DNA from: a virus
Reading direction: 5' to 3' (one strand)
Virus record (IMG/VR): IMGVR_UViG_3300025117_000011
Location: 1 to 46,031 of that record
Length of the DNA stretch: 46,031 nt
The translations under genes and the position numbers were made by a program. Shown piece after piece: positions 1 to 46,031 of this stretch. The stretch's first letter is position 1, and each line of letters starts with the position of its first letter. Under the pieces are notes generated by a model. It worked only from the letters and a program-made list of their open reading frames with translations, was not told where the DNA came from and ran no database searches.

Positions 1-127
1 CAGGCGGTGGCGCAAAAGTCGGCAATATCCATACGCATCGCAACACGGTCATGTTCGCAAAATCAGGAACGAAAATCTATCAGTCAACTGACTGGAAAAA
101 ACATTCTTATACGACAGGAGTAACACG
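1..127. repeat. Left copy of 127-bp terminal direct repeat (circle junction)
   Basis: Identical base for base to 45905-46031. A coding frame passes through it without interruption. The exact 127-bp length equals a commonly used largest assembler k-mer, so this is best read as the overlap of a circular or terminally redundant assembly, not as a biological terminal repeat. Confidence 0.97.
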
Positions 128-1547
128 AACGGCAACGGAAATAGACGAGTTCGAATCGGTAGAGAGGGATGTTTTTGCTTCTAACCAGACAGATGCTTAT
201 TTAAGGATAGCGGTTTCAACCATTGCGGCAATCAGTAGCGGAGCAGGAACATTCAGTGTGAATACCGGAGACGGAGAAAAATTCTCATCAGGAACCGTCT
301 ACATTCGCGGGACAGCCATTACAGGCGGGACACTCGCTACAGACGATTACACGGGCTGCACCGGCCTTACATCAAGTATGGCGGTAGGAGATATAGTTAC
401 ACAGACTTCCACCCCTTCCGGTGCCCCCAAGGGTGCATGTATTACTGAATTGGAAGGTTCGACTCTCGTAGGAAATGTGAAGTCTAATCCTATGGTTATT
501 CACTACTCGGCGGCCCGTACGGATACAGCCCCGCAGTTCTCGTATGATTTTACTGCGAATGGTGCGAATAAAAAGAGTATGCCTTCCGATGTTCTCGCTT
601 TCGGGAAGGTCACAGGAGGAGTTTTGATCGGTCTGAAACGGGGGATACACTTCTCAGGCGGGTTTGAGGTGAATACTGGTGCGCTTCTTACCGCCGAGAA
701 ATCAGGCGTTCATGGAGTCCACAACGCAAGAGCATTCTCACAGGGGGATAAAATGACAATGTGCCTGACGAATACGAACCGAATCCTGCCGATTATTTAT
801 GACCAGAACGGCGTGCAGGTCATGGATGACCCGTTTAATAAGAAAAAGAATCTTGACTATCCGGTGAGATCAATTCTGGACGGTCTGGACACCGTTCAGA
901 CATTCTCAGGGGCTTTCTATGACCCCTCAACTTCTACGCACACGTTTGTCGTGTATAAAAACGGTTTCTCCAGAGAACTTGTCTATCAGGAGGATATAGG
1001 GAAATGGTCTGTGGACATCGGGAAGAATGCTCTTTGCAAAACTTTCTACAAAGGGCGTGTCTATACTGGCTCTGACAACTCAGATAAGATTTATCTTGAA
1101 AATGAAGGGAGAGATGATGACGGAGCAGCGATTCAAACCCGCATTACAACGGGGAAACTTACCCCGAAGCCCAAGAGGATAACAAGCGAATACCTTGATC
1201 TTACTTTCGGAGGGCTTTGCTCCGCAACTGGGGAATTCACAGTCAGAATCCTCTGCAGGGATACAGAAATAACCAGGGATGTTACTGCCGCAAAAATGAT
1301 CGAAGCCGGACTCATGACAATCGATTCAGGCGTCTTCATCGGGCATGGCGAAACAGGAGGCGAGCTGATCGGCACAGGGGGTTCTGTCATTGAGGCTTTT
1401 CCGTTTACCTATTCTTTTCCATTTCTCCTTGAGGGAGAATCCATCCAGATACAATGGGAAATCACTGCAGAAGGGAGCGTAGTGGAATTGAGAGATTACA
1501 CCATACGAGCACAAACGGATGGCGAATTACTCCTTACCAGTCAATAG
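1..1547 (+). CDS. Head-tail stabilisation-type virion protein, C-terminal part (gene spans the circle junction)
   Basis: The frame is open from base 3 and continues from 45658/45772 at the other end; the joined protein is about 559-597 residues depending on the start. Its N-terminal part carries the GGLN-type opening followed by ENVRYSDEGG and RNG, a pattern seen in phage head-completion/tail proteins that list DNA-stabilising beta-propeller repeats. The rest is beta-rich with repeated short strands (VVYKNG, GRVYTG). By order it lies straight after the adaptor gene (44913-45743), where P22-like phages carry gp10-type packaged-DNA stabilisation proteins. The next gene starts one base after its stop. 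The family assignment is by motif and position, not by alignment. Confidence 0.75.
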   Translation, partial: GGGAKVGNIHTHRNTVMFAKSGTKIYQSTDWKKHSYTTGVTRTATEIDEFESVERDVFASNQTDAYLRIAVSTIAAISSGAGTFSVNTGDGEKFSSGTVYIRGTAITGGTLATDDYTGCTGLTSSMAVGDIVTQTSTPSGAPKGACITELEGSTLVGNVKSNPMVIHYSAARTDTAPQFSYDFTANGANKKSMPSDVLAFGKVTGGVLIGLKRGIHFSGGFEVNTGALLTAEKSGVHGVHNARAFSQGDKMTMCLTNTNRILPIIYDQNGVQVMDDPFNKKKNLDYPVRSILDGLDTVQTFSGAFYDPSTSTHTFVVYKNGFSRELVYQEDIGKWSVDIGKNALCKTFYKGRVYTGSDNSDKIYLENEGRDDDGAAIQTRITTGKLTPKPKRITSEYLDLTFGGLCSATGEFTVRILCRDTEITRDVTAAKMIEAGLMTIDSGVFIGHGETGGELIGTGGSVIEAFPFTYSFPFLLEGESIQIQWEITAEGSVVELRDYTIRAQTDGELLLTSQ

Positions 1548-1548
1548 T

Positions 1549-3066
1549 ATGGCAAATTTCAGAATCATGGGGAAAGTGTGGAAGCAATGTCTTCTCTTCA
1601 CTGTCCTGCTCTATTACGGGCTACAGTATTCTACGGCTGTCTACGCAGCGAATCTTGACCGCAGTTACACGGTACACAACGTTCCGACCATGTATCTGAA
1701 CGTAGGAATAAGCGCGACCCAAACAGCAGATATTAAACTGTCTCCTCCTACAAGGAACGGTGAATCTCAGACGTTCCCGACTGTCTCCGGAGGTATACTG
1801 GAAATCTCAGGTATCCGCTATACGGAACTTATTTCTTACACGGGAGCAATTGTTGATTCTTCTACGAAAGAAGTAACCCTGTACGGGGTGGTGAGAGGAT
1901 ACTGCTGGAATATAAATTCATTCGCTTCATGCGAAGACGGAAGACAATGGTCAAGAGGAACGAGAGTCATACTGAATAATGATATGAGGATTTATAACCA
2001 GTCATTAAAACTTGATATGGTCAATGTGCTCACTAAAAGCGGTGCGATTCGGAGCGACGATACAACACAGCCTTTTCTCTTCATCAACCCATTTACAACA
2101 ACACAGCGCGATCTTATTTCCTACAAGGGGGAATCTGGTGATGCCCCGATTATTAAAAACTCCACAACGGGGATTCTCCAGTGGTGGGATGGCAGCTCAT
2201 GGCTGGACTTTGCCACCTCCACCGGAAGCTACGCAAACGCAACAATCTCCGTGAGAGGTGTAGTGGAACTGGCAGACACAGGCTCCATCATCCAGATGAG
2301 TGCTACTGGCTCTACTGGAGCATGGAACGTCCTTACCGCGATTCTCACGACCATGACAGGAGGACTCACGAGTGATTGGGGGAAGATACCTATTCTGAAC
2401 ACAAGCGGCCTTCTTTCGACGTGGATAGGCGGCACAGGATTATCAAAGCCGTCTTCAGGTTCACTCTTGCTCGCACAGGGAAGCGGAGCTATGAAGCTCC
2501 TCCCGATGGGGAGTAATGGTCAGGTGCTTACCATGAGCGGTACGCGATTGGTTTTTAAGGCATCGACTCAGGCAATCGGCATCACTGTGGGGGCACAGAC
2601 AAAGTTGGGTGACAGTACCACCGCAGCAGAAACAGGGACTATTATGACCATCCCGGCAGGACAGTTCAATTCCGCGAATGATGTCATAAAGGTGACAGTG
2701 AGAGGTGGATACTCTTCTAACGCAAATTCCCATGTCATAAATTTCGTCCTTGGGACAGATAGGATAGCATTATTCTCCGGCTCACAACTGAATACGCTAG
2801 CTGCTGCCTACCCGTTTGAAGTTGTCCTTTACCTTCAGGCGACTGCTATAGGGACTGGGGGCACGATAGTTACCACTGGCACTTCTATGATAGGAGGTTT
2901 CACCGCTATAACTGCTTTATGGAATACTGACGGTGTTTCAACAGATTCCGATACGGTGGACACCACTGCTGCACTGACTTTGGAAATGGACGTAACTTAC
3001 AACGCCTCCAGTGCGAATAACTTTATCCAGCCTTATTCTTATCAAGTTGAGTTCATAGATCAATAG
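1549..3066 (+). CDS. Tail fibre/spike-like virion protein with signal-peptide-like N terminus
   Basis: 505 residues from the ATG one base after the upstream TAG; an in-frame ATG at 1519 inside the previous gene is possible. Residues about 10-35 (KQCLLFTVLLYYGL, then STAVYAAN) form a basic-hydrophobic segment with a VYA-A signal-peptidase-like site. The remainder is Gly/Ser/Thr-rich and beta-type, with GNATIS/VRGVVELAD repeats like those in phage fibres and a C-terminal half resembling trimeric fibre heads. It sits in the late virion block and its stop abuts the next ATG. A fibre role is inferred from composition and position. A secretion signal on a virion protein is odd. Confidence 0.6.
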   Translation: MANFRIMGKVWKQCLLFTVLLYYGLQYSTAVYAANLDRSYTVHNVPTMYLNVGISATQTADIKLSPPTRNGESQTFPTVSGGILEISGIRYTELISYTGAIVDSSTKEVTLYGVVRGYCWNINSFASCEDGRQWSRGTRVILNNDMRIYNQSLKLDMVNVLTKSGAIRSDDTTQPFLFINPFTTTQRDLISYKGESGDAPIIKNSTTGILQWWDGSSWLDFATSTGSYANATISVRGVVELADTGSIIQMSATGSTGAWNVLTAILTTMTGGLTSDWGKIPILNTSGLLSTWIGGTGLSKPSSGSLLLAQGSGAMKLLPMGSNGQVLTMSGTRLVFKASTQAIGITVGAQTKLGDSTTAAETGTIMTIPAGQFNSANDVIKVTVRGGYSSNANSHVINFVLGTDRIALFSGSQLNTLAAAYPFEVVLYLQATAIGTGGTIVTTGTSMIGGFTAITALWNTDGVSTDSDTVDTTAALTLEMDVTYNASSANNFIQPYSYQVEFIDQ

Positions 3067-6000
3067 ATGGCTAATCTACTTTCAAATGCGGCGAAGCGGG
3101 CGGTTGCAAGGGTGAAGAATATTGTCAATCCTACGGCTGCGGGGAAAGCAGCACAGGCAAACGTCGTTACTGCCAAGCGTTCCTCTGTTGTGAGAACGCC
3201 CGAAGGGGCATCAGCTCCGATTACTGGCAATCGCGGCAGTGGGCTCATAAATCCTGGAGCTGGTTCGTTTGTCGGCAATCCTGTTCTGAATCCGAGCTAT
3301 CAACTTAAAGGTTCCGGTAATCCAGTCTATTCTACGCCGGAAGAATTGGAGCAGGCATGGAACCTCATTGATAAGCAGCCAGACCTCGTGCCTAAAAATT
3401 TAAGATTCACCGAGGAACAATACAAAGCTGCATGGAAGATTTTAGATTCAGATGCAGGGGCAAGAGGGGTAGACCCCCTAGGGCTTGGGAATACTGGTGT
3501 TATGAAGGGTGTAGGGAGTTTTAAGACATTGGAAGAAGCAAAAGAATTCTATTACGGCAAAATAATTGACGACCCGAATGACCCGAATTTTGGCAATTTC
3601 ATGCCCTCTGAGGAATACCAAAGAACTGGCAGCATTTCTCCCGAAGGGCAAGCCATCATAGAGAATTTTGAGAACCCTCAGTACTATGAGGCGGGGCAGA
3701 CAGGGGAAATAAATGCACCGCGCGGAAGTACCGTACGTGCTGTGGCAGGAGCACCTTTGCAATCTGCACAGGCTGGCGCAATGGGCAGGGCTGACGCACT
3801 GGGAATCAATGAGGGGACTACATTTGAAGACCAGAAAATAGCAGAACTCCGGTCTTTAATGAGCGAGCCGATTATGGCCCCGACTGTCAGTGGTGGGACG
3901 ACTATAGATAAAAATGCGACCAGAGCAAGGGATGAAAAGTATTCATCAGACATACGGCAGTATGAAGCGCAAAAAGAGGCGAACCTGAAAGCCGCAATGG
4001 TGGCAGTGAAGGATGCCCAGAAAGCAACAGGCATCACGGAGGTAACGCCGGAAGCTCCTGTACTCCCGCAATCTTCCATTGCCAACAGCACGACACTTAA
4101 TCAAATGCTGGTATCTGCGTTTTCAGACCCGAGCATGGCAAATGCCGTTCCGATGATTCAGGACTTGCTCAATACTCAGTCGAAATATGATGCGGAGTTC
4201 ATGCTTAATCGTGAACTCTCAGGAATAGATACCGGACAGGGTGTAAGGGATGTGGCTTTGAGCGAGCAGCAAATAATGCTCCAGAGGGCTGAAAAGCAGG
4301 ATGCCTTCAACGAGAAGACAAAAGAAATCGCCATAAGAACTGCCGACCTTTCAAAAAGCATATCCGAAGCTGCGATTAAAATGCAGGAGATTGAAACGCA
4401 ATATCTGGCGAATAAGAAACGGGAAGAGAACATTGAGGGTGAAAAGAAGAACCGGAGAATAGCGAATAAGCTCGGCATTACTTCGGACACTTCAGGACTT
4501 GAGTGGATGCAGGCAGAAGTCCGCAAAGGAACGGAGGCACTTGACTATTTGCGGCAAACAGCAACTATAGCGAATACTTCTGCGAGGCTCCAGATGGCAG
4601 AAAGTTACAAAATCTCCATCGACAAAGCCCTGAATACCTATGACCAGAATCAATTTGTTATCGACGACAATCTCAGGAAAGAACTCAAGGATATTAAAAA
4701 CACCGTATCTCTTGATAAAGAGGAGCGGGACAAGGCAAGGAAGGACGCATGGACGAATTACTACAAGGCTAAGAACGAGGAAGATAAAACAGCAAATGAG
4801 AATCTGAAGTTTGTTGTTGAGGAATTGATGGATAGAGAATCTGAACAGAGAGAAGCAGAGGAGACGGCGAAATCGGATGGATGGAGAAATCTTATAGATA
4901 CGTTTACAAAATTTGAGGCGGGTTCATCAATGAGAAAGCAAGCTCTACAGAATGCAAAGGATGCAGGAGCGGATGTAAGTTCCATAGATATAAATGACAA
5001 TTCACTTTCCGCATCCTTAAAATCCGATAAGGCTCAGCAGGAAGAATCTATACAAAAATTATCGGAAATGACTATCGGAAATGAAAATCCAGAACTTGGA
5101 AGGTGGGCTGCTCTTGCTTCGGGGGGGAGGAGAAGTATAAGAGCTAGAATAGACGAGGCAGGATTCTTAATCCAAGATTTCGAATCAGGAGATATTGATT
5201 TACTAAAAAGGAATATTATTGTTGCAGCGAGGAATGGAATGGATGTAACAACAGGAAAAAAGATGGACGCTGCCGCATTGGTTCAGGCGGACGTTGATCT
5301 CATCACATGGAAAATGCAGGGATTTGACAGTAAGTTCGGTGGAATATTTACAGCAGCAAAAGAAGGGGGAGCAAAGTTCATCAAGCAACGCGATGCGGAA
5401 TGGCTGGATTTGAAAGCAGATATTGGATTACAGATAGCTGATACAAGGAATAAGTATGCTGGTGTAGCTGTAACCGAGACAGAGATGAAATTTATTAATG
5501 TTTTCCTGCCGAACTTCATATTTGACACTGTTGGAGAAATGGAATTAAAACTTAATAATGTCAGAGAAAATGCTACGCTTGAAAGAATCAATGGATTTAA
5601 TCAAATGCTTGGCAGTCCCAACGCATATCAAGAGCTTACGGGAGAAACGATAAAGTTTTTGGAAAAATCAAGAGGGGGCAAGACACGAATTGGAGAAGAA
5701 TGGAGTGATGAAAAATTGGATACAATTCTAAGGTCAAGAGGCGGTTCACCAGAAACACCGAGTATGGATGTAGACTTTCCGCCTGATACTCCTCCTCCGA
5801 AAATTATAGGTTATCAAGATGCAGTTTTTGTTACAAAGGAAATAGCTGGGAAACAAGTAAAAGGGCAACAATATCTTGTAAACGCGCTGGAGGCTGCAAA
5901 TCGTGACATGATTGCCTCTACGGGAGGTGGGTTGAAGATTGGTGAGCATTTTAGAACTGTAGAGCAACAAAGAGAATTATATGCGAAAAGCCAAAGAGAT

Positions 6001-6198
6001 GAGATAGGGAGAGCAGCCCCTCCGGGGCAGAGCTTCCATGAAAGGGGACTGGCTGTTGATATAATAAATTGGGAAGAGGCACAGTCATATCTGGCTAGGT
6101 ATGGCATAGTAAATGGTCTTGAGGGTGATATGGGGCATTTCTCCATAGGTGAAATGAACAGGAATATTATTGCATTACTCCAATCTGAAAATGCCTAA
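3067..6198 (+). CDS. Large virion protein with C-terminal M15-type (VanY-like) peptidase domain
   Basis: 1043 residues, the largest gene. The middle (roughly residues 280-700) is rich in Lys/Glu/Gln/Ala and reads as long helices and coiled coil. The last ~140 residues resemble D-Ala-D-Ala/L-Ala-D-Glu peptidases: an R-T-x-E-Q-Q-R-E-L-Y region, then SFHERGLAVD (His about 991 and Asp about 998 as zinc ligands) and GHFS near residue 1024. This suggests a protein carried in the particle and injected or placed at the tail tip, with the peptidase opening peptidoglycan during entry. It starts directly after the preceding TAG and overlaps the next gene by 8 bp. A separate M15 endolysin is at 11729-12226. 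Confidence 0.7.
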   Translation: MANLLSNAAKRAVARVKNIVNPTAAGKAAQANVVTAKRSSVVRTPEGASAPITGNRGSGLINPGAGSFVGNPVLNPSYQLKGSGNPVYSTPEELEQAWNLIDKQPDLVPKNLRFTEEQYKAAWKILDSDAGARGVDPLGLGNTGVMKGVGSFKTLEEAKEFYYGKIIDDPNDPNFGNFMPSEEYQRTGSISPEGQAIIENFENPQYYEAGQTGEINAPRGSTVRAVAGAPLQSAQAGAMGRADALGINEGTTFEDQKIAELRSLMSEPIMAPTVSGGTTIDKNATRARDEKYSSDIRQYEAQKEANLKAAMVAVKDAQKATGITEVTPEAPVLPQSSIANSTTLNQMLVSAFSDPSMANAVPMIQDLLNTQSKYDAEFMLNRELSGIDTGQGVRDVALSEQQIMLQRAEKQDAFNEKTKEIAIRTADLSKSISEAAIKMQEIETQYLANKKREENIEGEKKNRRIANKLGITSDTSGLEWMQAEVRKGTEALDYLRQTATIANTSARLQMAESYKISIDKALNTYDQNQFVIDDNLRKELKDIKNTVSLDKEERDKARKDAWTNYYKAKNEEDKTANENLKFVVEELMDRESEQREAEETAKSDGWRNLIDTFTKFEAGSSMRKQALQNAKDAGADVSSIDINDNSLSASLKSDKAQQEESIQKLSEMTIGNENPELGRWAALASGGRRSIRARIDEAGFLIQDFESGDIDLLKRNIIVAARNGMDVTTGKKMDAAALVQADVDLITWKMQGFDSKFGGIFTAAKEGGAKFIKQRDAEWLDLKADIGLQIADTRNKYAGVAVTETEMKFINVFLPNFIFDTVGEMELKLNNVRENATLERINGFNQMLGSPNAYQELTGETIKFLEKSRGGKTRIGEEWSDEKLDTILRSRGGSPETPSMDVDFPPDTPPPKIIGYQDAVFVTKEIAGKQVKGQQYLVNALEAANRDMIASTGGGLKIGEHFRTVEQQRELYAKSQRDEIGRAAPPGQSFHERGLAVDIINWEEAQSYLARYGIVNGLEGDMGHFSIGEMNRNIIALLQSENA

Positions 6199-7924
6199 TC
6201 TCATCACACCAGATTTTATTGAAACTCAAAGGCGCGACATGATGAATAGCATACGAGGTGCCACTCAGGGGGATGTGGACAATCGCTTGGCAGATTTTTT
6301 AGCAATGAAAATGGCAGAAGGCGGTGAATCGGATACATTCGTACAGGACTTGCAGGATGTAAGAAGGGCGACAAGGGACACGCGTGCAATCTCAGCTCTT
6401 CTTGATAGATATGCTTACGGAACAGCCAACCCTACAGAGAGATTTACACCAGAGGCGGAGCAGGAGCCAAAGGGATTTCTTGAAAGATTCAAAGACTCCA
6501 CTCAGGGTGGGATAACTATTCCTGTAGAAAGTGGAGGAGTAGGTGCGGTAGGTAGAATTATGGAGTCTCCCATTGGTAAGATAATTGAAGCCCCGACTGC
6601 TCTCGCTGGTTCTTTAATCGGCAAGGGATTATCAAAAGTGACAGGGGTTGAACAATTCCAAACAAGAAGTGACGAAGAAATACGAGAATTTGCTGAAAAG
6701 TCCGGTAAATTCGCAAGATTCGCACTCCCAGTCGGGGCAGGAATTGCTACAGGGGGTGCCAGCCTGCCGATTATGGCTCCAGCATCATTTACTGCTGGCG
6801 CATTGGGTAAAACAATTCAGGAGTTATCCGATGAAGAAAAACAGGATTTTAATAAAATAATTGATGATGCTGTGAAGGAGGGTGGCGTAGATGCGCTGAT
6901 AGATGTATTCACATTTGGGATGGGAGGAAAATTAAAATCATTTATTAAAGCAAAGACACTAAAGGGGCTACCTATAGATGAAGCAATAGATACTGGAATT
7001 GCAAAGGGCGTGAAGCCGACTGTCATTGGTAAAAAAACAGTTGAGAGAACAAAGCAATTCATGGAAAAGGCACGAAAGGCAGTAAAATCCATAGTGGCCA
7101 GATCGGATGATTTGAAACTCACTAATGAATCTGGCGAACAGATTATAGGGGAAACACCAAAGACACTCTTCCAATTCGCAGAGGCTATTGACCAGACGAA
7201 AAAAACGGTATTCAGGCAATATAGGGCTATGGCTGAAGAAGCAAGCCAGAGAGGAGTGACTATATCAACCGACAACATGATAAAACTTCTTGATGAGAAG
7301 GTTATTGCGAATACAGCATTACGGGATACAAGACCGGAAGTTGTAAAGCACGCTATGAGGATACGTGATAGACTCGCAAAGCGCGGAGCGTATTTACCAG
7401 AGGAGGCTGATGAAGTAATTAAAGAATGGAATTCTTCGCTAAGAGGATTCTTTGCGGGTACGACTGCCGACAGAGCAAAAGCAGAAGTAGAAGGTTCTCT
7501 GGCAAAAGTACTTAGAAAGGAATTAGATGATGCAATCGAGAGCGCAGTAGGTGAGGGCTTTCAGCCCCTCAAAAATGAGTATGGAGCATTGAGAGCCATA
7601 GAAGAGGAGGTGGCGAAAAGAGCCATTGTAAACGCAAGAAAATCCGCAAAGGGGCTTTTTGACCTTTCTGATGTATTTACAGGAGGAGAACTTGTGAGTG
7701 GTATTCTCACTCAAAATCCTGCTTCTATTATCAGAGGAGCAGTAGGAAGGGGCACGAAAGAATGGTTTAAATTCTTAAATGATCCAGACAGAATAATTAA
7801 AACGATGTTTGATACTGTTCAAAGCGCAGCAACAAAGAAGGCACCTGCAAGGGCTCTTCCAAAAGGAGTAATACCTGGTACTGTAAAAGGAATAGTAAAT
7901 GTACCAGACGCCCAAGATGAGTAA
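6191..7924 (+). CDS. Putative internal virion/ejection protein
   Basis: 577 residues starting at the ATG that overlaps the upstream stop (ATGCCTAA). It is mostly helical and charged, with a Gly/Ala-rich amphipathic stretch (about residues 120-220: GAVGRIMESPIGKII, then LPVGAGIATGGASLP) that could insert into or cross membranes. That profile is common among ejected internal proteins of short-tailed phages. No catalytic motif is recognised. The position after the peptidase-tailed protein and before small virion proteins supports a particle role. The function is inferred from composition and context only. Confidence 0.55.
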   Translation: MPNLITPDFIETQRRDMMNSIRGATQGDVDNRLADFLAMKMAEGGESDTFVQDLQDVRRATRDTRAISALLDRYAYGTANPTERFTPEAEQEPKGFLERFKDSTQGGITIPVESGGVGAVGRIMESPIGKIIEAPTALAGSLIGKGLSKVTGVEQFQTRSDEEIREFAEKSGKFARFALPVGAGIATGGASLPIMAPASFTAGALGKTIQELSDEEKQDFNKIIDDAVKEGGVDALIDVFTFGMGGKLKSFIKAKTLKGLPIDEAIDTGIAKGVKPTVIGKKTVERTKQFMEKARKAVKSIVARSDDLKLTNESGEQIIGETPKTLFQFAEAIDQTKKTVFRQYRAMAEEASQRGVTISTDNMIKLLDEKVIANTALRDTRPEVVKHAMRIRDRLAKRGAYLPEEADEVIKEWNSSLRGFFAGTTADRAKAEVEGSLAKVLRKELDDAIESAVGEGFQPLKNEYGALRAIEEEVAKRAIVNARKSAKGLFDLSDVFTGGELVSGILTQNPASIIRGAVGRGTKEWFKFLNDPDRIIKTMFDTVQSAATKKAPARALPKGVIPGTVKGIVNVPDAQDE

Positions 7925-8273
7925 CCCCATCAATAGAATGTCGGTATGGATAAGCAAGGACTTCCAGAACCCGGAACTTGGGATATTGCCTCCGAATTCA
8001 TTTGTTGTTGCAGCGCACCTGCATGTCACGGAAGCATTCAATAGCGACGGAACTGATTTTATACAATGCGGATATGATGCAGATCAGGATTTTGTTTTTG
8101 CAAATACGGACGTTTCCACTACGGGGGTAAAGTCTGGAGGACTCGGGGCCGCGAGCGGGTACAACTCCACAGCAAGAAGGCTGGAAGTATACTATTCAAA
8201 CGGCGGCTCAGAACCGACCACTGGCAAAGCGTTTGTTATTGTCGAATATATGCGAGTTTCCAAACAACCATGA
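7917..8273 (+). CDS. Small beta-rich virion protein
   Basis: 118 residues; the chosen ATG overlaps the upstream stop (ATGAGTAA), the coupling style of this operon. The sequence is beta-rich (VVAAHLHVTEAFNSDGTD, later KAFVIVEYMRV) and resembles small phage proteins of the type found near tail or head fibres, but no family name can be given securely. It overlaps the following gene by ATGA. Late operon membership makes a structural role likely. Confidence 0.55.
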   Translation: MSNPINRMSVWISKDFQNPELGILPPNSFVVAAHLHVTEAFNSDGTDFIQCGYDADQDFVFANTDVSTTGVKSGGLGAASGYNSTARRLEVYYSNGGSEPTTGKAFVIVEYMRVSKQP

Positions 8274-8449
8274 TACCGGAAAACGCGAAACCCTATGAAA
8301 CTGCTATACTACTTGTTTATTACGGTATGAGGGTGCAAGACCCCGTGGAAATAGCGAATATATTACACTATAAAACTGCACATTCTGTCTATAGAGTTTT
8401 GAAGCGGCACAGGTTGTATTGTGCTGGTGGGCACTCACAGGAAAAATAG
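8270..8449 (+). CDS. Small HTH-like protein, paralogue of 41097-41297
   Basis: 59 residues starting at an ATGA overlap. It aligns by eye with the protein at 41097-41297: IPENAKPYETAILLVYY against IPEEAKPHECAVLVLYF, then PVEIANILHYK against SVEIQRTLHYK, and SVYRVLKRHR against SVYRVLNKYR. The helical pattern with a short turn suggests a small DNA-binding or sigma-like helix-turn-helix fold. The two copies sit in the same late transcript about 13 kb apart on the circle, one in the tail block and one in the head block. Function unknown. Confidence 0.7.
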   Translation: MIPENAKPYETAILLVYYGMRVQDPVEIANILHYKTAHSVYRVLKRHRLYCAGGHSQEK

Positions 8450-8466
8450 ATGAGTATTCTCACGCC

Positions 8467-8763
8467 ATGAGCATCGCGTACACAACGATACCTTTTGAGC
8501 AGTGTGATACTGATTCGCAGACAGTCACATCTACGGGCGGCACCATTGCCGCGATTTTCACGAATCTGGCATTTACGAAAGGAAGGGATATTCTCCTGCA
8601 AAACAGGGGGGCCGTTGATTTGCTTATTGGGAAAACAGCAGCTACCGCGAGATGGCATATCCTCCCCGATTCCATATTTTCATGCAGCCCGAAGGACTTA
8701 ACAAAGCTGGCTATCAAATCTTCAGGCGCAAGTCTGGTCGTTGATATTTTCCTTGTAACGTAA
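8467..8763 (+). CDS. Small virion-associated protein
   Basis: 98 residues from ATG at 8467, preceded by a pyrimidine-rich TATTCTCACGCC. The sequence has beta-strand character (DILLQNRGAVDLLIG, then SLVVDIFLVT) and resembles short fibre-base or cement-type proteins, though no family is recognised. Its stop overlaps the next ATG (TAATG). It is placed among tail/fibre genes. Confidence 0.5.
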   Translation: MSIAYTTIPFEQCDTDSQTVTSTGGTIAAIFTNLAFTKGRDILLQNRGAVDLLIGKTAATARWHILPDSIFSCSPKDLTKLAIKSSGASLVVDIFLVT

Positions 8764-9734
8764 TGCCGCTTGGTCAGGTAAATGCATCTCTGGCAAGAAC
8801 GGCTGCCGTAGCTGCGGTTATTTCGACGGCAATCACGGGAATAGGAGTTGCATTCAGCATCATAAAATATACACCTACGCCTGCTACCGATCTCCCGCGA
8901 AGTGCATTCACGATCAGCTACACAGGCGCAAATCTTATTCCTATCCAGTCTTTTGCCATTCGTACAAACGGGAATCTCCATTCAAGCGGTTCAGAATTAG
9001 CTTTTTTGAAACTGGCTAATTGCGACAGTACGGATACAACCTCTACAGGGGCTTTCAAATGCGGTGTGGATGTAGGATTTACTCTGTTAGATGGAGACTC
9101 CCGCTATGTGAACGTGATCGGAGATACGATGACGGGTTCTCTTATCGTGCATGGGACTGTTTCAGGTTCTACATTGTCCGGCGGACTAATCGAAGGGGAA
9201 ACTATACAGATTTACGATGGCGGGACTGTCATCAGCACGACTGGAATCGTGACGAATGATACTGTCACTGTCCACGGTACGATTTCCGGTTCAACCATTA
9301 AGGGCAAAACCCTCTCTGGCACAACGATAATTGCGAATGGCGGAGGCGTGAACGTGCAAACTCAGTATCCCACGTTCTCTCTGTACGGTTCCGGCACTGT
9401 CACGGCCACAGGAGCACATGTAGCAGGAGATAACTACATCCCCTACAACGGCGAAGTGACTGGTGCTGTCTGCTGGACAAGTACCAACGTGGCAGTAGGG
9501 AATCTGACGGAAGTGAATGTTCTTCTGGATGGTACAAGTATCTTTAGCACAACACTGACAATAGATGATGGAGAACGAGCAAGCACTACTGCTGCGACTG
9601 CGCTTGTGCTGAATGATGCTGCGGATGATTTTACCGCAGGACAATTTCTCTCGTTCAATGTTAAGACACCCGCAAATACTCCAGCTAAAGAACTCGACTG
9701 CCAACTTACTGTCCGCGAGGACAAGCAACCCTGA
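8763..9734 (+). CDS. Fibre-like virion protein with hydrophobic N terminus
   Basis: 323 residues. The N terminus (residues about 12-35, AAVAAVISTAITGIGVAF) is hydrophobic enough for a membrane anchor or signal. The middle has repeated VHGTVSGSTLSGG/VHGTISGSTIKGK units typical of collagen-like or beta-helical fibre shafts, and the end carries a globular beta domain with Cys residues. It sits between small virion genes and the exported protein at 9738. A fibre is the best guess; the N-terminal segment is unusual for one. Confidence 0.6.
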   Translation: MPLGQVNASLARTAAVAAVISTAITGIGVAFSIIKYTPTPATDLPRSAFTISYTGANLIPIQSFAIRTNGNLHSSGSELAFLKLANCDSTDTTSTGAFKCGVDVGFTLLDGDSRYVNVIGDTMTGSLIVHGTVSGSTLSGGLIEGETIQIYDGGTVISTTGIVTNDTVTVHGTISGSTIKGKTLSGTTIIANGGGVNVQTQYPTFSLYGSGTVTATGAHVAGDNYIPYNGEVTGAVCWTSTNVAVGNLTEVNVLLDGTSIFSTTLTIDDGERASTTAATALVLNDAADDFTAGQFLSFNVKTPANTPAKELDCQLTVREDKQP

Positions 9735-9737
9735 TGC

Positions 9738-11327
9738 ATGAAAAAAACTCTTCTTGCATCGGCGGCAATCGCGGGGCTCATACTCACAGCCACTCCTGAA
9801 ACGACAGCGCAGCTGGGCGCAGAGGGTGTGCCTGTAGTAGAACTCACTTACAACACAACAGTCCGCGATTTAGGTAAAGACGAGCGCGGCGAGAAGAAAT
9901 TGAATGCCTCAGTGAGTATCCGTTCGATGAACTACACGGATGAAAATGGCGAATTCTTCCCCATTGACCTTACACCGCGCATCCAGGGGCAGGAGTACGT
10001 CATTGACAAGGGGCTGTACGATCTCCGTGTGCCGCTTCTGGCTGATGGTGTTTTCTCTTTAACTGCAACTGCGCGGTATGACATAGCAACCAATACTTTC
10101 AGAGACGACCCCCCTCTCACCGTCACGCGCACATTCCCCACTGCCGCTTCCGTCCCTGCTAAAATCACAAGTGAAGGGATACTGTATGAAAACGCCTTCC
10201 CTAGCCTCGGGGCACACCTTCTCATCCGTCAGGAAGCGGAAACCGTAGAATACCTTGTGAAGTGGGATACAAGGCCGCAATGCACGGGGAATATCGCAGT
10301 ACCATTTATCCTCACGCCTGAAGCTGGCATTGCGCCGGTAAAGAAAGGGGGTGGTGCTGTGGGTAAAACAATGGCAGGCGTGGATGAATTCGCATTCAAA
10401 AAAGGGGATTTCCGCATGATACGGACAAAGGAAGGCAGGATATGGGACAGCTATTTGAAGCTGGAACCTATGGCAATCAGGGGAAAGTGGAATGCAGGAG
10501 AACTTTCAGCGGAGAAAGTGATAAACTGTTCGTTCTTCCAAGATGCCGTCTTACCAGTATATGCAGACGACACAGCCGCACTGTATGCGGATAACGTGGG
10601 TGGAATTGATGCGAGTGTTTACTGTGATTCTGAGTTATCGGGATGCACTACGGTGGACACATGGGACGCTGTACATGACGCGATTACAGGGGATTCTGTC
10701 GGTGATGCCGCCACAGACAGAGCAGCACTATTCAGTAGTGCCACTCCCCGTGTATATTTTCTCAGACCATTCTACCACTGGGATATTTTGTCTCTTGGTA
10801 CAATAGATGTCACAGAGGCAAATATTGTTTTGGAGGTATCCGGTTCTTCAGATAATGAGGATAATGATGGTACGGATTATGTCACCATTCTCCAGTCTTT
10901 TGCAGCGAACGATTCCAGCATCATCACAGCAGACTACGACCAATGTGGAGACGCCGTGAATAATCCTACGAAGCTCAGCGATGATCTGGACATTACGGGG
11001 TGGATAGCCGCCGACAGAAAAACATTCACTTTGAACGCGACAGCCTTCACCTATTTGGAAAGTGTCGCAGGGGGGTACGCCAAGTTCTGTCTCCGTGAGG
11101 GACACGACCAGACAGATTCCCCTCTTAATCAGGGTAATACTGGTAATACTGCATATTTCAAATCACAGGCTGCCGCAGGGACGGCTGACGACCCTCTTCT
11201 CAACATTACTTATACGGTGGTAACTGCCCCTGCTGGTGACCCCTCAGGAGAGGGAATACGCAGCGGATTCGGCGGCGGATGGACGAGCCTTCTGCAAAAT
11301 CTGTTCCCAAAAGCATACGCGCTATGA
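9738..11327 (+). CDS. Exported protein with clear Sec signal peptide
   Basis: 529 residues. MKKTLLASAAIAGLILTATP followed by TTAQ is a textbook Sec signal peptide (KK, hydrophobic core, A-Q cleavage). The mature part is beta-rich with paired Cys residues (YCDSELSGC and C/C elsewhere), as expected outside the cytoplasm. It does not look like a capsid or tail family that I recognise. Phages place exported proteins of this type at the host surface (exclusion or receptor masking) or in the lysis programme. It lies directly before the lysis genes and overlaps the next gene by ATGA. Confidence 0.65.
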   Translation: MKKTLLASAAIAGLILTATPETTAQLGAEGVPVVELTYNTTVRDLGKDERGEKKLNASVSIRSMNYTDENGEFFPIDLTPRIQGQEYVIDKGLYDLRVPLLADGVFSLTATARYDIATNTFRDDPPLTVTRTFPTAASVPAKITSEGILYENAFPSLGAHLLIRQEAETVEYLVKWDTRPQCTGNIAVPFILTPEAGIAPVKKGGGAVGKTMAGVDEFAFKKGDFRMIRTKEGRIWDSYLKLEPMAIRGKWNAGELSAEKVINCSFFQDAVLPVYADDTAALYADNVGGIDASVYCDSELSGCTTVDTWDAVHDAITGDSVGDAATDRAALFSSATPRVYFLRPFYHWDILSLGTIDVTEANIVLEVSGSSDNEDNDGTDYVTILQSFAANDSSIITADYDQCGDAVNNPTKLSDDLDITGWIAADRKTFTLNATAFTYLESVAGGYAKFCLREGHDQTDSPLNQGNTGNTAYFKSQAAAGTADDPLLNITYTVVTAPAGDPSGEGIRSGFGGGWTSLLQNLFPKAYAL

Positions 11328-11590
11328 AGGTAACACTGGAAACACTGGCTACGGACATAGGTTATATTAAAGATGGATTCGATGAGTTCAAAAAGTTCAC
11401 GAAAGAGCAGTTTGAAAACGTCATTAACCGACAGGACAAAACTAACGGCAGGGTAAGAGCGTTGGAGAAATTTAGATGGTTTATTGCTGGCGGGATGGCA
11501 GTAATAACAATTCTTGTTATCCCCATTGTGATCAATGTTGTGAGCGATTGGGCTACTTCCCGTTCTCAGGTTTACGCAAGCACCAAATGA
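11324..11590 (+). CDS. XhlA-like membrane protein (lysis block)
   Basis: 88 residues beginning MKVTLETLATDIGYIKDGFD at an ATGA overlap. The layout is a charged helical N-terminal half ending in RVRALEK, one transmembrane segment (WFIAGGMAVITILVIPIVI) and a short tail. This matches XhlA-type membrane-associated lysis accessory proteins. It is followed by a small helical protein, an endolysin and a holin-like gene, so it probably helps position or activate lysis at the membrane. Confidence 0.7.
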   Translation: MKVTLETLATDIGYIKDGFDEFKKFTKEQFENVINRQDKTNGRVRALEKFRWFIAGGMAVITILVIPIVINVVSDWATSRSQVYASTK

Positions 11591-11742
11591 GCACATCCCC
11601 CTACTGCGAAGAACTCAGGCTGGAACTGCTGAAACTTGGAAAGGAAGAGGCGAAGAAACGGGTTCTTGTAGAGTACGACTGTCAAGAGATTTCCGAAGAG
11701 GAACGTGATACCCTTCTTGCCCTGTTGGATGAAAAGTTATGA
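11587..11742 (+). CDS. Small acidic helical protein between lysis genes
   Basis: 51 residues, coupled to the upstream gene by ATGA and overlapping the endolysin start. It is highly charged (LELLKLGKEEAKKR, then EEERDTLLALL), with no membrane segment. No family is recognised. Retention of tight coupling on both sides in the lysis cassette supports it being real. Confidence 0.6.
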   Translation: MSTSPYCEELRLELLKLGKEEAKKRVLVEYDCQEISEEERDTLLALLDEKL

Positions 11743-12226
11743 GGAAAACATTGCGCTTTTAGAAGAATTGCAGCCACATACACATTGGGCAGCAAAGAGG
11801 TGGCTTGACGACTGCTTAAAGAAGAATCGTTTATTTGATGTAATAGATGTTCACAGAACCCAAAAAGAGCAGGATGAGAGATATGCGTTAGGTCGCTGGC
11901 TCCCCGGAAAGAAGGTAACATGGACTCTCAATTCTAAGCATACACAGCGTCTTGCTTGTGATATACTGACAATCAACTGCTCTTACGCACAAGTGGAAGA
12001 AATCGCTATCGGATACGGCATTACACGGCCTCTCGCGGGAGCACCGTATTATGATGAGGGGCACTTTGAGTTTGACCATGTCCCCAGCTTCCCGATCATC
12101 CTCAGCGGCACATACCTTCTCAAAAGCCTGCAACGCCGCCTAGAACGCGTTGGGGTATCTGGAAGGGTATTAGTCCAGAATACTATCAACCGCCTTCTCA
12201 GACGAACCTCGCAAGACCATTCCTAA
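11729..12226 (+). CDS. Endolysin, M15/VanY-like L-Ala-D-Glu or D-Ala-D-Ala peptidase
   Basis: 165 residues from the ATG that overlaps the upstream stop. It carries DVHRTQKEQDERYALGR (the SxR-like region of the family), then SKHTQRLACDI, the H-x6-D zinc-ligand motif, and YYDEGHFEFDH, whose second His completes the site. Length and motif spacing match phage M15 endolysins that cut peptide stems or cross-links of peptidoglycan. It has no signal peptide, so export would need the holin-like protein at 12245. Sure of the family, not of the bond cut. Confidence 0.85.
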   Translation: MKSYEENIALLEELQPHTHWAAKRWLDDCLKKNRLFDVIDVHRTQKEQDERYALGRWLPGKKVTWTLNSKHTQRLACDILTINCSYAQVEEIAIGYGITRPLAGAPYYDEGHFEFDHVPSFPIILSGTYLLKSLQRRLERVGVSGRVLVQNTINRLLRRTSQDHS

Positions 12227-12244
12227 TTTTTACCCAATCTTTCT

Positions 12245-12517
12245 ATGGTAGATGTCCAGTTACCGCCGCAACAGGAGAATATCGTCAAGAAATGGCATGA
12301 TGGTAAAACCACCTATGCGGCCTCGGCAGCGACACTTGTTGTTGTGCTCGGAGGGCTTTTTGGTATCAGTTTCACCGATCAACTCCCCGTGGAAATCGCA
12401 CGGTTCGGAGAGACTATCGAATACATCCTCGTGGGTGTGTTCGCATTGCTGGCGGCTTATGGAAGAGCCAAGGCAATCACTGCTGGTTTCATTGGAAAAA
12501 AGCGCCTCCAGAAGTAG
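12245..12517 (+). CDS. Putative holin (two membrane segments)
   Basis: 90 residues. After a charged N terminus come two hydrophobic segments (about 24-45, YAASAATLVVVLGGLFGISF; about 57-75, IEYILVGVFALLAAYG) and a basic tail. This is the usual topology of small phage holins. It follows the endolysin by 18 bp, and its leader (TTTTTACCCAATCTTTCT) is pyrimidine-rich with no Shine-Dalgarno. It ends the rightward late operon. Confidence 0.7.
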   Translation: MVDVQLPPQQENIVKKWHDGKTTYAASAATLVVVLGGLFGISFTDQLPVEIARFGETIEYILVGVFALLAAYGRAKAITAGFIGKKRLQK

Positions 12518-12548
12518 GGTAGTCCTGCTTCTCATCCTCTGCGAGTTT

Positions 12549-12572
12549 GCCTATCTCATCCTTGAGATGGGC
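12549..12572. terminator. Hairpin between convergent operons
   Basis: GCCTATCTCA and TGAGATGGGC flank a 4-base loop; a second small hairpin (GGGC-AGAT-GCCC) follows at 12569-12580. There is no T-tract, but the site separates the end of the rightward late genes from the end of the leftward operon and would form in either transcript. Confidence 0.45.
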
Positions 12573-12807
12573 AGATGCCCGTATTGCCTCGGTTAAAATG
12601 GGCGACAGTATCTAAATGTGCCTGAGCGTACTCAGTGTCTCTCACTCCTGAGAGGGCATCCCCCACCGTACAATGTCGCATGAAGAATTTTCTCAGGAAC
12701 TCTTCGTCTTGCAGGGGCTCTATTTGTGGAAAAATCTGTCTCATTGGAAGGTTGAGGAAGAATACAAAAGCCACGAGAGGAAGGACAATAAGAGCAGATA
12801 GGAACAT
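12556..12807 (-). CDS. Small membrane-anchored protein, overlaps 12741-12932 in another frame
   Basis: 83 residues. The N terminus MFLSALIVLPLVAFVFFL is a transmembrane or signal segment; the rest (LQDEEFLRKFFMRHC and onward) is polar and looks coding. The start lies inside the preceding gene in a different frame and is preceded by a pyrimidine-rich CTCTTCCACATCCTCCTCCT. A nested pair of membrane genes recalls spanin gene pairs, but no lipobox is seen. Function unknown. Confidence 0.5.
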   Translation of the reverse strand: MFLSALIVLPLVAFVFFLNLPMRQIFPQIEPLQDEEFLRKFFMRHCTVGDALSGVRDTEYAQAHLDTVAHFNRGNTGICPSQG

Positions 12808-12932
12808 AGGAGGAGGATGTGGAAGAGAATATCTAAACGCTTGATCTTTTTATGCCGGAGATATGAAACCCATTCATCGGAACGCTTGCAGCGTGAAGTG
12901 CCGTTGTGGAAGGGATTTTTAAGCGAGGGCAT
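12741..12932 (-). CDS. Small basic protein with C-terminal membrane segment
   Basis: 63 residues. A basic N-terminal half (GTSRCKRSDEW, LRHKKIKR) is followed by one long hydrophobic stretch (LFHILLLCSYLLLLSFLSWL). Its ATG is one base after the methyltransferase stop, which supports the start. Its 3' part overlaps 12556-12807 by 67 bp. Confidence 0.5.
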   Translation of the reverse strand: MPSLKNPFHNGTSRCKRSDEWVSYLRHKKIKRLDILFHILLLCSYLLLLSFLSWLLYSSSTFQ

Positions 12933-12933
12933 A

Positions 12934-13584
12934 TTAAGTGAATAATGGTTGCTGGGCACTCTCAATTCTCTGCTTTGCTATCTCGAAATAGTCTCTGTCG
13001 AGTTCCATGCCAATGAAGTTTCTTCCTGTTTGAACACAGGCGACTCCTGTGGTGCCAGAACCCATGAAGGGATCGAGGATTGTTTCGCCAGTTCTTGTCG
13101 TTCTATCAACAATCCACTTCATAACACTTGTTGGTTTACAGCACGGATGCAGCTTTTTTACATCTACATCATTGAGTTCTTGAAAATATGTATCAGGAAA
13201 ACTACCTTTGCAATCAACAAGTCGTGGGTCTTTTCCGTAAACAATTATCGGTTGCCAACAACTAAACCCCCATGGCGACCTCCCGGCACCTGCTTTATTC
13301 ACCCACGCCATTGTCCATGTTGGTTGTGGGTAGAGATGCATATTTCCTACACCAGAAGTTATCACGACACGATCCGCAATCCTCAAACATTCTGGTATAA
13401 ATAAAGCAATGAGGTTTTTAAGATTTTCTTTTGTATCATCATAGCTATTGTAGTTATTTTTATCTGTTACAGAATCACCTAAACCATACGGCGGATCAGT
13501 AATCACACAATCCACACTCCCATCCGCAATCTCTTTCATTGCAAGGAGGCAGTCGCCGAGAATAAGTTTGCAATTATTCTCCAT
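12934..13584 (-). CDS. DNA methyltransferase (DPPY type, N4-C or N6-A)
   Basis: 216 residues from MENNCKLILGDC; the ATG overlaps the stop of the upstream gene. A longer form starting at 13608 is possible. Motif IV is DPPYG near residue 31, and motif I (DPFMGSGTT) lies near the C terminus followed by ELDRDYFEIA, the order of beta-class methyltransferases. No partner nuclease is adjacent, so it is probably an orphan that marks phage DNA against host restriction. It is the penultimate part of the leftward operon from promoter 17028. Confidence 0.88.
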   Translation of the reverse strand: MENNCKLILGDCLLAMKEIADGSVDCVITDPPYGLGDSVTDKNNYNSYDDTKENLKNLIALFIPECLRIADRVVITSGVGNMHLYPQPTWTMAWVNKAGAGRSPWGFSCWQPIIVYGKDPRLVDCKGSFPDTYFQELNDVDVKKLHPCCKPTSVMKWIVDRTTRTGETILDPFMGSGTTGVACVQTGRNFIGMELDRDYFEIAKQRIESAQQPLFT

Positions 13585-13846
13585 AAGCGTTCTGTTTATC
13601 TTCATCATTCAGTTCTCGCCTCCTGCGCCCCGCAGAATCAAACTCGTACATTGTGTCTATCAGTTCATTTTGTTTCACTTCGCTCAATACTGAGAACCAC
13701 GGGCCGATTCTCCTTTTCAAAAACAATCTTGCGAACAAGTGATTATTCTCTCTCGCAACCGGGAATATCCTCAGTATTTCTTCCACCTCTTTCTTCACGG
13801 GGAGATTGCTTCTCTCTGAGCCGAAGATGTTAGTTTGCTTGTTCAT
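13574..13846 (-). CDS. Hypothetical helical protein
   Basis: 90 residues from MNKQTNIFGSERSN, whose ATG overlaps the upstream stop. It is charged and helical (VEEILRIFPVAREN, then LFARLFLKRRIG). No family is recognised. It overlaps the methyltransferase start, which suggests translational coupling. Confidence 0.6.
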   Translation of the reverse strand: MNKQTNIFGSERSNLPVKKEVEEILRIFPVARENNHLFARLFLKRRIGPWFSVLSEVKQNELIDTMYEFDSAGRRRRELNDEDKQNAYGE

Positions 13847-14033
13847 CGTATTCAGGGATATTTTCATGGAACCATTTAGCCCAACAATTTATGCAATAAT
13901 CACCGTCGTATTTCGTATTTTTGAATTGTATTCCGCCATCTCCTCTTACCGCTCCGCAGACAGGACATTTCCATATCTTGCGGTCAAAGTCCTTGCAGAT
14001 AATCTGATTCGGTTCTAGAAATTTCTTTCTCAT
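13830..14033 (-). CDS. Small zinc-ribbon protein
   Basis: 67 residues with CPVCG and, after about 20 residues, CINC, giving a four-Cys zinc site. The rest is polar with several Trp. The ATG lies two bases after the upstream TAA. One of several small zinc-ribbon genes in the leftward operons; probably a nucleic-acid- or protein-binding accessory factor. Confidence 0.65.
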   Translation of the reverse strand: MRKKFLEPNQIICKDFDRKIWKCPVCGAVRGDGGIQFKNTKYDGDYCINCWAKWFHENIPEYDEQAN

Positions 14034-14036
14034 ATT

Positions 14037-14285
14037 TTAATTGGGTAAAGATAACATTTTCTCTCTATGCGCTTTTAAGAACAATTTTCTTGCCTCCTTG
14101 TTCCTCCTTTCCATCCATATTTTACGATCACAGTTCTCGCATGTGAGATTGCCCATTTCTACCGGAGCCTTCCCGCATATGAAGCACTGAATACCTTTCT
14201 CCCTGCACCACACTATGAGGTTTCTGGTATAGGGGGGGCGGCCAGCTTTCCGCGTTACTGCCGATGGACTAGGGGGGCTGGTCAC
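14037..14285 (-). CDS. Small zinc-finger protein, GTG start
   Basis: 82 residues. The GTG start overlaps the upstream stop as GTGA. It has CFICG and CENC about 15 residues apart followed by a basic helix (RRNKEARKLFLKAHREK). It resembles the front half of HNH-type proteins without the His-Asn core. Likely nucleic-acid binding; function unknown. Confidence 0.6.
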   Translation of the reverse strand: MTSPPSPSAVTRKAGRPPYTRNLIVWCREKGIQCFICGKAPVEMGNLTCENCDRKIWMERRNKEARKLFLKAHREKMLSLPN

Positions 14286-14467
14286 GGATGAAGGCGAAGT
14301 ATCGTTAGTTCTTTCTCATTGAGATTTAAGTACCGTATCATGTCCCAGACATCACAACACGATGGGAGGATGAATGTCTCTGAGACTTCCACGATGAAGC
14401 CATTTTTTGTTTCCGTTGCTGTAAGGTGTTTGCTCATGCCATCATGGGGAAAGAAGATAAGAACCAT
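14282..14467 (-). CDS. Hypothetical small protein
   Basis: 61 residues, or 51 from an internal ATG (MSKHLTATETK). It has alternating strands (GFIVEVSETFILP) and no recognised motif. Its end overlaps the next gene by GTGA. A 31-bp gap separates it from the HNH gene upstream. Confidence 0.5.
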   Translation of the reverse strand: MVLIFFPHDGMSKHLTATETKNGFIVEVSETFILPSCCDVWDMIRYLNLNEKELTILRLHP

Positions 14468-14498
14468 TCATGCTTGTACTCAAGGAACGAAGCGTCGT

Positions 14499-14855
14499 TC
14501 ATCGCATGAATTCGTAAGGATTTTTCCGTGTCGGGGCGTTCGACACGTTGCATCGCTTGCAGGAGGGAATACCGTTCATAACGTCGAACTCAAGGTCTTT
14601 CCTGCTGCCGACGGTGTAGGGGAAATGGTCGCCGCAGGTTTCATTCCACGGGAACGGTTCTTCGCAGTGGAAGCAAACGACCATCCCTCCATTTTCACCA
14701 CCTTTCTGCCGGATGATGTCGTGCCACCTCTTGCGGAGGCGGTCTCGCTGGCTGTCCGTGAGCATCGGGCGGCAGGTATCGCAGACGAGGGAAGTGCCGG
14801 ATTCCACTCCGCAGACTTCGCAGTGCTCTAGCCTAGCTCGGATGAATTCACACAT
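14499..14855 (-). CDS. HNH-type nuclease-like protein
   Basis: 118 residues from MCEFIRARLEHC. It has two zinc pairs at the N terminus (CEVC, CDTC), then CFHCEEPF with CGDHFPY, followed by C-K-R-C-N-V-S-N. The C-x2-C, D-H, C-x2-C and Asn spacing matches phage HNH endonucleases, which often assist packaging or act as homing nucleases. The start overlaps the upstream gene (ATGTGTGA). Confidence 0.7.
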   Translation of the reverse strand: MCEFIRARLEHCEVCGVESGTSLVCDTCRPMLTDSQRDRLRKRWHDIIRQKGGENGGMVVCFHCEEPFPWNETCGDHFPYTVGSRKDLEFDVMNGIPSCKRCNVSNAPTRKNPYEFMR

Positions 14856-15132
14856 CGCGGATGCAGGAGCGGAGGTCACGCTTGTACTCAGGATTCGCTT
14901 TGAACTCTTCGACCTGCCGGACACCGTTCTGCGTCATGTAAGCTATCAGTTCGGCCTTGTCGAGTGCGTGTTCTTCGGAGGAGTCGGGGATGCCTTCAAG
15001 CATTGCGTCCATAAAGACTTGCAGGGCTTGGTACTCTGAACTCTCCATGACTGCTTTTCGACGTGCTTGCTCTTCCTGCACGGCTACGGAGGTTGCACGG
15101 TAGTCTGCCAAGATGGATTCGATGGGTCGCAT
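14848..15132 (-). CDS. Hypothetical helical protein
   Basis: 94 residues from MRPIESILADYR, chosen because the C-rich leader CCCCTCCCCCACTCAGATC runs from the upstream TAA straight to this ATG. The protein is helical and acidic with no recognised domain. Confidence 0.55.
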   Translation of the reverse strand: MRPIESILADYRATSVAVQEEQARRKAVMESSEYQALQVFMDAMLEGIPDSSEEHALDKAELIAYMTQNGVRQVEEFKANPEYKRDLRSCIRDV

Positions 15133-15151
15133 GATCTGAGTGGGGGAGGGG

Positions 15152-15319
15152 TTAGGCAGCTTCAAGTTGCTCGGCTTCTTTCATCATCTGTTCAGCCTTG
15201 GCCCGAAGTTCTTGGGCTTTGGGCTTCTTATCATCCATTCCGGTTTCCTTGAGGATGCCGTAGCGCAGCTTCCCGCCTTCCATGCGTCCGCAGGTAATCG
15301 AGGCTTCCGATATACTCAT
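15152..15319 (-). CDS. Small protein overlapping 15231-15362 in another frame
   Basis: 55 residues (MSISEASITCGRMEGGKLRY, later KKPKAQELRAKAEQMM, ending EAEQLEAA). The C-terminal half is a clear charged helix, so at least this frame is coding from about 15275 leftward. An internal ATG at 15283 would give 43 residues. It overlaps the upstream small gene by 89 bp. Confidence 0.5.
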   Translation of the reverse strand: MSISEASITCGRMEGGKLRYGILKETGMDDKKPKAQELRAKAEQMMKEAEQLEAA

Positions 15320-15362
15320 TGTTTTCGTTCAGGTCAGCTTTCGTTATGCGATAGACCTTCAT
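15231..15362 (-). CDS. Small protein beginning MKVYRITKADLNEN
   Basis: 43 residues. The first ~22 residues look coding (MKVYRITKADLN, then YIGSL); the Arg-rich tail (HGRREAALRHPQ) looks like out-of-frame reading. The leader CTTTCCCCACCACCGT is the C-rich type used throughout the operon. Either two overlapping genes exist here or a frameshift joins this start to the frame of 15152-15319. Confidence 0.45.
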   Translation of the reverse strand: MKVYRITKADLNENNEYIGSLDYLRTHGRREAALRHPQGNRNG

Positions 15363-15417
15363 ACGGTGGTGGGGAAAGAAATAACCACGCAACGGCTCGG
15401 CAGAGTCGCTGCTGTGC

Positions 15418-15519
15418 TTACTTCGCTTCGGCTATCAATTCATCGCGCATCTCCTGAACAATATGCTCCAGTTTCTCAATGTTACTGATGAATCTTTCGA
15501 TGCGTTCTAATGTGGTCAT
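15418..15519 (-). CDS. 33-residue helical microprotein
   Basis: MTTLERIERFISNIEKLEHI and onward to EAK: a single amphipathic helix. The ATG is reached directly from the upstream TAA through TCCCCCCACCTCCC, one of the clearest C-rich leaders, which is the main evidence that it is translated. Confidence 0.55.
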   Translation of the reverse strand: MTTLERIERFISNIEKLEHIVQEMRDELIAEAK

Positions 15520-15533
15520 GGGAGGTGGGGGGA

Positions 15534-15899
15534 TTAAACAGAAAGTGAATCCAATTCTTTTGAAAGGGCTTTTTCGCCATCATTTTTGAATCGAATAACA
15601 TTAACATTTTTCCCAAAAATGTCTCGTTCCTGCGCGTACATGGTGACAGTCTTGCCAATCCAGTCGTCGGTGTTATCCCCAAACATCTCTTTTAGGTCTG
15701 TTGCGCGCTCTTTCCCGAGAACAACGCCACGATCTTTGCCCTCGAAGTAAACTATCAGTGTGGGCACTTCTTTCTTCTCTTTGATCTTGTAAATCTTCTC
15801 TTTCTTGACTGTTTTAATCTTAAGTTCGAGAGTGTGCCCGGCTACGTCTTCGCCTCGCAGGAATCTGCCGGGGTATTCTTTGATAATAGAAAATCCCAT
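15534..15899 (-). CDS. Conserved phage protein, OB-fold-like
   Basis: 121 residues from MGFSIIKEYPGRFLRGEDV; this start is preceded by CCCTTTCCTAAT, and the upstream extension is low-complexity. It contains LIVYFEGKDRGVVLGKERA, then DDWIGKTVTMYAQ and NVNVIRFK. That strand pattern and W-I-G-K-x-V motif recur in small phage proteins next to recombination nucleases and may bind single-stranded DNA. It directly follows the PD-(D/E)XK nuclease. Confidence 0.6.
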   Translation of the reverse strand: MGFSIIKEYPGRFLRGEDVAGHTLELKIKTVKKEKIYKIKEKKEVPTLIVYFEGKDRGVVLGKERATDLKEMFGDNTDDWIGKTVTMYAQERDIFGKNVNVIRFKNDGEKALSKELDSLSV

Positions 15900-15900
15900 A

Positions 15901-16656
15901 TTAGGAAAGGGAAAGGGTAATGGAAGCAGGATAATCCTTTTGAAACATTTTGGTTGTTCCCGTCTCTTTCTTCCATGTCTTTTGTGTCGATAGGAAAAGG
16001 TCGAACTGGTCTTCATACTCTGTGAGTTTCCAGCCTGCCTTGTTCTTCTTATAGCCGACCTGAAGGATAGCGAGTCGCTGCGGTTTCAGTTCTTCGGGAA
16101 GAGCGTGAGCGTAAGCGGCAAGCTGCAATTCGTAGGGCGTGAAGATTTCGCCTTGGCGAGTCTTGAAGTCGATGAGCCAGCGTTCGCCGTCAATCATACA
16201 AACAAAGTCCACAGTTCCGGCGTAGCGGTGCTCGTTATTAAAAACGGCGGTTTCGTTAATGAGCATTTGAGGCTTCGTTTGTTTGTGCCAGTCACAAAAG
16301 GAAAGGATGGCCTCCCATTCGTCAGCGGTGAGGTCTTCGGGTGTTCCGTCGTCGCCATTGGCGAAAGTCTCGTCCATTCGTACTTCGTTGCCGAGCAGTA
16401 GAGACTCGATAGCATGATGAACCTTTGTGCCTTTGTTGCCTGCCTTCTTCATGATCGAGTCGGCATTGTCCCATCCCTTGTCAGCAAGCCATCGGTAGTA
16501 TCCTAATCCTTTCGGATAGTAGTCCGTAATCCAAGTGACGGAAGGGTACTCGGTCATTGTGCCGTCTTCGGCGGTCTTGATGTACCAGCGTTCATCGGGG
16601 CAAGTAATGCGGACGATTTTGCCGTCTTTCGAGAGCGTGCGGATTTCCTTTTGCAT
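15901..16656 (-). CDS. PD-(D/E)XK nuclease (RecB/Cas4-like phage exonuclease)
   Basis: 251 residues from MQKEIRTLSKDG, the ATG abutting the leader CCCTTCCCCTCTCCCCC. Motifs are GTKVHHAIE (about residue 82), YAGTVDFVCMID (catalytic Asp), WLIDFKTR (D-x-K core) and YELQLAAYAHA (Q-x3-Y). This is the set found in PDDEXK_1-type exonucleases used in phage recombination or end processing. Its neighbour (15534-15899) is a candidate DNA-binding partner. Confidence 0.85.
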   Translation of the reverse strand: MQKEIRTLSKDGKIVRITCPDERWYIKTAEDGTMTEYPSVTWITDYYPKGLGYYRWLADKGWDNADSIMKKAGNKGTKVHHAIESLLLGNEVRMDETFANGDDGTPEDLTADEWEAILSFCDWHKQTKPQMLINETAVFNNEHRYAGTVDFVCMIDGERWLIDFKTRQGEIFTPYELQLAAYAHALPEELKPQRLAILQVGYKKNKAGWKLTEYEDQFDLFLSTQKTWKKETGTTKMFQKDYPASITLSLS

Positions 16657-16697
16657 GGGGGAGAGGGGAAGGGAATTTTGAGCTAGGCGGGAGAATC

Positions 16698-16853
16698 TTA
16701 TCGCCATTGTTCGCGGGTGAGACGAGCTTGATTGCAGAGGTCGCACTGGCAGTCTTGTTGCTTGCTGTGGCTGTCAAGCACCATGTTGCAGAATTCAAAC
16801 ACTTGCGTGGCGAGTAGATCCACAGTGTCGTTGAGATCATTGATTGTTGACAT
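16698..16853 (-). CDS. 51-residue protein with Cys cluster
   Basis: MSTINDLNDTVDLLATQ, ending in QQDCQCDLCNQARLTREQ. Cys-x-Cys and C-x2-C suggest a small metal site. The leader is TTTCCCCCTCTCCCC against the ATG. No family recognised. Confidence 0.6.
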   Translation of the reverse strand: MSTINDLNDTVDLLATQVFEFCNMVLDSHSKQQDCQCDLCNQARLTREQWR

Positions 16854-16868
16854 GGGGAGAGGGGGAAA

Positions 16869-17009
16869 TTAAGAAGCTCTATGAGTTCTCCAATACACGT
16901 CACCCATGAACTGACGCTGTTCAGGAGTCATGCTGGCTACTTCTGCTACCTTGTCCATGTACTCTTCCTGAGCCTGTGCGAACTCTGCGTCTATGAGTGC
17001 TTCCTGCAT
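16869..17009 (-). CDS. 46-residue acidic protein, first gene of operon P1
   Basis: MQEALIDAEFAQAQEEYMDK and onward, helical and acidic. It is the first reading frame after the promoter at 17033-17061 and runs to 15 bp before the next start. No family recognised. Confidence 0.55.
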   Translation of the reverse strand: MQEALIDAEFAQAQEEYMDKVAEVASMTPEQRQFMGDVYWRTHRAS

Positions 17010-17027
17010 AGGTGAATTGGTAAACTA

Positions 17028-17061
17028 GCTACAGTGTAGCGAACATGAAACAGGAACACAA
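17028..17061 (-). promoter_or_regulatory. Leftward promoter P1 with palindromic operator
   Basis: On the - strand TTGTGT, 17 bp, TACACT. The -10 lies inside the palindrome GCTACAGTGTAGC (17028-17040, one central base). Related palindromes cover the -10 of P2 (20149) and P3 (27530). It drives the 17009 to 12556 operon. Confidence 0.75.
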
Positions 17062-17076
17062 CAAAGAAACCTTGAT

Positions 17077-17256
17077 TTATTTCCATTCTATGACGGCATG
17101 TTTCACCCTCTTAAATGTCAGTTTTGCATTAGGAAACCTGCGCTCAAAAGCAGCTTTCCCTTCGCCAATGTAGGTATTCACAGTAGTCCAGTGAAGCCTT
17201 TTGCCACCACGGACAGATGGCTGTGATTTTGCAAATTCTCTGGGGCTGCCTTTCAT
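17077..17256 (-). CDS. 59-residue basic hypothetical protein
   Basis: MKGSPREFAKSQPSVRGGKR and onward, ending AVIEWK. Basic, no membrane segment, no recognised family. It begins 4 bp after the preceding lipoprotein-like gene and is the last gene of the P2 operon; its stop lies just before the P1 -35 region. Confidence 0.55.
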   Translation of the reverse strand: MKGSPREFAKSQPSVRGGKRLHWTTVNTYIGEGKAAFERRFPNAKLTFKRVKHAVIEWK

Positions 17257-17259
17257 AAG

Positions 17260-17520
17260 TCATTGGAGGAAATATCTTTTTCTGATCTCACGCTTATTCA
17301 GCTTCTCACCTTTCAGGACTGCGGGTTTCGTGATCGTGTTTGCAGGGACGAACTTCTGCGGAGCACGTATGATGTGGACTCTTGAGGAATACGGGACTCT
17401 GGTATGGCTGACGGGGGCTACGCATACAGAGCGGCCTAAATATCTGTAAGTCGTGCAGTTTACAGAAAGCAGTCCTACAAGTGCGAGGACTGCGATCTGT
17501 GCTTTAGCTTTGTCGCTCAT
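17260..17520 (-). CDS. Small lipoprotein-like/secreted protein
   Basis: 86 residues from MSDKAKAQIAVLALVG. The hydrophobic stretch ending LLSVNC resembles a lipoprotein signal, but the residue before Cys is Asn, outside the usual lipobox. The mature part is basic (HTRVPYSSRVHII). It lies directly left of the TnpB element and was probably the gene following 18701-18976 before insertion. Candidate outer spanin-type or surface protein. Confidence 0.55.
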   Translation of the reverse strand: MSDKAKAQIAVLALVGLLSVNCTTYRYLGRSVCVAPVSHTRVPYSSRVHIIRAPQKFVPANTITKPAVLKGEKLNKREIRKRYFLQ

Positions 17521-17536
17521 AGTGGACAGCAGGAAC

Positions 17537-17556
17537 CCCACGGCTTTAGTCGTGGG
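17537..17556 (+). repeat. Left-end hairpin of the TnpB element
   Basis: Perfect 6-bp stem CCCACG/CGTGGG with an 8-base loop, 53 bp upstream of the tnpB start. This is the subterminal imperfect palindrome recognised by Y1 transposases in related elements. Confidence 0.8.
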
Positions 17557-17608
17557 AGAAATGCGCGGAGTGGGTTGCAATTCTCAATCACTTGAGTATG
17601 CTACATCC

Positions 17609-18712
17609 ATGAAGCTCACTGCGCAAGTAAAATTGGCTATCAATTCCTCTCAAAGGGAAACATTGCTCCATACAATGGAAACGGCCAATTCCGCATGTAA
17701 TGAGATAAGCGATACCGCATGGAAAACAGGAGCATTCAGACAGTACGATCTTCACAGAGAATGCTATAAAACTATAAGAGATAAATTTCCTCTCTCGGCT
17801 CAGGTCGTAGTCCGTTGTATCGGAAAGGTCAGTGATAGCTACAAGAAAGATAAAAAGACAAAACGGAATTTCAAGAAGAGAGGAGCAGTGACATACGACG
17901 AAAGAATCCTACGATGGTATGACAATTCCGTGAGTATTTGGACAATGAACGGAAGACAGAAGATTCCCTTTGGGGTGGGAGATCACCATAAAAAACTCCT
18001 TCAGTTCCAAAGGGGAGAGACTAATCTCGTCTACATGGATGGGAATTTCTATCTCTTCACGACCTGCGAAATTGAGGAGCCAGAGCAGTTAAAAACTACA
18101 GGATGGCTTGGCGTAGACTTAGGTATTAAAAATATCGCAACAGACAGTGACGGGAATAAATACTCAGGAGGACACGTCAACGGCCTGAGAAAGAGACATG
18201 CGAAGTTGCGGAGGAGATTACAGAATAAGGGTACGAAATCTGCAAAGAGGCTTCTGAAGACACGGAAGCGAAAAGAGGCGAGGATGGCAAAAGACATCAA
18301 CCACTGCATCGCCAAACGGCTGGTGCGATTGGCTCAAGACACCCTTCGCGGCATCTCGTTGGAAAATCTGACGGGAATCCGCGAAAGGATAACGGTTCGC
18401 AGGAGCCAGCGCAGAGCGCACCACTCGTGGGCGTTTTATGACCTTGCACAGAAGATTCTGTACAAGGCGGCATTGGTTGGTGTACCTATTCTATTTGTTG
18501 ATCCAAGGGATACTTCCCGGACATGTCAAAGATGTGGGCATTGTGAAAAGGGAAACAGAAAGGATCAGTCTACATTCAAATGTCTTTCGTGCGGGTTTTC
18601 TGCGAATGCCGATGACAACGCTGCTCGCAATATATCAGATAAAGCGAGTAGGGCTTCAGTCAATAAGCCATACGTGGCAACCTTCGGGTTAGCTACAAGC
18701 CTATCCCTTTAG
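17609..18712 (+). CDS. tnpB: TnpB RNA-guided nuclease
   Basis: 367 residues starting MKLTAQVKLAINSSQ; the frame extends upstream to 17453 but that part crosses the left-end hairpin and is not family-like. RuvC residues are all visible: Asp in GVDLGIKNIA (about residue 173), Glu in ISLENLTGI, and Asp in SANADDNAARN. The zinc ribbon is TSRTCQRCG followed by FKCLSCG. It therefore looks catalytically intact. In this family the guide RNA is made from the 3' end of the gene plus right end, and reads into flanking DNA (from about 18729). The stop codon lies inside the right-end hairpin, as is usual. Confidence 0.93.
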   Translation: MKLTAQVKLAINSSQRETLLHTMETANSACNEISDTAWKTGAFRQYDLHRECYKTIRDKFPLSAQVVVRCIGKVSDSYKKDKKTKRNFKKRGAVTYDERILRWYDNSVSIWTMNGRQKIPFGVGDHHKKLLQFQRGETNLVYMDGNFYLFTTCEIEEPEQLKTTGWLGVDLGIKNIATDSDGNKYSGGHVNGLRKRHAKLRRRLQNKGTKSAKRLLKTRKRKEARMAKDINHCIAKRLVRLAQDTLRGISLENLTGIRERITVRRSQRRAHHSWAFYDLAQKILYKAALVGVPILFVDPRDTSRTCQRCGHCEKGNRKDQSTFKCLSCGFSANADDNAARNISDKASRASVNKPYVATFGLATSLSL

Positions 18713-18728
18713 GGGGTGGGTAGTTGAC
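18620..18728 (+). ncRNA. Predicted omegaRNA scaffold at the tnpB 3' end
   Basis: Inferred from family behaviour: the scaffold overlaps the tnpB C-terminal codons and ends with the right-end hairpin and TAGTTGAC; the guide would be the 15-20 bases after 18728, that is, phage DNA flanking the insertion. The 5' limit is a guess. Confidence 0.5.
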
Positions 18729-18976
18729 CGGTTGAATGTATGAGCGAAGGAATTTTGGGCATCGTACCCCCGGCAATTTCGTTCTGAGCGGTTTGTTTCA
18801 CGGCTGGCCGTTACGCAATGGACTGTTTTGTACGGGTATTCTATGCCTTGTACCCTGAACAGGTTACGGAATGTGCCGTCCATGTTTCTGCGCGTGTACT
18901 TGTCTACTATCGTCATAGGCACAAACCCCATTGTGAGCATAGATGCAGTAAGAAGCGAGGAGAGGATTTTCTTCAT
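18701..18976 (-). CDS. Small exported protein, 3' end replaced by the TnpB element
   Basis: From MKKILSSLLTASMLTMGFVP, a signal peptide, followed by a basic mature part. The last residues (TTHPLKG) are encoded by the element's right end, so the native C terminus was lost or changed. If the element is removed, the reading frame could continue into the left flank as N-R-P-A-V-H-Y-E-R-Q-S and stop, overlapping the ATG of 17260-17520 in the manner of other gene pairs here. Function unknown; candidate lysis or surface protein. Confidence 0.6.
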   Translation of the reverse strand: MKKILSSLLTASMLTMGFVPMTIVDKYTRRNMDGTFRNLFRVQGIEYPYKTVHCVTASRETNRSERNCRGYDAQNSFAHTFNRSTTHPLKG

Positions 18977-19043
18977 AGGCGGATTGGAAGCAATGGTAGT
19001 ATAGTAATACTGTGTAGTGAAGTACATTGACAAATAATAGAAA

Positions 19044-19364
19044 TTACTTAAAACACGATCTTAGAGAATCATAATACGCTCCAGACTTTGCCCTTGCCCA
19101 TTTCCATGTCATTTCGTCAGGGTCTAAACCCATGTACATCCTAACGTACAGGTCAACATTCGCATAGATACCCTGCTCCTGCGTTGGGAATTCCTCAAAA
19201 TATCCATTTCCTCTCACTTTCCTGCATTGACCATGATATGGATTATTAGTAAGGAGGCAACGGACATTCCCCGGATTATTGAATCTTTTACCGACAGACG
19301 GAGAACCGTCTTTATTGTTCGCCGTCATCCATTTGGAATCGTGGTAAAAGACCTTATCGAGCAA
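19044..19364 (-). CDS. Virion/cell-wall enzyme-like protein with NNPGN motif
   Basis: 106 residues if started at TTG 19364. FNNPGNVRC, then FEEFPTQEQGIYANVDLYV matches the N-N-P-G-N ... F-x-T-x-E-x-G-I-x-A pattern of small phage proteins related to lytic transglycosylase-like virion proteins. The same frame is open and protein-like upstream to about 19480 (STESPQTILAKACRELAPKD) but contains no ATG or GTG there. Either a rare start is used, or translation enters from the preceding gene (19457-19798) by frameshift. Confidence 0.55.
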   Translation of the reverse strand: MLDKVFYHDSKWMTANNKDGSPSVGKRFNNPGNVRCLLTNNPYHGQCRKVRGNGYFEEFPTQEQGIYANVDLYVRMYMGLDPDEMTWKWARAKSGAYYDSLRSCFK

Positions 19365-19456
19365 ACAGAAACAATAGGGGTCTTTGGGCGCGAGTTCGCG
19401 GCAAGCCTTAGCGAGTATAGTTTGGGGGCTTTCTGTAGAAAGCTGCTCACGCCTTT

Positions 19457-19798
19457 CTACTCGCCCTGCTGAAAAGACTCTATAATCCTGTTAATGATGC
19501 GGATTTTTACCCTTGCAGAATTGTTACTGGAATTGAGCGCGGCCATCTCTGCCTCTCCTGCTGAAACAAGTTCGCGGTAAGTAGCTGTCTGTTGCGCAAC
19601 GGTATTAAATTCCAATGAGCGTTCTTCTATCTGAGACTCTATTTGCATCTTACATTCCTCAAGTTCTGAGGCAGACAAAGTATGCACAGAGGTGCAGTCC
19701 TGTATAGTAGCTTCTGCCTTCCCACCAAGCCCAATGATAAAAATGGAAAAGGCGAATAGGACAAGCGAGCCGATGAGAAAGTATTTAAGGGGCTTCAT
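19457..19798 (-). CDS. Exported coiled-coil protein
   Basis: 113 residues: MKPLKYFLIGSLVLFAFSIF plus IIGLGGKAEA is a signal peptide or N-terminal anchor; the rest is helical and Glu-rich (ELEECKMQIESQIEERSLEF). This profile resembles an inner-membrane spanin or Rz-like protein. The leader is GTTCCCCCCTATTTTAGT. The frame downstream continues into the NNPGN protein, see 19044-19364. Confidence 0.55.
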   Translation of the reverse strand: MKPLKYFLIGSLVLFAFSIFIIGLGGKAEATIQDCTSVHTLSASELEECKMQIESQIEERSLEFNTVAQQTATYRELVSAGEAEMAALNSSNNSARVKIRIINRIIESFQQGE

Positions 19799-19831
19799 AC
19801 TAAAATAGGGGGGAACTAATAAACCAATGGA

Positions 19832-20125
19832 TTAGGAGCACTTCACTTTATTCAATGGGTAGAGATCGCAGAAGTAATCCCAGAATATTTCATCGCAGAC
19901 CCAAGTGGCGTGATGGCTTGCCTGTATAGGCATTTCCCGACTGAATTCGTCGGAGAGATGCATCTCGCAGTTCGCATGAAGCAATTGTATTTGCTCAGAA
20001 GAAAGGCTCTGGACTGCTGGGGCCTCGGCTGCCCGTACAAACAGCCAGCCGTGCTGTGCTGCGAAGTACCCGAGGCAGAAGAAAGCAACGACGAACGCTG
20101 CTGCTGCGGCCATAGAACGAATCAT
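19832..20125 (-). CDS. Membrane-anchored or exported protein, first gene of operon P2
   Basis: 97 residues. MIRSMAAAAAFVVAFFCLGY followed by FAAQHGW is an N-terminal membrane segment or signal; the rest has several Cys (NCEMHL, VCDEIF, FCDLY) suggesting extracytoplasmic disulfides. First gene after promoter P2; leader AATCCCCCCATTCCT against the ATG. Confidence 0.6.
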   Translation of the reverse strand: MIRSMAAAAAFVVAFFCLGYFAAQHGWLFVRAAEAPAVQSLSSEQIQLLHANCEMHLSDEFSREMPIQASHHATWVCDEIFWDYFCDLYPLNKVKCS

Positions 20126-20148
20126 AGGAATGGGGGGATTAGTAACTA

Positions 20149-20182
20149 GCTACATTGTAGCGAATCCAAAGACAGAAGTCAA
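20149..20182 (-). promoter_or_regulatory. Leftward promoter P2 with palindromic operator
   Basis: On the - strand TTGACT, 17 bp, TACAAT, close to the sigma70 consensus. The -10 lies inside GCTACATTGTAGC (20149-20161). Strongest-looking promoter of the window. Confidence 0.85.
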
Positions 20183-20230
20183 GGGCTATATTCCCCTACC
20201 TTTCCCCTAAGAGGGGACGTATAGCCCTTT
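20181..20230. terminator. Long hairpin between operons P3 and P2
   Basis: Outer stem AAGGGCTAT/ATAGCCCTT (181-189 with 221-229) enclosing an inner stem TCCCC/GGGGA (203-207 with 213-217). It sits between the last gene of the long P3 operon and the P2 -35 box. There is no U-tract for the leftward transcript, so termination may be partial or factor-dependent. Confidence 0.55.
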
Positions 20231-20234
20231 GGTG

Positions 20235-20681
20235 CTACCACTGGCGAATGGTATCTCGTAGTGGTAGCACAGAAGGCTCCAATTTGCGGTGTAAAAGAAC
20301 AAAAAACCTCCTCCTCTCTGAGGAGAGTTTGTCTGGTGTCAGATGGTAGAGCGCGAAACTCTCAGCGAACTCTTCTTCCACCGTGCCAGTGTACACATTC
20401 GGGCCGTGAGAGAATACTTTGTTTGTTTTTTTCTTCCATTTGTCGGAAAGGTTTACATAGACGCAATGGGCAATCTCATGAAGTACATAGGTTTCCCTCA
20501 TCTCACTGTCTTCCAGTGCCAGAGGGCTGATGATTATTTTATTCTCTGACAGCACATACTCTCCAGCCATCTGCTTCCCTCCAATTGTGACATATGATAT
20601 TTCTATTTCTGCGTCGCAGTAAGTTGCCCTGCCTGGTGCGGCAGAGAGTTGATATACCATTGCTATGCTGAGGAACATCAT
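20235..20681 (-). CDS. Zincin-type metallopeptidase-like protein
   Basis: 148 residues from MMFLSIAMVYQLSAAPG (possible short signal). HEIAHCVY is an H-E-x-x-H zinc motif at about residue 89, and EEEFAESFALY downstream offers the third ligand, as in gluzincins of the IrrE/ImmA-like or SprT-like kind. The start overlaps the upstream stop (ATGATG around 20678). In phages such proteins may cleave repressors or act outside the membrane; the N terminus hints at export. Last gene of operon P3. Confidence 0.7.
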   Translation of the reverse strand: MMFLSIAMVYQLSAAPGRATYCDAEIEISYVTIGGKQMAGEYVLSENKIIISPLALEDSEMRETYVLHEIAHCVYVNLSDKWKKKTNKVFSHGPNVYTGTVEEEFAESFALYHLTPDKLSSERRRFFVLLHRKLEPSVLPLRDTIRQW

Positions 20682-20935
20682 TTCTTCTTCGGGAAAAAAT
20701 GTATCCATACCTTCCTTGGTTGTGTCTTAGCCTTTTTACACATCTTAAGGAATTCACGTTCCTCAAAGTTTGGCTTCCCGTACGTAACGACAAGCTCATT
20801 CTTACTCCGGCGTGTTACGCGGATTCTTTGTTTTACATCTGAAAGAGGGGAGCAGAAAACAGTGACAGAACGTATCGTGTAATCCAACATGAGAAGTTCT
20901 ATGGCCGTTGCGAAGTCTTTTCTGGCGTACTTCAT
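20678..20935 (-). CDS. Hypothetical basic protein
   Basis: 85 residues, MKYARKDFATAIELLMLDYT and onward, with a Lys-rich C terminus (FFPKKK). No motif recognised. The leader CCCCCCTTCATCCC directly precedes the ATG and the stop overlaps the zincin start. Confidence 0.6.
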   Translation of the reverse strand: MKYARKDFATAIELLMLDYTIRSVTVFCSPLSDVKQRIRVTRRSKNELVVTYGKPNFEEREFLKMCKKAKTQPRKVWIHFFPKKK

Positions 20936-20977
20936 GGGATGAAGGGGGGATGGAACAAAAGGGAGAGCGGGATGATC

Positions 20978-21196
20978 TCAAAATTGAATATCTGGCTTCT
21001 CACCCGTTTGCTCCATGACAGGAGATCCAAAATTTACACCTAAACATTCTTCAATCTTTCTGCAACGAGAGAAAAGGAGTTCCAGTTGATTGGAATATCG
21101 ATCAAGCCGATGTTCATGCTCATTGATCACTCCCGTCATGGTTGGGTGAGGAGGAACTGCACCGGTAAGTGGGCCGAGATAGGCTTCGTCTTTCAT
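20978..21196 (-). CDS. Hypothetical protein
   Basis: 72 residues beginning MKDEAYLGPLTGAVPPHPTM, with a helical second half (HEHRLDRYSNQLELLF). Leader CCTTTCTCCCAAACATTT. No family recognised. Confidence 0.55.
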   Translation of the reverse strand: MKDEAYLGPLTGAVPPHPTMTGVINEHEHRLDRYSNQLELLFSRCRKIEECLGVNFGSPVMEQTGEKPDIQF

Positions 21197-21440
21197 AAAT
21201 GTTTGGGAGAAAGGAAATAAATTGTGGAGGAGACTCCACAGAGCAGCAGCGGCAGGGATTTGCCTCGATGGGTTCGTGGAGGGGTATTAGCCCACCCGTA
21301 ACCCACAGACGAGTATAGTCACCCTGCATGGCGACTATTCTCAGGCGTTTTAATGACTTTCCGTTGTCGGTGCTGGCAGCCAGTCGTCGCTGGGTAGTCA
21401 GTATCAAGAGAACATGCTTTGCGTCTACCTTTTCCGCCAC
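21120..21440 (-). CDS. Uncertain reading frame
   Basis: GTG-started frame of 106 residues, of which the first ~75 look plausible (KHVLLILTTQRRLAAST, then DYTRLWVTGGLIPLHEP); the last part overlaps 20978-21196 in another frame and is Ser-rich. A competing short frame on the same strand covers 21300-21450. Without it, 21197-21474 would be empty. Confidence 0.35.
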   Translation of the reverse strand: MAEKVDAKHVLLILTTQRRLAASTDNGKSLKRLRIVAMQGDYTRLWVTGGLIPLHEPIEANPCRCCSVESPPQFISFLPNIYERRSLSRPTYRCSSSSPNHDGSDQ

Positions 21441-21474
21441 GCTGCTGCTCTGTAAAGTCTATAGTGTGAAAGAA

Positions 21475-22155
21475 CTATTGTACCTTCTCCCCTCTCCACT
21501 TACCAGTTCTTTTCACAGTTCTGGCATACGCTTTACGAAGGGAATCATGTGCCTCTCTTGCAGATGAATAGCTCTTACCCCGCAGAGCTTCCTCAGTTTC
21601 TCTCAGGATTTGTTCCTCCTGCTCTGGTGTGAAGCCGTTGGCGGTTTTCTTCCCGAGAAGGTCACCGCAGCACTTCTTAATCTTCTGGAGCCTGATCTCC
21701 GCAGAGTCTTCACCTTCCATGCCGGACATTGTAGCAAGGTCTTGAATCCATGAGAGTTCATCTTCCAGTTTCCTGCACTTCTCCTTCATCCCTTTAGCAA
21801 ACCTCAATGCAGCCTTCAATTCAGCATCATCCTCCATGTTCTCTTCTATCCCCATTTCCTGACGGAGTTCAGACATGAGCCCCCGACGTTGCTCTGCCAT
21901 GCGTTTGTACATATTACGTTCGCTGTAGAGATTGCTCAGCTTCTCCGCAGTCCAACAGCCACAACCGCATTTCGGCAAGGGGCTGGTTAATGCCCCCACT
22001 GGGTCGCTATCGGGCTTCTCTGAATACATTTCCTCCATGTGCCGCTGGCAAGTGATACGCAGTCCCTCAGAGCATCCGCATGACTGCACGTCACTGGCAT
22101 CGCGCTTCTGCATCATTCCGCATTTGCTCTTTAGTTCTGAGGATTCAGTGGGCAT
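21475..22155 (-). CDS. Coiled-coil protein with Cys-rich N-terminal region
   Basis: 226 residues. N-terminal third has several Cys (QSCGCSEG, PKCGCGCW) that could bind metal; the rest is long helical coiled coil (NMYKRMAEQRRGLMSELRQE, DELSWIQDLATM). The start overlaps the end of the upstream gene and is preceded by TTCCCCCATCTCCCC. Similar helix-rich proteins occur in phage accessory regions; function unknown. Confidence 0.6.
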   Translation of the reverse strand: MPTESSELKSKCGMMQKRDASDVQSCGCSEGLRITCQRHMEEMYSEKPDSDPVGALTSPLPKCGCGCWTAEKLSNLYSERNMYKRMAEQRRGLMSELRQEMGIEENMEDDAELKAALRFAKGMKEKCRKLEDELSWIQDLATMSGMEGEDSAEIRLQKIKKCCGDLLGKKTANGFTPEQEEQILRETEEALRGKSYSSAREAHDSLRKAYARTVKRTGKWRGEKVQ

Positions 22156-22528
22156 GGGGAGATGGGGGAATTAAACCATGTCTTGGGCAAACGCCATTAT
22201 TGAGATAGAACCAGCACCGTCCACATTCTTTCCCGTCTCCATCCCTTTCAATGACAGGACAGTTGTTCGGAGAATCTGGGAAGTTCCCTACTCTCGGCTT
22301 CTCCGACGCTGGCTTCGGGGTGGGGGTGGTCATGAGGGAATCAAGTTCATCATTTAGCTTGCGCTCCTTGTCGCAAATCGCAAGCCAAGCAGAAGAATGG
22401 AAGTCCTTAAAACCTTTCAAGCAGCACCACTTCTTCAGTTCAACAACTTTTTCAATTTCCATACGTTTTAGACTGACAGCTATTGAGTGTATTACCATTT
22501 CTGCGCCTGTAATAGATGGTGTATTCAT
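22145..22528 (-). CDS. Zinc-ribbon accessory protein
   Basis: 127 residues from MNTPSITGAEMVIHSI. The end carries ECGRCWFYLNNGVCPRHG, a Cys-rich site. An internal MTTPTPKPASEKP segment matches the N terminus of the gene at 23162-23500, showing shared sequence modules. It starts inside the ATGA overlap behind a paralogue-type gene, like 23494-23832. Confidence 0.55.
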   Translation of the reverse strand: MNTPSITGAEMVIHSIAVSLKRMEIEKVVELKKWCCLKGFKDFHSSAWLAICDKERKLNDELDSLMTTPTPKPASEKPRVGNFPDSPNNCPVIERDGDGKECGRCWFYLNNGVCPRHGLIPPSPHAH

Positions 22529-22887
22529 ACTCGTAGGAGGGAAAGGAGAAATGAGATTGTTTCGGGAGATTGTTCGGAGAGAGGTTTGCCGAGGAGCCAT
22601 CCTTTCTTGCCTTCGGCCAACAATTCATCTCCTCCATAGTTTTGCTCCCAGAATCCTCCGTACTGGTCTACAACAATCGGAGACACTAACTTGCTCTTTC
22701 TGTGAAACGTCATTAGTACATCCTCAAGGGTGATGGGTCTGGTATCATACCAAGGGCAGCCCGTAGTGGAATAGTCACATTCAGTTTTATCACAACACCT
22801 GCATTTATGATGCCCAATCTCCGGCACTGCCTTCACGATCAACGCCGCAAGTTCTTCGTATGCCGATGGTGTGATATGGGGGGTCAT
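22525..22887 (-). CDS. MTP/PSAYEE family protein A (paralogue of 23829-24155)
   Basis: 120 residues. Shares with 23829-24155 the N-terminal block PSAYEELAALIVK-VPEI and the C-terminal block FLLSLLRV; the middle differs and here has a Cys cluster (CRCCDKTEC). Coupled by ATGA at both ends. Function unknown; recent duplication is likely. Confidence 0.65.
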   Translation of the reverse strand: MTPHITPSAYEELAALIVKAVPEIGHHKCRCCDKTECDYSTTGCPWYDTRPITLEDVLMTFHRKSKLVSPIVVDQYGGFWEQNYGGDELLAEGKKGWLLGKPLSEQSPETISFLLSLLRV

Positions 22888-23165
22888 TTGGAAAAGGAAT
22901 GAAGTTTAGATTTAGATAAATGTGGTTTGAATCCTCTCCGTTTTGCTGCGGCTAAGAGTCTCTGGATAGCCTCCTCTGGGGTTTTCCCGACATACCATCG
23001 GACATTTTTGGGAGAATTATCAGGCCAATGGCAAAGAGAAGCAGCCCATTCACCCCATAGGTGTTCAAGGTGAAAATCTCCACTCTTGTTGAGTGAAGTT
23101 GCTTTATGGAGAAGAATTTGTAGATTCCCCTTTTTATCTGCCGTTGTTTTCTCAGGGTGTGTCAT
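22884..23165 (-). CDS. MTHPEK-type small protein
   Basis: 93 residues starting MTHPEKTTADKKGN; only the first codons match the MTHPEK family, the remainder (LEHLWGEWAASLCHWP, EEAIQRLLAAAKRRGF) is distinct and resembles small phage proteins that describe sample-like substrate fields in other phages, with no known function. Leader CCCTCTCCCTCCA, ATGA coupling to both neighbours. Confidence 0.6.
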   Translation of the reverse strand: MTHPEKTTADKKGNLQILLHKATSLNKSGDFHLEHLWGEWAASLCHWPDNSPKNVRWYVGKTPEEAIQRLLAAAKRRGFKPHLSKSKLHSFSK

Positions 23166-23500
23166 TGGAGGGAGAGGGCTTTATTTATATCGTCAATGAG
23201 CCATCCTGCATTGTCTCCTCCGTTGTATTCGTGCTTTGTCTGTTCCCCATAGACCCGCAACTTATCAACGCATCTGCTTAGTAGCACCCTTAGTCTCTTG
23301 TTCTCCTTGTAGAACTCCTCGCAGAGTTCGCAAATAGCAGCCAAGTCTGTATTAGCGAATGTGATTTCATCTATGCTTTTGGTTTCACCAATATCCCATC
23401 CATCTACTGGTGTGGGTCTTGGGTCATTGTGCCATGCAAGAAATTCTCTCGCCTTCTCCATAATTTCCTCTGCCGCTGGCTTCGGGGTGGGGGCTACCAT
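23162..23500 (-). CDS. Hypothetical helical protein, APTPKPAAEE start
   Basis: 112 residues from MVAPTPKPAAEEIMEKARE; the ATG overlaps the upstream TAG. Helical with LAAICELCEEFYKENKRLRV. Repeats of similar start modules occur at 22145-22528. Function unknown. Confidence 0.6.
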   Translation of the reverse strand: MVAPTPKPAAEEIMEKAREFLAWHNDPRPTPVDGWDIGETKSIDEITFANTDLAAICELCEEFYKENKRLRVLLSRCVDKLRVYGEQTKHEYNGGDNAGWLIDDINKALSLQ

Positions 23501-23832
23501 TGTGAGAGTGGAATACAATTAGAGTCAGAAGGGAAATACTCGCAAACAAGCGGCCAATAGATTCCATTCTTGTCGGCCTTCACTTTGTGCGGCTTGTGGC
23601 ATCTACAGTGTTCAGGTTTTAGGCAACCGTTAGAACATCCCCAGCCTCTATCGCCGCATTGATTCGCGCAATCCTCAGAGCCATATTGTGGCAAAGACGT
23701 TGATGCCGGAAGGTTGATGATGATACCTTCGGGCTGCTTGCATTCCCTGTTAGAAAGATAGTGAAGCGCAAGCCATACGACCAGTATTGCGAATGTAGCA
23801 GCCACAATGCTATTCGGCTTATCAGTGCTCAT
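23494..23832 (-). CDS. Membrane-anchored Cys-rich protein
   Basis: 112 residues from MSTDKPNSIVAATF. One N-terminal membrane segment (SIVAATFAILVVWLALHYL), then a Cys-rich domain (CANQCGDRGWGCSNGCL, CRCHKPH), likely outside the cytoplasm. The start is an ATGA overlap. Confidence 0.6.
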   Translation of the reverse strand: MSTDKPNSIVAATFAILVVWLALHYLSNRECKQPEGIIINLPASTSLPQYGSEDCANQCGDRGWGCSNGCLKPEHCRCHKPHKVKADKNGIYWPLVCEYFPSDSNCIPLSQW

Positions 23833-24155
23833 ACTCGTAGGAGGGAAAGGAGGAAGGAATGTACTTTGGAAGATTGAGAGGAGAGGTCGCCGTGGCGTAA
23901 GTCCCAAACACCATCAGCGTATCTCACCCCCTGAGATTGCCACGGGATATAAATAAACTCTCCAATGTCCGTTATAGCGAAGATACCCTTTCGCCCTTCG
24001 ACGTTCCTGATAGCAAGGAGAATATCGGCAAGACGGATGTCGTCCATACATGGATTTGAGAGATAGTCCCTACCCCGGTGCGCTATCTCCGGCACAACCT
24101 TCACTATCAACGCCGCAAGTTCTTCGTATGCCGATGGTTTCTCAGGGTGTGTCAT
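23829..24155 (-). CDS. MTHPEK/PSAYEE family protein B (paralogue of 22525-22887)
   Basis: 108 residues, MTHPEKPSAYEELAALIVKV and so on, ending FLLSLLRV. The central part DIRLADILLAIRN parallels ITLEDVLMTF in the paralogue. The leader TCCCCTCCCCCCA sits between the upstream TAA and the ATG. Function unknown. Confidence 0.65.
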   Translation of the reverse strand: MTHPEKPSAYEELAALIVKVVPEIAHRGRDYLSNPCMDDIRLADILLAIRNVEGRKGIFAITDIGEFIYIPWQSQGVRYADGVWDLRHGDLSSQSSKVHSFLLSLLRV

Positions 24156-24168
24156 TGGGGGGAGGGGA

Positions 24169-24288
24169 TTAGCGTGGGCAGATTTGTAGACAGGAGATTG
24201 CACCTGTCTTGCAAGCCACAGAGTAAGTAAGGAAAATAAGAGAGAGAATAAAGCCGATGGGGACAATCCAGTCATTGAGTTTATTCAT
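24169..24288 (-). CDS. 39-residue membrane microprotein
   Basis: MNKLNDWIVPIGFILSLIFL followed by TYSVACK and a short Cys-containing tail: a single membrane span. It fills the gap between the RNA ligase and 23829-24155, has the C-rich leader CCCCCCCCTGA, and ends right before the next C-rich leader. Confidence 0.6.
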   Translation of the reverse strand: MNKLNDWIVPIGFILSLIFLTYSVACKTGAISCLQICPR

Positions 24289-24299
24289 TCAGGGGGGGG

Positions 24300-24947
24300 T
24301 TAGAAATCCTTGGTCTTTAATTTTAGAATGATTCTTTTGCCACGACGGTCAAAGAGTGGTTCCACCGTGCGCCCAACAATTCCCTCAGCCATCGTGTCCT
24401 TACCACTTTCCTCCTTCGCCGTGACGGAGGGGATGCCTTTCTTCACCATTGTTACAATCTCATCTAGGGAGAAATCTCCAAGGTACGGAACGGTTTTAAT
24501 ACAGAGTTTCTGCGCCACATCCTCAGTGTTCTTCCAATCAAGCCAGAACTTATCCGAGACAAGGACATCGAATAGCCGGAATGATTTGTCAGGGCGGTAG
24601 TTCCCTCCTTTCTGAATCCCAGCTCCGTATCCTTCTCCATAGCAGATTGCCTTCACCTTCTGCACCTCTCCTTTTTCGTCAGGAAGCCAGAAGGCTGCTT
24701 GCATTTTCTCAGGAGTGAACGTCCGTTGTAAATAGGCCAAAAGGTCAGTAGAGAGTTGTGCCGCGTCGGTACGCCCCCCGAATAGTACTGTGCCGTCTTC
24801 CAGAAGAGTCACCCTGATATTCGTACCATCAATCTTCTCAGTAACGTGCCATGTCTTGAATGAACCGTACACAGGAGAGCGCAGAATATCTGTAACCTTG
24901 AACTTTGCATCTCTCTCGAAGAGAGTTTCAATCTTGTGGTATTCCAT
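24300..24947 (-). CDS. RNA ligase, T4 Rnl2-like
   Basis: 215 residues. Nucleotidyltransferase motifs in order: I EKIDGTNIRV (lysine about residue 38), III FGGRTD, IIIa FRLFDVLV, IV AEGIVGRT, V ILKLKTKDF. K-I-D-G-T-N is typical of the Rnl2/editing-ligase group; the protein ends just after motif V so the Rnl2 C-terminal domain is missing or minimal. It would seal 3'-OH/5'-P nicks in RNA. The start overlaps the upstream stop (TGATG) with a C-rich leader. A second ligase of Rnl1 type lies at 29772-30887. Confidence 0.88.
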   Translation of the reverse strand: MEYHKIETLFERDAKFKVTDILRSPVYGSFKTWHVTEKIDGTNIRVTLLEDGTVLFGGRTDAAQLSTDLLAYLQRTFTPEKMQAAFWLPDEKGEVQKVKAICYGEGYGAGIQKGGNYRPDKSFRLFDVLVSDKFWLDWKNTEDVAQKLCIKTVPYLGDFSLDEIVTMVKKGIPSVTAKEESGKDTMAEGIVGRTVEPLFDRRGKRIILKLKTKDF

Positions 24948-25228
24948 CAGGGGAGGGGGGAGAGGGCTTTACATCGTTTACATGGTTTGTTTCCCCACGG
25001 ATTTCTGCCACACCAGCACGACCTCTCATCTTCCAGAGCCTCCCGCATCCTGTGGATGTAGGAGAGGAGTGTTGGGATATGTAACGCAGTAGCGGGATAC
25101 GGAATTGGATTCACAAGACATTGGGATTTCTTATCCCATTGGAGAGGAAGATTCTTGTATGTTTCCCAATCTTCCAAGACCTTCTGCATCTCTTCCGATT
25201 TTGCCGATGGTTTCTCAGAGTGTATCAT
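24947..25228 (-). CDS. MIHSEK-type small protein with Cys motif
   Basis: 93 residues; N terminus MIHSEKPSAKSEEM belongs to the shared-start family, C terminus has SCWCGRNPWGNKPCKRCK, a four-Cys cluster. Its last codons (LSPLP) are encoded by the C-rich leader of the RNA ligase gene. Function unknown. Confidence 0.6.
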   Translation of the reverse strand: MIHSEKPSAKSEEMQKVLEDWETYKNLPLQWDKKSQCLVNPIPYPATALHIPTLLSYIHRMREALEDERSCWCGRNPWGNKPCKRCKALSPLP

Positions 25229-25530
25229 TGGGGAGGGGAGAAGGATTCAAGGAATGTACATGCTTGGCAACTGAAACACTCAGAGTTACGATTTCCCCAA
25301 CAGCTTGTTTCAGTACAGTTTTCTTTAATCCACTCCCGCATCCTCTTGTTCTCTTGGTGCATCTTCTCGAAGGCTTGAGCAATGGAGGGGAAGGCATCAT
25401 ATACCTTGTGGATATGGGCGACCCGTGTCTCTGAAAATAAAGGCACCACTTCATACCTATCTATAAGATTGCTCACCTCCTTCAAGATTTCTTCTGCCGA
25501 TGGTGTGATAGGGGGTTCAGGGTGTGTCAT
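25225..25530 (-). CDS. MTHPEP-type small protein with Cys motif
   Basis: 101 residues; N terminus MTHPEPPITPSAEEIL belongs to the shared-start family; middle helical (AFEKMHQENKRMREWI); C terminus CTETSCWGNRNSECFSCQAC. The C-terminal SPPQ is encoded within the next gene's C-rich leader. ATGA overlaps on both sides. Confidence 0.6.
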   Translation of the reverse strand: MTHPEPPITPSAEEILKEVSNLIDRYEVVPLFSETRVAHIHKVYDAFPSIAQAFEKMHQENKRMREWIKENCTETSCWGNRNSECFSCQACTFLESFSPPQ

Positions 25531-25616
25531 TGCACGAGGGGGTAAGTCCTGCTGAGCGTGAATGCTTCACGGAGCCGGAGGAAGTTTTCGCCAGAGGTGG
25601 AGAGGTCAGTGATCAT
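25527..25616 (-). CDS. 29-residue microprotein coupled on both sides
   Basis: MITDLSTSGENFLRLREAF and on to PLVQ. The start overlaps the upstream stop (ATGA) and its own stop overlaps the next start (ATGA). This double coupling is the evidence that it is translated, if only to carry ribosomes across. Confidence 0.5.
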   Translation of the reverse strand: MITDLSTSGENFLRLREAFTLSRTYPLVQ

Positions 25617-26026
25617 TGCATAGACTGGTAAGCGAGGTAGAGAGAACGACAGCGAGTGGGGGGGTTGGCTTTCATGTAAAGGTCGCAAATTGAATAATCG
25701 TAATCGTCGTCGTTGGTCTGGCGACAAACCTCTCCAACGAACTCCTTATGCAAATGCTCATCCTCCATCACCTTCTCCTCTGCCTGTCTCCACGCATTCC
25801 AATCAGTGAGGGGGTTCCAGTGAACGCCAATTTGTCCATCATAATCCGCAGTAAGAATTTCTTTCCCTCCAAATTTAAGGATGGTGAAACAAGGCTCAGA
25901 AACACCTCGCGTATCACGGTTCGGCTCGTATCGTTTCCACCCCATCACCCTCACCGCCAACCATTCAATCTTCTGTTCAGAAGTCATGGAGTCCCAAGTG
26001 GCCGATGATGATTGTTCAGTGCTCAT
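25613..26026 (-). CDS. Phage protein with ABA-sandwich-like segment
   Basis: 137 residues, MSTEQSSSATWDSMTSEQ and onward. IEWLAVRVMGWKRYE and HWNPLTDWNAWRQAEEKVM resemble the V-M-G-W ... W-P-x-T-D-x-x-A-W arrangement of small phage ABA-sandwich proteins of unknown role. Starts 3 bp after the upstream TAA. Confidence 0.6.
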   Translation of the reverse strand: MSTEQSSSATWDSMTSEQKIEWLAVRVMGWKRYEPNRDTRGVSEPCFTILKFGGKEILTADYDGQIGVHWNPLTDWNAWRQAEEKVMEDEHLHKEFVGEVCRQTNDDDYDYSICDLYMKANPPTRCRSLYLAYQSMQ

Positions 26027-26029
26027 AGA

Positions 26030-26182
26030 TTAGTTAAATTGAAAAACATTATCACTCATACAACAGGGGCATCGCTCAGTCCCAAACTTGGATTTTTCCG
26101 TAAATTCTGTGGAGCAATCAAGACACTGCATTTTGGCTATTTCTTTCTGTTCTGCCGTCAATGGAGAGGGATTAGTGCTCAT
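26030..26182 (-). CDS. 50-residue zinc-ribbon protein
   Basis: MSTNPSPLTAEQKEIAKMQ, then CLDC and CPCC with about 14 residues between: a small zinc ribbon. Start in an ATGA overlap. Confidence 0.6.
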   Translation of the reverse strand: MSTNPSPLTAEQKEIAKMQCLDCSTEFTEKSKFGTERCPCCMSDNVFQFN

Positions 26183-26436
26183 TGCTTTGGCGGGATAAGT
26201 ATATGAAGACAACGTTTACAAAACAGAAAAGTCTGATTGTTCTCTCGCCCGACATGTGCTGCATCCATACAAAGGGGACAACGTACTTGTGATTTATAGC
26301 TTCTATCACCATTAAGGGTAGGAAACCAAGAGACTTTCCCGAGGTCTTCCCATCCGTCTGGCTTTCTAAAGAAACAGATTTCCTTCATGTGTGGGAAGTT
26401 CACAAGTTCTATTGCTGATCTTTTATTAGGAGTCAT
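26179..26436 (-). CDS. Zinc-ribbon protein
   Basis: 85 residues from MTPNKRSAIELVNFPHMKE, chosen because TTCCCCTCCCCCC directly precedes this ATG, inside the tail of the upstream gene. CPLC and CKRC form a zinc site. Confidence 0.6.
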   Translation of the reverse strand: MTPNKRSAIELVNFPHMKEICFFRKPDGWEDLGKVSWFPTLNGDRSYKSQVRCPLCMDAAHVGRENNQTFLFCKRCLHILIPPKQ

Positions 26437-26629
26437 GGGGGGAGGGGAAAGAAGAGACGAGGTGGGAAGAAATCTCGCCTTCATCCGGTAGCAGGTCTTC
26501 TTGTTCAAACTCGCAACCGTTAGGACAGTACGGGTCACAGTGTACCTCTCTTGGGTCACCGTCCTGCTCTGTGGTATGAGAGTAGGTTTCCAGTTTGGAG
26601 CCGCAGGAGGGGCAGGTGGTTTTCTTCAT
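26426..26629 (-). CDS. Zinc-ribbon protein
   Basis: 67 residues, MKKTTCPSCGSKLETYSHTT with a second CDPYCPNGC cluster. Acidic C-terminal half; its tail (FPSPHDS) is encoded by the C-rich leader of the next gene. Start in an ATGA overlap. Confidence 0.65.
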   Translation of the reverse strand: MKKTTCPSCGSKLETYSHTTEQDGDPREVHCDPYCPNGCEFEQEDLLPDEGEISSHLVSSFPSPHDS

Positions 26630-26889
26630 TTGCAAAAGATACGAACAATATTCACACCAGAACAGAAGGCACTGACCAGATTATAGGTAAAGGCTACACT
26701 CCTCGACAGGGATGGGGAAAACGTAGGATTGGGGTCATACTTGTCTACCCACGACCACAAAGATGCCGAGGCTGGGACACCCTCAGCGAGAAAGAGAATC
26801 ACTGCCGCCATCCCAATGTAGACCAGAATTATTATGGCGATACTCTGCCAGACTGCCGTGAAGAACTTAGATGTTGCAGTATTATTCAT
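26626..26889 (-). CDS. Small membrane protein
   Basis: 87 residues with a strong first span (VWQSIAIIILVYIGMAAVIL) and a weaker second hydrophobic region near the C terminus. Leader ATCCCCCCAAGTTCC. The upstream bases TAGATTGTATGGTTAAT are repeated before the gene at 27111-27374. Confidence 0.6.
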   Translation of the reverse strand: MNNTATSKFFTAVWQSIAIIILVYIGMAAVILFLAEGVPASASLWSWVDKYDPNPTFSPSLSRSVAFTYNLVSAFCSGVNIVRIFCK

Positions 26890-26916
26890 GGAACTTGGGG
26901 GGATTAACCATACAAT

Positions 26917-27114
26917 CTAGAGGGGAGATTTAATAAGACGAACCAGCCAAACTACAATACCAAGAAAAAACAAGAAGTCTGTCACAATAATCGCTGCTTT
27001 CCATGTCCAGTATATCTCGGCACATCTGCTCGAATATCCCAATGACACTCCCCCCCATGCTATGCATAGTACAAAAGCCAACAAAGAGAGAGAAGGTAGG
27101 AGAGATTTCTTCAT
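26917..27114 (-). CDS. Small membrane protein
   Basis: 65 residues, two spans (SLLAFVLCIAWGGVSLGY; AAIIVTDFLFFLGIVVWLV). Holin-like topology but far from the lysis genes. ATGA overlap with the upstream gene. Confidence 0.6.
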   Translation of the reverse strand: MKKSLLPSLSLLAFVLCIAWGGVSLGYSSRCAEIYWTWKAAIIVTDFLFFLGIVVWLVRLIKSPL

Positions 27115-27374
27115 TTGCAGGTGTTGGTAATTTTACAAGGGTAAGGTGGCTTGCCTGTTTCATAGTACTGTTGCAGTTCTTCTTCACAGGCTGCGAGAGA
27201 AGAGGCATTATCCTCTACAACCCGAGAACAGTCACACACTAGCGGTGGGCTGTAGGGGTCATTTCCATTCAGCCATCCAAGTGCAAAACTTGGAGCGATA
27301 ATCATTGCTAATTTTATGATTCCCCATATTGCGTCGCATATCTTTCTGCACCGTTCACAGCATTGGACTGTCAT
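27111..27374 (-). CDS. Cys-rich membrane-associated protein
   Basis: 87 residues: MTVQCCERCRKICDAIWG, one span (IIKLAMIIAPSFALGWL), then a Cys-containing domain that may lie outside. Leader TTCCTTCCCACTCCCGCT. Confidence 0.6.
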   Translation of the reverse strand: MTVQCCERCRKICDAIWGIIKLAMIIAPSFALGWLNGNDPYSPPLVCDCSRVVEDNASSLAACEEELQQYYETGKPPYPCKITNTCK

Positions 27375-27392
27375 AGCGGGAGTGGGAAGGAA

Positions 27393-27509
27393 TTAACCAT
27401 ACAATCTATCAGACAACGTATTATATATAGCGTACTTTTTCTCCTTGCGGTTCTGGTCACGGAGTTTCCGTAAGAAGGATTGCCGTTGCTTGTTCTGACG
27501 TTTTTTCAT
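27393..27509 (-). CDS. 38-residue basic microprotein, first gene of operon P3
   Basis: MKKRQNKQRQSFLRKLRDQN and onward: very basic, helical, possibly nucleic-acid binding. It is the first frame after promoter P3 and has the leader ACTTCCCCACCCCT against the ATG. Confidence 0.55.
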   Translation of the reverse strand: MKKRQNKQRQSFLRKLRDQNRKEKKYAIYNTLSDRLYG

Positions 27510-27529
27510 AGGGGTGGGGAAGTAATTTA

Positions 27530-27563
27530 GCTACATAGTAGCGTATATCAAAACCCATTGCAA
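27530..27563 (-). promoter_or_regulatory. Leftward promoter P3 with operator
   Basis: On the - strand TTGCAA, 17 bp, TACTAT. The -10 lies in the near-palindrome GCTACATAGTAGC (27530-27542), as in P1 and P2. It drives the 7-kb operon 27509 to 20235. The -35 hexamer is self-complementary and is shared with P4. Confidence 0.8.
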
Positions 27564-27586
27564 GCATAAATGATTTGACATACACT
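27558..27586 (+). promoter_or_regulatory. Rightward promoter P4, leaderless start predicted
   Basis: TTGCAA (27558-27563), 17 bp, TACACT (27581-27586), then six bases and the ATG of 27593. The -35 is the same six base pairs used by P3 on the other strand. TACACTGTAGC overlaps half of the early operator sequence. Confidence 0.75.
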
Positions 27587-27592
27587 GTAGCT

Positions 27593-27814
27593 ATGTCGCC
27601 TACTGCTAGAAGCCTCAAGTATTTACGCGAGAACGGCTATACCTGTGATGTAGTAGAAAGGTGGAACCCTTATAGCAAAACCAGACATGATTTCCTCGGC
27701 CTCTTTGACATCATACAGAAATTCTGCTCACGATGCGCGTCCGTGCAGAGAGTGGAAGATCGTGGATGCTATGATATTTGTCTCGCCTGCAATGCAAAAC
27801 TCTGCATCCTGTAG
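27593..27814 (+). CDS. Truncated PD-(D/E)XK/VRR-type nuclease N terminus with Cys motif
   Basis: 73 residues from MSPTARSLKYLRENGYTCDV. VVERWNP, then HDFLGLFDI matches the start and first acidic motif of small phage/bacterial resolvase-like nucleases (V-V-E-R-W, R-x-D-L-F-G-F-D). The expected second half with the Q-C-T ... K core is absent; instead CSRC and CLAC follow. It could be a degraded nuclease or a zinc-binding variant. The ATG coincides with the predicted transcription start, so the mRNA would be leaderless. Confidence 0.55.
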   Translation: MSPTARSLKYLRENGYTCDVVERWNPYSKTRHDFLGLFDIIQKFCSRCASVQRVEDRGCYDICLACNAKLCIL

Positions 27815-27956
27815 TGTTTGCTTCGGCACTGATTTTTGGGACTGCGAATCTCAGGAATTTATACGCTGCCCGGAATGCGGGAGGAAACCAAAACTCAGAC
27901 AGCCTGTTTTCTCACCGAACGCTGACAGCGACACTCTCTTTTCTGTACTCCCGTAA
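27792..27956 (+). CDS. Small zinc-ribbon protein
   Basis: 54 residues, MQNSASCSVCFGTDFWDC and then RCPECGRKPKLRQ: C-x2-C pairs of a zinc ribbon. It overlaps the upstream gene's end and the end of the convergent gene 27912-28322 by 45 bp. Confidence 0.55.
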   Translation: MQNSASCSVCFGTDFWDCESQEFIRCPECGRKPKLRQPVFSPNADSDTLFSVLP

Positions 27957-28322
27957 CTTTTGCAGCTGCTCAATCTGCCAGTGGGATTCATTCCTCAGTT
28001 TTGTGAGTAGCCTCTCCACTTCCGCAGCAAGCCTTGCATGGAGGCAGGCCGTATTGTCTACCATTACATTTCCGACAAGGACAATCTCTTGTGCGTCGTC
28101 TATCTGTTTCATCATTTTTTTCTCCGCCGCTACGATAGAGAGTTGAATTTCTGCGACTGCTCTGTGGTGCATCCTCTCAATGCTTTCCAGAATGTCATCC
28201 TCAAGTGAACGACTTGGAACGGTATTCGTCACTGCCGAGAGTTCTGCGGATGTAAACTCCACAGGTGGAGTATACATTTTTCTTGCGGGCTTATCCGTTA
28301 AACTTGCTTCGGCGGGCGGCAT
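27912..28322 (-). CDS. Hypothetical coiled-coil protein
   Basis: 136 residues. After a variable N terminus (MPPAEASLTDKPARKMYTPP) comes a long helical region (DDILESIERMHHRAVAEIQL, later LTKLRNESHWQIEQLQKL). No family recognised. Second gene of the short leftward unit from P5. Confidence 0.55.
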   Translation of the reverse strand: MPPAEASLTDKPARKMYTPPVEFTSAELSAVTNTVPSRSLEDDILESIERMHHRAVAEIQLSIVAAEKKMMKQIDDAQEIVLVGNVMVDNTACLHARLAAEVERLLTKLRNESHWQIEQLQKLREYRKESVAVSVR

Positions 28323-28334
28323 AGTGGCTAACAG

Positions 28335-28496
28335 TTACCGTGTGCTTTCCGATACATAGTAACGGATATTCCTGTTTAACTCCTCTACAGCTTCCTTGTC
28401 TTCCCCCTGAACGATTACGGTCGTTCTGTGTCCATCTGGCAACTCAAAACATATGGAATACTTCTTGCTGCTGTCTTTTGTATCTTCGCTTTGCAT
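28335..28496 (-). CDS. 53-residue protein, first gene of P5, leaderless
   Basis: MQSEDTKDSSKKYSICFELP, then HRTTVIVQGEDKEAVEELNR: a beta-hairpin followed by a helix, typical of a small folded domain. Chosen over an overlapping Arg/Ser-rich frame (28415-28618) because of the protein-like pattern and the promoter exactly 7 bases upstream. Ends 12 bp before the next start. Confidence 0.65.
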   Translation of the reverse strand: MQSEDTKDSSKKYSICFELPDGHRTTVIVQGEDKEAVEELNRNIRYYVSESTR

Positions 28497-28502
28497 AAAT
28501 GA

Positions 28503-28531
28503 ATACTACTACCCCAGCGCACCACCGTCAA
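28503..28531 (-). promoter_or_regulatory. Leftward promoter P5, leaderless start predicted
   Basis: On the - strand TTGACG, 17 bp, TAGTAT, then six bases and the ATG at 28496. Confidence 0.75.
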
Positions 28532-28580
28532 TATAGTTTTCAGCTTTCTTGCGGGACTACCAGAGAAAGCGTAAACTGTG

Positions 28581-28586
28581 TATAGT
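28581..28586 (+). promoter_or_regulatory. Possible rightward -10 box for the leader RNA
   Basis: TATAGT with TACCAG as the only -35 at 17 bp, so a weak or activator-dependent promoter. It faces away from P5 and would start a transcript near 28593. Confidence 0.4.
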
Positions 28587-28715
28587 GATCCCATCGTTGT
28601 GAGCGGTTCCCCGCTCATGGAGGGAAAAGAACTAAGATGGCTCTAGCGGGTTGTCTGGGGCTTTTCCTGCACCATTTTCCGTGCAGAACTCAGGCCGTCA
28701 TTTTGACGGTGCCAG

Positions 28716-28737
28716 ACCTGAGTCAGACCTGAGTCAG
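28716..28737 (+). repeat. Tandem 11-bp repeat GACCTGAGTCA
   Basis: Two direct copies (28716-28726 and 28727-28737, the second ending CAG). Each contains the near-palindrome CTGAGTCAG. May be two protein-binding sites or the alternative arms of the RNA structure described for 28593-28888. Confidence 0.7.
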
Positions 28738-28828
28738 CCCCTTGCAGAGAGTATGGAGTACACATAGTGGAAGCGGAGGGCATTTTTCTACTTGTAATGG
28801 AAAAGCGATAGGTATAGGGTGAGATTGT

Positions 28829-28888
28829 GCCGCGAGTTCCCCTTTGTATCGGCTGCTACCCCGCCCTCGGAGCTTCGCGGCTTTTTTT
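28829..28888 (+). terminator. Intrinsic terminator/attenuator before the initiator gene
   Basis: Stem GCCGCGA (28829-28835) with TCGCGGC (28875-28881), followed at once by seven T (28882-28888). It lies 34 bp before the initiator ATG, so rightward transcription must read through it. A possible local promoter (TTGTAA at 28792, TAGGGT at 28815) lies just upstream. Confidence 0.65.
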
Positions 28889-28921
28889 GGTGGGCTCTGG
28901 CAGTCGTTACAAGAGGGAAAT

Positions 28922-29548
28922 ATGACTGAGAACCCCCAAAAAGAGAACGGCTATACCGCGATAGCAAACGAAATTGTTGATGTGTTAGCAAGAACAAAAT
29001 TTACAACACAGGAGGGCCGTTTTATCTGGGCCGTCTTCCGTAAAACTTATGGGTTTAATAAGAAGGAAGACTGGATTTCTTTGACTCAAATCAGCGAAAT
29101 GACAGGAATGAGCAGAGCGCATGCCAGCCACACAAAATCAAGACTCATTGGGAGGAGAATAGTTGCCCAAACAGGCAACAAAATTCAGTTTAATAAGTTC
29201 TACAGCCAATGGCGTGAGTTGCCCAAACTGGCAACTGTTGCCAGAGCAAGCAACAAAGTTGCCTATTCAGGCAATTCAGGTGTTGCCTATTCAGGCAATG
29301 GGGTGCTGCCTAAACAGGCAACAACAAAAGTAGACATTACAAAAGACAATATTACAAAAGACAACAACGTTGTTATTAACAAAAAACTTTTACACTGGCT
29401 CGGTCAACACGGAAAGAAAAAGGGTTACGCCCTTTGGTTGTATGGTGAGTTTGGAAATACCGTCGACAAGGCATGGGAGAAAGCAAAATCACAGCAGGAT
29501 ATTAAAACCCCCTCGGATTTTGTAGAACTTTGTAAAAAATTAGAGTAA
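28922..29548 (+). CDS. Replication initiator, lambda O-like
   Basis: 208 residues from MTENPQKENGYTAIANEIVD. The N-terminal winged-helix pattern (LARTKFTTQEGRFIWAVFRK, then TYGFNKKEDWISLTQISEMT and GMSRAHASHTKSRLIGRRIV) is the phage replication protein O N-terminal domain, which binds origin iterons. The following linker is encoded by repeated DNA (see 29163-29321). The C-terminal part is short and unlike lambda O, so the helicase-loading partner is unclear; no helicase or loader gene was recognised in the window. Weak purine-rich AAGAGGG precedes the start. A terminator stands upstream. Confidence 0.85.
   Translation: MTENPQKENGYTAIANEIVDVLARTKFTTQEGRFIWAVFRKTYGFNKKEDWISLTQISEMTGMSRAHASHTKSRLIGRRIVAQTGNKIQFNKFYSQWRELPKLATVARASNKVAYSGNSGVAYSGNGVLPKQATTKVDITKDNITKDNNVVINKKLLHWLGQHGKKKGYALWLYGEFGNTVDKAWEKAKSQQDIKTPSDFVELCKKLE
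29163..29321 (+). repeat. Origin iterons inside the initiator gene
   Basis: Five 16-bp palindromic copies of TTGCCYAWWCWGGCAA: 29163-29178, 29219-29234, 29259-29274, 29283-29298 and 29306-29321 (first base C in the last), plus a degenerate copy at 29238-29253. The last four are spaced 21-24 bp, about two helical turns. An A-rich tract follows (29322-29390) with two copies of ATTACAAAAGACAA, suitable for unwinding. The layout equals that of the lambda origin within O. Confidence 0.88.
29322..29390 (+). other. AT-rich unwinding element candidate
   Basis: A-rich region directly after the iterons with a tandem ATTACAAAAGACAA. Inferred as the DNA unwinding element by analogy with lambda. Confidence 0.6.
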
Positions 29549-29617
29549 GATAGTAGTCAATAACTGGCGTCACTCCCGTACGAGAAGAAGGAAGAGGTTT
29601 ACAGGAAAATCCGCGTA

Positions 29618-29725
29618 ATGCTTGGTATGTATAAATCCAGTGGTGTGATAGTCCACAAAAGGGCAGGAAAGGTTTTCCATGAAATAGCTGGTTTTATAAA
29701 TGATGGAATTTTATCTGGCAAGTAA
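29618..29725 (+). CDS. Possible 35-residue protein
   Basis: MLGMYKSSGVIVHKRAGKVF and onward. The same frame is open upstream to 29560 and protein-like (YEKKEEVYRKIRVM) but lacks a normal start codon before 29618. Fills part of the 220-bp gap between the initiator and the RNA ligase. Confidence 0.4.
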   Translation: MLGMYKSSGVIVHKRAGKVFHEIAGFINDGILSGK

Positions 29726-29771
29726 ATCAAAACCCCGTTGCTTTCGCTGGCAGACGGGGTAAGATACTTGT

Positions 29772-30887
29772 GTGGCAAGCGAAACAATACTATCACAGGT
29801 TGATGTCCAGAGAATGGAATCTCTTTGTGATGAGAGACTTATCTCAAGGCAAAGGCATCCCACAGAAGATTTACTAATTTGGAATTATACGGCTCTCTGC
29901 CAATATAAGTTTGCCTGGGATGAATACACTAGGATGTGTAGGGGATTGATTACGGATTCGCAGGGGGATATTGTTGCAAGACCATTCCCGAAATTCCACA
30001 ACATAGAGGAGCATAGCGGAAGTGATTGTAGGCTTCCACCATTGGATTGGAGAAAACCATTCATCTGTACACAAAAAGAAGATGGCAGTTTGGGTATCCT
30101 TTATCCCTCAAAAGAGGGATGGAAAATAGCGACCAGAGGGAGTTTCACCTCAGACCAAGCTCTTCATGCCACAGAGATTTTCCGTAAAAAGGGCTACGAT
30201 AAGTATATTTATTCTAAAGACTTAACATATTTATTCGAGATTATATACCCTGATAATCGTATAGTTCTGGATTACAAGGGAATGGACGATTTGATTCTAT
30301 TGGAGATTTTAGATACGGGGACGGGCAATGCCTTAAAATGGGAATCTGTATCTAAAATTGCGAAAGAGATTGGCTGCCCCGTTGTCTCGTGTATAGAATT
30401 GAGTGTAGAGAATATCCAGAGGCTTGAAGAATTATTCGGAAAAGATAGGGGGGGGGAAGAGGAAGGAATAGTAGTCCGATTTGAAGATGGGACAAGATGT
30501 AAGGTGAAGTATGGAGAATATAAACGTCTGCATAGATTGATAACGGGGTGCAGCCCCCGCTCGATTTGGGAGAATCTAAAAGATGGGAAAAGCCTTGAAG
30601 AATTGTTAGAGCATGTCCCGGATGAGTTTAATTCGTGGGTGCAGAAAAATGTAGAATTAATAAAAGGAGATTACAAAGTGATGGAAGGAGAGTGCGAACA
30701 GATTTTTAAGAAAATCAAAAAGTTGGGTGATGTGGACAGAAAAACCTATGCTCAGGAAATTTTGGAGCATGGGATATTATCTAAGATTCTGTTTCAAATG
30801 TTGGATGGTAAAAATTATTCAGAAACAGTTTGGAAAATGATCAAACCGGATTCTACTAAACCATTCCGTCCAGATATTGATTCTTGA
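29772..30887 (+). CDS. RNA ligase, T4 Rnl1-like
   Basis: 371 residues from a GTG. Order of motifs: RMCRGLITD and ARPFPKFHNIEE upstream of the active site, I KEDGSLGIL (lysine about residue 98), III ATRGSFTS, IIIa LFEIIYPDNRIVLDY, IV EEEGIVVRF, V KVKYGEYKRLHR, then a helical C-terminal domain. Length and order match T4 RnlA, which re-joins tRNAs cut in the anticodon loop by host defence. No end-healing kinase/phosphatase was recognised, so the substrate may differ or the host supplies healing. Followed by an intrinsic terminator. Confidence 0.9.
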   Translation: MASETILSQVDVQRMESLCDERLISRQRHPTEDLLIWNYTALCQYKFAWDEYTRMCRGLITDSQGDIVARPFPKFHNIEEHSGSDCRLPPLDWRKPFICTQKEDGSLGILYPSKEGWKIATRGSFTSDQALHATEIFRKKGYDKYIYSKDLTYLFEIIYPDNRIVLDYKGMDDLILLEILDTGTGNALKWESVSKIAKEIGCPVVSCIELSVENIQRLEELFGKDRGGEEEGIVVRFEDGTRCKVKYGEYKRLHRLITGCSPRSIWENLKDGKSLEELLEHVPDEFNSWVQKNVELIKGDYKVMEGECEQIFKKIKKLGDVDRKTYAQEILEHGILSKILFQMLDGKNYSETVWKMIKPDSTKPFRPDIDS

Positions 30888-30925
30888 CACCGTAACAAAA
30901 CCCTTCTGCAATCGTTTTATCAGGA

Positions 30926-30972
30926 GAGTCCTTGCCCCGTCAGTCCAGCTGGTGGGCGGGGGGACTCTTTTT
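30926..30972 (+). terminator. Intrinsic terminator
   Basis: Outer stem GAGTCC/GGACTC with inner CCCCG and CGGGG pairing, followed by TTTTT (30968-30972). Ends the replication/ligase transcript. Confidence 0.85.
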
Positions 30973-30974
30973 GC

Positions 30975-31003
30975 TTGCGTTGTATCCTGCCACGCTGTAG
31001 CAT
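30975..31003 (+). promoter_or_regulatory. Rightward promoter P7, leaderless start predicted
   Basis: TTGCGT, 17 bp, TAGCAT, then six bases and the ATG at 31010. Confidence 0.7.
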
Positions 31004-31009
31004 ATAGGC

Positions 31010-31165
31010 ATGATTCTGAAAGCAGTAAAAATTCCTTACGGGAAAGAAGTGGAAACCGATAACGGATTCGTGCATTATTCCTGGTATGACCACGATGAGA
31101 AATGTGTGATTGTTCTCGTGAGAGAAAATCCAGATTCCTCTGAGCGTTTCCCACTCCCGAAATGA
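31010..31165 (+). CDS. 51-residue hypothetical protein
   Basis: MILKAVKIPYGKEVETDNGF, then HYSWYDHDEKCVIVLVRE: small beta-rich fold. First gene of the small-gene cluster behind P7. ATGA overlap with the next. Confidence 0.6.
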   Translation: MILKAVKIPYGKEVETDNGFVHYSWYDHDEKCVIVLVRENPDSSERFPLPK

Positions 31166-31395
31166 AGCTAAATCCTCTTTCTTTGTGTATTATAGGAATG
31201 GCTGTCTTCGTTGCGGCCCTTATGTATATGGCCTATAGTCTCTCTTATTTTCCACGGCTGGAGAAGTCCTACATTTCTCTACAGAACCCCTGTCGTGCAG
31301 AATCCACAATTACTCCTCTTCTTTTCGGTAAGGCATCTGTTTTTAGCTACATAGACATGGAATGCGTACTGTTACGTTCCTCTCCCCCAAAATGA
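31162..31395 (+). CDS. Small exported or membrane protein
   Basis: 77 residues; LCIIGMAVFVAALMYMAYSL is one membrane span near the N terminus, the rest is polar with two Cys. Leader TTTCCCACTCCCGAA lies within the previous gene. Confidence 0.6.
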   Translation: MKLNPLSLCIIGMAVFVAALMYMAYSLSYFPRLEKSYISLQNPCRAESTITPLLFGKASVFSYIDMECVLLRSSPPK

Positions 31396-31445
31396 CAGCA
31401 CCCCACCCAAAGCGAAATGGTCATGGTTCCCCAAAGAAGAAATGA
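31392..31445 (+). CDS. 17-residue bridging microORF
   Basis: MTAPHPKRNGHGSPKKK, coupled by ATGA to both neighbours, with the leader TTCCTCTCCCCCAAA. It may act only to deliver ribosomes to the next start, like 25527-25616. Confidence 0.45.
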   Translation: MTAPHPKRNGHGSPKKK

Positions 31446-31798
31446 GCATAACACCCTCTCTACAGGCCAAAACAGAACAGCGGAACAAGATCGTGGACGC
31501 TATTGTTGAGAAAGCGGAGAAGATTGCCTCTGACAAATCGCTTCCCCGTAGCACTCGCCGTCGCGCTGAACGTGTACTTCGGAAAGCTGCCAAGCGCTCG
31601 ATGCTTCGGTCAACTCCTGATCCGGCTGGGAATCGTGCCAAGCGACGGGCTATTCTCCATCATGTCCATTCTCAGGACAAGCCAGTGCCCAAGCAGATCG
31701 TCCTGCGAAAGCGTCGGTTGCGGAGGTGGAAGCGGAAGCACAAAGTGGAAATCCTGCGGTGGGATTATCCGAACTATATGCTTCCCGTTGTTCAATGA
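31442..31798 (+). CDS. Very basic helical protein
   Basis: 118 residues with Arg/Lys-rich helices (STRRRAERVLRKAAKRSM, RKRRLRRWKRKHKVE). Likely binds nucleic acid; could condense or protect DNA or RNA. No family recognised. Confidence 0.6.
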   Translation: MSITPSLQAKTEQRNKIVDAIVEKAEKIASDKSLPRSTRRRAERVLRKAAKRSMLRSTPDPAGNRAKRRAILHHVHSQDKPVPKQIVLRKRRLRRWKRKHKVEILRWDYPNYMLPVVQ

Positions 31799-31941
31799 GA
31801 AAGCTCTTCTTCCTCCTCCTGTTTCTTGGTGCTGCCTGTGTGTTGGGTGGCTGTAATGGCAGGAGAGACAATGGCTATGGTGCGCTACAGGCAGAGAAAA
31901 AAGGGCGAAAGCCTCTACATCATTTCTCGTTAGATGAGTGA
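31795..31941 (+). CDS. 48-residue lipoprotein
   Basis: MRKLFFLLLFLGAACVLGGC is a signal peptide with a clear lipobox (L-G-G-C). Mature part 28 residues, polar. ATGA overlap with the upstream gene. Candidate superinfection-exclusion or outer-spanin-like lipoprotein. Confidence 0.7.
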   Translation: MRKLFFLLLFLGAACVLGGCNGRRDNGYGALQAEKKGRKPLHHFSLDE

Positions 31942-32059
31942 AGTTATTACATTCCTCCTCGGCTTTGCTCTCGGCACCTTCATTGGAGAAGCCATAGGCT
32001 GGAAGAACATGAAAAGGCACCTAGAGAAGGATGGATGGAAGAGAAGTGAGGATTTTTAG
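31934..32059 (+). CDS. 41-residue membrane microprotein
   Basis: MSEVITFLLGFALGTFIGEA, then a basic tail. A single short span with GxxxG-type spacing (GFALGTFIGEAIG). Overlaps the lipoprotein stop. Confidence 0.6.
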   Translation: MSEVITFLLGFALGTFIGEAIGWKNMKRHLEKDGWKRSEDF

Positions 32060-32065
32060 CACAAT

Positions 32066-32094
32066 TTGCTTTCCCTGCACACAAAGAGTATTAT
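32066..32094 (+). promoter_or_regulatory. Rightward promoter P8
   Basis: TTGCTT, 17 bp, TATTAT, then nine bases to the ATG at 32104, so at most a 2-3 base leader. Confidence 0.65.
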
Positions 32095-32103
32095 CCCCGT
32101 TGG

Positions 32104-32904
32104 ATGGCTTTTCTCTCAATAATAACTGGTACGTTTGGTTATAATGTTATCCAAGGAGACAGGGTAACAAATCTCTTTGCTTGGGCGGGTCCAGCGACAG
32201 ATGGCACTGGTCTTTCCGATGCTGCAATCTTCCAGGGGAATCAGGCTGCGGACGGTGCAACACTTGGAGTAGTCGAGATTGTTACGCAGAACCTTGCCCC
32301 CACTGGAACCTCAGACGTGGTTGCGCTCATGGACACAGGAACGGATGAATTAGGCTTCCTTGACAGTGGCATAAATGGGAGTGTTTATGATGGGAATGCG
32401 ATGGGATGGGGTCACACCCTGCCTGGGGATGGGTATTCTTATGTTGCTCCTCCCGTGACAGGAGACGGGGGGAACCTCGCTATCGGGGTTATCGGTGCAG
32501 CAAACACAATCCAACTTTTTGCAGGCGGCTCAGAAGGGACAAATGTGAAAATGGCAATCTCCAATGATGGTGTCCAGTTCGGATTCTACGATGCGAACAC
32601 GACTGGCGGGCCGTCAACCTTCACGACGCCTATTCTGGATATGTCAGCGAGTACGCCAGCGACTTGCAAAAAAACAATAGACCCTTCGGCGAGAAAACTT
32701 TATTACGCTGATGGAACAACCGTAGCAGTAGATTACTCCGTTCAGGATAAACTCGTCATTGCCGGAGGGGTGACGCTCAGCGAAATGGCGGCCCCTGCTA
32801 CCCCTGCCGCGAATAAGGTTGCCATCTACGTGGACTCCGCAGACGGGAGCCTGAAGGCAAAGTTTGACTCAGGCAACGTGGTGACAATCGCAGCCTATGC
32901 CTGA
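32104..32904 (+). CDS. Virion fibre/decoration-like protein
   Basis: 266 residues, Gly/Ala/Thr-rich and beta-type. The C-terminal block AAPATPAANKVAIYVDSADG, then LKAKFDSGNVVTIA is a motif common at the ends of phage tail and head fibres. Encoded outside the late operon with its own promoter, which is unusual for a virion gene and may mean a high expression need or early display. Confidence 0.6.
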   Translation: MAFLSIITGTFGYNVIQGDRVTNLFAWAGPATDGTGLSDAAIFQGNQAADGATLGVVEIVTQNLAPTGTSDVVALMDTGTDELGFLDSGINGSVYDGNAMGWGHTLPGDGYSYVAPPVTGDGGNLAIGVIGAANTIQLFAGGSEGTNVKMAISNDGVQFGFYDANTTGGPSTFTTPILDMSASTPATCKKTIDPSARKLYYADGTTVAVDYSVQDKLVIAGGVTLSEMAAPATPAANKVAIYVDSADGSLKAKFDSGNVVTIAAYA

Positions 32905-32933
32905 TTGATTTTTAGTTTTGTATTCTGTACACT
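32905..32933 (+). promoter_or_regulatory. Promoter P9 of groEL, leaderless start predicted
   Basis: TTGATT, 17 bp, TACACT, six bases, then GTG at 32940. Same geometry as P4, P5 and P7. Confidence 0.75.
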
Positions 32934-32939
32934 CACAAA

Positions 32940-34508
32940 GTGAAACAACTTAAAAGCGGACATGCGGCAAGAGAGGCGATATTGAACGGAGTCCGCAAGT
33001 TGGAAGAACAGGTTTCTGCGACGATGGGTGCGAAAGGGCGCAACATCCTTTTGGAGAAAAAGGGCGTTCCGGTTATCACCAAAGACGGCGTAACTGTTGC
33101 GAGAGAGATACATCTGCCGGACAGATTTGAGGACATGGGTTGCCAGCTAGTCAAGCAGGCAGCGAATGAAACAAATCGTCTCGCAGGCGACGGTACCACA
33201 AATTCAGTAGTTCTCGCTTACTCAATGATGAAGAACGGCATGAAAAAGATCAAGCGCGGAGCAAACGCGATTTCTATGAAGCGCGGGATGGATAAGGCGA
33301 AGGACTCTATCATCGCACAATTAAATACCATGAAGAAAGATGTTACCAAAAAGGAGCAGCTTCAGGCTATCGCCACAATCAGTTCTCAGGATGAAGAAAT
33401 AGGGAAGGTGGTAGCTGATGTTATTTCGCAGGTAGGCAAAGACGGTATCGTAACATCCGAAGCAAGCGCAATAGCGGGCATAGAGTCTGAGGTTGTTGAG
33501 GGTATGGAACTCGACTATCCGCTTGTCTCCCCCTACTTCATAAATAACCCGAAACTCACGGCAGTAATCGGGGATACTCCCATACTAATTACAGACAAAA
33601 GAATCACCCACTTCAAACAGATTCTTCCGATTCTCAAATTGATCAAGGAAACGTATGAGGTGCCGAGAATCACTATCATCTGCAAAGACATGCGCGATGA
33701 AGCACTGGTGTCTTCCGTGGTGAATAAACAGAAGGGGCAACTGGAGATCGCTGTGGTAAAATTCCCTGAAACAAATCAGAGCTTAGAAATTTTGGAAGAC
33801 GTAGCGAAACTCACGGGGGCGACAATAATTTCTGAGATATTCAATCTCCGTCTGGAAAAAATGAATCTTGAACAATTGGGCCACGCAAAAAAGATTATTG
33901 CAGGTAAAGACAAAATCACAATAATCGGAGGGGAGGGGAATATTGAGGAAAGAATAGAAGAACTTAAAATACAACTTGAACAGGAGGATAACCCCATGCT
34001 TAGGAAGCGTCTGGCAAAACTCACAAATGGCGTAGCGGTTATCCGCGTTGGAGCGAATACTGAAGTGGAGCAGACAGAAAGACTCCATCGCGTGGAAGAT
34101 GCCATAAACGCGGCAAAAGCCGCCTCAGAAGAGGGTATCCTTGCAGGAGGCGGGACAGCCTACCTCCGCTGCGTAAACAATCTAAAGCTTACTGGTGATG
34201 AAGAAACAGGAGCAGAGATAGTATTCCATGCAATCCAGACTACTACCGAAGTCATTGCGGATAATTCAGGGGCGAATGGTAAGAAAGTCCGGGAAGAGGT
34301 GCAGAGACTCACGGGGAATATGGGGTACAACGCCCTTACAAACAGCTACGAAAATCTCATGGATTCCAATGTGATAGACCCCACCAAAGTAGTGCGCATT
34401 GCTCTTGAGAACGCTGTTTCTGTTGCCAGCATATTCCTTACGCTTGAAGGGGCTGTTTGTTTCATAAAACCGGAAGAGCCTGGATTTGACTTGTCTCTTG
34501 TAGATTAA
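32940..34508 (+). CDS. groEL: GroEL-like chaperonin (group I)
   Basis: 522 residues from GTG. Equatorial ATP-site signature GDGTT near residue 82 and VEDAINAAKAA are present, as are KGRNILL, ITKDGVTVAREI, SPYFINNP and GAEIV. Apical substrate-site aromatic residues (Y-x-x-x-SPYF) are kept. The segment after VVNKQKGQLEIAVVK differs from cellular GroEL: the usual APGFGDRRK is replaced by a shorter FPETNQS. The flexible GGM-rich C-terminal tail is missing; it ends PGFDLSLVD. It is thus full-length in all three domains but divergent. A GroES-like partner is at 40606-40908. Probably folds the coat or other large virion proteins. Confidence 0.95.
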   Translation: MKQLKSGHAAREAILNGVRKLEEQVSATMGAKGRNILLEKKGVPVITKDGVTVAREIHLPDRFEDMGCQLVKQAANETNRLAGDGTTNSVVLAYSMMKNGMKKIKRGANAISMKRGMDKAKDSIIAQLNTMKKDVTKKEQLQAIATISSQDEEIGKVVADVISQVGKDGIVTSEASAIAGIESEVVEGMELDYPLVSPYFINNPKLTAVIGDTPILITDKRITHFKQILPILKLIKETYEVPRITIICKDMRDEALVSSVVNKQKGQLEIAVVKFPETNQSLEILEDVAKLTGATIISEIFNLRLEKMNLEQLGHAKKIIAGKDKITIIGGEGNIEERIEELKIQLEQEDNPMLRKRLAKLTNGVAVIRVGANTEVEQTERLHRVEDAINAAKAASEEGILAGGGTAYLRCVNNLKLTGDEETGAEIVFHAIQTTTEVIADNSGANGKKVREEVQRLTGNMGYNALTNSYENLMDSNVIDPTKVVRIALENAVSVASIFLTLEGAVCFIKPEEPGFDLSLVD

Positions 34509-34519
34509 TTCCCTATACT
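34491..34519 (+). promoter_or_regulatory. Promoter P10, leaderless start predicted
   Basis: TTGTCT, 17 bp, TATACT, six bases, ATG at 34526. Lies over the groEL stop. Confidence 0.7.
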
Positions 34520-34525
34520 CCATCT

Positions 34526-34738
34526 ATGCCTAAATTCCTCAGAAGAATAACACCCAAGGACGGCGATGCATTCACTCAGGCCACCAGAGAGGAGGTTATT
34601 GCTCAAAAAGCCAAGGAGGTGAACGGAGAAATAATAATCTTGGAGGCAAGGAGGAATGTTCTTGGGAAAACAAGGGCAGAACGTCAGGAACTTATTGCTG
34701 AAGCAAAGGCAGAAGTGGAGAAACTTTACTGTGAGTAA
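34526..34738 (+). CDS. Small helical charged protein
   Basis: 70 residues, MPKFLRRITPKDGDAFTQAT, then a Lys/Glu/Ala-rich helix to the end. No family recognised. The 73 bp after it hold promoter P11. Confidence 0.6.
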   Translation: MPKFLRRITPKDGDAFTQATREEVIAQKAKEVNGEIIILEARRNVLGKTRAERQELIAEAKAEVEKLYCE

Positions 34739-34776
34739 CCCCCGACCCCCGATGGGCTTAAAAAATTTTCTAAGGC

Positions 34777-34805
34777 TGGACTAAATACCTGATGTACTGT
34801 ATTGT
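34777..34805 (+). promoter_or_regulatory. Promoter P11, leaderless start predicted
   Basis: TGGACT (weak -35), 17 bp, TATTGT, six bases, ATG at 34812. Confidence 0.6.
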
Positions 34806-34811
34806 TTGCTT

Positions 34812-35981
34812 ATGAAGAGGGTTCTGCTTTCTAAATTACATCTCTGGGATAAGAACCCCCGCACGATCAAAGATAAGCGATTTGAGACTCTTTGCAAATC
34901 TATGGAAGACGACCCCGAATTTATGGATTTGCGCCCCGTTCTTGCCACAAAGGATGGAAGGATATACGCAGGAAATATGCGATATCGAGCCGCACAGCAG
35001 CTAGGATGGAAAGACATCCCTGCAATCATTACAGATATTTCCGAAAAGCTGGCAAATGAAAGAGCGATCAAGGATAACAACGAATTTGGAGAATGGAATA
35101 ATGACGAGCTTGCCACTCTCCTTGACGAAATGGAGAAGGATGGGACAGACCTTTCATTGCTTGGCTTGGATGATTCTATTCAGAAGATTATAGATCAGTT
35201 GAAGGAGAAAGAGATTGTGGAGGATGAAGTACCTGAACCGAGGAAAGACCCGCAGACGAAGTTAGGGGACTTGTGGCAACTCGGAGAACACAGATTGCTC
35301 TGTGGCGACGCAACGAAGATTGAGGATGTGGAAAAGCTGATGGGGGGGGGCACTGCCGACATGCTTTTTACTGATCCACCGTATGGAGTTGCTTATGTTG
35401 GGAAAACGAAAGACTCTCTTACAATTCAAAATGATTCGCTTGGTGATGAAGGAACGAGAAAACTTGTTGCAGATGCGCTCCGTATTGCACCAATACGGGC
35501 AGGTGCGTGTTTTTATGTGTGTTCCCCGCCGGGGAACTCAGAAACTGCATTCAGATTGGCAATTGCCGACGCGGGGTTGGTTTTAAGACAGTGTATTGTT
35601 TGGGTGAAAGACCATTTTGTGATGGGACGGCAGGATTACCACTGGAAACACGAATCAATTTTGTATGGCTGGCGAGAAGGCGCTGCGCATTTTTATGTAG
35701 GAGGCAGAACACAGGATACTGTATGGGAAGTGCCGCGACCGACTGTAAGCAAAGAGCATCCGACAATGAAGCCGATTGCCCTGATTGCAAAGGCAGTGAA
35801 TAACAATACGAAGGAAAATGATATTGTGCTCGATGTTTTTGGTGGTTCCGGTTCCACCCTCATTGCCTGTGAACAGCTCAATCGCAAGTGCTACATGATG
35901 GAGATTGATCCGCAATACGTCCGTGTTATTATAGACCGATGGGAAACCCTGACAGGAAACAAAGCCAAGTTGCTCAAGTAA
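34812..35981 (+). CDS. ParB/Srx-like domain fused to DNA methyltransferase
   Basis: 389 residues from ATG 34812 (a TTG two codons earlier is less likely). Residues ~1-90 form a ParB-like domain (KNPRTIKDKRFETLCKSMED, GNMRYRAAQQLGWKDIPAII). Residues ~145-389 are a beta-class methyltransferase: TDPPYG motif IV, HPTMKP, DVFGGSGSTLIACEQ motif I, EIDPQYVRVIIDRW. This fusion is common just upstream of terminase genes in phages. It probably methylates phage DNA before packaging or against restriction. Confidence 0.88.
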   Translation: MKRVLLSKLHLWDKNPRTIKDKRFETLCKSMEDDPEFMDLRPVLATKDGRIYAGNMRYRAAQQLGWKDIPAIITDISEKLANERAIKDNNEFGEWNNDELATLLDEMEKDGTDLSLLGLDDSIQKIIDQLKEKEIVEDEVPEPRKDPQTKLGDLWQLGEHRLLCGDATKIEDVEKLMGGGTADMLFTDPPYGVAYVGKTKDSLTIQNDSLGDEGTRKLVADALRIAPIRAGACFYVCSPPGNSETAFRLAIADAGLVLRQCIVWVKDHFVMGRQDYHWKHESILYGWREGAAHFYVGGRTQDTVWEVPRPTVSKEHPTMKPIALIAKAVNNNTKENDIVLDVFGGSGSTLIACEQLNRKCYMMEIDPQYVRVIIDRWETLTGNKAKLLK

Positions 35982-36118
35982 GAGAGCTTGCAAGGCAGAT
36001 GAAACAAGCCCGTAAGAACGGAGACAACAAAAGAGCGAGTAAGCTGGAATTTACAATCCACATTATAAATGCTACTATGCAGTCCTATGGCCAGAACACC
36101 GCAGAAAACACCACATAA
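35939..36118 (+). CDS. 59-residue protein overlapping the methyltransferase and terS
   Basis: MGNPDRKQSQVAQVRELARQ, then MKQARKNGDNKRASKLEFTI: basic helical. Starts inside the methyltransferase end and stops inside terS, in a third frame. Spans the terS promoter. Plausible but unproven. Confidence 0.5.
   Translation: MGNPDRKQSQVAQVRELARQMKQARKNGDNKRASKLEFTIHIINATMQSYGQNTAENTT
36050..36078 (+). promoter_or_regulatory. Promoter P12 of the terminase unit
   Basis: TTTACA, 17 bp, TACTAT, eight bases to the terS ATG at 36087; the leader would be 0-2 bases. Confidence 0.6.
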
Positions 36119-36416
36119 AGGACTAAGGGAGCCGTGGAAGAAAGGAGAATGCCCGAACCCGAATGGAAGACCTGTCGGGCAAAGAAATTACGCCACGATT
36201 TACAAAGAAGCCATCCGCAAGATAGCTGAATCTCAAAACATGACACCCGAAGAGATCGAAGACGTTATGGTGCAATCAGGACTCAAACACGCGATCAAGG
36301 GGGATTATCGCTTCTATCAAGACACTTTAGACCGTCTTCACGGAAAGCCAAAAGGAGAGATAGACTTCAAGGGAACTATAGCTCTCACGAAAGCAATCAC
36401 CGAAGCCGATGACTGA
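36087..36416 (+). CDS. terS: Small terminase subunit-like protein
   Basis: 109 residues from MARTPQKTPHKGLREPWKKG. WKKGECPNPNGRPVGQRNYA is a motif recurrent in phage small-terminase-like proteins, followed by helices (ATIYKEAIRKIAESQNM, IEDVMVQSGLKHAI). It directly precedes and overlaps terL by 8 bp. It would bind the packaging site. Confidence 0.75.
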   Translation: MARTPQKTPHKGLREPWKKGECPNPNGRPVGQRNYATIYKEAIRKIAESQNMTPEEIEDVMVQSGLKHAIKGDYRFYQDTLDRLHGKPKGEIDFKGTIALTKAITEADD

Positions 36417-37893
36417 TGATGGGGAGCTCATAAAAAGATGGCGTAAGTCCCCTCTAAATTACATTGAGGACGTTTGGAAACTCATACCCCAGCCCCTCAA
36501 AGAAGGCGTACCGAAAGACTTACCGCTCAAAGATTACTCTGTAAAAGACTTTGAGCCGTTCATTGACGGCAAGCATATTACGTGGCAGCAGTGGGTTATC
36601 CTCAAGGCTGTAGAGAAGGCCGTGAAGGGGGACGCTCCCGCATGGATTACGGTAGTCTCCGGCCACGGCATCGGCAAAAGCACGGTGGAAGCTTGGCTCA
36701 TTTTTTGGTTTCTCACCTGCTGGGTGCATTCCAAGGTCGGCTGCACAGCTCCGAGTGCAGAGCAGATGTTTGATGTTCTTTGGGCCGAAGCCTCCCTGTG
36801 GCTCAATAGAATGCCTCCTAAGATCAAGGGATTGTATGAGTGGCAATCAAGTTACATTCGTGTCGCAGAAGACCCTGAAAGCTGGTTCGCAAGAGCGAGA
36901 ACGGCACGCAAAGAGAAACCGGAGGCACTGGCGGGACTCCACGCTGATAATGTGATGCTCCTTTGCGATGAAGCAAGCGGCATTGAGGAGATCATTTTCA
37001 AAACTGCCCACGGCGCACTCACAAATAAGCGTACATTGGTTTTGCTGATTTCCAATGGCACAAGGAACATTGGATACTTCTATGATTCCCACCATTCCGG
37101 CAGAGAAGATTGGCAATGCCTCTCGTTCTCCTCGCTGGATTCCCCTATAGTTGATAAGAAGTTCATTGATCTCATACGTGATAAGTATGGTGAGGGTTCT
37201 GATGAGTGGCGTATCCGTGTGGTAGGGCAGTTCCCTGACGAAATGGCGATTGATACCAGCGGATACGTGCAACTGATTCAGGAAAATGATATACGGTTCA
37301 TCCATGAGGCGGATTTTGTAAAATCCGGCTGGAGAAAAATGGGGGTAGACCCTTCGGGGATGGGGAACAACAAAACGATCATTACACTGAGAGACGCGTT
37401 CAAGGCCGAAGTGATTTACGAAGAGAAGAGGTCTACACCCGAAAGAATCGCGGCAGCCGTAGCGCGGCTTATGGAGGAGTACAATGTCCCTGCTGATCTT
37501 GTATTCATGGACATCTTCGGCGTTGGGGGTGAGTCCTATCAAAAGCTGGCACTGATGGGTATAAGTGTTGTCGGTCTGAATGTGGCAGACAAACCAAGTG
37601 ATGAGGAAAGGTTTATGAATCTGAGAGCCGAGGCCTACTGGCGAACAAGGAAATGGCTCCGCACTGGAGGAGATTTGGTATTACATGAAGGTTATAATGA
37701 CCTAAAAACGATAAAATACAAGAAGACTGTGAAGGGCAAAATCCAGATTATGCCGAAGCAGGAAATGCAGAAACTCGGCATAAATTCGCCAGATTTTGCG
37801 GATTCTCTCATGCTGACCTTTTGCACTCCTGACGAAAACTATGGCGAAGAAACCGAAGAAATGGAGGAATTGTTTGCAGGAAGACTCAGTTAG
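36409..37893 (+). CDS. terL: Large terminase subunit
   Basis: 494 residues. ATPase: Walker A GHGIGKST (about residue 84), Walker B NVMLLCDEASG, coupling motif ISNGTRN. Nuclease: GVDPSG first Asp cluster, FMDIFGVGG, then SPDFADSLML final acidic residues. Spacing and order are those of headful-type packaging motors. Start chosen by the overlap with terS. Confidence 0.95.
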   Translation: MTDDGELIKRWRKSPLNYIEDVWKLIPQPLKEGVPKDLPLKDYSVKDFEPFIDGKHITWQQWVILKAVEKAVKGDAPAWITVVSGHGIGKSTVEAWLIFWFLTCWVHSKVGCTAPSAEQMFDVLWAEASLWLNRMPPKIKGLYEWQSSYIRVAEDPESWFARARTARKEKPEALAGLHADNVMLLCDEASGIEEIIFKTAHGALTNKRTLVLLISNGTRNIGYFYDSHHSGREDWQCLSFSSLDSPIVDKKFIDLIRDKYGEGSDEWRIRVVGQFPDEMAIDTSGYVQLIQENDIRFIHEADFVKSGWRKMGVDPSGMGNNKTIITLRDAFKAEVIYEEKRSTPERIAAAVARLMEEYNVPADLVFMDIFGVGGESYQKLALMGISVVGLNVADKPSDEERFMNLRAEAYWRTRKWLRTGGDLVLHEGYNDLKTIKYKKTVKGKIQIMPKQEMQKLGINSPDFADSLMLTFCTPDENYGEETEEMEELFAGRLS

Positions 37894-37901
37894 TGTATCC
37901 T
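37873..37901 (+). promoter_or_regulatory. Possible promoter P13, leaderless geometry
   Basis: TTTGCA, 17 bp, TATCCT, six bases, ATG at 37908. Weak match. Confidence 0.4.
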
Positions 37902-37907
37902 TGCATT

Positions 37908-38099
37908 ATGTCCATCTATTCAAAAGCAGAGAAGGAAGCGAACAGAATACTCGGTGACCGCCCTGTGAAGCCTGAGAAGTTCTGCACCCCTGAAGAGTGG
38001 CTGGCCTATGAGAAGAGCCTCGATCATTACCGCAGAGAGTGGGATCATATTTTCCTGCACGAAACGGTCATGGAATTAGATCGAAGGAATGCCGAATAG
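37908..38099 (+). CDS. Hypothetical small protein
   Basis: 63 residues from MSIYSKAEKEANRILGDRP, helical, charged (SLDHYRREWDHIFLHE). Overlaps the next gene by 11 bp. Located between terL and portal, where small accessory packaging genes are common. Confidence 0.6.
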   Translation: MSIYSKAEKEANRILGDRPVKPEKFCTPEEWLAYEKSLDHYRREWDHIFLHETVMELDRRNAE

Positions 38100-38433
38100 G
38101 ATTAGATTCAGGAATGGCCTGAAACTGGAAGGGATAAAGTGCCCGTGGTGCAATCGGAAGAGACGCGCGAGAGTGTTCACAAACAGAATACGATGGTGGA
38201 TTAGACTAAGCTGCGGACATGTGAAAGTGCCGGGCTATGTACTCCCCCCCGATGTTCTTATCAAGGAAGGAATGGCGAATTACAATTCTGCTACAAGGGA
38301 CGAATCATGGGGGAAGATGCAGAAGCACGATGAATGGAACAGGGTGCAAAGACTCAAAGAACAGGAGGAGTTCTTTGCCAGTAACAGGGGGAAACTAAGA
38401 GGGAATTTTGGAATTGCGAGGAAAGCGGTATAA
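38089..38433 (+). CDS. Zinc-binding basic protein
   Basis: 114 residues. KCPWCNRKRRARVF, later SCGH: a possible C-x2-C ... C-x-H metal site, then a basic helical end (RVQRLKEQEEFFASNRGK). Could be an HNH-related packaging helper, but the catalytic residues are not visible. Confidence 0.6.
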   Translation: MPNRIRFRNGLKLEGIKCPWCNRKRRARVFTNRIRWWIRLSCGHVKVPGYVLPPDVLIKEGMANYNSATRDESWGKMQKHDEWNRVQRLKEQEEFFASNRGKLRGNFGIARKAV

Positions 38434-38449
38434 TGTCCGTACAGAGTTA

Positions 38450-38475
38450 AGGCAGCAGTAAGGGGCTGCCTTTTT
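38450..38475 (+). terminator. Intrinsic terminator before the portal gene
   Basis: GGCAGC (38451-38456) and GCTGCC (38465-38470) followed by TTTTT. Ends the terminase transcript. Confidence 0.85.
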
Positions 38476-38527
38476 CGATATGCTTGCATTCCCCCTTGGC
38501 TGCGAGCATACTACACATGGACTAGAT

Positions 38528-38550
38528 GTGTGGGACTACTGTACCACACA
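38528..38550. promoter_or_regulatory. Inverted repeat at the portal start
   Basis: TGTGTGG and CCACACA flank a 9-11 bp spacer immediately before the ATG at 38550. It could be an operator for the late head operon or an mRNA hairpin that hides the start. Upstream TTGCAT and CATACT (17 bp apart, near 38484-38512) may form the promoter. Confidence 0.5.
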
Positions 38551-40625
38551 TGCCTAAAGCAATTGAAGTACCACTGAAAGGGACTACGAAGAAGAGCGAA
38601 AGCGAAACGCCGTTGTGGATTGACAGAGATCCTGTGCAACAGGCTTTTCTGATGAAGAGGATGAAGCGGATTACATACATAAAACAAAAATCAGCAGAGC
38701 ATTATCCCGAAATCAGGGAGTCCATCATGCTCTATGAAGGGAAGAGCACGATAGTAGATGAGAAAAAGGATGAAAGGACTATAGAGACGGTCATGCCCAT
38801 TGCAAGAGCGTTTGTAGAAGCCAAAACAGCGGAAGAAGTGAAGTCAATGAATGAGTATGAATATACGCCAGTAAAAGACACTGCCGACTCGTGGAAGGTG
38901 GGACTCATAAGTGATGTTAATAAACATGTACATCGAGTAGTCAAGAGAAAATCTAAACGGCACAAGATGATACGGATGAAGAATATTCATGGATTGTCGA
39001 TTAAGCGGAAGGGGTACAGGAAAGTAATGCGCTACATCAAAGACCGTGTGGAGAGCGATGATGACGCGAGGGGGACAGTATTCAGGCGAAGGCTTGTCCC
39101 CGTCTACGATGACCTGTTTGAAGACATCGTTTCACCATTTGATTTCGCAATAGACCCGAACGCGGATTCTCTGGATGATGCAATGGACTGTTGCCATACG
39201 CACGTTGAGAACTATGAAGTTTTCATGGAAATGTACGGTAATGACCCGCGCTTTATTAACGTAGATAAGGTGAAACCCGGAGTGAAGTTCACGTTTGATA
39301 AGGATGGAGAATTTGTTTACAGCGAAAAGGTAGCGGAGAACGGTGTTGTGATTGAAGAATATTTTAATAAAACTGAGGACGAATGGGTTGTTGTGGCGAA
39401 TGGAGTCCTGCTGACGCCCGTACAGAAGGAGGGAGAAGATTTTATAGCCTATCCTCTCCCTGATGACCACAAGGAGCTTCCATTCGTCAGTTACCATAAC
39501 CATGCGAAGTTCGCTATTGAAACATTCGGGCCTCCGCCCGATCTTTCACCGGACGGGGAGGAATTGAGTTCTGTCCAGGTACTCGATCACGAGGAGAGTT
39601 TTTGGACTAAAGGCGACCCGCTTATTATTAAAGACCTCATAGACCTCAACACAGGATTTACACGCGCGATGTTCCGCAACGCAAAGATAGCTGCGGAGGT
39701 GATTATCGCTACCAAGGAAGGAAAGAAATTCAAGAACAAACACTACAAGGCAGGAGATCAGGCACTAGGCATGATGGGGCAGTTTGAAGTGGTACAGGTG
39801 GGAAGGAATATCTTTGGAGACATGGTGCCCCTGCTGGACTGGCTCATGTCAATGAAAGTCCTCGCATTGGGGGTAGACCCTCGTTCCCTGACACAATCGG
39901 AGAAAACTAAAACGGCAACCGAGGCGGCTATCATGCGCGAGACTGCTCTCGTAAGGCTTGAACAGGGGATAGAATTCAATGAAGAAAATGGAGAGATCAG
40001 GGACGGAATACTTACATACAAACTCATCCAGCAATACTATTCAAAGCCGGAGTTGGTCAGAATCACTGGATTGGAATCTGAGAAAGAGCTTGATAGATTT
40101 GACGAAATTGAAAAGGACGGGGAAACCCCGGTTATCGGGAAACGGTACAGGCTCATCCGCTCAAGTATCAAACTCAAGGAAAAGAAGCAGAAGAAGGGGG
40201 ATTCTTACAAATACTACCTCTCAAGGGAGGAGGGTGGTATCAGCTCATTCCTTGCGCGGCCTGAGTACATCCGGTCTTCGGAAGTGGATATTACAATTAC
40301 AACAACCCGCAGGGCGGGAGAAATACGCGCAATCAACGTACAACAGTCCATGCAGCTTATCGAATTGTATATTAAGCTGTTCGCTCTCTCCCAGCCGGGA
40401 CAGAACGGGCAACCGCCTGTCATAGACAAGGAAGATTTGCCAGACCTCAAAGAAGAGCTGAAAATCCTGCAACGTGCTCTAGGCCGCAATCCCGATGCGA
40501 TTGCGACACAGGGTGAGGAAGACGAAGAACAGGAAAAGTCCGACGAAGCAGAAGCGCTTGTCTTTGCAAGCCAGAGGCCCGTAGCAGATGTTACCCCGCC
40601 ACCCAATGTTGTTCCCGCTCAATGA
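38550..40625 (+). CDS. Portal protein, P22-like
   Basis: 691 residues from MPKAIEVPLKGTTKK (an ATG at 38526 adds eight). Features of large portal proteins of short-tailed phages: SPFDFAIDPNADSLDDAMDC, YHNHAKFAIETFGPP, GLTQSEKTKTATEA-like region LTQSEKTKTATEAAIMRE, and an acidic low-complexity C terminus. Length fits P22-type portals. Follows terminase after a terminator, starts the head operon. Confidence 0.85.
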   Translation: MPKAIEVPLKGTTKKSESETPLWIDRDPVQQAFLMKRMKRITYIKQKSAEHYPEIRESIMLYEGKSTIVDEKKDERTIETVMPIARAFVEAKTAEEVKSMNEYEYTPVKDTADSWKVGLISDVNKHVHRVVKRKSKRHKMIRMKNIHGLSIKRKGYRKVMRYIKDRVESDDDARGTVFRRRLVPVYDDLFEDIVSPFDFAIDPNADSLDDAMDCCHTHVENYEVFMEMYGNDPRFINVDKVKPGVKFTFDKDGEFVYSEKVAENGVVIEEYFNKTEDEWVVVANGVLLTPVQKEGEDFIAYPLPDDHKELPFVSYHNHAKFAIETFGPPPDLSPDGEELSSVQVLDHEESFWTKGDPLIIKDLIDLNTGFTRAMFRNAKIAAEVIIATKEGKKFKNKHYKAGDQALGMMGQFEVVQVGRNIFGDMVPLLDWLMSMKVLALGVDPRSLTQSEKTKTATEAAIMRETALVRLEQGIEFNEENGEIRDGILTYKLIQQYYSKPELVRITGLESEKELDRFDEIEKDGETPVIGKRYRLIRSSIKLKEKKQKKGDSYKYYLSREEGGISSFLARPEYIRSSEVDITITTTRRAGEIRAINVQQSMQLIELYIKLFALSQPGQNGQPPVIDKEDLPDLKEELKILQRALGRNPDAIATQGEEDEEQEKSDEAEALVFASQRPVADVTPPPNVVPAQ

Positions 40626-40908
40626 CTTCATCTACATTATTGAACAGGAAACCGAGATGGGCAAGGTTGATGGATTCTACACGGGAGAGGATGGCCTTCC
40701 TATAGCCGGTTATGGCAAAGTGTACGCCGTCTCCGAAGAAGCCACCGAGAAGGAGAACCAAAAGAACCTTGAGAGAATCACAGTAGGAATGAACGTGTGG
40801 TATACAAAATATGCTGCTGAAGACGTCTTTGCGAAGGATGAGGAGGGAACGAAAATAGAACATCTCAAAGCTGTCCATATCACTTCTGTCCATGCCAGAG
40901 ACATTTAG
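40606..40908 (+). CDS. groES: GroES-like co-chaperonin
   Basis: 100 residues from MLFPLNDFIYIIEQETEMGK; the ATG is reached through a C-rich CCCCGCCACCCA inside the portal end (a start at 40588 adds six). The pattern follows GroES: PL-x-D near the N terminus, a 20-residue loop (GFYTGEDGLPIAG), GYGKVYAV (roof of the G-x-V-x-A-V strand), then RITVGMNVWYTKYAAEDV matching the GD-x-V-x-Y-x-K-Y-A segment, and LKAVHITSVHARDI at the end. Probably the partner of the phage GroEL (32940), placed in the head operon for coat folding, like T4 gp31. Confidence 0.75.
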   Translation: MLFPLNDFIYIIEQETEMGKVDGFYTGEDGLPIAGYGKVYAVSEEATEKENQKNLERITVGMNVWYTKYAAEDVFAKDEEGTKIEHLKAVHITSVHARDI

Positions 40909-41107
40909 CGAGAACGAAAAAAAAAGGCTTCGGGAATTGATAACGTCAGACGACTTCCTGTTGTTTCACAGATTTTTGCAGGAGAGAACGGGCAATCTCC
41001 TTCTGGAGTTTTCCAGTACGAAACAAGATGAAAGAGACAGGAGAGAAGAGATTTATCACAGGCTCAATGAAGTATCCACTATCAGAGGGCTTATCGATGA
41101 GATTTGA
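40892..41107 (+). CDS. Hypothetical small helical protein
   Basis: 71 residues, MPETFSENEKKRLRELITSD and onward. Helical, charged (EIYHRLNEVSTIRGLI). Overlaps both neighbours. Between GroES-like and scaffold genes. Confidence 0.6.
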   Translation: MPETFSENEKKRLRELITSDDFLLFHRFLQERTGNLLLEFSSTKQDERDRREEIYHRLNEVSTIRGLIDEI

Positions 41108-41297
41108 TTTCATCCCGGAAGAGGCAAAACCACATGAATGTGCTGTTTTGGTGCTTTATTTTGTGGTAGGGGTGAAAGACTCTGTGGAGATACAGCGGAC
41201 GCTCCATTACAAAGACGTTCGTTCCGTCTACAGAGTCCTGAACAAATACAGACAGGAAAGTGGACTACGGTACATGCAAACAGAGCAACCAAAATAG
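41097..41297 (+). CDS. Small HTH-like protein, paralogue of 8270-8449
   Basis: 66 residues from MRFDFIPEEAKPHECAVL; the ATG overlaps the upstream TGA. Shares IPE-AKP, a hydrophobic helix, D-VEI-LHYK and SVYRVL with 8270-8449. Likely small helix-turn-helix protein; see that entry. Confidence 0.7.
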   Translation: MRFDFIPEEAKPHECAVLVLYFVVGVKDSVEIQRTLHYKDVRSVYRVLNKYRQESGLRYMQTEQPK

Positions 41298-41410
41298 ATT
41301 TATGCAAGGATTCGAGCCAGCTCTTTGGAATCACTTTTTTGGCAGAAGGTCGTGTGGAGGCATCGTAGATGTTTCCCCTTGGCCTTCAGCCAATCATTAC
41401 CCCAACATTT

Positions 41411-42031
41411 ATGACTACAGAAGAACAGGCGTCGGGCGAGAATCTTTCTCCCGACGGTGACGGTTCCATCGTAGCCGAGCTTATATCCTCTGAGGAAAAA
41501 GCCGACGGTGAAGCCAAGGTGGAAAAGCCCAAGGAAGAATCCAAGGAGGACACGACCAAACCCATGCAAATGACCCAGAAGGAATATCAGGAATGGAAGG
41601 AGGGCCAGAAAGCACTCAATACTCTTCTGGAAGCTCTCGGTAAGAAAGACGTGAAAACCAAGAAGCCCGAAGAGGCACTGAAGGATGTAGTTTCTGATCT
41701 CCAGCGCAAACTTGAACAATCCCGATGGGAAAGGGATAACCCCGCAGTCCTCAAAAATGAAGAATGGGCAAAGGTGAACGAGGAACGATTAGACCCCGAT
41801 CATCCTTGGCACAAATTGGATTATGAAGACGTGTGGAAACTGATTAAGAAGGAAAATCCCAGAATGGAATCTGCTAAAAAGGAGCTTGAACACTCGGAAA
41901 GGAATCCCACAGACGGCTCTGTGCCATTCTTCGGTACCGGAGAAGTCGTAGAAAGTATCACGGACTTTGATAAGTCAATCCAGAAGGAAATGAAGTCAAA
42001 ACTCGGATACAAGGATTCTGACTTCGAGTAA
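41411..42031 (+). CDS. Putative scaffolding protein
   Basis: 206 residues from MTTEEQASGENLSPDGDGSI. Acidic, Lys/Glu-rich, largely helical and low in aromatic residues in the first two thirds, like phage scaffolds; the C terminus (DFDKSIQKEMKSKLGYKDSD) is basic-amphipathic, as in coat-binding tails. It lies right before the coat genes. The 113 bp upstream hold no firm gene. Confidence 0.6.
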   Translation: MTTEEQASGENLSPDGDGSIVAELISSEEKADGEAKVEKPKEESKEDTTKPMQMTQKEYQEWKEGQKALNTLLEALGKKDVKTKKPEEALKDVVSDLQRKLEQSRWERDNPAVLKNEEWAKVNEERLDPDHPWHKLDYEDVWKLIKKENPRMESAKKELEHSERNPTDGSVPFFGTGEVVESITDFDKSIQKEMKSKLGYKDSDFE

Positions 42032-42060
42032 TTAATTTTTATTTCTTTCAATTACTCATC

Positions 42061-42507
42061 ATGGCTACGAAACCAGCAGTACCGCACAATCCAAGGATTG
42101 AGTATTTGTGGGTTCCTGTCAGTACGACCTTCGAGGAGATGGACATGCTTGCTTCTCAGGAGGACGCAACAAATCAGGAGACAGCGAAAATGACTGCAAC
42201 TGCCGCGAACATTGCAGGCTTCATTATGAAGCAGATCACTGCAACTTCCACAGAATACTCAACGCTTTCGCGCGTGCCAGTGCTTATCGACGAGTTCGGC
42301 GAATTTGAATTCGATGTTGATACCGGAACAGCCGACATCAATGACGAAGACGGATTTATCGACGTTGACGACACCGCACCGGATGATGCCGTAGATGTGG
42401 AGGCATCGACAGAAGACCACATCAAAGTCACACGTTATATTTCTGGTACTCTTGTCCGGGGGCGCGTTGCCGTTTGGTCGCACCTTCAGGCTCCAGTTAT
42501 CCGCTAA
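42061..42507 (+). CDS. Small capsid-associated (decoration-like) protein
   Basis: 148 residues; acidic stretch (TADINDEDGFIDVDDTAPDD) and a beta-rich end (VTRYISGTLVRGRVAVW). Position directly before the coat protein is typical for head decoration or stabilising proteins. Leader is T/C-rich with no Shine-Dalgarno. Confidence 0.55.
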   Translation: MATKPAVPHNPRIEYLWVPVSTTFEEMDMLASQEDATNQETAKMTATAANIAGFIMKQITATSTEYSTLSRVPVLIDEFGEFEFDVDTGTADINDEDGFIDVDDTAPDDAVDVEASTEDHIKVTRYISGTLVRGRVAVWSHLQAPVIR

Positions 42508-42525
42508 CCTTTCCAATCTTTTATC

Positions 42526-43509
42526 ATGCTACTCACCTATGGTCTACTCGGAACGGCATTGACGAAGAACGCAAAGGTTGCGTTCAATAAAGGTGTCAAA
42601 CTGGCTCCCCAAGCGGGGAGAATGATGTTTGACGTTCGATCCGTTACCGATAAAATTTCAGAGTCAGACAGCTGGAGCTTCGACCCGATTGCACGGGCAA
42701 CCGGAGAGGGAAGCAACTACGCTTCTGACGACCCTGTGAAGGGGTACAACCTTATCCTCACACAGGCCAAGTTTACGCAGTCATTCGAGATGACTAAAGA
42801 ATCAGGAATGTACGACAAGTACAATGTAACGACAGCCCTCAGGGGCGTACAGGGGCTTGGAACCGCCTGTGGCAAGAGGTTTGAGATGGATGCTCAGCTT
42901 CTTGTCGGGCAGGGATCGGGTGCAAGCTACACAGATATGGACGGCCAGACGATTTCTACATTGTCTGCTGACTCCGTAAATGTCTTCTCAGCCTCCCACA
43001 CGACACGTTCAGGTACAGGCTATGGCAACCTCGGCTCTTCCGTGTTCGGCCAGACAGGGCTTGAAGCGGATGAAGTTCTCTGGAGGTCATTCGTAAACCA
43101 CGACGGAGAACAGGTTGATAAGATTTCCACTCATATTTACACCACGCGGAAGTCCGGTGTAACCAATCTTGTCGATGAATACCGCAACGCGAGAGGGCAC
43201 GTTGAAGATGACGCCCTTGGTATAAATGTCTTCAACACGAATTTCAACCGTGCTGCGGGGCCGCGTTACGGCCACATCGTCATGGAATACCTTGATGCGT
43301 CTTCGACTGGTGGAATTGACACTGCCAAAGACGATTACTGGGGTACTGTTCAGGCGGGTGCTGCGGAAATGGAAGCTAAAATTTCTCAGAATCCGATGGT
43401 ATATCCTATCCAGCTCGTTCAAAGGAATCGCAATGTTCTTGTGCAAACTGACATGCACTACGCATACGGCATAAAAGATGCGTTCTGCATCACGCAGCAC
43501 AATGCTTAG
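42526..43509 (+). CDS. Major capsid protein
   Basis: 327 residues. Region FTQSFEMTKESGMYDKYN and the late DYWGTVQAGAAEMEAKISQN, HYAYGIKDAFCI resemble HK97-fold coat proteins; length fits. It lies in the canonical place after scaffold and before connectors. Leader TAACCTTTCCAATCTTTTATC. A likely substrate of the phage chaperonin. Confidence 0.75.
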   Translation: MLLTYGLLGTALTKNAKVAFNKGVKLAPQAGRMMFDVRSVTDKISESDSWSFDPIARATGEGSNYASDDPVKGYNLILTQAKFTQSFEMTKESGMYDKYNVTTALRGVQGLGTACGKRFEMDAQLLVGQGSGASYTDMDGQTISTLSADSVNVFSASHTTRSGTGYGNLGSSVFGQTGLEADEVLWRSFVNHDGEQVDKISTHIYTTRKSGVTNLVDEYRNARGHVEDDALGINVFNTNFNRAAGPRYGHIVMEYLDASSTGGIDTAKDDYWGTVQAGAAEMEAKISQNPMVYPIQLVQRNRNVLVQTDMHYAYGIKDAFCITQHNA

Positions 43510-43527
43510 TTCTTAACCCTTCTAACC

Positions 43528-44238
43528 ATGCCTTCAGCTCGTAATGCGACTACAACGACACTTATAGTGGCGGCGATAGGGTTATCTGTAGCTAACACAG
43601 CCTATATCAATGGGATGCGATCAACCGCGTCTACTCCTGCGGATTTCCAGGGGGAAGCAGTACTGACGGAAGACCTGACATTTCTTACCGGGGATAACGC
43701 TACTCCTGCAATCAATCTTAATTTGATGGCAGCACTCACCATCCAAGCAGACGGTGATTTAGAAACTGGTTCTGGCGACGTAGTATCTAATCTGACAAGG
43801 AACCCCGCAGCATGTTGGAAAACCACCAGCGGGAACTTTATAGAGTGCTATCAGGAAGATGTATTCACTGGTACAGGGGGCGGTTTTGGCACAGCATCAT
43901 ATTATGATGTTGCTTCGATCGCTTCTCCGTATACCACTACAGGTGCAGTCACCCGCGTAGGGTATTCCTGTGACGGAACGCCTGTCGCAGCGAACGTTTC
44001 TGCCGGGTATGTCACTGCGCTCACCTCATCCGCGACGACATTCTTCAGCAGGGCAGCGATCAGCTCGGGTTCGCATCTGTATGTCACTGGCACAGGCTCG
44101 AACAACAATGGCGAGTCTACAGCCTGGGACCCACAGGAATATATTAAGATTTCCGCGAGTACAGACATCGGAATGGATGATGATTCGTCTAAATGCATCC
44201 TCCAAGTCTGGTCGTTTGGATTGTATAACCCAACGTAG
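43528..44238 (+). CDS. Virion-associated protein with hydrophobic N terminus
   Basis: 236 residues. TTTTLIVAAIGLSVANTAY is a hydrophobic segment near the N terminus; the remainder is beta-rich with Gly/Thr/Ser and few charged residues. Between coat and adaptor genes, possibly a head decoration or fibre protein. Leader TTCTTAACCCTTCTAACC. Confidence 0.5.
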   Translation: MPSARNATTTTLIVAAIGLSVANTAYINGMRSTASTPADFQGEAVLTEDLTFLTGDNATPAINLNLMAALTIQADGDLETGSGDVVSNLTRNPAACWKTTSGNFIECYQEDVFTGTGGGFGTASYYDVASIASPYTTTGAVTRVGYSCDGTPVAANVSAGYVTALTSSATTFFSRAAISSGSHLYVTGTGSNNNGESTAWDPQEYIKISASTDIGMDDDSSKCILQVWSFGLYNPT

Positions 44239-44250
44239 TCCTTTCACTCT

Positions 44251-44266
44251 GTCCCCTACGGGGGAC
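44251..44266 (+). other. UACG-tetraloop hairpin in the late mRNA
   Basis: GTCCCC-TACG-GGGGAC, a perfect 6-bp stem closed by C(UACG)G, a very stable tetraloop. There is no T-tract, so it is more likely an mRNA stability, processing or partial-termination site between 43528-44238 and 44299-44910. Confidence 0.7.
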
Positions 44267-44298
44267 GGGGATGAGCGGATTTCTTACCCCACACTCGT

Positions 44299-44910
44299 AT
44301 GCCCATTATGTCACAAACAGGCGATCTGGAAGTTGTTGCAGCAGGAAGGCCGGATATTCAGAAGCTCATCCGTGCAGGAGCACTCAAGCCTATGGATATT
44401 GATCCTGAAACAGGATTCCGAAAGCAGCCGACAGCGAAATTTGATCTTGTCAATAAGCGCGTGAAAGACCGTGAGACAGGGAAGACTGAGATGAGACAAA
44501 TCAGAGACTACCGGGGGCATGTTGAGAACCCAGATTGTCCGGGTTGGAGGATAGGACTCACGCCTGAGAAATACTGGGAGATGCTTCTCATGGAGGCAGA
44601 CGGGCACCTGCGCGGGAGAAAGGGTGCGTTTGCCCCTGAGCTTACCGACACAGAGGTAACATCTTTTGAGGAATGGCTTTCTAAGAAGTTTGTGGAAGAT
44701 GAAGCCATGACAGACCGCGATACGGAGGATATGCCCAAGCATCCTGTCGTCAGGAAAGTCCTTCGCAGGAAAAAGCAGGGGAAACTGGAGAAAGAGGTGC
44801 AAAAACCTGAGAGAAAGAAAGCAGAGCCGGAACAAAATGATTCTCTGTCCGAAGAGTCCGAAGTTGTAAAAGTAAAGCCCAAGAGAGGCCGTCCTGCTAA
44901 AGCCGCCTAA
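44299..44910 (+). CDS. Hypothetical head-region protein
   Basis: 203 residues from MPIMSQTGDLEVVAAGRPDI. Contains DYRGHVENPDCPGWRIGLTP and a strongly basic/acidic helical end ending KPKRGRPAKAA (AT-hook-like RGRP). No family secured. Between coat and adaptor genes. Confidence 0.55.
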   Translation: MPIMSQTGDLEVVAAGRPDIQKLIRAGALKPMDIDPETGFRKQPTAKFDLVNKRVKDRETGKTEMRQIRDYRGHVENPDCPGWRIGLTPEKYWEMLLMEADGHLRGRKGAFAPELTDTEVTSFEEWLSKKFVEDEAMTDRDTEDMPKHPVVRKVLRRKKQGKLEKEVQKPERKKAEPEQNDSLSEESEVVKVKPKRGRPAKAA

Positions 44911-44912
44911 AT

Positions 44913-45743
44913 GTGCAGTATTTATTCAGTCTTGTCGGCTCCATTGCAGATCAGGCGTTGAATGAAACCCTTGGCAGTTCCACATCAACGCTTCCTGCAC
45001 TGCAACCCGCTGCTCTTAACCGTCAGGTAGACCGTATCAACCGTAAATTCGTAAATGCAGCAAGGGATAACGCCATAGAAAGGTGGTCATGGTTGGGGGA
45101 TACTCAAACAGAGTTTGAAACATATGATGCCACTTCTCTCTCTGCGGCGGCGGCTAAGTCTGCGGCGACATTCGCTGTGGCAAGCGTTACTGGTTTCCCG
45201 ACTTCCGGCAGGGTGTGGCTTGATACCGTGAATAATGCAGTGGACTTTGTGGATTATGCATCTATTGCCACTCTGACAGCCACAGTCAGCACAGCAACAG
45301 GAGCGGAAACAATTACTGTCGCCCATGACTCAGGAGATCACTGTGAACTTTTGTACGCCCTGCCGTCTGATTTCGGCTCAGTGATTCAGGTACTTGTAGA
45401 CGGCAATGAATATACGGAGGACAAAGTAAATCCTGTTCCTACTGGCGGAAAATACCGCCTCTTTGATTCATATATTTTGTTCCCGATGGACATAGGCACT
45501 ACGGATGTTGTTCTCAGGTACGAGAAAGGAGCTACGACGCTCTTCACAGGTAACGATGCGGCAGACAGGCTTCTCTCCACGAATATACCAGTGGATTTTG
45601 AAAGATTCGCCATTGAGAGTCTGATTGCTTACATCCATATCAAAAGGAGGAAAAAGGATGCTGCGATTGACGCTCTCACGCTTGCAAAACAAGAACTGGA
45701 CGCAGCTTTGGCTGCTGACAATCCTTCCACCTACATTTATTAG
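44913..45743 (+). CDS. Head-tail adaptor (gp4-like) protein
   Basis: 276 residues from GTG. Helical ends (RQVDRINRKFVNAARDN; FERFAIESLIAYIHIKRRKK) with a beta insertion in the middle (FAVASVTGFPTSGRVWL). This shape fits adaptor/head-completion proteins of short-tailed phages. An ATG two bases earlier is out of frame. Confidence 0.6.
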   Translation: MQYLFSLVGSIADQALNETLGSSTSTLPALQPAALNRQVDRINRKFVNAARDNAIERWSWLGDTQTEFETYDATSLSAAAAKSAATFAVASVTGFPTSGRVWLDTVNNAVDFVDYASIATLTATVSTATGAETITVAHDSGDHCELLYALPSDFGSVIQVLVDGNEYTEDKVNPVPTGGKYRLFDSYILFPMDIGTTDVVLRYEKGATTLFTGNDAADRLLSTNIPVDFERFAIESLIAYIHIKRRKKDAAIDALTLAKQELDAALAADNPSTYIY

Positions 45744-46031
45744 CAGAGAATATTCTATCGAAGCGCAGAACATGTCAGGGGGCTTAAATGCCACATCAGG
45801 GATAGAGAACCTTGCTCCTGAACAGCAATCTGCGGCAGAAAATGTCCGGTATTCAGACGAGGGGGGGATACAGCCGAGAAATGGCGTTGTCCTTCTCACT
45901 GCATCAGGCGGTGGCGCAAAAGTCGGCAATATCCATACGCATCGCAACACGGTCATGTTCGCAAAATCAGGAACGAAAATCTATCAGTCAACTGACTGGA
46001 AAAAACATTCTTATACGACAGGAGTAACACG
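45658..46031 (+). CDS. Head-tail stabilisation-type virion protein, N-terminal part (continues at base 1)
   Basis: Same gene as 1-1547. The frame is open from 45658 through the window end. EYSIEAQNMSGGLNATSG looks like the true N-terminal family motif, so the ATG at 45772 (in the middle of it) is probably too late; the ATG at 45658 gives a 597-residue product. It has AAAGGAGG before it, but that is coding for the upstream gene and such sites are not used elsewhere here; an ATT at 45739 after a C/T-rich tract is another option. Confidence 0.7.
   Translation, partial: MLRLTLSRLQNKNWTQLWLLTILPPTFISREYSIEAQNMSGGLNATSGIENLAPEQQSAAENVRYSDEGGIQPRNGVVLLTASGGGAKVGNIHTHRNTVMFAKSGTKIYQSTDWKKHSYTTGVT
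45905..46031. repeat. Right copy of 127-bp terminal direct repeat
   Basis: Identical to 1-127; see that entry. Counting it once gives a 45,904-bp circle. Confidence 0.97.

Follow-up and report, generated by a model that had tools for sequence, protein, structure and literature searches.

A C-rich element at the Shine-Dalgarno register precedes genes of a phage and its close relatives

The window, a stretch of 46,031 nt of viral DNA (IMG/VR record IMGVR_UViG_3300025117_000011), carries C-rich tracts before the start codons of many genes. We interpret these tracts as a C-rich, position-locked translation-initiation signal, with a probability of about 0.8, a figure that covers the signal and not any one reader. 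Its presence, register and specificity for starts, together with the absence of Shine-Dalgarno (SD) sites, the low structure and the conservation within a clade, were established by computation.

Position and composition of the C-rich core

In 41 curated starts of the minus-strand block, C occupied positions -12, -11, -10, and -9 in 66, 73, 71, and 63% of the leaders, respectively, against a background of 24%. Upstream of this four-base core, T made up 41–54% at -16 to -13, and downstream of it T reached 56% at -7, followed by a looser C stretch from -6 to -2. The consensus may thus be approximated as a U-rich segment, CCCC at -12 to -9, any nucleotide, U at -7, and a C/U-rich stretch up to the AUG. 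When the leaders were jittered by ±3 nt, the core was always weaker (0.672 observed vs. a jitter maximum of 0.619); every shift of up to 3 nt weakened it, which ties the core to the SD register. The onset of CCC peaked at -12 on the minus strand (18/41 starts) and on the plus strand of the window phage. The core was absent before genes 20708, 14467, 13867, and 13608, and CCC at the register was missing from ~40% of the curated minus-strand starts and from most late starts.

The tracts that the original prediction had placed before the starts at 16656, 16853, 15519, 20935, 22155, 24155, 24288, 24947, 25228, 26436, and 27509 were all found there (Table 1). Late plus-strand leaders (40606, 42526, 43528) had been described as C/T-rich as well, and they do contain pyrimidine tracts, but weaker ones than those of the minus strand. 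Where genes overlap, the tract sets the C-terminus of the upstream gene, as had been proposed (...KALSPLP before 24947, ...ESFSPPQ before 25228, and ...IPPSPHAH before 22155). The emphasis on CCUCC as a copy of the anti-SD, and on a stretch touching the ATG, needs correction. CCUCC was present in only 13/41 leaders, relatives keep TTTTCCCC and not CCUCC, and C near the ATG is looser, the conserved part being CCCC at -12 to -9.

Table 1 C-rich leaders and promoter-like modules in the window. Leader sequences in the last column, other than those of L159 orthologs, are followed by ATG.
Feature	Position	Strand	Gene or start	Leader or remark
Leader core	12816..12819	-	gene start 12807	ctcttccacatcctcctcct
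C core	15141..15144	-	gene start 15132	taacccctcccccactcagatc
C core	15371..15374	-	gene start 15362	tttctttccccaccaccgt
C core	15528..15531	-	small ORF 15519-15418	taatccccccacctccc
C core	16665..16668	-	exonuclease gene 16656-15901	cccttcccctctccccc
C core	16862..16865	-	gene 16853-16698	taatttccccctctcccc
Promoter-like module GCTACACTGTAGCTAG	17025..17040	-	before gene 17009	
Leader core	19807..19810	-	gene 19798-19457	tagttcccccctattttagt
C core	20134..20137	-	gene 20125-19832	actaatccccccattcct
Sigma-70-like promoter TTGACT-17-TACAAT	20154..20182	-	~28 nt before gene 20125	
C core	20944..20947	-	gene 20935-20678	ccatccccccttcatccc
C core	22164..22167	-	gene 22155-21475	within upstream gene, encodes C-terminal ...PPSPHAH
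C core	23174..23177	-	gene 23165-22884	gccctctccctcca
C core	24164..24167	-	gene 24155-23829	aatcccctcccccca
C tract	24297..24300	-	39-aa ORF 24288 (MNKLNDW...)	acccccccctga
C core	24956..24959	-	RNA ligase gene 24947-24300	encodes ...SPLP of upstream gene
C core	25237..25240	-	gene 25228-24947	encodes ...SPPQ of upstream gene
C core	25539..25542	-	gene 25530-25225	acttaccccctcgtgca
C core	26445..26448	-	gene 26436-26179	ttctttcccctcccccc
Leader core	26898..26901	-	gene 26889-26626	aatccccccaagttcc
Leader core	27383..27386	-	gene 27374-27111	ttccttcccactcccgct
C core	27518..27521	-	short ORF start 27509	attacttccccacccct
Module GCTACTATGTAGCTAA	27527..27542	-	before 27509 leader	
Leader core	28627..28630	-	ORF start 28618	gttcttttccctcc
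Leader core region	40594..40597	+	Cpn10-like gene 40606	ttaccccgccaccca
CCCC (-11..-8)	41400..41403	+	start 41411	L159 ortholog: CCCCCC at -12..-7
Weak pyrimidine leader	42514..42517	+	capsid-position gene 42526	cctttccaatcttttatc
CCC (-11..-9)	43517..43519	+	start 43528	L159 ortholog: CCCC at -12..-9
CCCC (-12..-9)	44287..44290	+	start 44299	L159 ortholog: CCCCCCC at -13..-7

Specificity for start codons

Under random position shifts in the minus-strand block, strong tracts were expected before 1.7 ORFs and observed before 13/26 (z 7.1), the maximum over 2000 permutations being 7; late plus-strand ORFs gave a weaker result in the same test (z 2.8). Among curated starts, which were picked partly with the tracts in view, CCC within -14 to -8 preceded 25/41 starts vs. 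5/95 internal Met codons on the minus strand (p = 5e-12) and 7/31 vs. 6/173 on the plus strand (p = 9e-4). Leftmost-ATG starts picked blindly gave the same sign with less strength (13/62 vs. 17/290; p = 5e-4). Both controls bear out the predicted enrichment of tracts before starts over other places. A control with permuted trinucleotides was dropped, as TGA follows ATG in ATGA. It is hardly credible that the minus strand is merely rich in C runs: further C tracts do lie on this strand, opposite G/A runs of the late genes, but this explanation is contradicted by the same-strand shifts, the internal Met codons, and the conservation in relatives.

SD 4-mers were found in 2/41 minus-strand leaders (4.6 expected) and 2/32 plus-strand leaders (4.9 expected). 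A predicted duplex below -4.5 kcal/mol with the canonical 16S tail, from which that of the host may differ, was found for 2/41 leaders vs. 30% of random sites. Both values are below chance, in agreement with the claim that start-associated leaders replace SD sites, and the leaders lack the purine-rich 16S-tail complement that marks SD leaders at about -13 to -5. The C core lies at the same distance from the start codon as canonical SD sequences; however, these pair with the anti-SD, whereas the C core cannot pair with CCUCC. Starts were far less structured than random sites (MFE of -4.95 vs. -10.4 kcal/mol), and codons +4 to +18 were G-poor too (13% G).

Promoter-like modules were located 25–30 nt upstream of a few starts, most genes being operon-internal, and would argue for short leaders rather than leaderless mRNAs. 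Given a start site ~7 nt past its promoter, the 5′ UTR of gene 20125 would be ~21 nt long and mostly tract. The tracts could instead be DNA- or transcription-level elements, such as promoter or operator parts or Rho sites, and the modules slightly upstream of some genes would suit this explanation. We consider it very improbable, since most genes of the tightly packed, overlapping operons have a tract before them, within the upstream coding sequence, and the distance of the tracts is fixed relative to the ATG and not to the promoter. This fixed distance also led us to discard G-quadruplexes and Rho sites as explanations.

Conservation in relatives and host search

The window phage and two relatives, L159 and L199, formed one clade (support 100/100), with C core z values of 6.9, 6.0, and 9.5, respectively, whereas z was near 0 in most other, more distant terminase relatives. 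In both close relatives the core occupies the register seen in the window phage, in part before orthologous starts, with CCC onset peaking at -12 in L159 and falling within -14 to -9 in L199. Orthologous late starts of the window phage and L159 retain C runs despite diverged sequences, and the orthologs of the capsid-position gene 42526 in L159 and L199 carry TTTTTCCCC. Between the core and the ATG these two relatives are A/T-rich, which indicates that CCCC itself is the kept part. Relatives without tracts at the same genes had been named as evidence against the original prediction; for the close clade, the comparison comes out in its favour.

G026, a phage without a detected terminase match, was found by a scan with the repeated leader and first-codon pattern. 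It too carries the C core, and it has the leader and first codons of gene 24155 in common with the window phage. Scored at the narrow register, its signal was marginal (z 2.4, p = 0.045); the broad tract gave a clear one (z 5.0), with CCC onset in the same range as in L199 but less sharp. G025, matched by the same pattern, is SD-type without C leaders and is regarded as a chance match. Matches to a 14-mer C-tract pattern were mostly chance, and a longer C-tract pattern gave none.

Pfam scans of the window proteins gave no translation-factor match, and the host ribosome is therefore the likely reader of the tract. A terminase-profile scan of GTDB genomes returned four distant matches (48, 37, 35, and 30%). 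The best was in an Aenigmatarchaeota MAG and is probably mis-binned, since it occurred in 1/156 genomes of that phylum. Nothing close was found in 396 genomes belonging to the same phylum as the Flavobacteriaceae MAG, no 16S was found in the four genomes reached, and INPHARED contained no relative of the capsid-position protein or the 699-aa protein. Exonuclease and GroEL matches (37–42%) point weakly to Flavobacterium phages, and TnpB occurs too widely to indicate a host.

Possible readers of the signal

The C-rich element appears to take the place and register of the SD sequence in the window phage, its clade, and the unrelated G026. It would be read by the host 30S subunit and not by a phage factor, because phages that bear the signal but have few genes in common presumably infect the same group of hosts, and terminase relatives without the signal presumably infect others. 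As the likeliest reader, at somewhat less than even odds, we propose a single-strand-binding ribosomal protein near -9 to -13, which may be bS1 or a C-preferring platform protein and through which the short, unstructured 5′ UTR would dock in the exit channel for mRNA. Leaders of the bS1 type have unstructured pyrimidines near the start codon, as in the phage, where bS1 binding is putative. Sites of bS1, in the usual description, are rich in U/A and looser in their placement.

Less probably, the C core pairs with a G-rich 16S element at the SD position, in an altered 3′ tail or an internal segment. The SD-register lock is as expected of pairing, and GGGGAA in helix 45 is the complement of UUCCCC, but this helix is folded, and the adenines in its loop are normally dimethylated. 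Moreover, C also abounds in the conserved 16S 3′ tail, and outside the core the tract varies freely between U and C; a preference for UUCCCC was not distinguishable from general C-richness in the leaders. Pairing with rRNA has also been proposed for C-rich sites selected in vitro (Barendt et al., PMC3310771). It is unlikely that the tract does nothing more than keep the start region free of pairing, so that any G-poor sequence would serve: the low structure and the G-poor first codons fit this, but L159 and L199 retain CCCC in A/T-rich leaders that would be unstructured even without the core, and the position of the core is fixed to within 3 nt. Tentatively, a natural bacterial lineage might have a second, sequence-specific start code, with CCCC at the SD register as its core. 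This core would then be recognised by an altered 3′ end of 16S, by some other rRNA segment rich in G, or by a ribosomal protein dedicated to binding C, and the phage clade and G026 would show the signal because they infect that lineage.

Comparison with known systems

The best precedent is the C-rich ribosome-binding sites, complementary to 16S, that were selected in vitro with E. coli ribosomes (Barendt et al. 2012, PMC3310771). Leaders of this kind can serve E. coli ribosomes in vitro, poly-C alone is a poor site, C-rich leaders are weak in E. coli cells, and single C-rich leaders have been cited for phages KS14, Nigel, and Syn5 (PMC3310771). Like the phage leaders, these sites are C-rich, non-SD, and directly upstream of the AUG, and the phage leaders likewise place a C-rich sequence within 18 nt of it. 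However, the selected motifs showed no striking position dependence, whereas the phage core is locked at -12 to -9 and is more SD-like in register; in vitro selection and single phage examples also differ from the systematic, natural, genome-wide, and clade-conserved use in the window phage.

Non-SD leaders of Bacteroidota, which are A-rich with a Kozak-like A at -3 and -6 (PMC6847099), resemble the phage leaders in the absence of SD and in low structure. Their signal near -12/-13, mRNA positions that lie near bS1, is thought to face this protein (PMC6847099), and the phage core has a like position. The phage has C where these leaders have A, with A at 17% at -3, 20% at -6, and 5% at -12 against a background of 28%. 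To our knowledge, non-SD initiation is widespread, and the signals described for it are rich in A/U, where there is a signal at all.

The retention of a C core at the SD register in diverged relatives, and its presence in an unrelated phage, suggest a host with a C-specific start cue, a question answerable through the 16S tail and ribosomal proteins of the host. Such a host, if real, would provide a natural system for C-rich sites, which until now have been observed mostly in vitro, and would allow better gene finding in such genomes.

Gene content and layout

The 46,031-base IMG/VR record represents a tailed phage whose plus strand carries the late genes, and in a minus-strand block at 12.5-28.7 kb short genes lie close together one after another. 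Searches of the window for tRNAs and Rfam families gave no hits. A GroEL-like gene and a separate Cpn10-like gene both occur on this one 46-kb phage. The top plasmid matches of the TnpB gene are ~50% identical and lie in unrelated bacteria.

Features of the window and matching sites in other phages
Feature	Position	Strand	Remark
Terminase large subunit	36409-37893		
GroEL-like gene	32940-34508	+	GTG start
Cpn10-like gene	40606-40908	+	
Exonuclease	16656-15901	-	coordinates descending
RNA ligases			two
Replication-initiation protein			one
ParB-like domain fused to DNA methyltransferase	34806-35981	+	
Second DNA methyltransferase	12934-13608	-	
TnpB / IS605 OrfB-like gene	17453-18712	+	inserted within minus-strand block
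Palindrome GCTACANTGTAGCTAG	17025-17040, 20146-20161, 27527-27542	-	
MTHPEKPSA-type starts	25530, 25228, 24155, 23165, 22887	-	
MTHPEKPSA-type start, G026 (L149)	1267		
Leader of start 44299	44299		ttaccccacactcgt before ATG; L159 ortholog, ttattccccccctcactc
Leader of start 43528	43528		ttaacccttctaacc before ATG; L159 ortholog, ttcttcccctactcatt

A C-rich core at gene starts

Several tests were used to guard against circular choice of starts. With ORFs picked blind to their leaders and scored against random shifts on the same strand, strong tracts preceded 13 of 26 block ORFs, versus 1.7 expected (z 7.1). The late plus-strand ORFs scored lower (z 2.8), phage G026 scored 5.0 for a broad tract, and three terminase relatives (G004, G014, G020) all fell below zero. 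Across 41 curated minus-strand leaders, C occupied positions -12 to -9 at 66, 73, 71 and 63% (block background 24%), and CCC occurred within -14 to -8 at 25/41 starts versus 5/95 Met codons inside those genes. Curating the starts of short genes introduces some bias, bounded by the shift and internal-Met tests. Blind leftmost-ATG starts gave 13/62 versus 17/290. These z scores and p-values assume independent genes, although the minus strand includes a few paralogs (the MTHPEKPSA group). Jittering the leaders by up to 3 nt weakened the core in 1000/1000 trials, indicating a fixed register. The original prediction of C-rich leaders in place of Shine-Dalgarno (SD) sequences thus held for the tracts themselves: all those looked up lay at the starts given for them, their excess over the same strand was borne out, and they extend to late plus-strand genes.

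The near absence of GGAGG-type sites, also predicted, was confirmed: SD 4-mers were below chance frequency, and predicted duplexes with the canonical 16S tail were below -4.5 kcal/mol in 2/41 leaders versus 30% of random sites. Start regions were very weakly folded (mean -4.95 versus -10.4 kcal/mol), and the codons directly after ATG were A/C-rich and G-poor. Unlike Bacteroidota leaders (PMC6847099), those of the window lack an A-rich Kozak-like pattern.

The palindrome GCTACANTGTAGCTAG overlaps the -10 region of promoter-like modules 25-30 nt upstream of starts 20125 and 17009, with a third copy upstream of the 27509 leader; allowing ≤3 mismatches, it has six matches on both strands, a number reached in 0/100 shuffles. 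Such spacing would give 5' UTRs of ~20 nt, mostly tract, so these mRNAs are probably not leaderless.

Conservation among relatives and a separate phage with C-rich leaders

The nearest terminase relative, L159 (60% identity), has a late region syntenic with the window, and orthologous starts keep a C run near -12 to -9 in both while otherwise differing, contrary to the loss of tracts by which the original prediction could have failed. L199 (terminase, 47%) has ttttccccaattaaacc before the ATG of the corresponding capsid-position gene, and a tree of that gene united the three phages (support 100/100). Of 58 terminase-family records whose gene number sufficed for scoring, their core signals were by far the strongest (z 6.9 in the window, 6.0 in L159, 9.5 in L199); L160, L178, L186, L017, L214 and L212 were weakly positive (2.2-3.0) and the remainder near zero. 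In these other relatives the leaders are rich in A/T, and several of the phages have T at -1 before 80-88% of their genes; the leaders of L014, L020 and L015, which show this T, are A-rich and SD-less, also an unusual type. A related phage contig, L140 (JAPLUX010000167.1), lies in an Aenigmatarchaeota MAG, the sole carrier among that phylum's 156 genomes, probably through a binning error.

A scan for the repeated leader and first codons (CYCCAATGAYACACYCTGA) led to G026, a 36.6-kb phage of 55% GC in which a query with the window's terminase gave no match. Translated comparison found two short common regions only, chiefly a tail-protein domain. In G026, C-rich leaders precede 22 ORF-opening ATGs by a broad criterion under which some are expected by chance, including those of a capsid-like gene and a 338-aa gene; the narrow register is marginal (z 2.4). 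A common leader type with few common genes suggests that both phages have hosts in one group. Several window genes share leader and first codons (ATGACACACCCTGAGAAACCATCGGC), giving MTHPEKPSA-type N-termini on otherwise different proteins; G026 carries ~40 nt of the block at 90-92% identity, and the block may be a copied 5' cassette. The domain at 32104-32904 (+) is 55% identical to part of a 987-aa G026 tail protein (L149 9500-10200, -); it had no Pfam or PHROG match and, apart from G026, none in scans of INPHARED or IMG/VR.

How the core may be read

In the SD-using phage G025, G peaks at about -13 to -9, so the core occupies the SD register. Pfam scans of the window's proteins recognised no S1, initiation-factor or bS21-like protein, making the host ribosome the likely reader. 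A C-preferring, single-strand-binding ribosomal protein near -9 to -13 may bind the tract, or the tract may pair with G-rich 16S or an altered 16S tail. Plain unstructuredness is a third, weaker possibility, because L159 and L199 keep the C run despite an A/T-rich stretch between core and ATG; the conserved feature is thus the run of C in the SD register rather than general pyrimidine content.

C-rich sites were selected in a purified E. coli system by Barendt et al. (PMC3310771), who noted three phages with single C-rich leaders and proposed that such sites pair with 16S. Those sites resemble the window's in composition; however, they showed no striking position dependence, whereas the register here is fixed, and their activity in E. 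coli cells was poor. The term C-rich is absent from three surveys of non-SD genomes (PMC5397173, PMC4535381, PMC10783764). A categorically new start code is possible; since the literature searched, which left out most subscription papers, yielded no account of a C core locked in position across a whole genome, we rate these leaders as a new variation on non-SD initiation.

Follow-up and report, generated by a model that had tools for sequence, protein, structure and literature searches.

The window (the whole 46,031-nucleotide stretch of viral DNA analysed here) encodes both a GroEL and a GroES, and we consider it probable that the two form a private and complete chamber which would serve the folding of virion proteins as heads are assembled, with the coat as the most probable client. 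A dedicated chamber had been proposed in the first-pass annotation, and the proposal is strengthened here: both proteins are as called, and the layout recurs in another phage contig (L267, 49.5 kb). In L267 the order is groEL (45% identical to that of the window), terminase (58%), portal (64%) overlapping GroES, an ORF in the scaffold position (35%) and coat (69%). The recurrence of this layout in a second virus argues for a dedicated, selected chamber, and gives the pair the look of a genuine folding machine that belongs to the virus.

An exact 127-bp terminal repeat closes the record on itself and points to a full genome of about 45.9 kb; the virus, a small podovirus-like phage of bacteria, is probably complete. 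The features are as follows.

1..127, + strand: left terminal direct repeat, exact, 127 bp
32905..32933, + strand: candidate groEL promoter TTGATT-17-TACACT, read by eye and absent from the scanner sites
32940..34508, + strand: GroEL (Cpn60, group I chaperonin), 522 aa, GTG start, called from PF00118, PHROG, alignment and tree
36409..37893, + strand: terminase large subunit, 494 aa
38526..40625, + strand: portal protein, 699 aa, from weak PHROG portal matches and the L267 counterpart
40606..40625, + strand: overlap of the portal 3' end with the GroES start, 20 nt, equal in length in L267
40606..40908, + strand: GroES/Cpn10 homologue, 100 aa, with FYT replacing IVL in the mobile loop
41369..42031, + strand: probable scaffold protein, 220 aa, acidic, role taken from its position
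42526..43509, + strand: probable major coat protein, 327 aa, 35.6 kDa, named from position and size
45905..46031, + strand: right terminal direct repeat, exact copy, 127 bp

The PHROG portal matches had values of 0.004 and 0.036, and the coat ORF matched no family in the Pfam and PHROG profile searches. The groEL and GroES genes lie 6,077 nt apart.

GroEL sequence and ancestry

The first-pass annotation described a full GroEL of 522 residues with an altered apical segment and no GGM tail, and each of these points holds. The open frame at 32940-34508 matched PF00118 with 169.7 bits (cut-off 34.3; E 1.2e-49), residues 21-503 covering model positions 1-483 of 490, and phrog_5725 'chaperonin groEL' at 8.7e-120. 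Salmonella GroEL aligned with it from end to end (213 identities in 519 aligned residues), and in the alignment all four ATP/Mg residues (D52, D87, D398 and D495) were present. By these profile matches and alignments, the ORF is a full group I chaperonin encoded by an intact gene. Its C-terminus reads ...GFDLSLVD, with a single Gly/Met among the last 15 residues; loss of the GGM tail is common among phage GroELs. In the apical domain the GFGDRRK stretch is substituted and shortened, with D283N, R284Q and R285S at positions that 74, 78 and 77 of the 80 cellular GroELs, respectively, retain. Of the nine apical residues that we take, from mutational work, to bind GroES and substrate, eight are kept (S201, Y203, F204, L234, L237, L259, V263 and V264), the exception being Y199L. 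Residue R197, presumably one half of an intra-ring salt bridge, is Tyr in the window, while all 80 cellular GroELs have R or K there.

A phylogeny had been proposed as a way to place host and origin. It yielded a phage-only clade. The GroELs of the window, L267 and a further phage record (L021) grouped together at 100 SH-aLRT, and those of the window and L021 at 99 in a tree without L267, although every member has a long branch, for which the tree tool gives a warning. The motifs SSQDEE and SVAS[MI]F were found among 171 GroELs in those of the window and L021 only, and L267 has both too. These data point to a phage-only clade with private motifs. Its members are far apart: the 45% identity between the window and L267 is no higher than that of the window with the best cellular GroELs (41-47%). 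The apical groove is also less retained in L267 and L021, so that conservation of the GroES-binding face varies within the clade.

Host groEL DNA does occur in viral collections, as in the Salmonella and Acinetobacter contigs of the phage set, so that a captured host gene or an assembly contaminant with no function in the phage has to be considered. We regard this as highly improbable, because the contig is closed, groEL lies upstream of the terminase in the second phage as well, the clade is phage-only with private motifs, and no cellular GroEL in 152 genomes of four phyla (60+31+31+30) exceeded 47% identity to that of the window.

Scans for close relatives with GroEL, GroES or portal, each as a single protein, returned none, and among five relatives found by terminase (L187-L191, 41-50% identical, four of them 5-13-kb fragments) neither GroEL nor Cpn10 was detected (0/5 each). 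A PF00166 search of the L021 record at E 1 gave no match; an 82-aa ORF that starts with PLND directly before the L021 groEL is weakly GroES-like (0.036).

Identity of the GroES-like ORF

A GroES-like protein nested at the end of the portal gene had been claimed, and this was borne out. The ORF at 40606-40908, which begins 20 nt ahead of the portal stop, is the sole Cpn10 match in the record (PF00166, 24.9 bits; cut-off 21.1), and its homologue in L267, 48% identical over 98 aa, scored 32.9 bits. In L267 the portal and GroES genes overlap at 7995-8014, again by 20 nt, and both proteins begin with PLNDF, which supports the position of the start. When the window was left out of the GroES profile, the ORF was still found at 6.1e-5 among 13,227 ORFs, the next-best ORF of the window being at E 28, and a profile trained without both phages gave 1.3e-6 for L267 and 1.3e-4 for the window. 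In the reverse direction, a profile of the two phage proteins searched against 29,146 ORFs returned the two themselves, followed by GroES ORFs from cellular genomes, the best at 1.4e-6. The leave-out profile, the reciprocal profiles and the L267 homologue exclude a chance match, and by this evidence the ORF is a genuine, very divergent Cpn10/GroES. The divergence is seen in single-sequence searches: the best named Cpn10 in the PDB was reached by phmmer at E 0.12, and tblastn of the window GroES against the phage collection matched 0 records, as did tblastn of the portal.

Several other results were set aside. Low phmmer E-values to Scone-E and PQQ proteins are repeat artefacts, since no single stretch passes. 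An iterated-profile value of 1.3e-16 came from a profile trained on the ORF itself, and the leave-out values were taken instead. The ORF is also not the usual small head protein that follows a portal, as the 82-83-aa post-portal ORFs of two Manatee Spring terminase relatives are dissimilar.

Predicted fold and mobile loop

Structure prediction had been proposed as a check, and its outcome depended on the input. From the sequence alone AF2 gave a worthless model (pLDDT 37.8). With an alignment that contained 40 viral GroES rows, a GroES-like fold was predicted (pLDDT 70.7), with 1p3h as the best Foldseek match (4.8e-6), a Z of 9.6 to 3nx6 (rmsd 2.7 over 70 aligned residues) and the T4 gp31 structure 1g31 among the matches (Z 8.3). 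Because the single-sequence model fails, the predicted fold is not independent proof.

The mobile loop has the expected Gly and hydrophobic tripeptide, G-FYT in the window and G-FIV in L267. Both tripeptides are atypical in that the first residue is not I, L or V and no Pro follows, and the loop has low pLDDT in the window model. Phe at the position of I25 occurs in both phages, in 0 of 70 cellular GroES and in 1 of 56 other viral GroES, and the Pro after the tripeptide, present in 70/70 cellular GroES, is Gly in the window.

Comparison with known phage chaperonins

The first-pass annotation had taken either gene to be rare in phages of this size, which the counts show to be overstated. By tblastn, 267 of 50,697 phage records contain a GroEL, some of these records being clearly host DNA. 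In IMG/VR there are at least 594 candidate stretches that code for a relative, and Cpn10 is present in 34 of the 49 GroEL-bearing records searched. Phage GroEL and phage GroEL-GroES pairs are thus already known; excerpts of one study state that some phages have both (PMC7185714), and those of another list marine viral genomes with group I chaperonins, 36 of them phi38:1-related members and 20 from archaeal viruses (PMC5332604). What appears to be new is that groES is split from groEL and coupled to the portal gene, together with a signature that may point to a single ring. Our searches of the open-access PMC library brought up no account of a portal-coupled GroES, and the available sections on the marine GroEL-bearing tailed viruses describe none (PMC5332604).

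The window pair resembles bacterial GroEL/GroES in both subunits, the catalytic residues, most of the apical groove and the length of GroES. It differs in that the bacterial genes are adjacent and those of the window 6 kb apart, in lacking the GGM tail, and in the changed inter-ring positions and mobile loop. Middle-sized podophages also carry groEL and groES, namely Cellulophaga phi38:1 (Pervagoviridae; 72.5 kb; gp005 and gp007) and the Flavobacterium elemo phages (60 kb). Their GroELs are only 30-33% identical to that of the window, and their groES lies beside groEL or one gene away, unlike that of the window.

Besides this ordinary groES, phi38:1 and elemo each carry another Cpn10-like ORF, which immediately precedes the terminase in the packaging cluster and is longer (194 and 180 aa) than the post-portal Cpn10 of the window. 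These ORFs, together with the atypical loop, its missing Pro and the place of the window ORF within the head genes with a conserved portal overlap, would fit a Cpn10-like protein that has lost its co-chaperonin role and been taken over by the head or the portal as an accessory, e.g. a connector or decoration piece. We judge this quite unlikely, as the hydrophobic tripeptide stands correctly after the Gly in both phages, the length is GroES-like and both phages carry groEL.

Phages are reported to fold capsid proteins with host GroEL/GroES, and T4 gp31 and RB49 CocO are described as phage GroES orthologues in the excerpts of PMC9598537. The phage GroES could likewise serve the host GroEL, with the phage GroEL acting separately on other proteins as a GroES-independent chaperonin. 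The chaperonins of the giant phages EL, OBP and AR9 (gp146, gp246 and gp228) are indeed reported, in the parts available, to be single rings that need no co-chaperonin (PMC9598537, PMC5934643), and the 6-kb separation, the overlap of GroES with a head gene and the variable apical groove in the clade are in keeping with such a division. This arrangement seems to us unlikely. T4 relies on host GroEL, whereas the window phage encodes its own. The window GroEL falls within ordinary group I and is accompanied by a phage GroES; its identity is 23.4% to the EL chaperonin (over 78% of the query) and 41-47% to the best cellular GroELs. It retains eight of nine apical residues, and both genes are present in both phages. 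We infer that the window GroES would cap the window GroEL rather than that of the host.

A proposed chamber for head assembly

In the model that we favour, a private chamber, GroEL would be expressed from a separate gene that precedes the packaging genes, and GroES would be made together with the head proteins. Translation of GroES would be coupled to that of the portal through the 20 nt that their genes share. GroEL and GroES may then assemble into a working lidded, ATP-driven chamber, as in bacteria, in which virion proteins are folded during head assembly. Coat or portal had been named as substrate. The GroEL/ES cage holds roughly up to 60 kDa, and on size alone the portal (79.9 kDa) is a less likely client than the coat subunit (35.6 kDa), which would be the most probable one. 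As a compact system (about 46 kb) with overlapping lid and head genes, this phage could allow the clients of a phage chaperonin to be identified.

The leaderless promoter attributed to groEL was not confirmed. TTGATT-17-TACACT, which ends 6 nt upstream of the GTG, has 8 of 12 consensus bases and falls under the scanner threshold; the scan of the upstream region gave 21 sites, against 17.8 +/- 4.2 in shuffles, with none at this location, and the leader test gave no support for a leaderless start.

The phage might also supply a chaperonin to a host that lacks or under-supplies one, which is compatible with a private chamber. The case for it is a general argument, and the genomes without a GroEL match (4/60, 0/31, 1/31 and 1/30) probably reflect incompleteness; we think such a shortage rather improbable. 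As a host marker, the TnpB of the record has six relatives, scattered across five phyla.

A possible single ring

The need for two rings and the affinity for GroES have been studied mostly with engineered GroEL-SR and GroES and with mitochondrial Hsp60, and GroES I25F is reported to function with the single-ring GroEL-SR (excerpts of PMC5575113). The window GroEL is altered at the same four inter-ring positions as GroEL-SR (R452E, E461N, S463K and V464K), here naturally and in a phage, as far as its sequence tells. Tentatively, the phage may possess a group I chaperonin that works naturally as a single ring and is served by a co-chaperonin of its own, with inter-ring contacts lost and the grip of GroES relaxed through Phe at I25; we put this possibility somewhat short of even. 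If it is true, the tuning would be much like that by which engineers altered the E. coli chaperonin, and the lid/portal overlap would tie the chamber to head assembly. Two phages altered, as read from their sequences, on both the GroEL and the GroES side would be natural test material for the ring question. L267 retains none of the four inter-ring positions and L021 one, and GroELs that retain none make up 5 of 80 cellular and, with the window included, 29 of 90 viral or phage sequences.

Genome layout and a second phage

The first and last 127 bases of the record (1-127 and 45905-46031) are exactly identical. Because the record thus closes on itself, the window probably holds a whole genome, 45,904 bp long, although 127 bp may just be an assembly word length. 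The record either is circular or has terminal redundancy, and a tail gene spans its ends: the frame at 45625-46029 and the ORF at 51-1547 match one ORF of L267, a second phage contig. It carries the genes of a podovirus-like phage, several of them named from position:

32940-34508, GroEL, preceding a ParB-methyltransferase gene and the terminase
36409-37893, terminase (phrog_2, 2.5e-33)
38526-40625, portal
40606-40908, GroES, starting 20 nt ahead of the portal stop
41369-42031, probable scaffold
42526-43509, probable coat
after the coat, continuing across the record's ends, tail and ejection genes

A query made by aligning the window GroES with an 82-aa ORF of another contig, L021, found a single locus, L267 (IMGVR_UViG_3300033064_001904, 49,518 bp; 48% over residues 2-98, E 7e-26). 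Its GroEL (1415-3055) likewise precedes the terminase (3987-5477), and its portal (end 8014) overlaps its GroES (start 7995) by the same 20 nt. By blastp the two phages match in the terminase (58%), portal (64%), scaffold-position ORF (35%), coat (69%) and a 148-aa ORF (69%), while GroES (48%) and GroEL (45%) have diverged faster than portal and coat. A terminal repeat was looked for in the L267 record and none was found.

Between groEL and the terminase, 34806-35981 (+) encodes an N6/N4 DNA methylase with a fused ParB-N domain; blastp of the window ORFs found no counterpart in the L267 stretch. Two similar small ORFs (8270-8449 and 41028-41297, both +) each match L267:8501-8683, and one of them sits in the head cluster shortly 3' of GroES. 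The window also has an RNA-ligase-like gene at 29772-30887 (+; PF09511, 3e-20), a second at 24300-24947 (-) identified by eye only, and a TnpB/OrfB-like gene at 17453-18712 (+), also named by eye, whose closest relatives (42-56% identity) are scattered across phyla; tnpA was not seen.

GroES identity and mobile loop

The GroES ORF is the only Cpn10 match within the window record (Pfam, 24.9 bits against a cut-off of 21.1). A profile of other GroES ORFs and the Salmonella sequence, built without the window, recovered it at 6.1e-5 among 13,227 ORFs, and at 0.01 when the most derived phage rows were also omitted; the runner-up window ORF stood at 28 with both profiles. Conversely, a profile of the window and L267 GroES proteins, searched against 29,146 ORFs, returned its own two members first and then cellular GroES ORFs, the best of them at 1.4e-6. 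The structure prediction suggested in the first-pass annotation depended on the alignment: the model from sequence alone reached a pLDDT of 37.8, while that made with an alignment of 40 viral GroES rows reached 70.7, and its top structure matches were Cpn10 structures, T4 gp31 among them. Since those 40 rows are themselves GroES, the predicted fold is support rather than proof.

The IVL tripeptide of the mobile loop reads FYT in the window and FIV in L267. We counted profile matches below 1e-10, with rows above 160 aa and duplicates removed, so that the most derived phage rows are excluded. At the I25 position, 70 cellular rows have I (55), L (14) or V (1), and F occurs in 1 of 56 viral or phage rows. 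Because L is common there in cells, only F is notable. The next residue is Pro in all 70 cellular rows and Gly in the window and L267. PMC5575113, citing an earlier screen, reports that both the I25F and the I25L forms of GroES seem to function with single-ring GroEL at 37 C, and it concludes that a single ring requires reduced lid affinity.

GroEL residues and ring state

The window GroEL matches PF00118 (169.7 bits) and phrog_5725 (8.7e-120), is identical to Salmonella GroEL at 213 of 519 aligned residues, and retains the ATP-site aspartates. Eight of the nine apical residues of the GroES- and substrate-binding set are retained; the ninth, Y199, is L, and 77 of 80 cellular GroELs have Y there (from 82 genome-search loci, one per locus, with ORFs below 480 or above 700 aa removed). 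R197, which is R or K in all 80, is Y. The altered apical segment and missing GGM tail that had been claimed are both borne out: D283-R284-R285 is N-Q-S, and the final 15 residues hold one G/M, a count shared by 8 cellular and 12 viral rows, with none in 3 cellular and 8 viral rows.

An engineered single-ring GroEL was altered at R452, E461, S463 and V464 (PMC5575113, whose numbering varies from R451 in the introduction to R452 in the methods). The window has E, N, K and K there. Of 80 cellular GroELs, 72 have R or K at position 452 (E in 0 of 79 rows with listed letters), 74 have E or D at 461 with N in the other 6, and 77 have V, I or L at 464. All four are changed in the window, as they are in 5 of 80 cellular rows and 29 of 90 viral or phage rows, the latter count including the window; the L267 GroEL has Q, P, R and T, and that of L021 has R, G, K and a gap. 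Inter-ring loss is unusual for cells and frequent among phage GroELs; the residues suggest, but do not demonstrate, a single ring, which we consider a tentative possibility.

GroEL lineage

The best cellular GroELs are 41-47% identical to that of the window, whatever their phylum. FastTree on 171 GroELs joined the window and L021 at 99, and IQ-TREE on 47 selected rows placed both with L267 in one group at 100 (stem 0.9); each output carries a long-branch warning. Among the 171, only the window and L021 have the motifs SSQDEE and SVAS[MI]F, which L267 has too, so a common origin seems likelier than branch attraction. The terminase-like ORF of L021 had no match to the window terminase, and its few ORF matches to the window were all weak. 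L021 thus seems to be a different phage, and the GroEL lineage therefore either passes from phage to phage or has long been present in phages. The 82-aa ORF (L021:6439-6687, MLPLNDYVIL...), which overlaps the start of that contig's groEL, is perhaps a minimal, loop-poor GroES missed by Pfam Cpn10.

Occurrence in phages

Matches to the window GroEL turned up in 267 of 50,697 phage records, some of which are host contigs filed as phages. Among 91 GroEL loci (window included), GroES lay within 400 nt in 51 and farther in 6, and none was found in 34 within the stretches examined; the spacing was greatest in the window (6,077 nt). Searches of whole records found a Cpn10 match at 0.001 in 34 of 49 GroEL-bearing records (33 above the cut-off), and none in a fiftieth, a terminase relative chosen without known GroEL. 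Among the best 60 and 60 evenly spread matching rows, leaving out short fragments and host contigs, the smallest records come to roughly 60 kb, which makes 46 kb small for a GroEL-bearing phage in that sample. GroES has been published in a siphovirus, and earlier in myo- and podoviruses (PMC4294664).

Cellulophaga phi38:1 (KC821614.1, L101:7848-8432, 194 aa) and Flavobacterium elemo phage (MT497072.1, L018:14309-14851, 180 aa) have a second, longer Cpn10-like ORF directly upstream of the terminase, and also carry ordinary groES near groEL. Cpn10 domains may be more widespread in packaging clusters.

Proposed function and the groEL start

The best reading, and a fairly probable one, is that the phage GroEL and GroES would form a private, lidded chaperonin serving virion proteins. 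The GroEL/GroES cage holds up to about 60 kDa; because the coat is 35.6 kDa and the portal 79.9 kDa, the client is probably the coat. A larger client could fit a single ring.

The leaderless promoter ascribed to groEL is possible by eye but unproven, and a promoter scan gave no site within 32900-32940. Across 37 chosen starts, TATAAT-like boxes at -13 to -5 occurred at 2 (0.37 expected; reached in 23 of 500 shuffles), and Shine-Dalgarno sequences showed no clear excess (5 against 3.1 expected; reached in 104 of 500 shuffles). C runs with pyrimidines directly precede the ATG of several early-region ORFs (window 16656, 16853, 24155, 24947 and 26436, all -), and also occur before ATG on the plus strand of L270, a stretch of L267's record.
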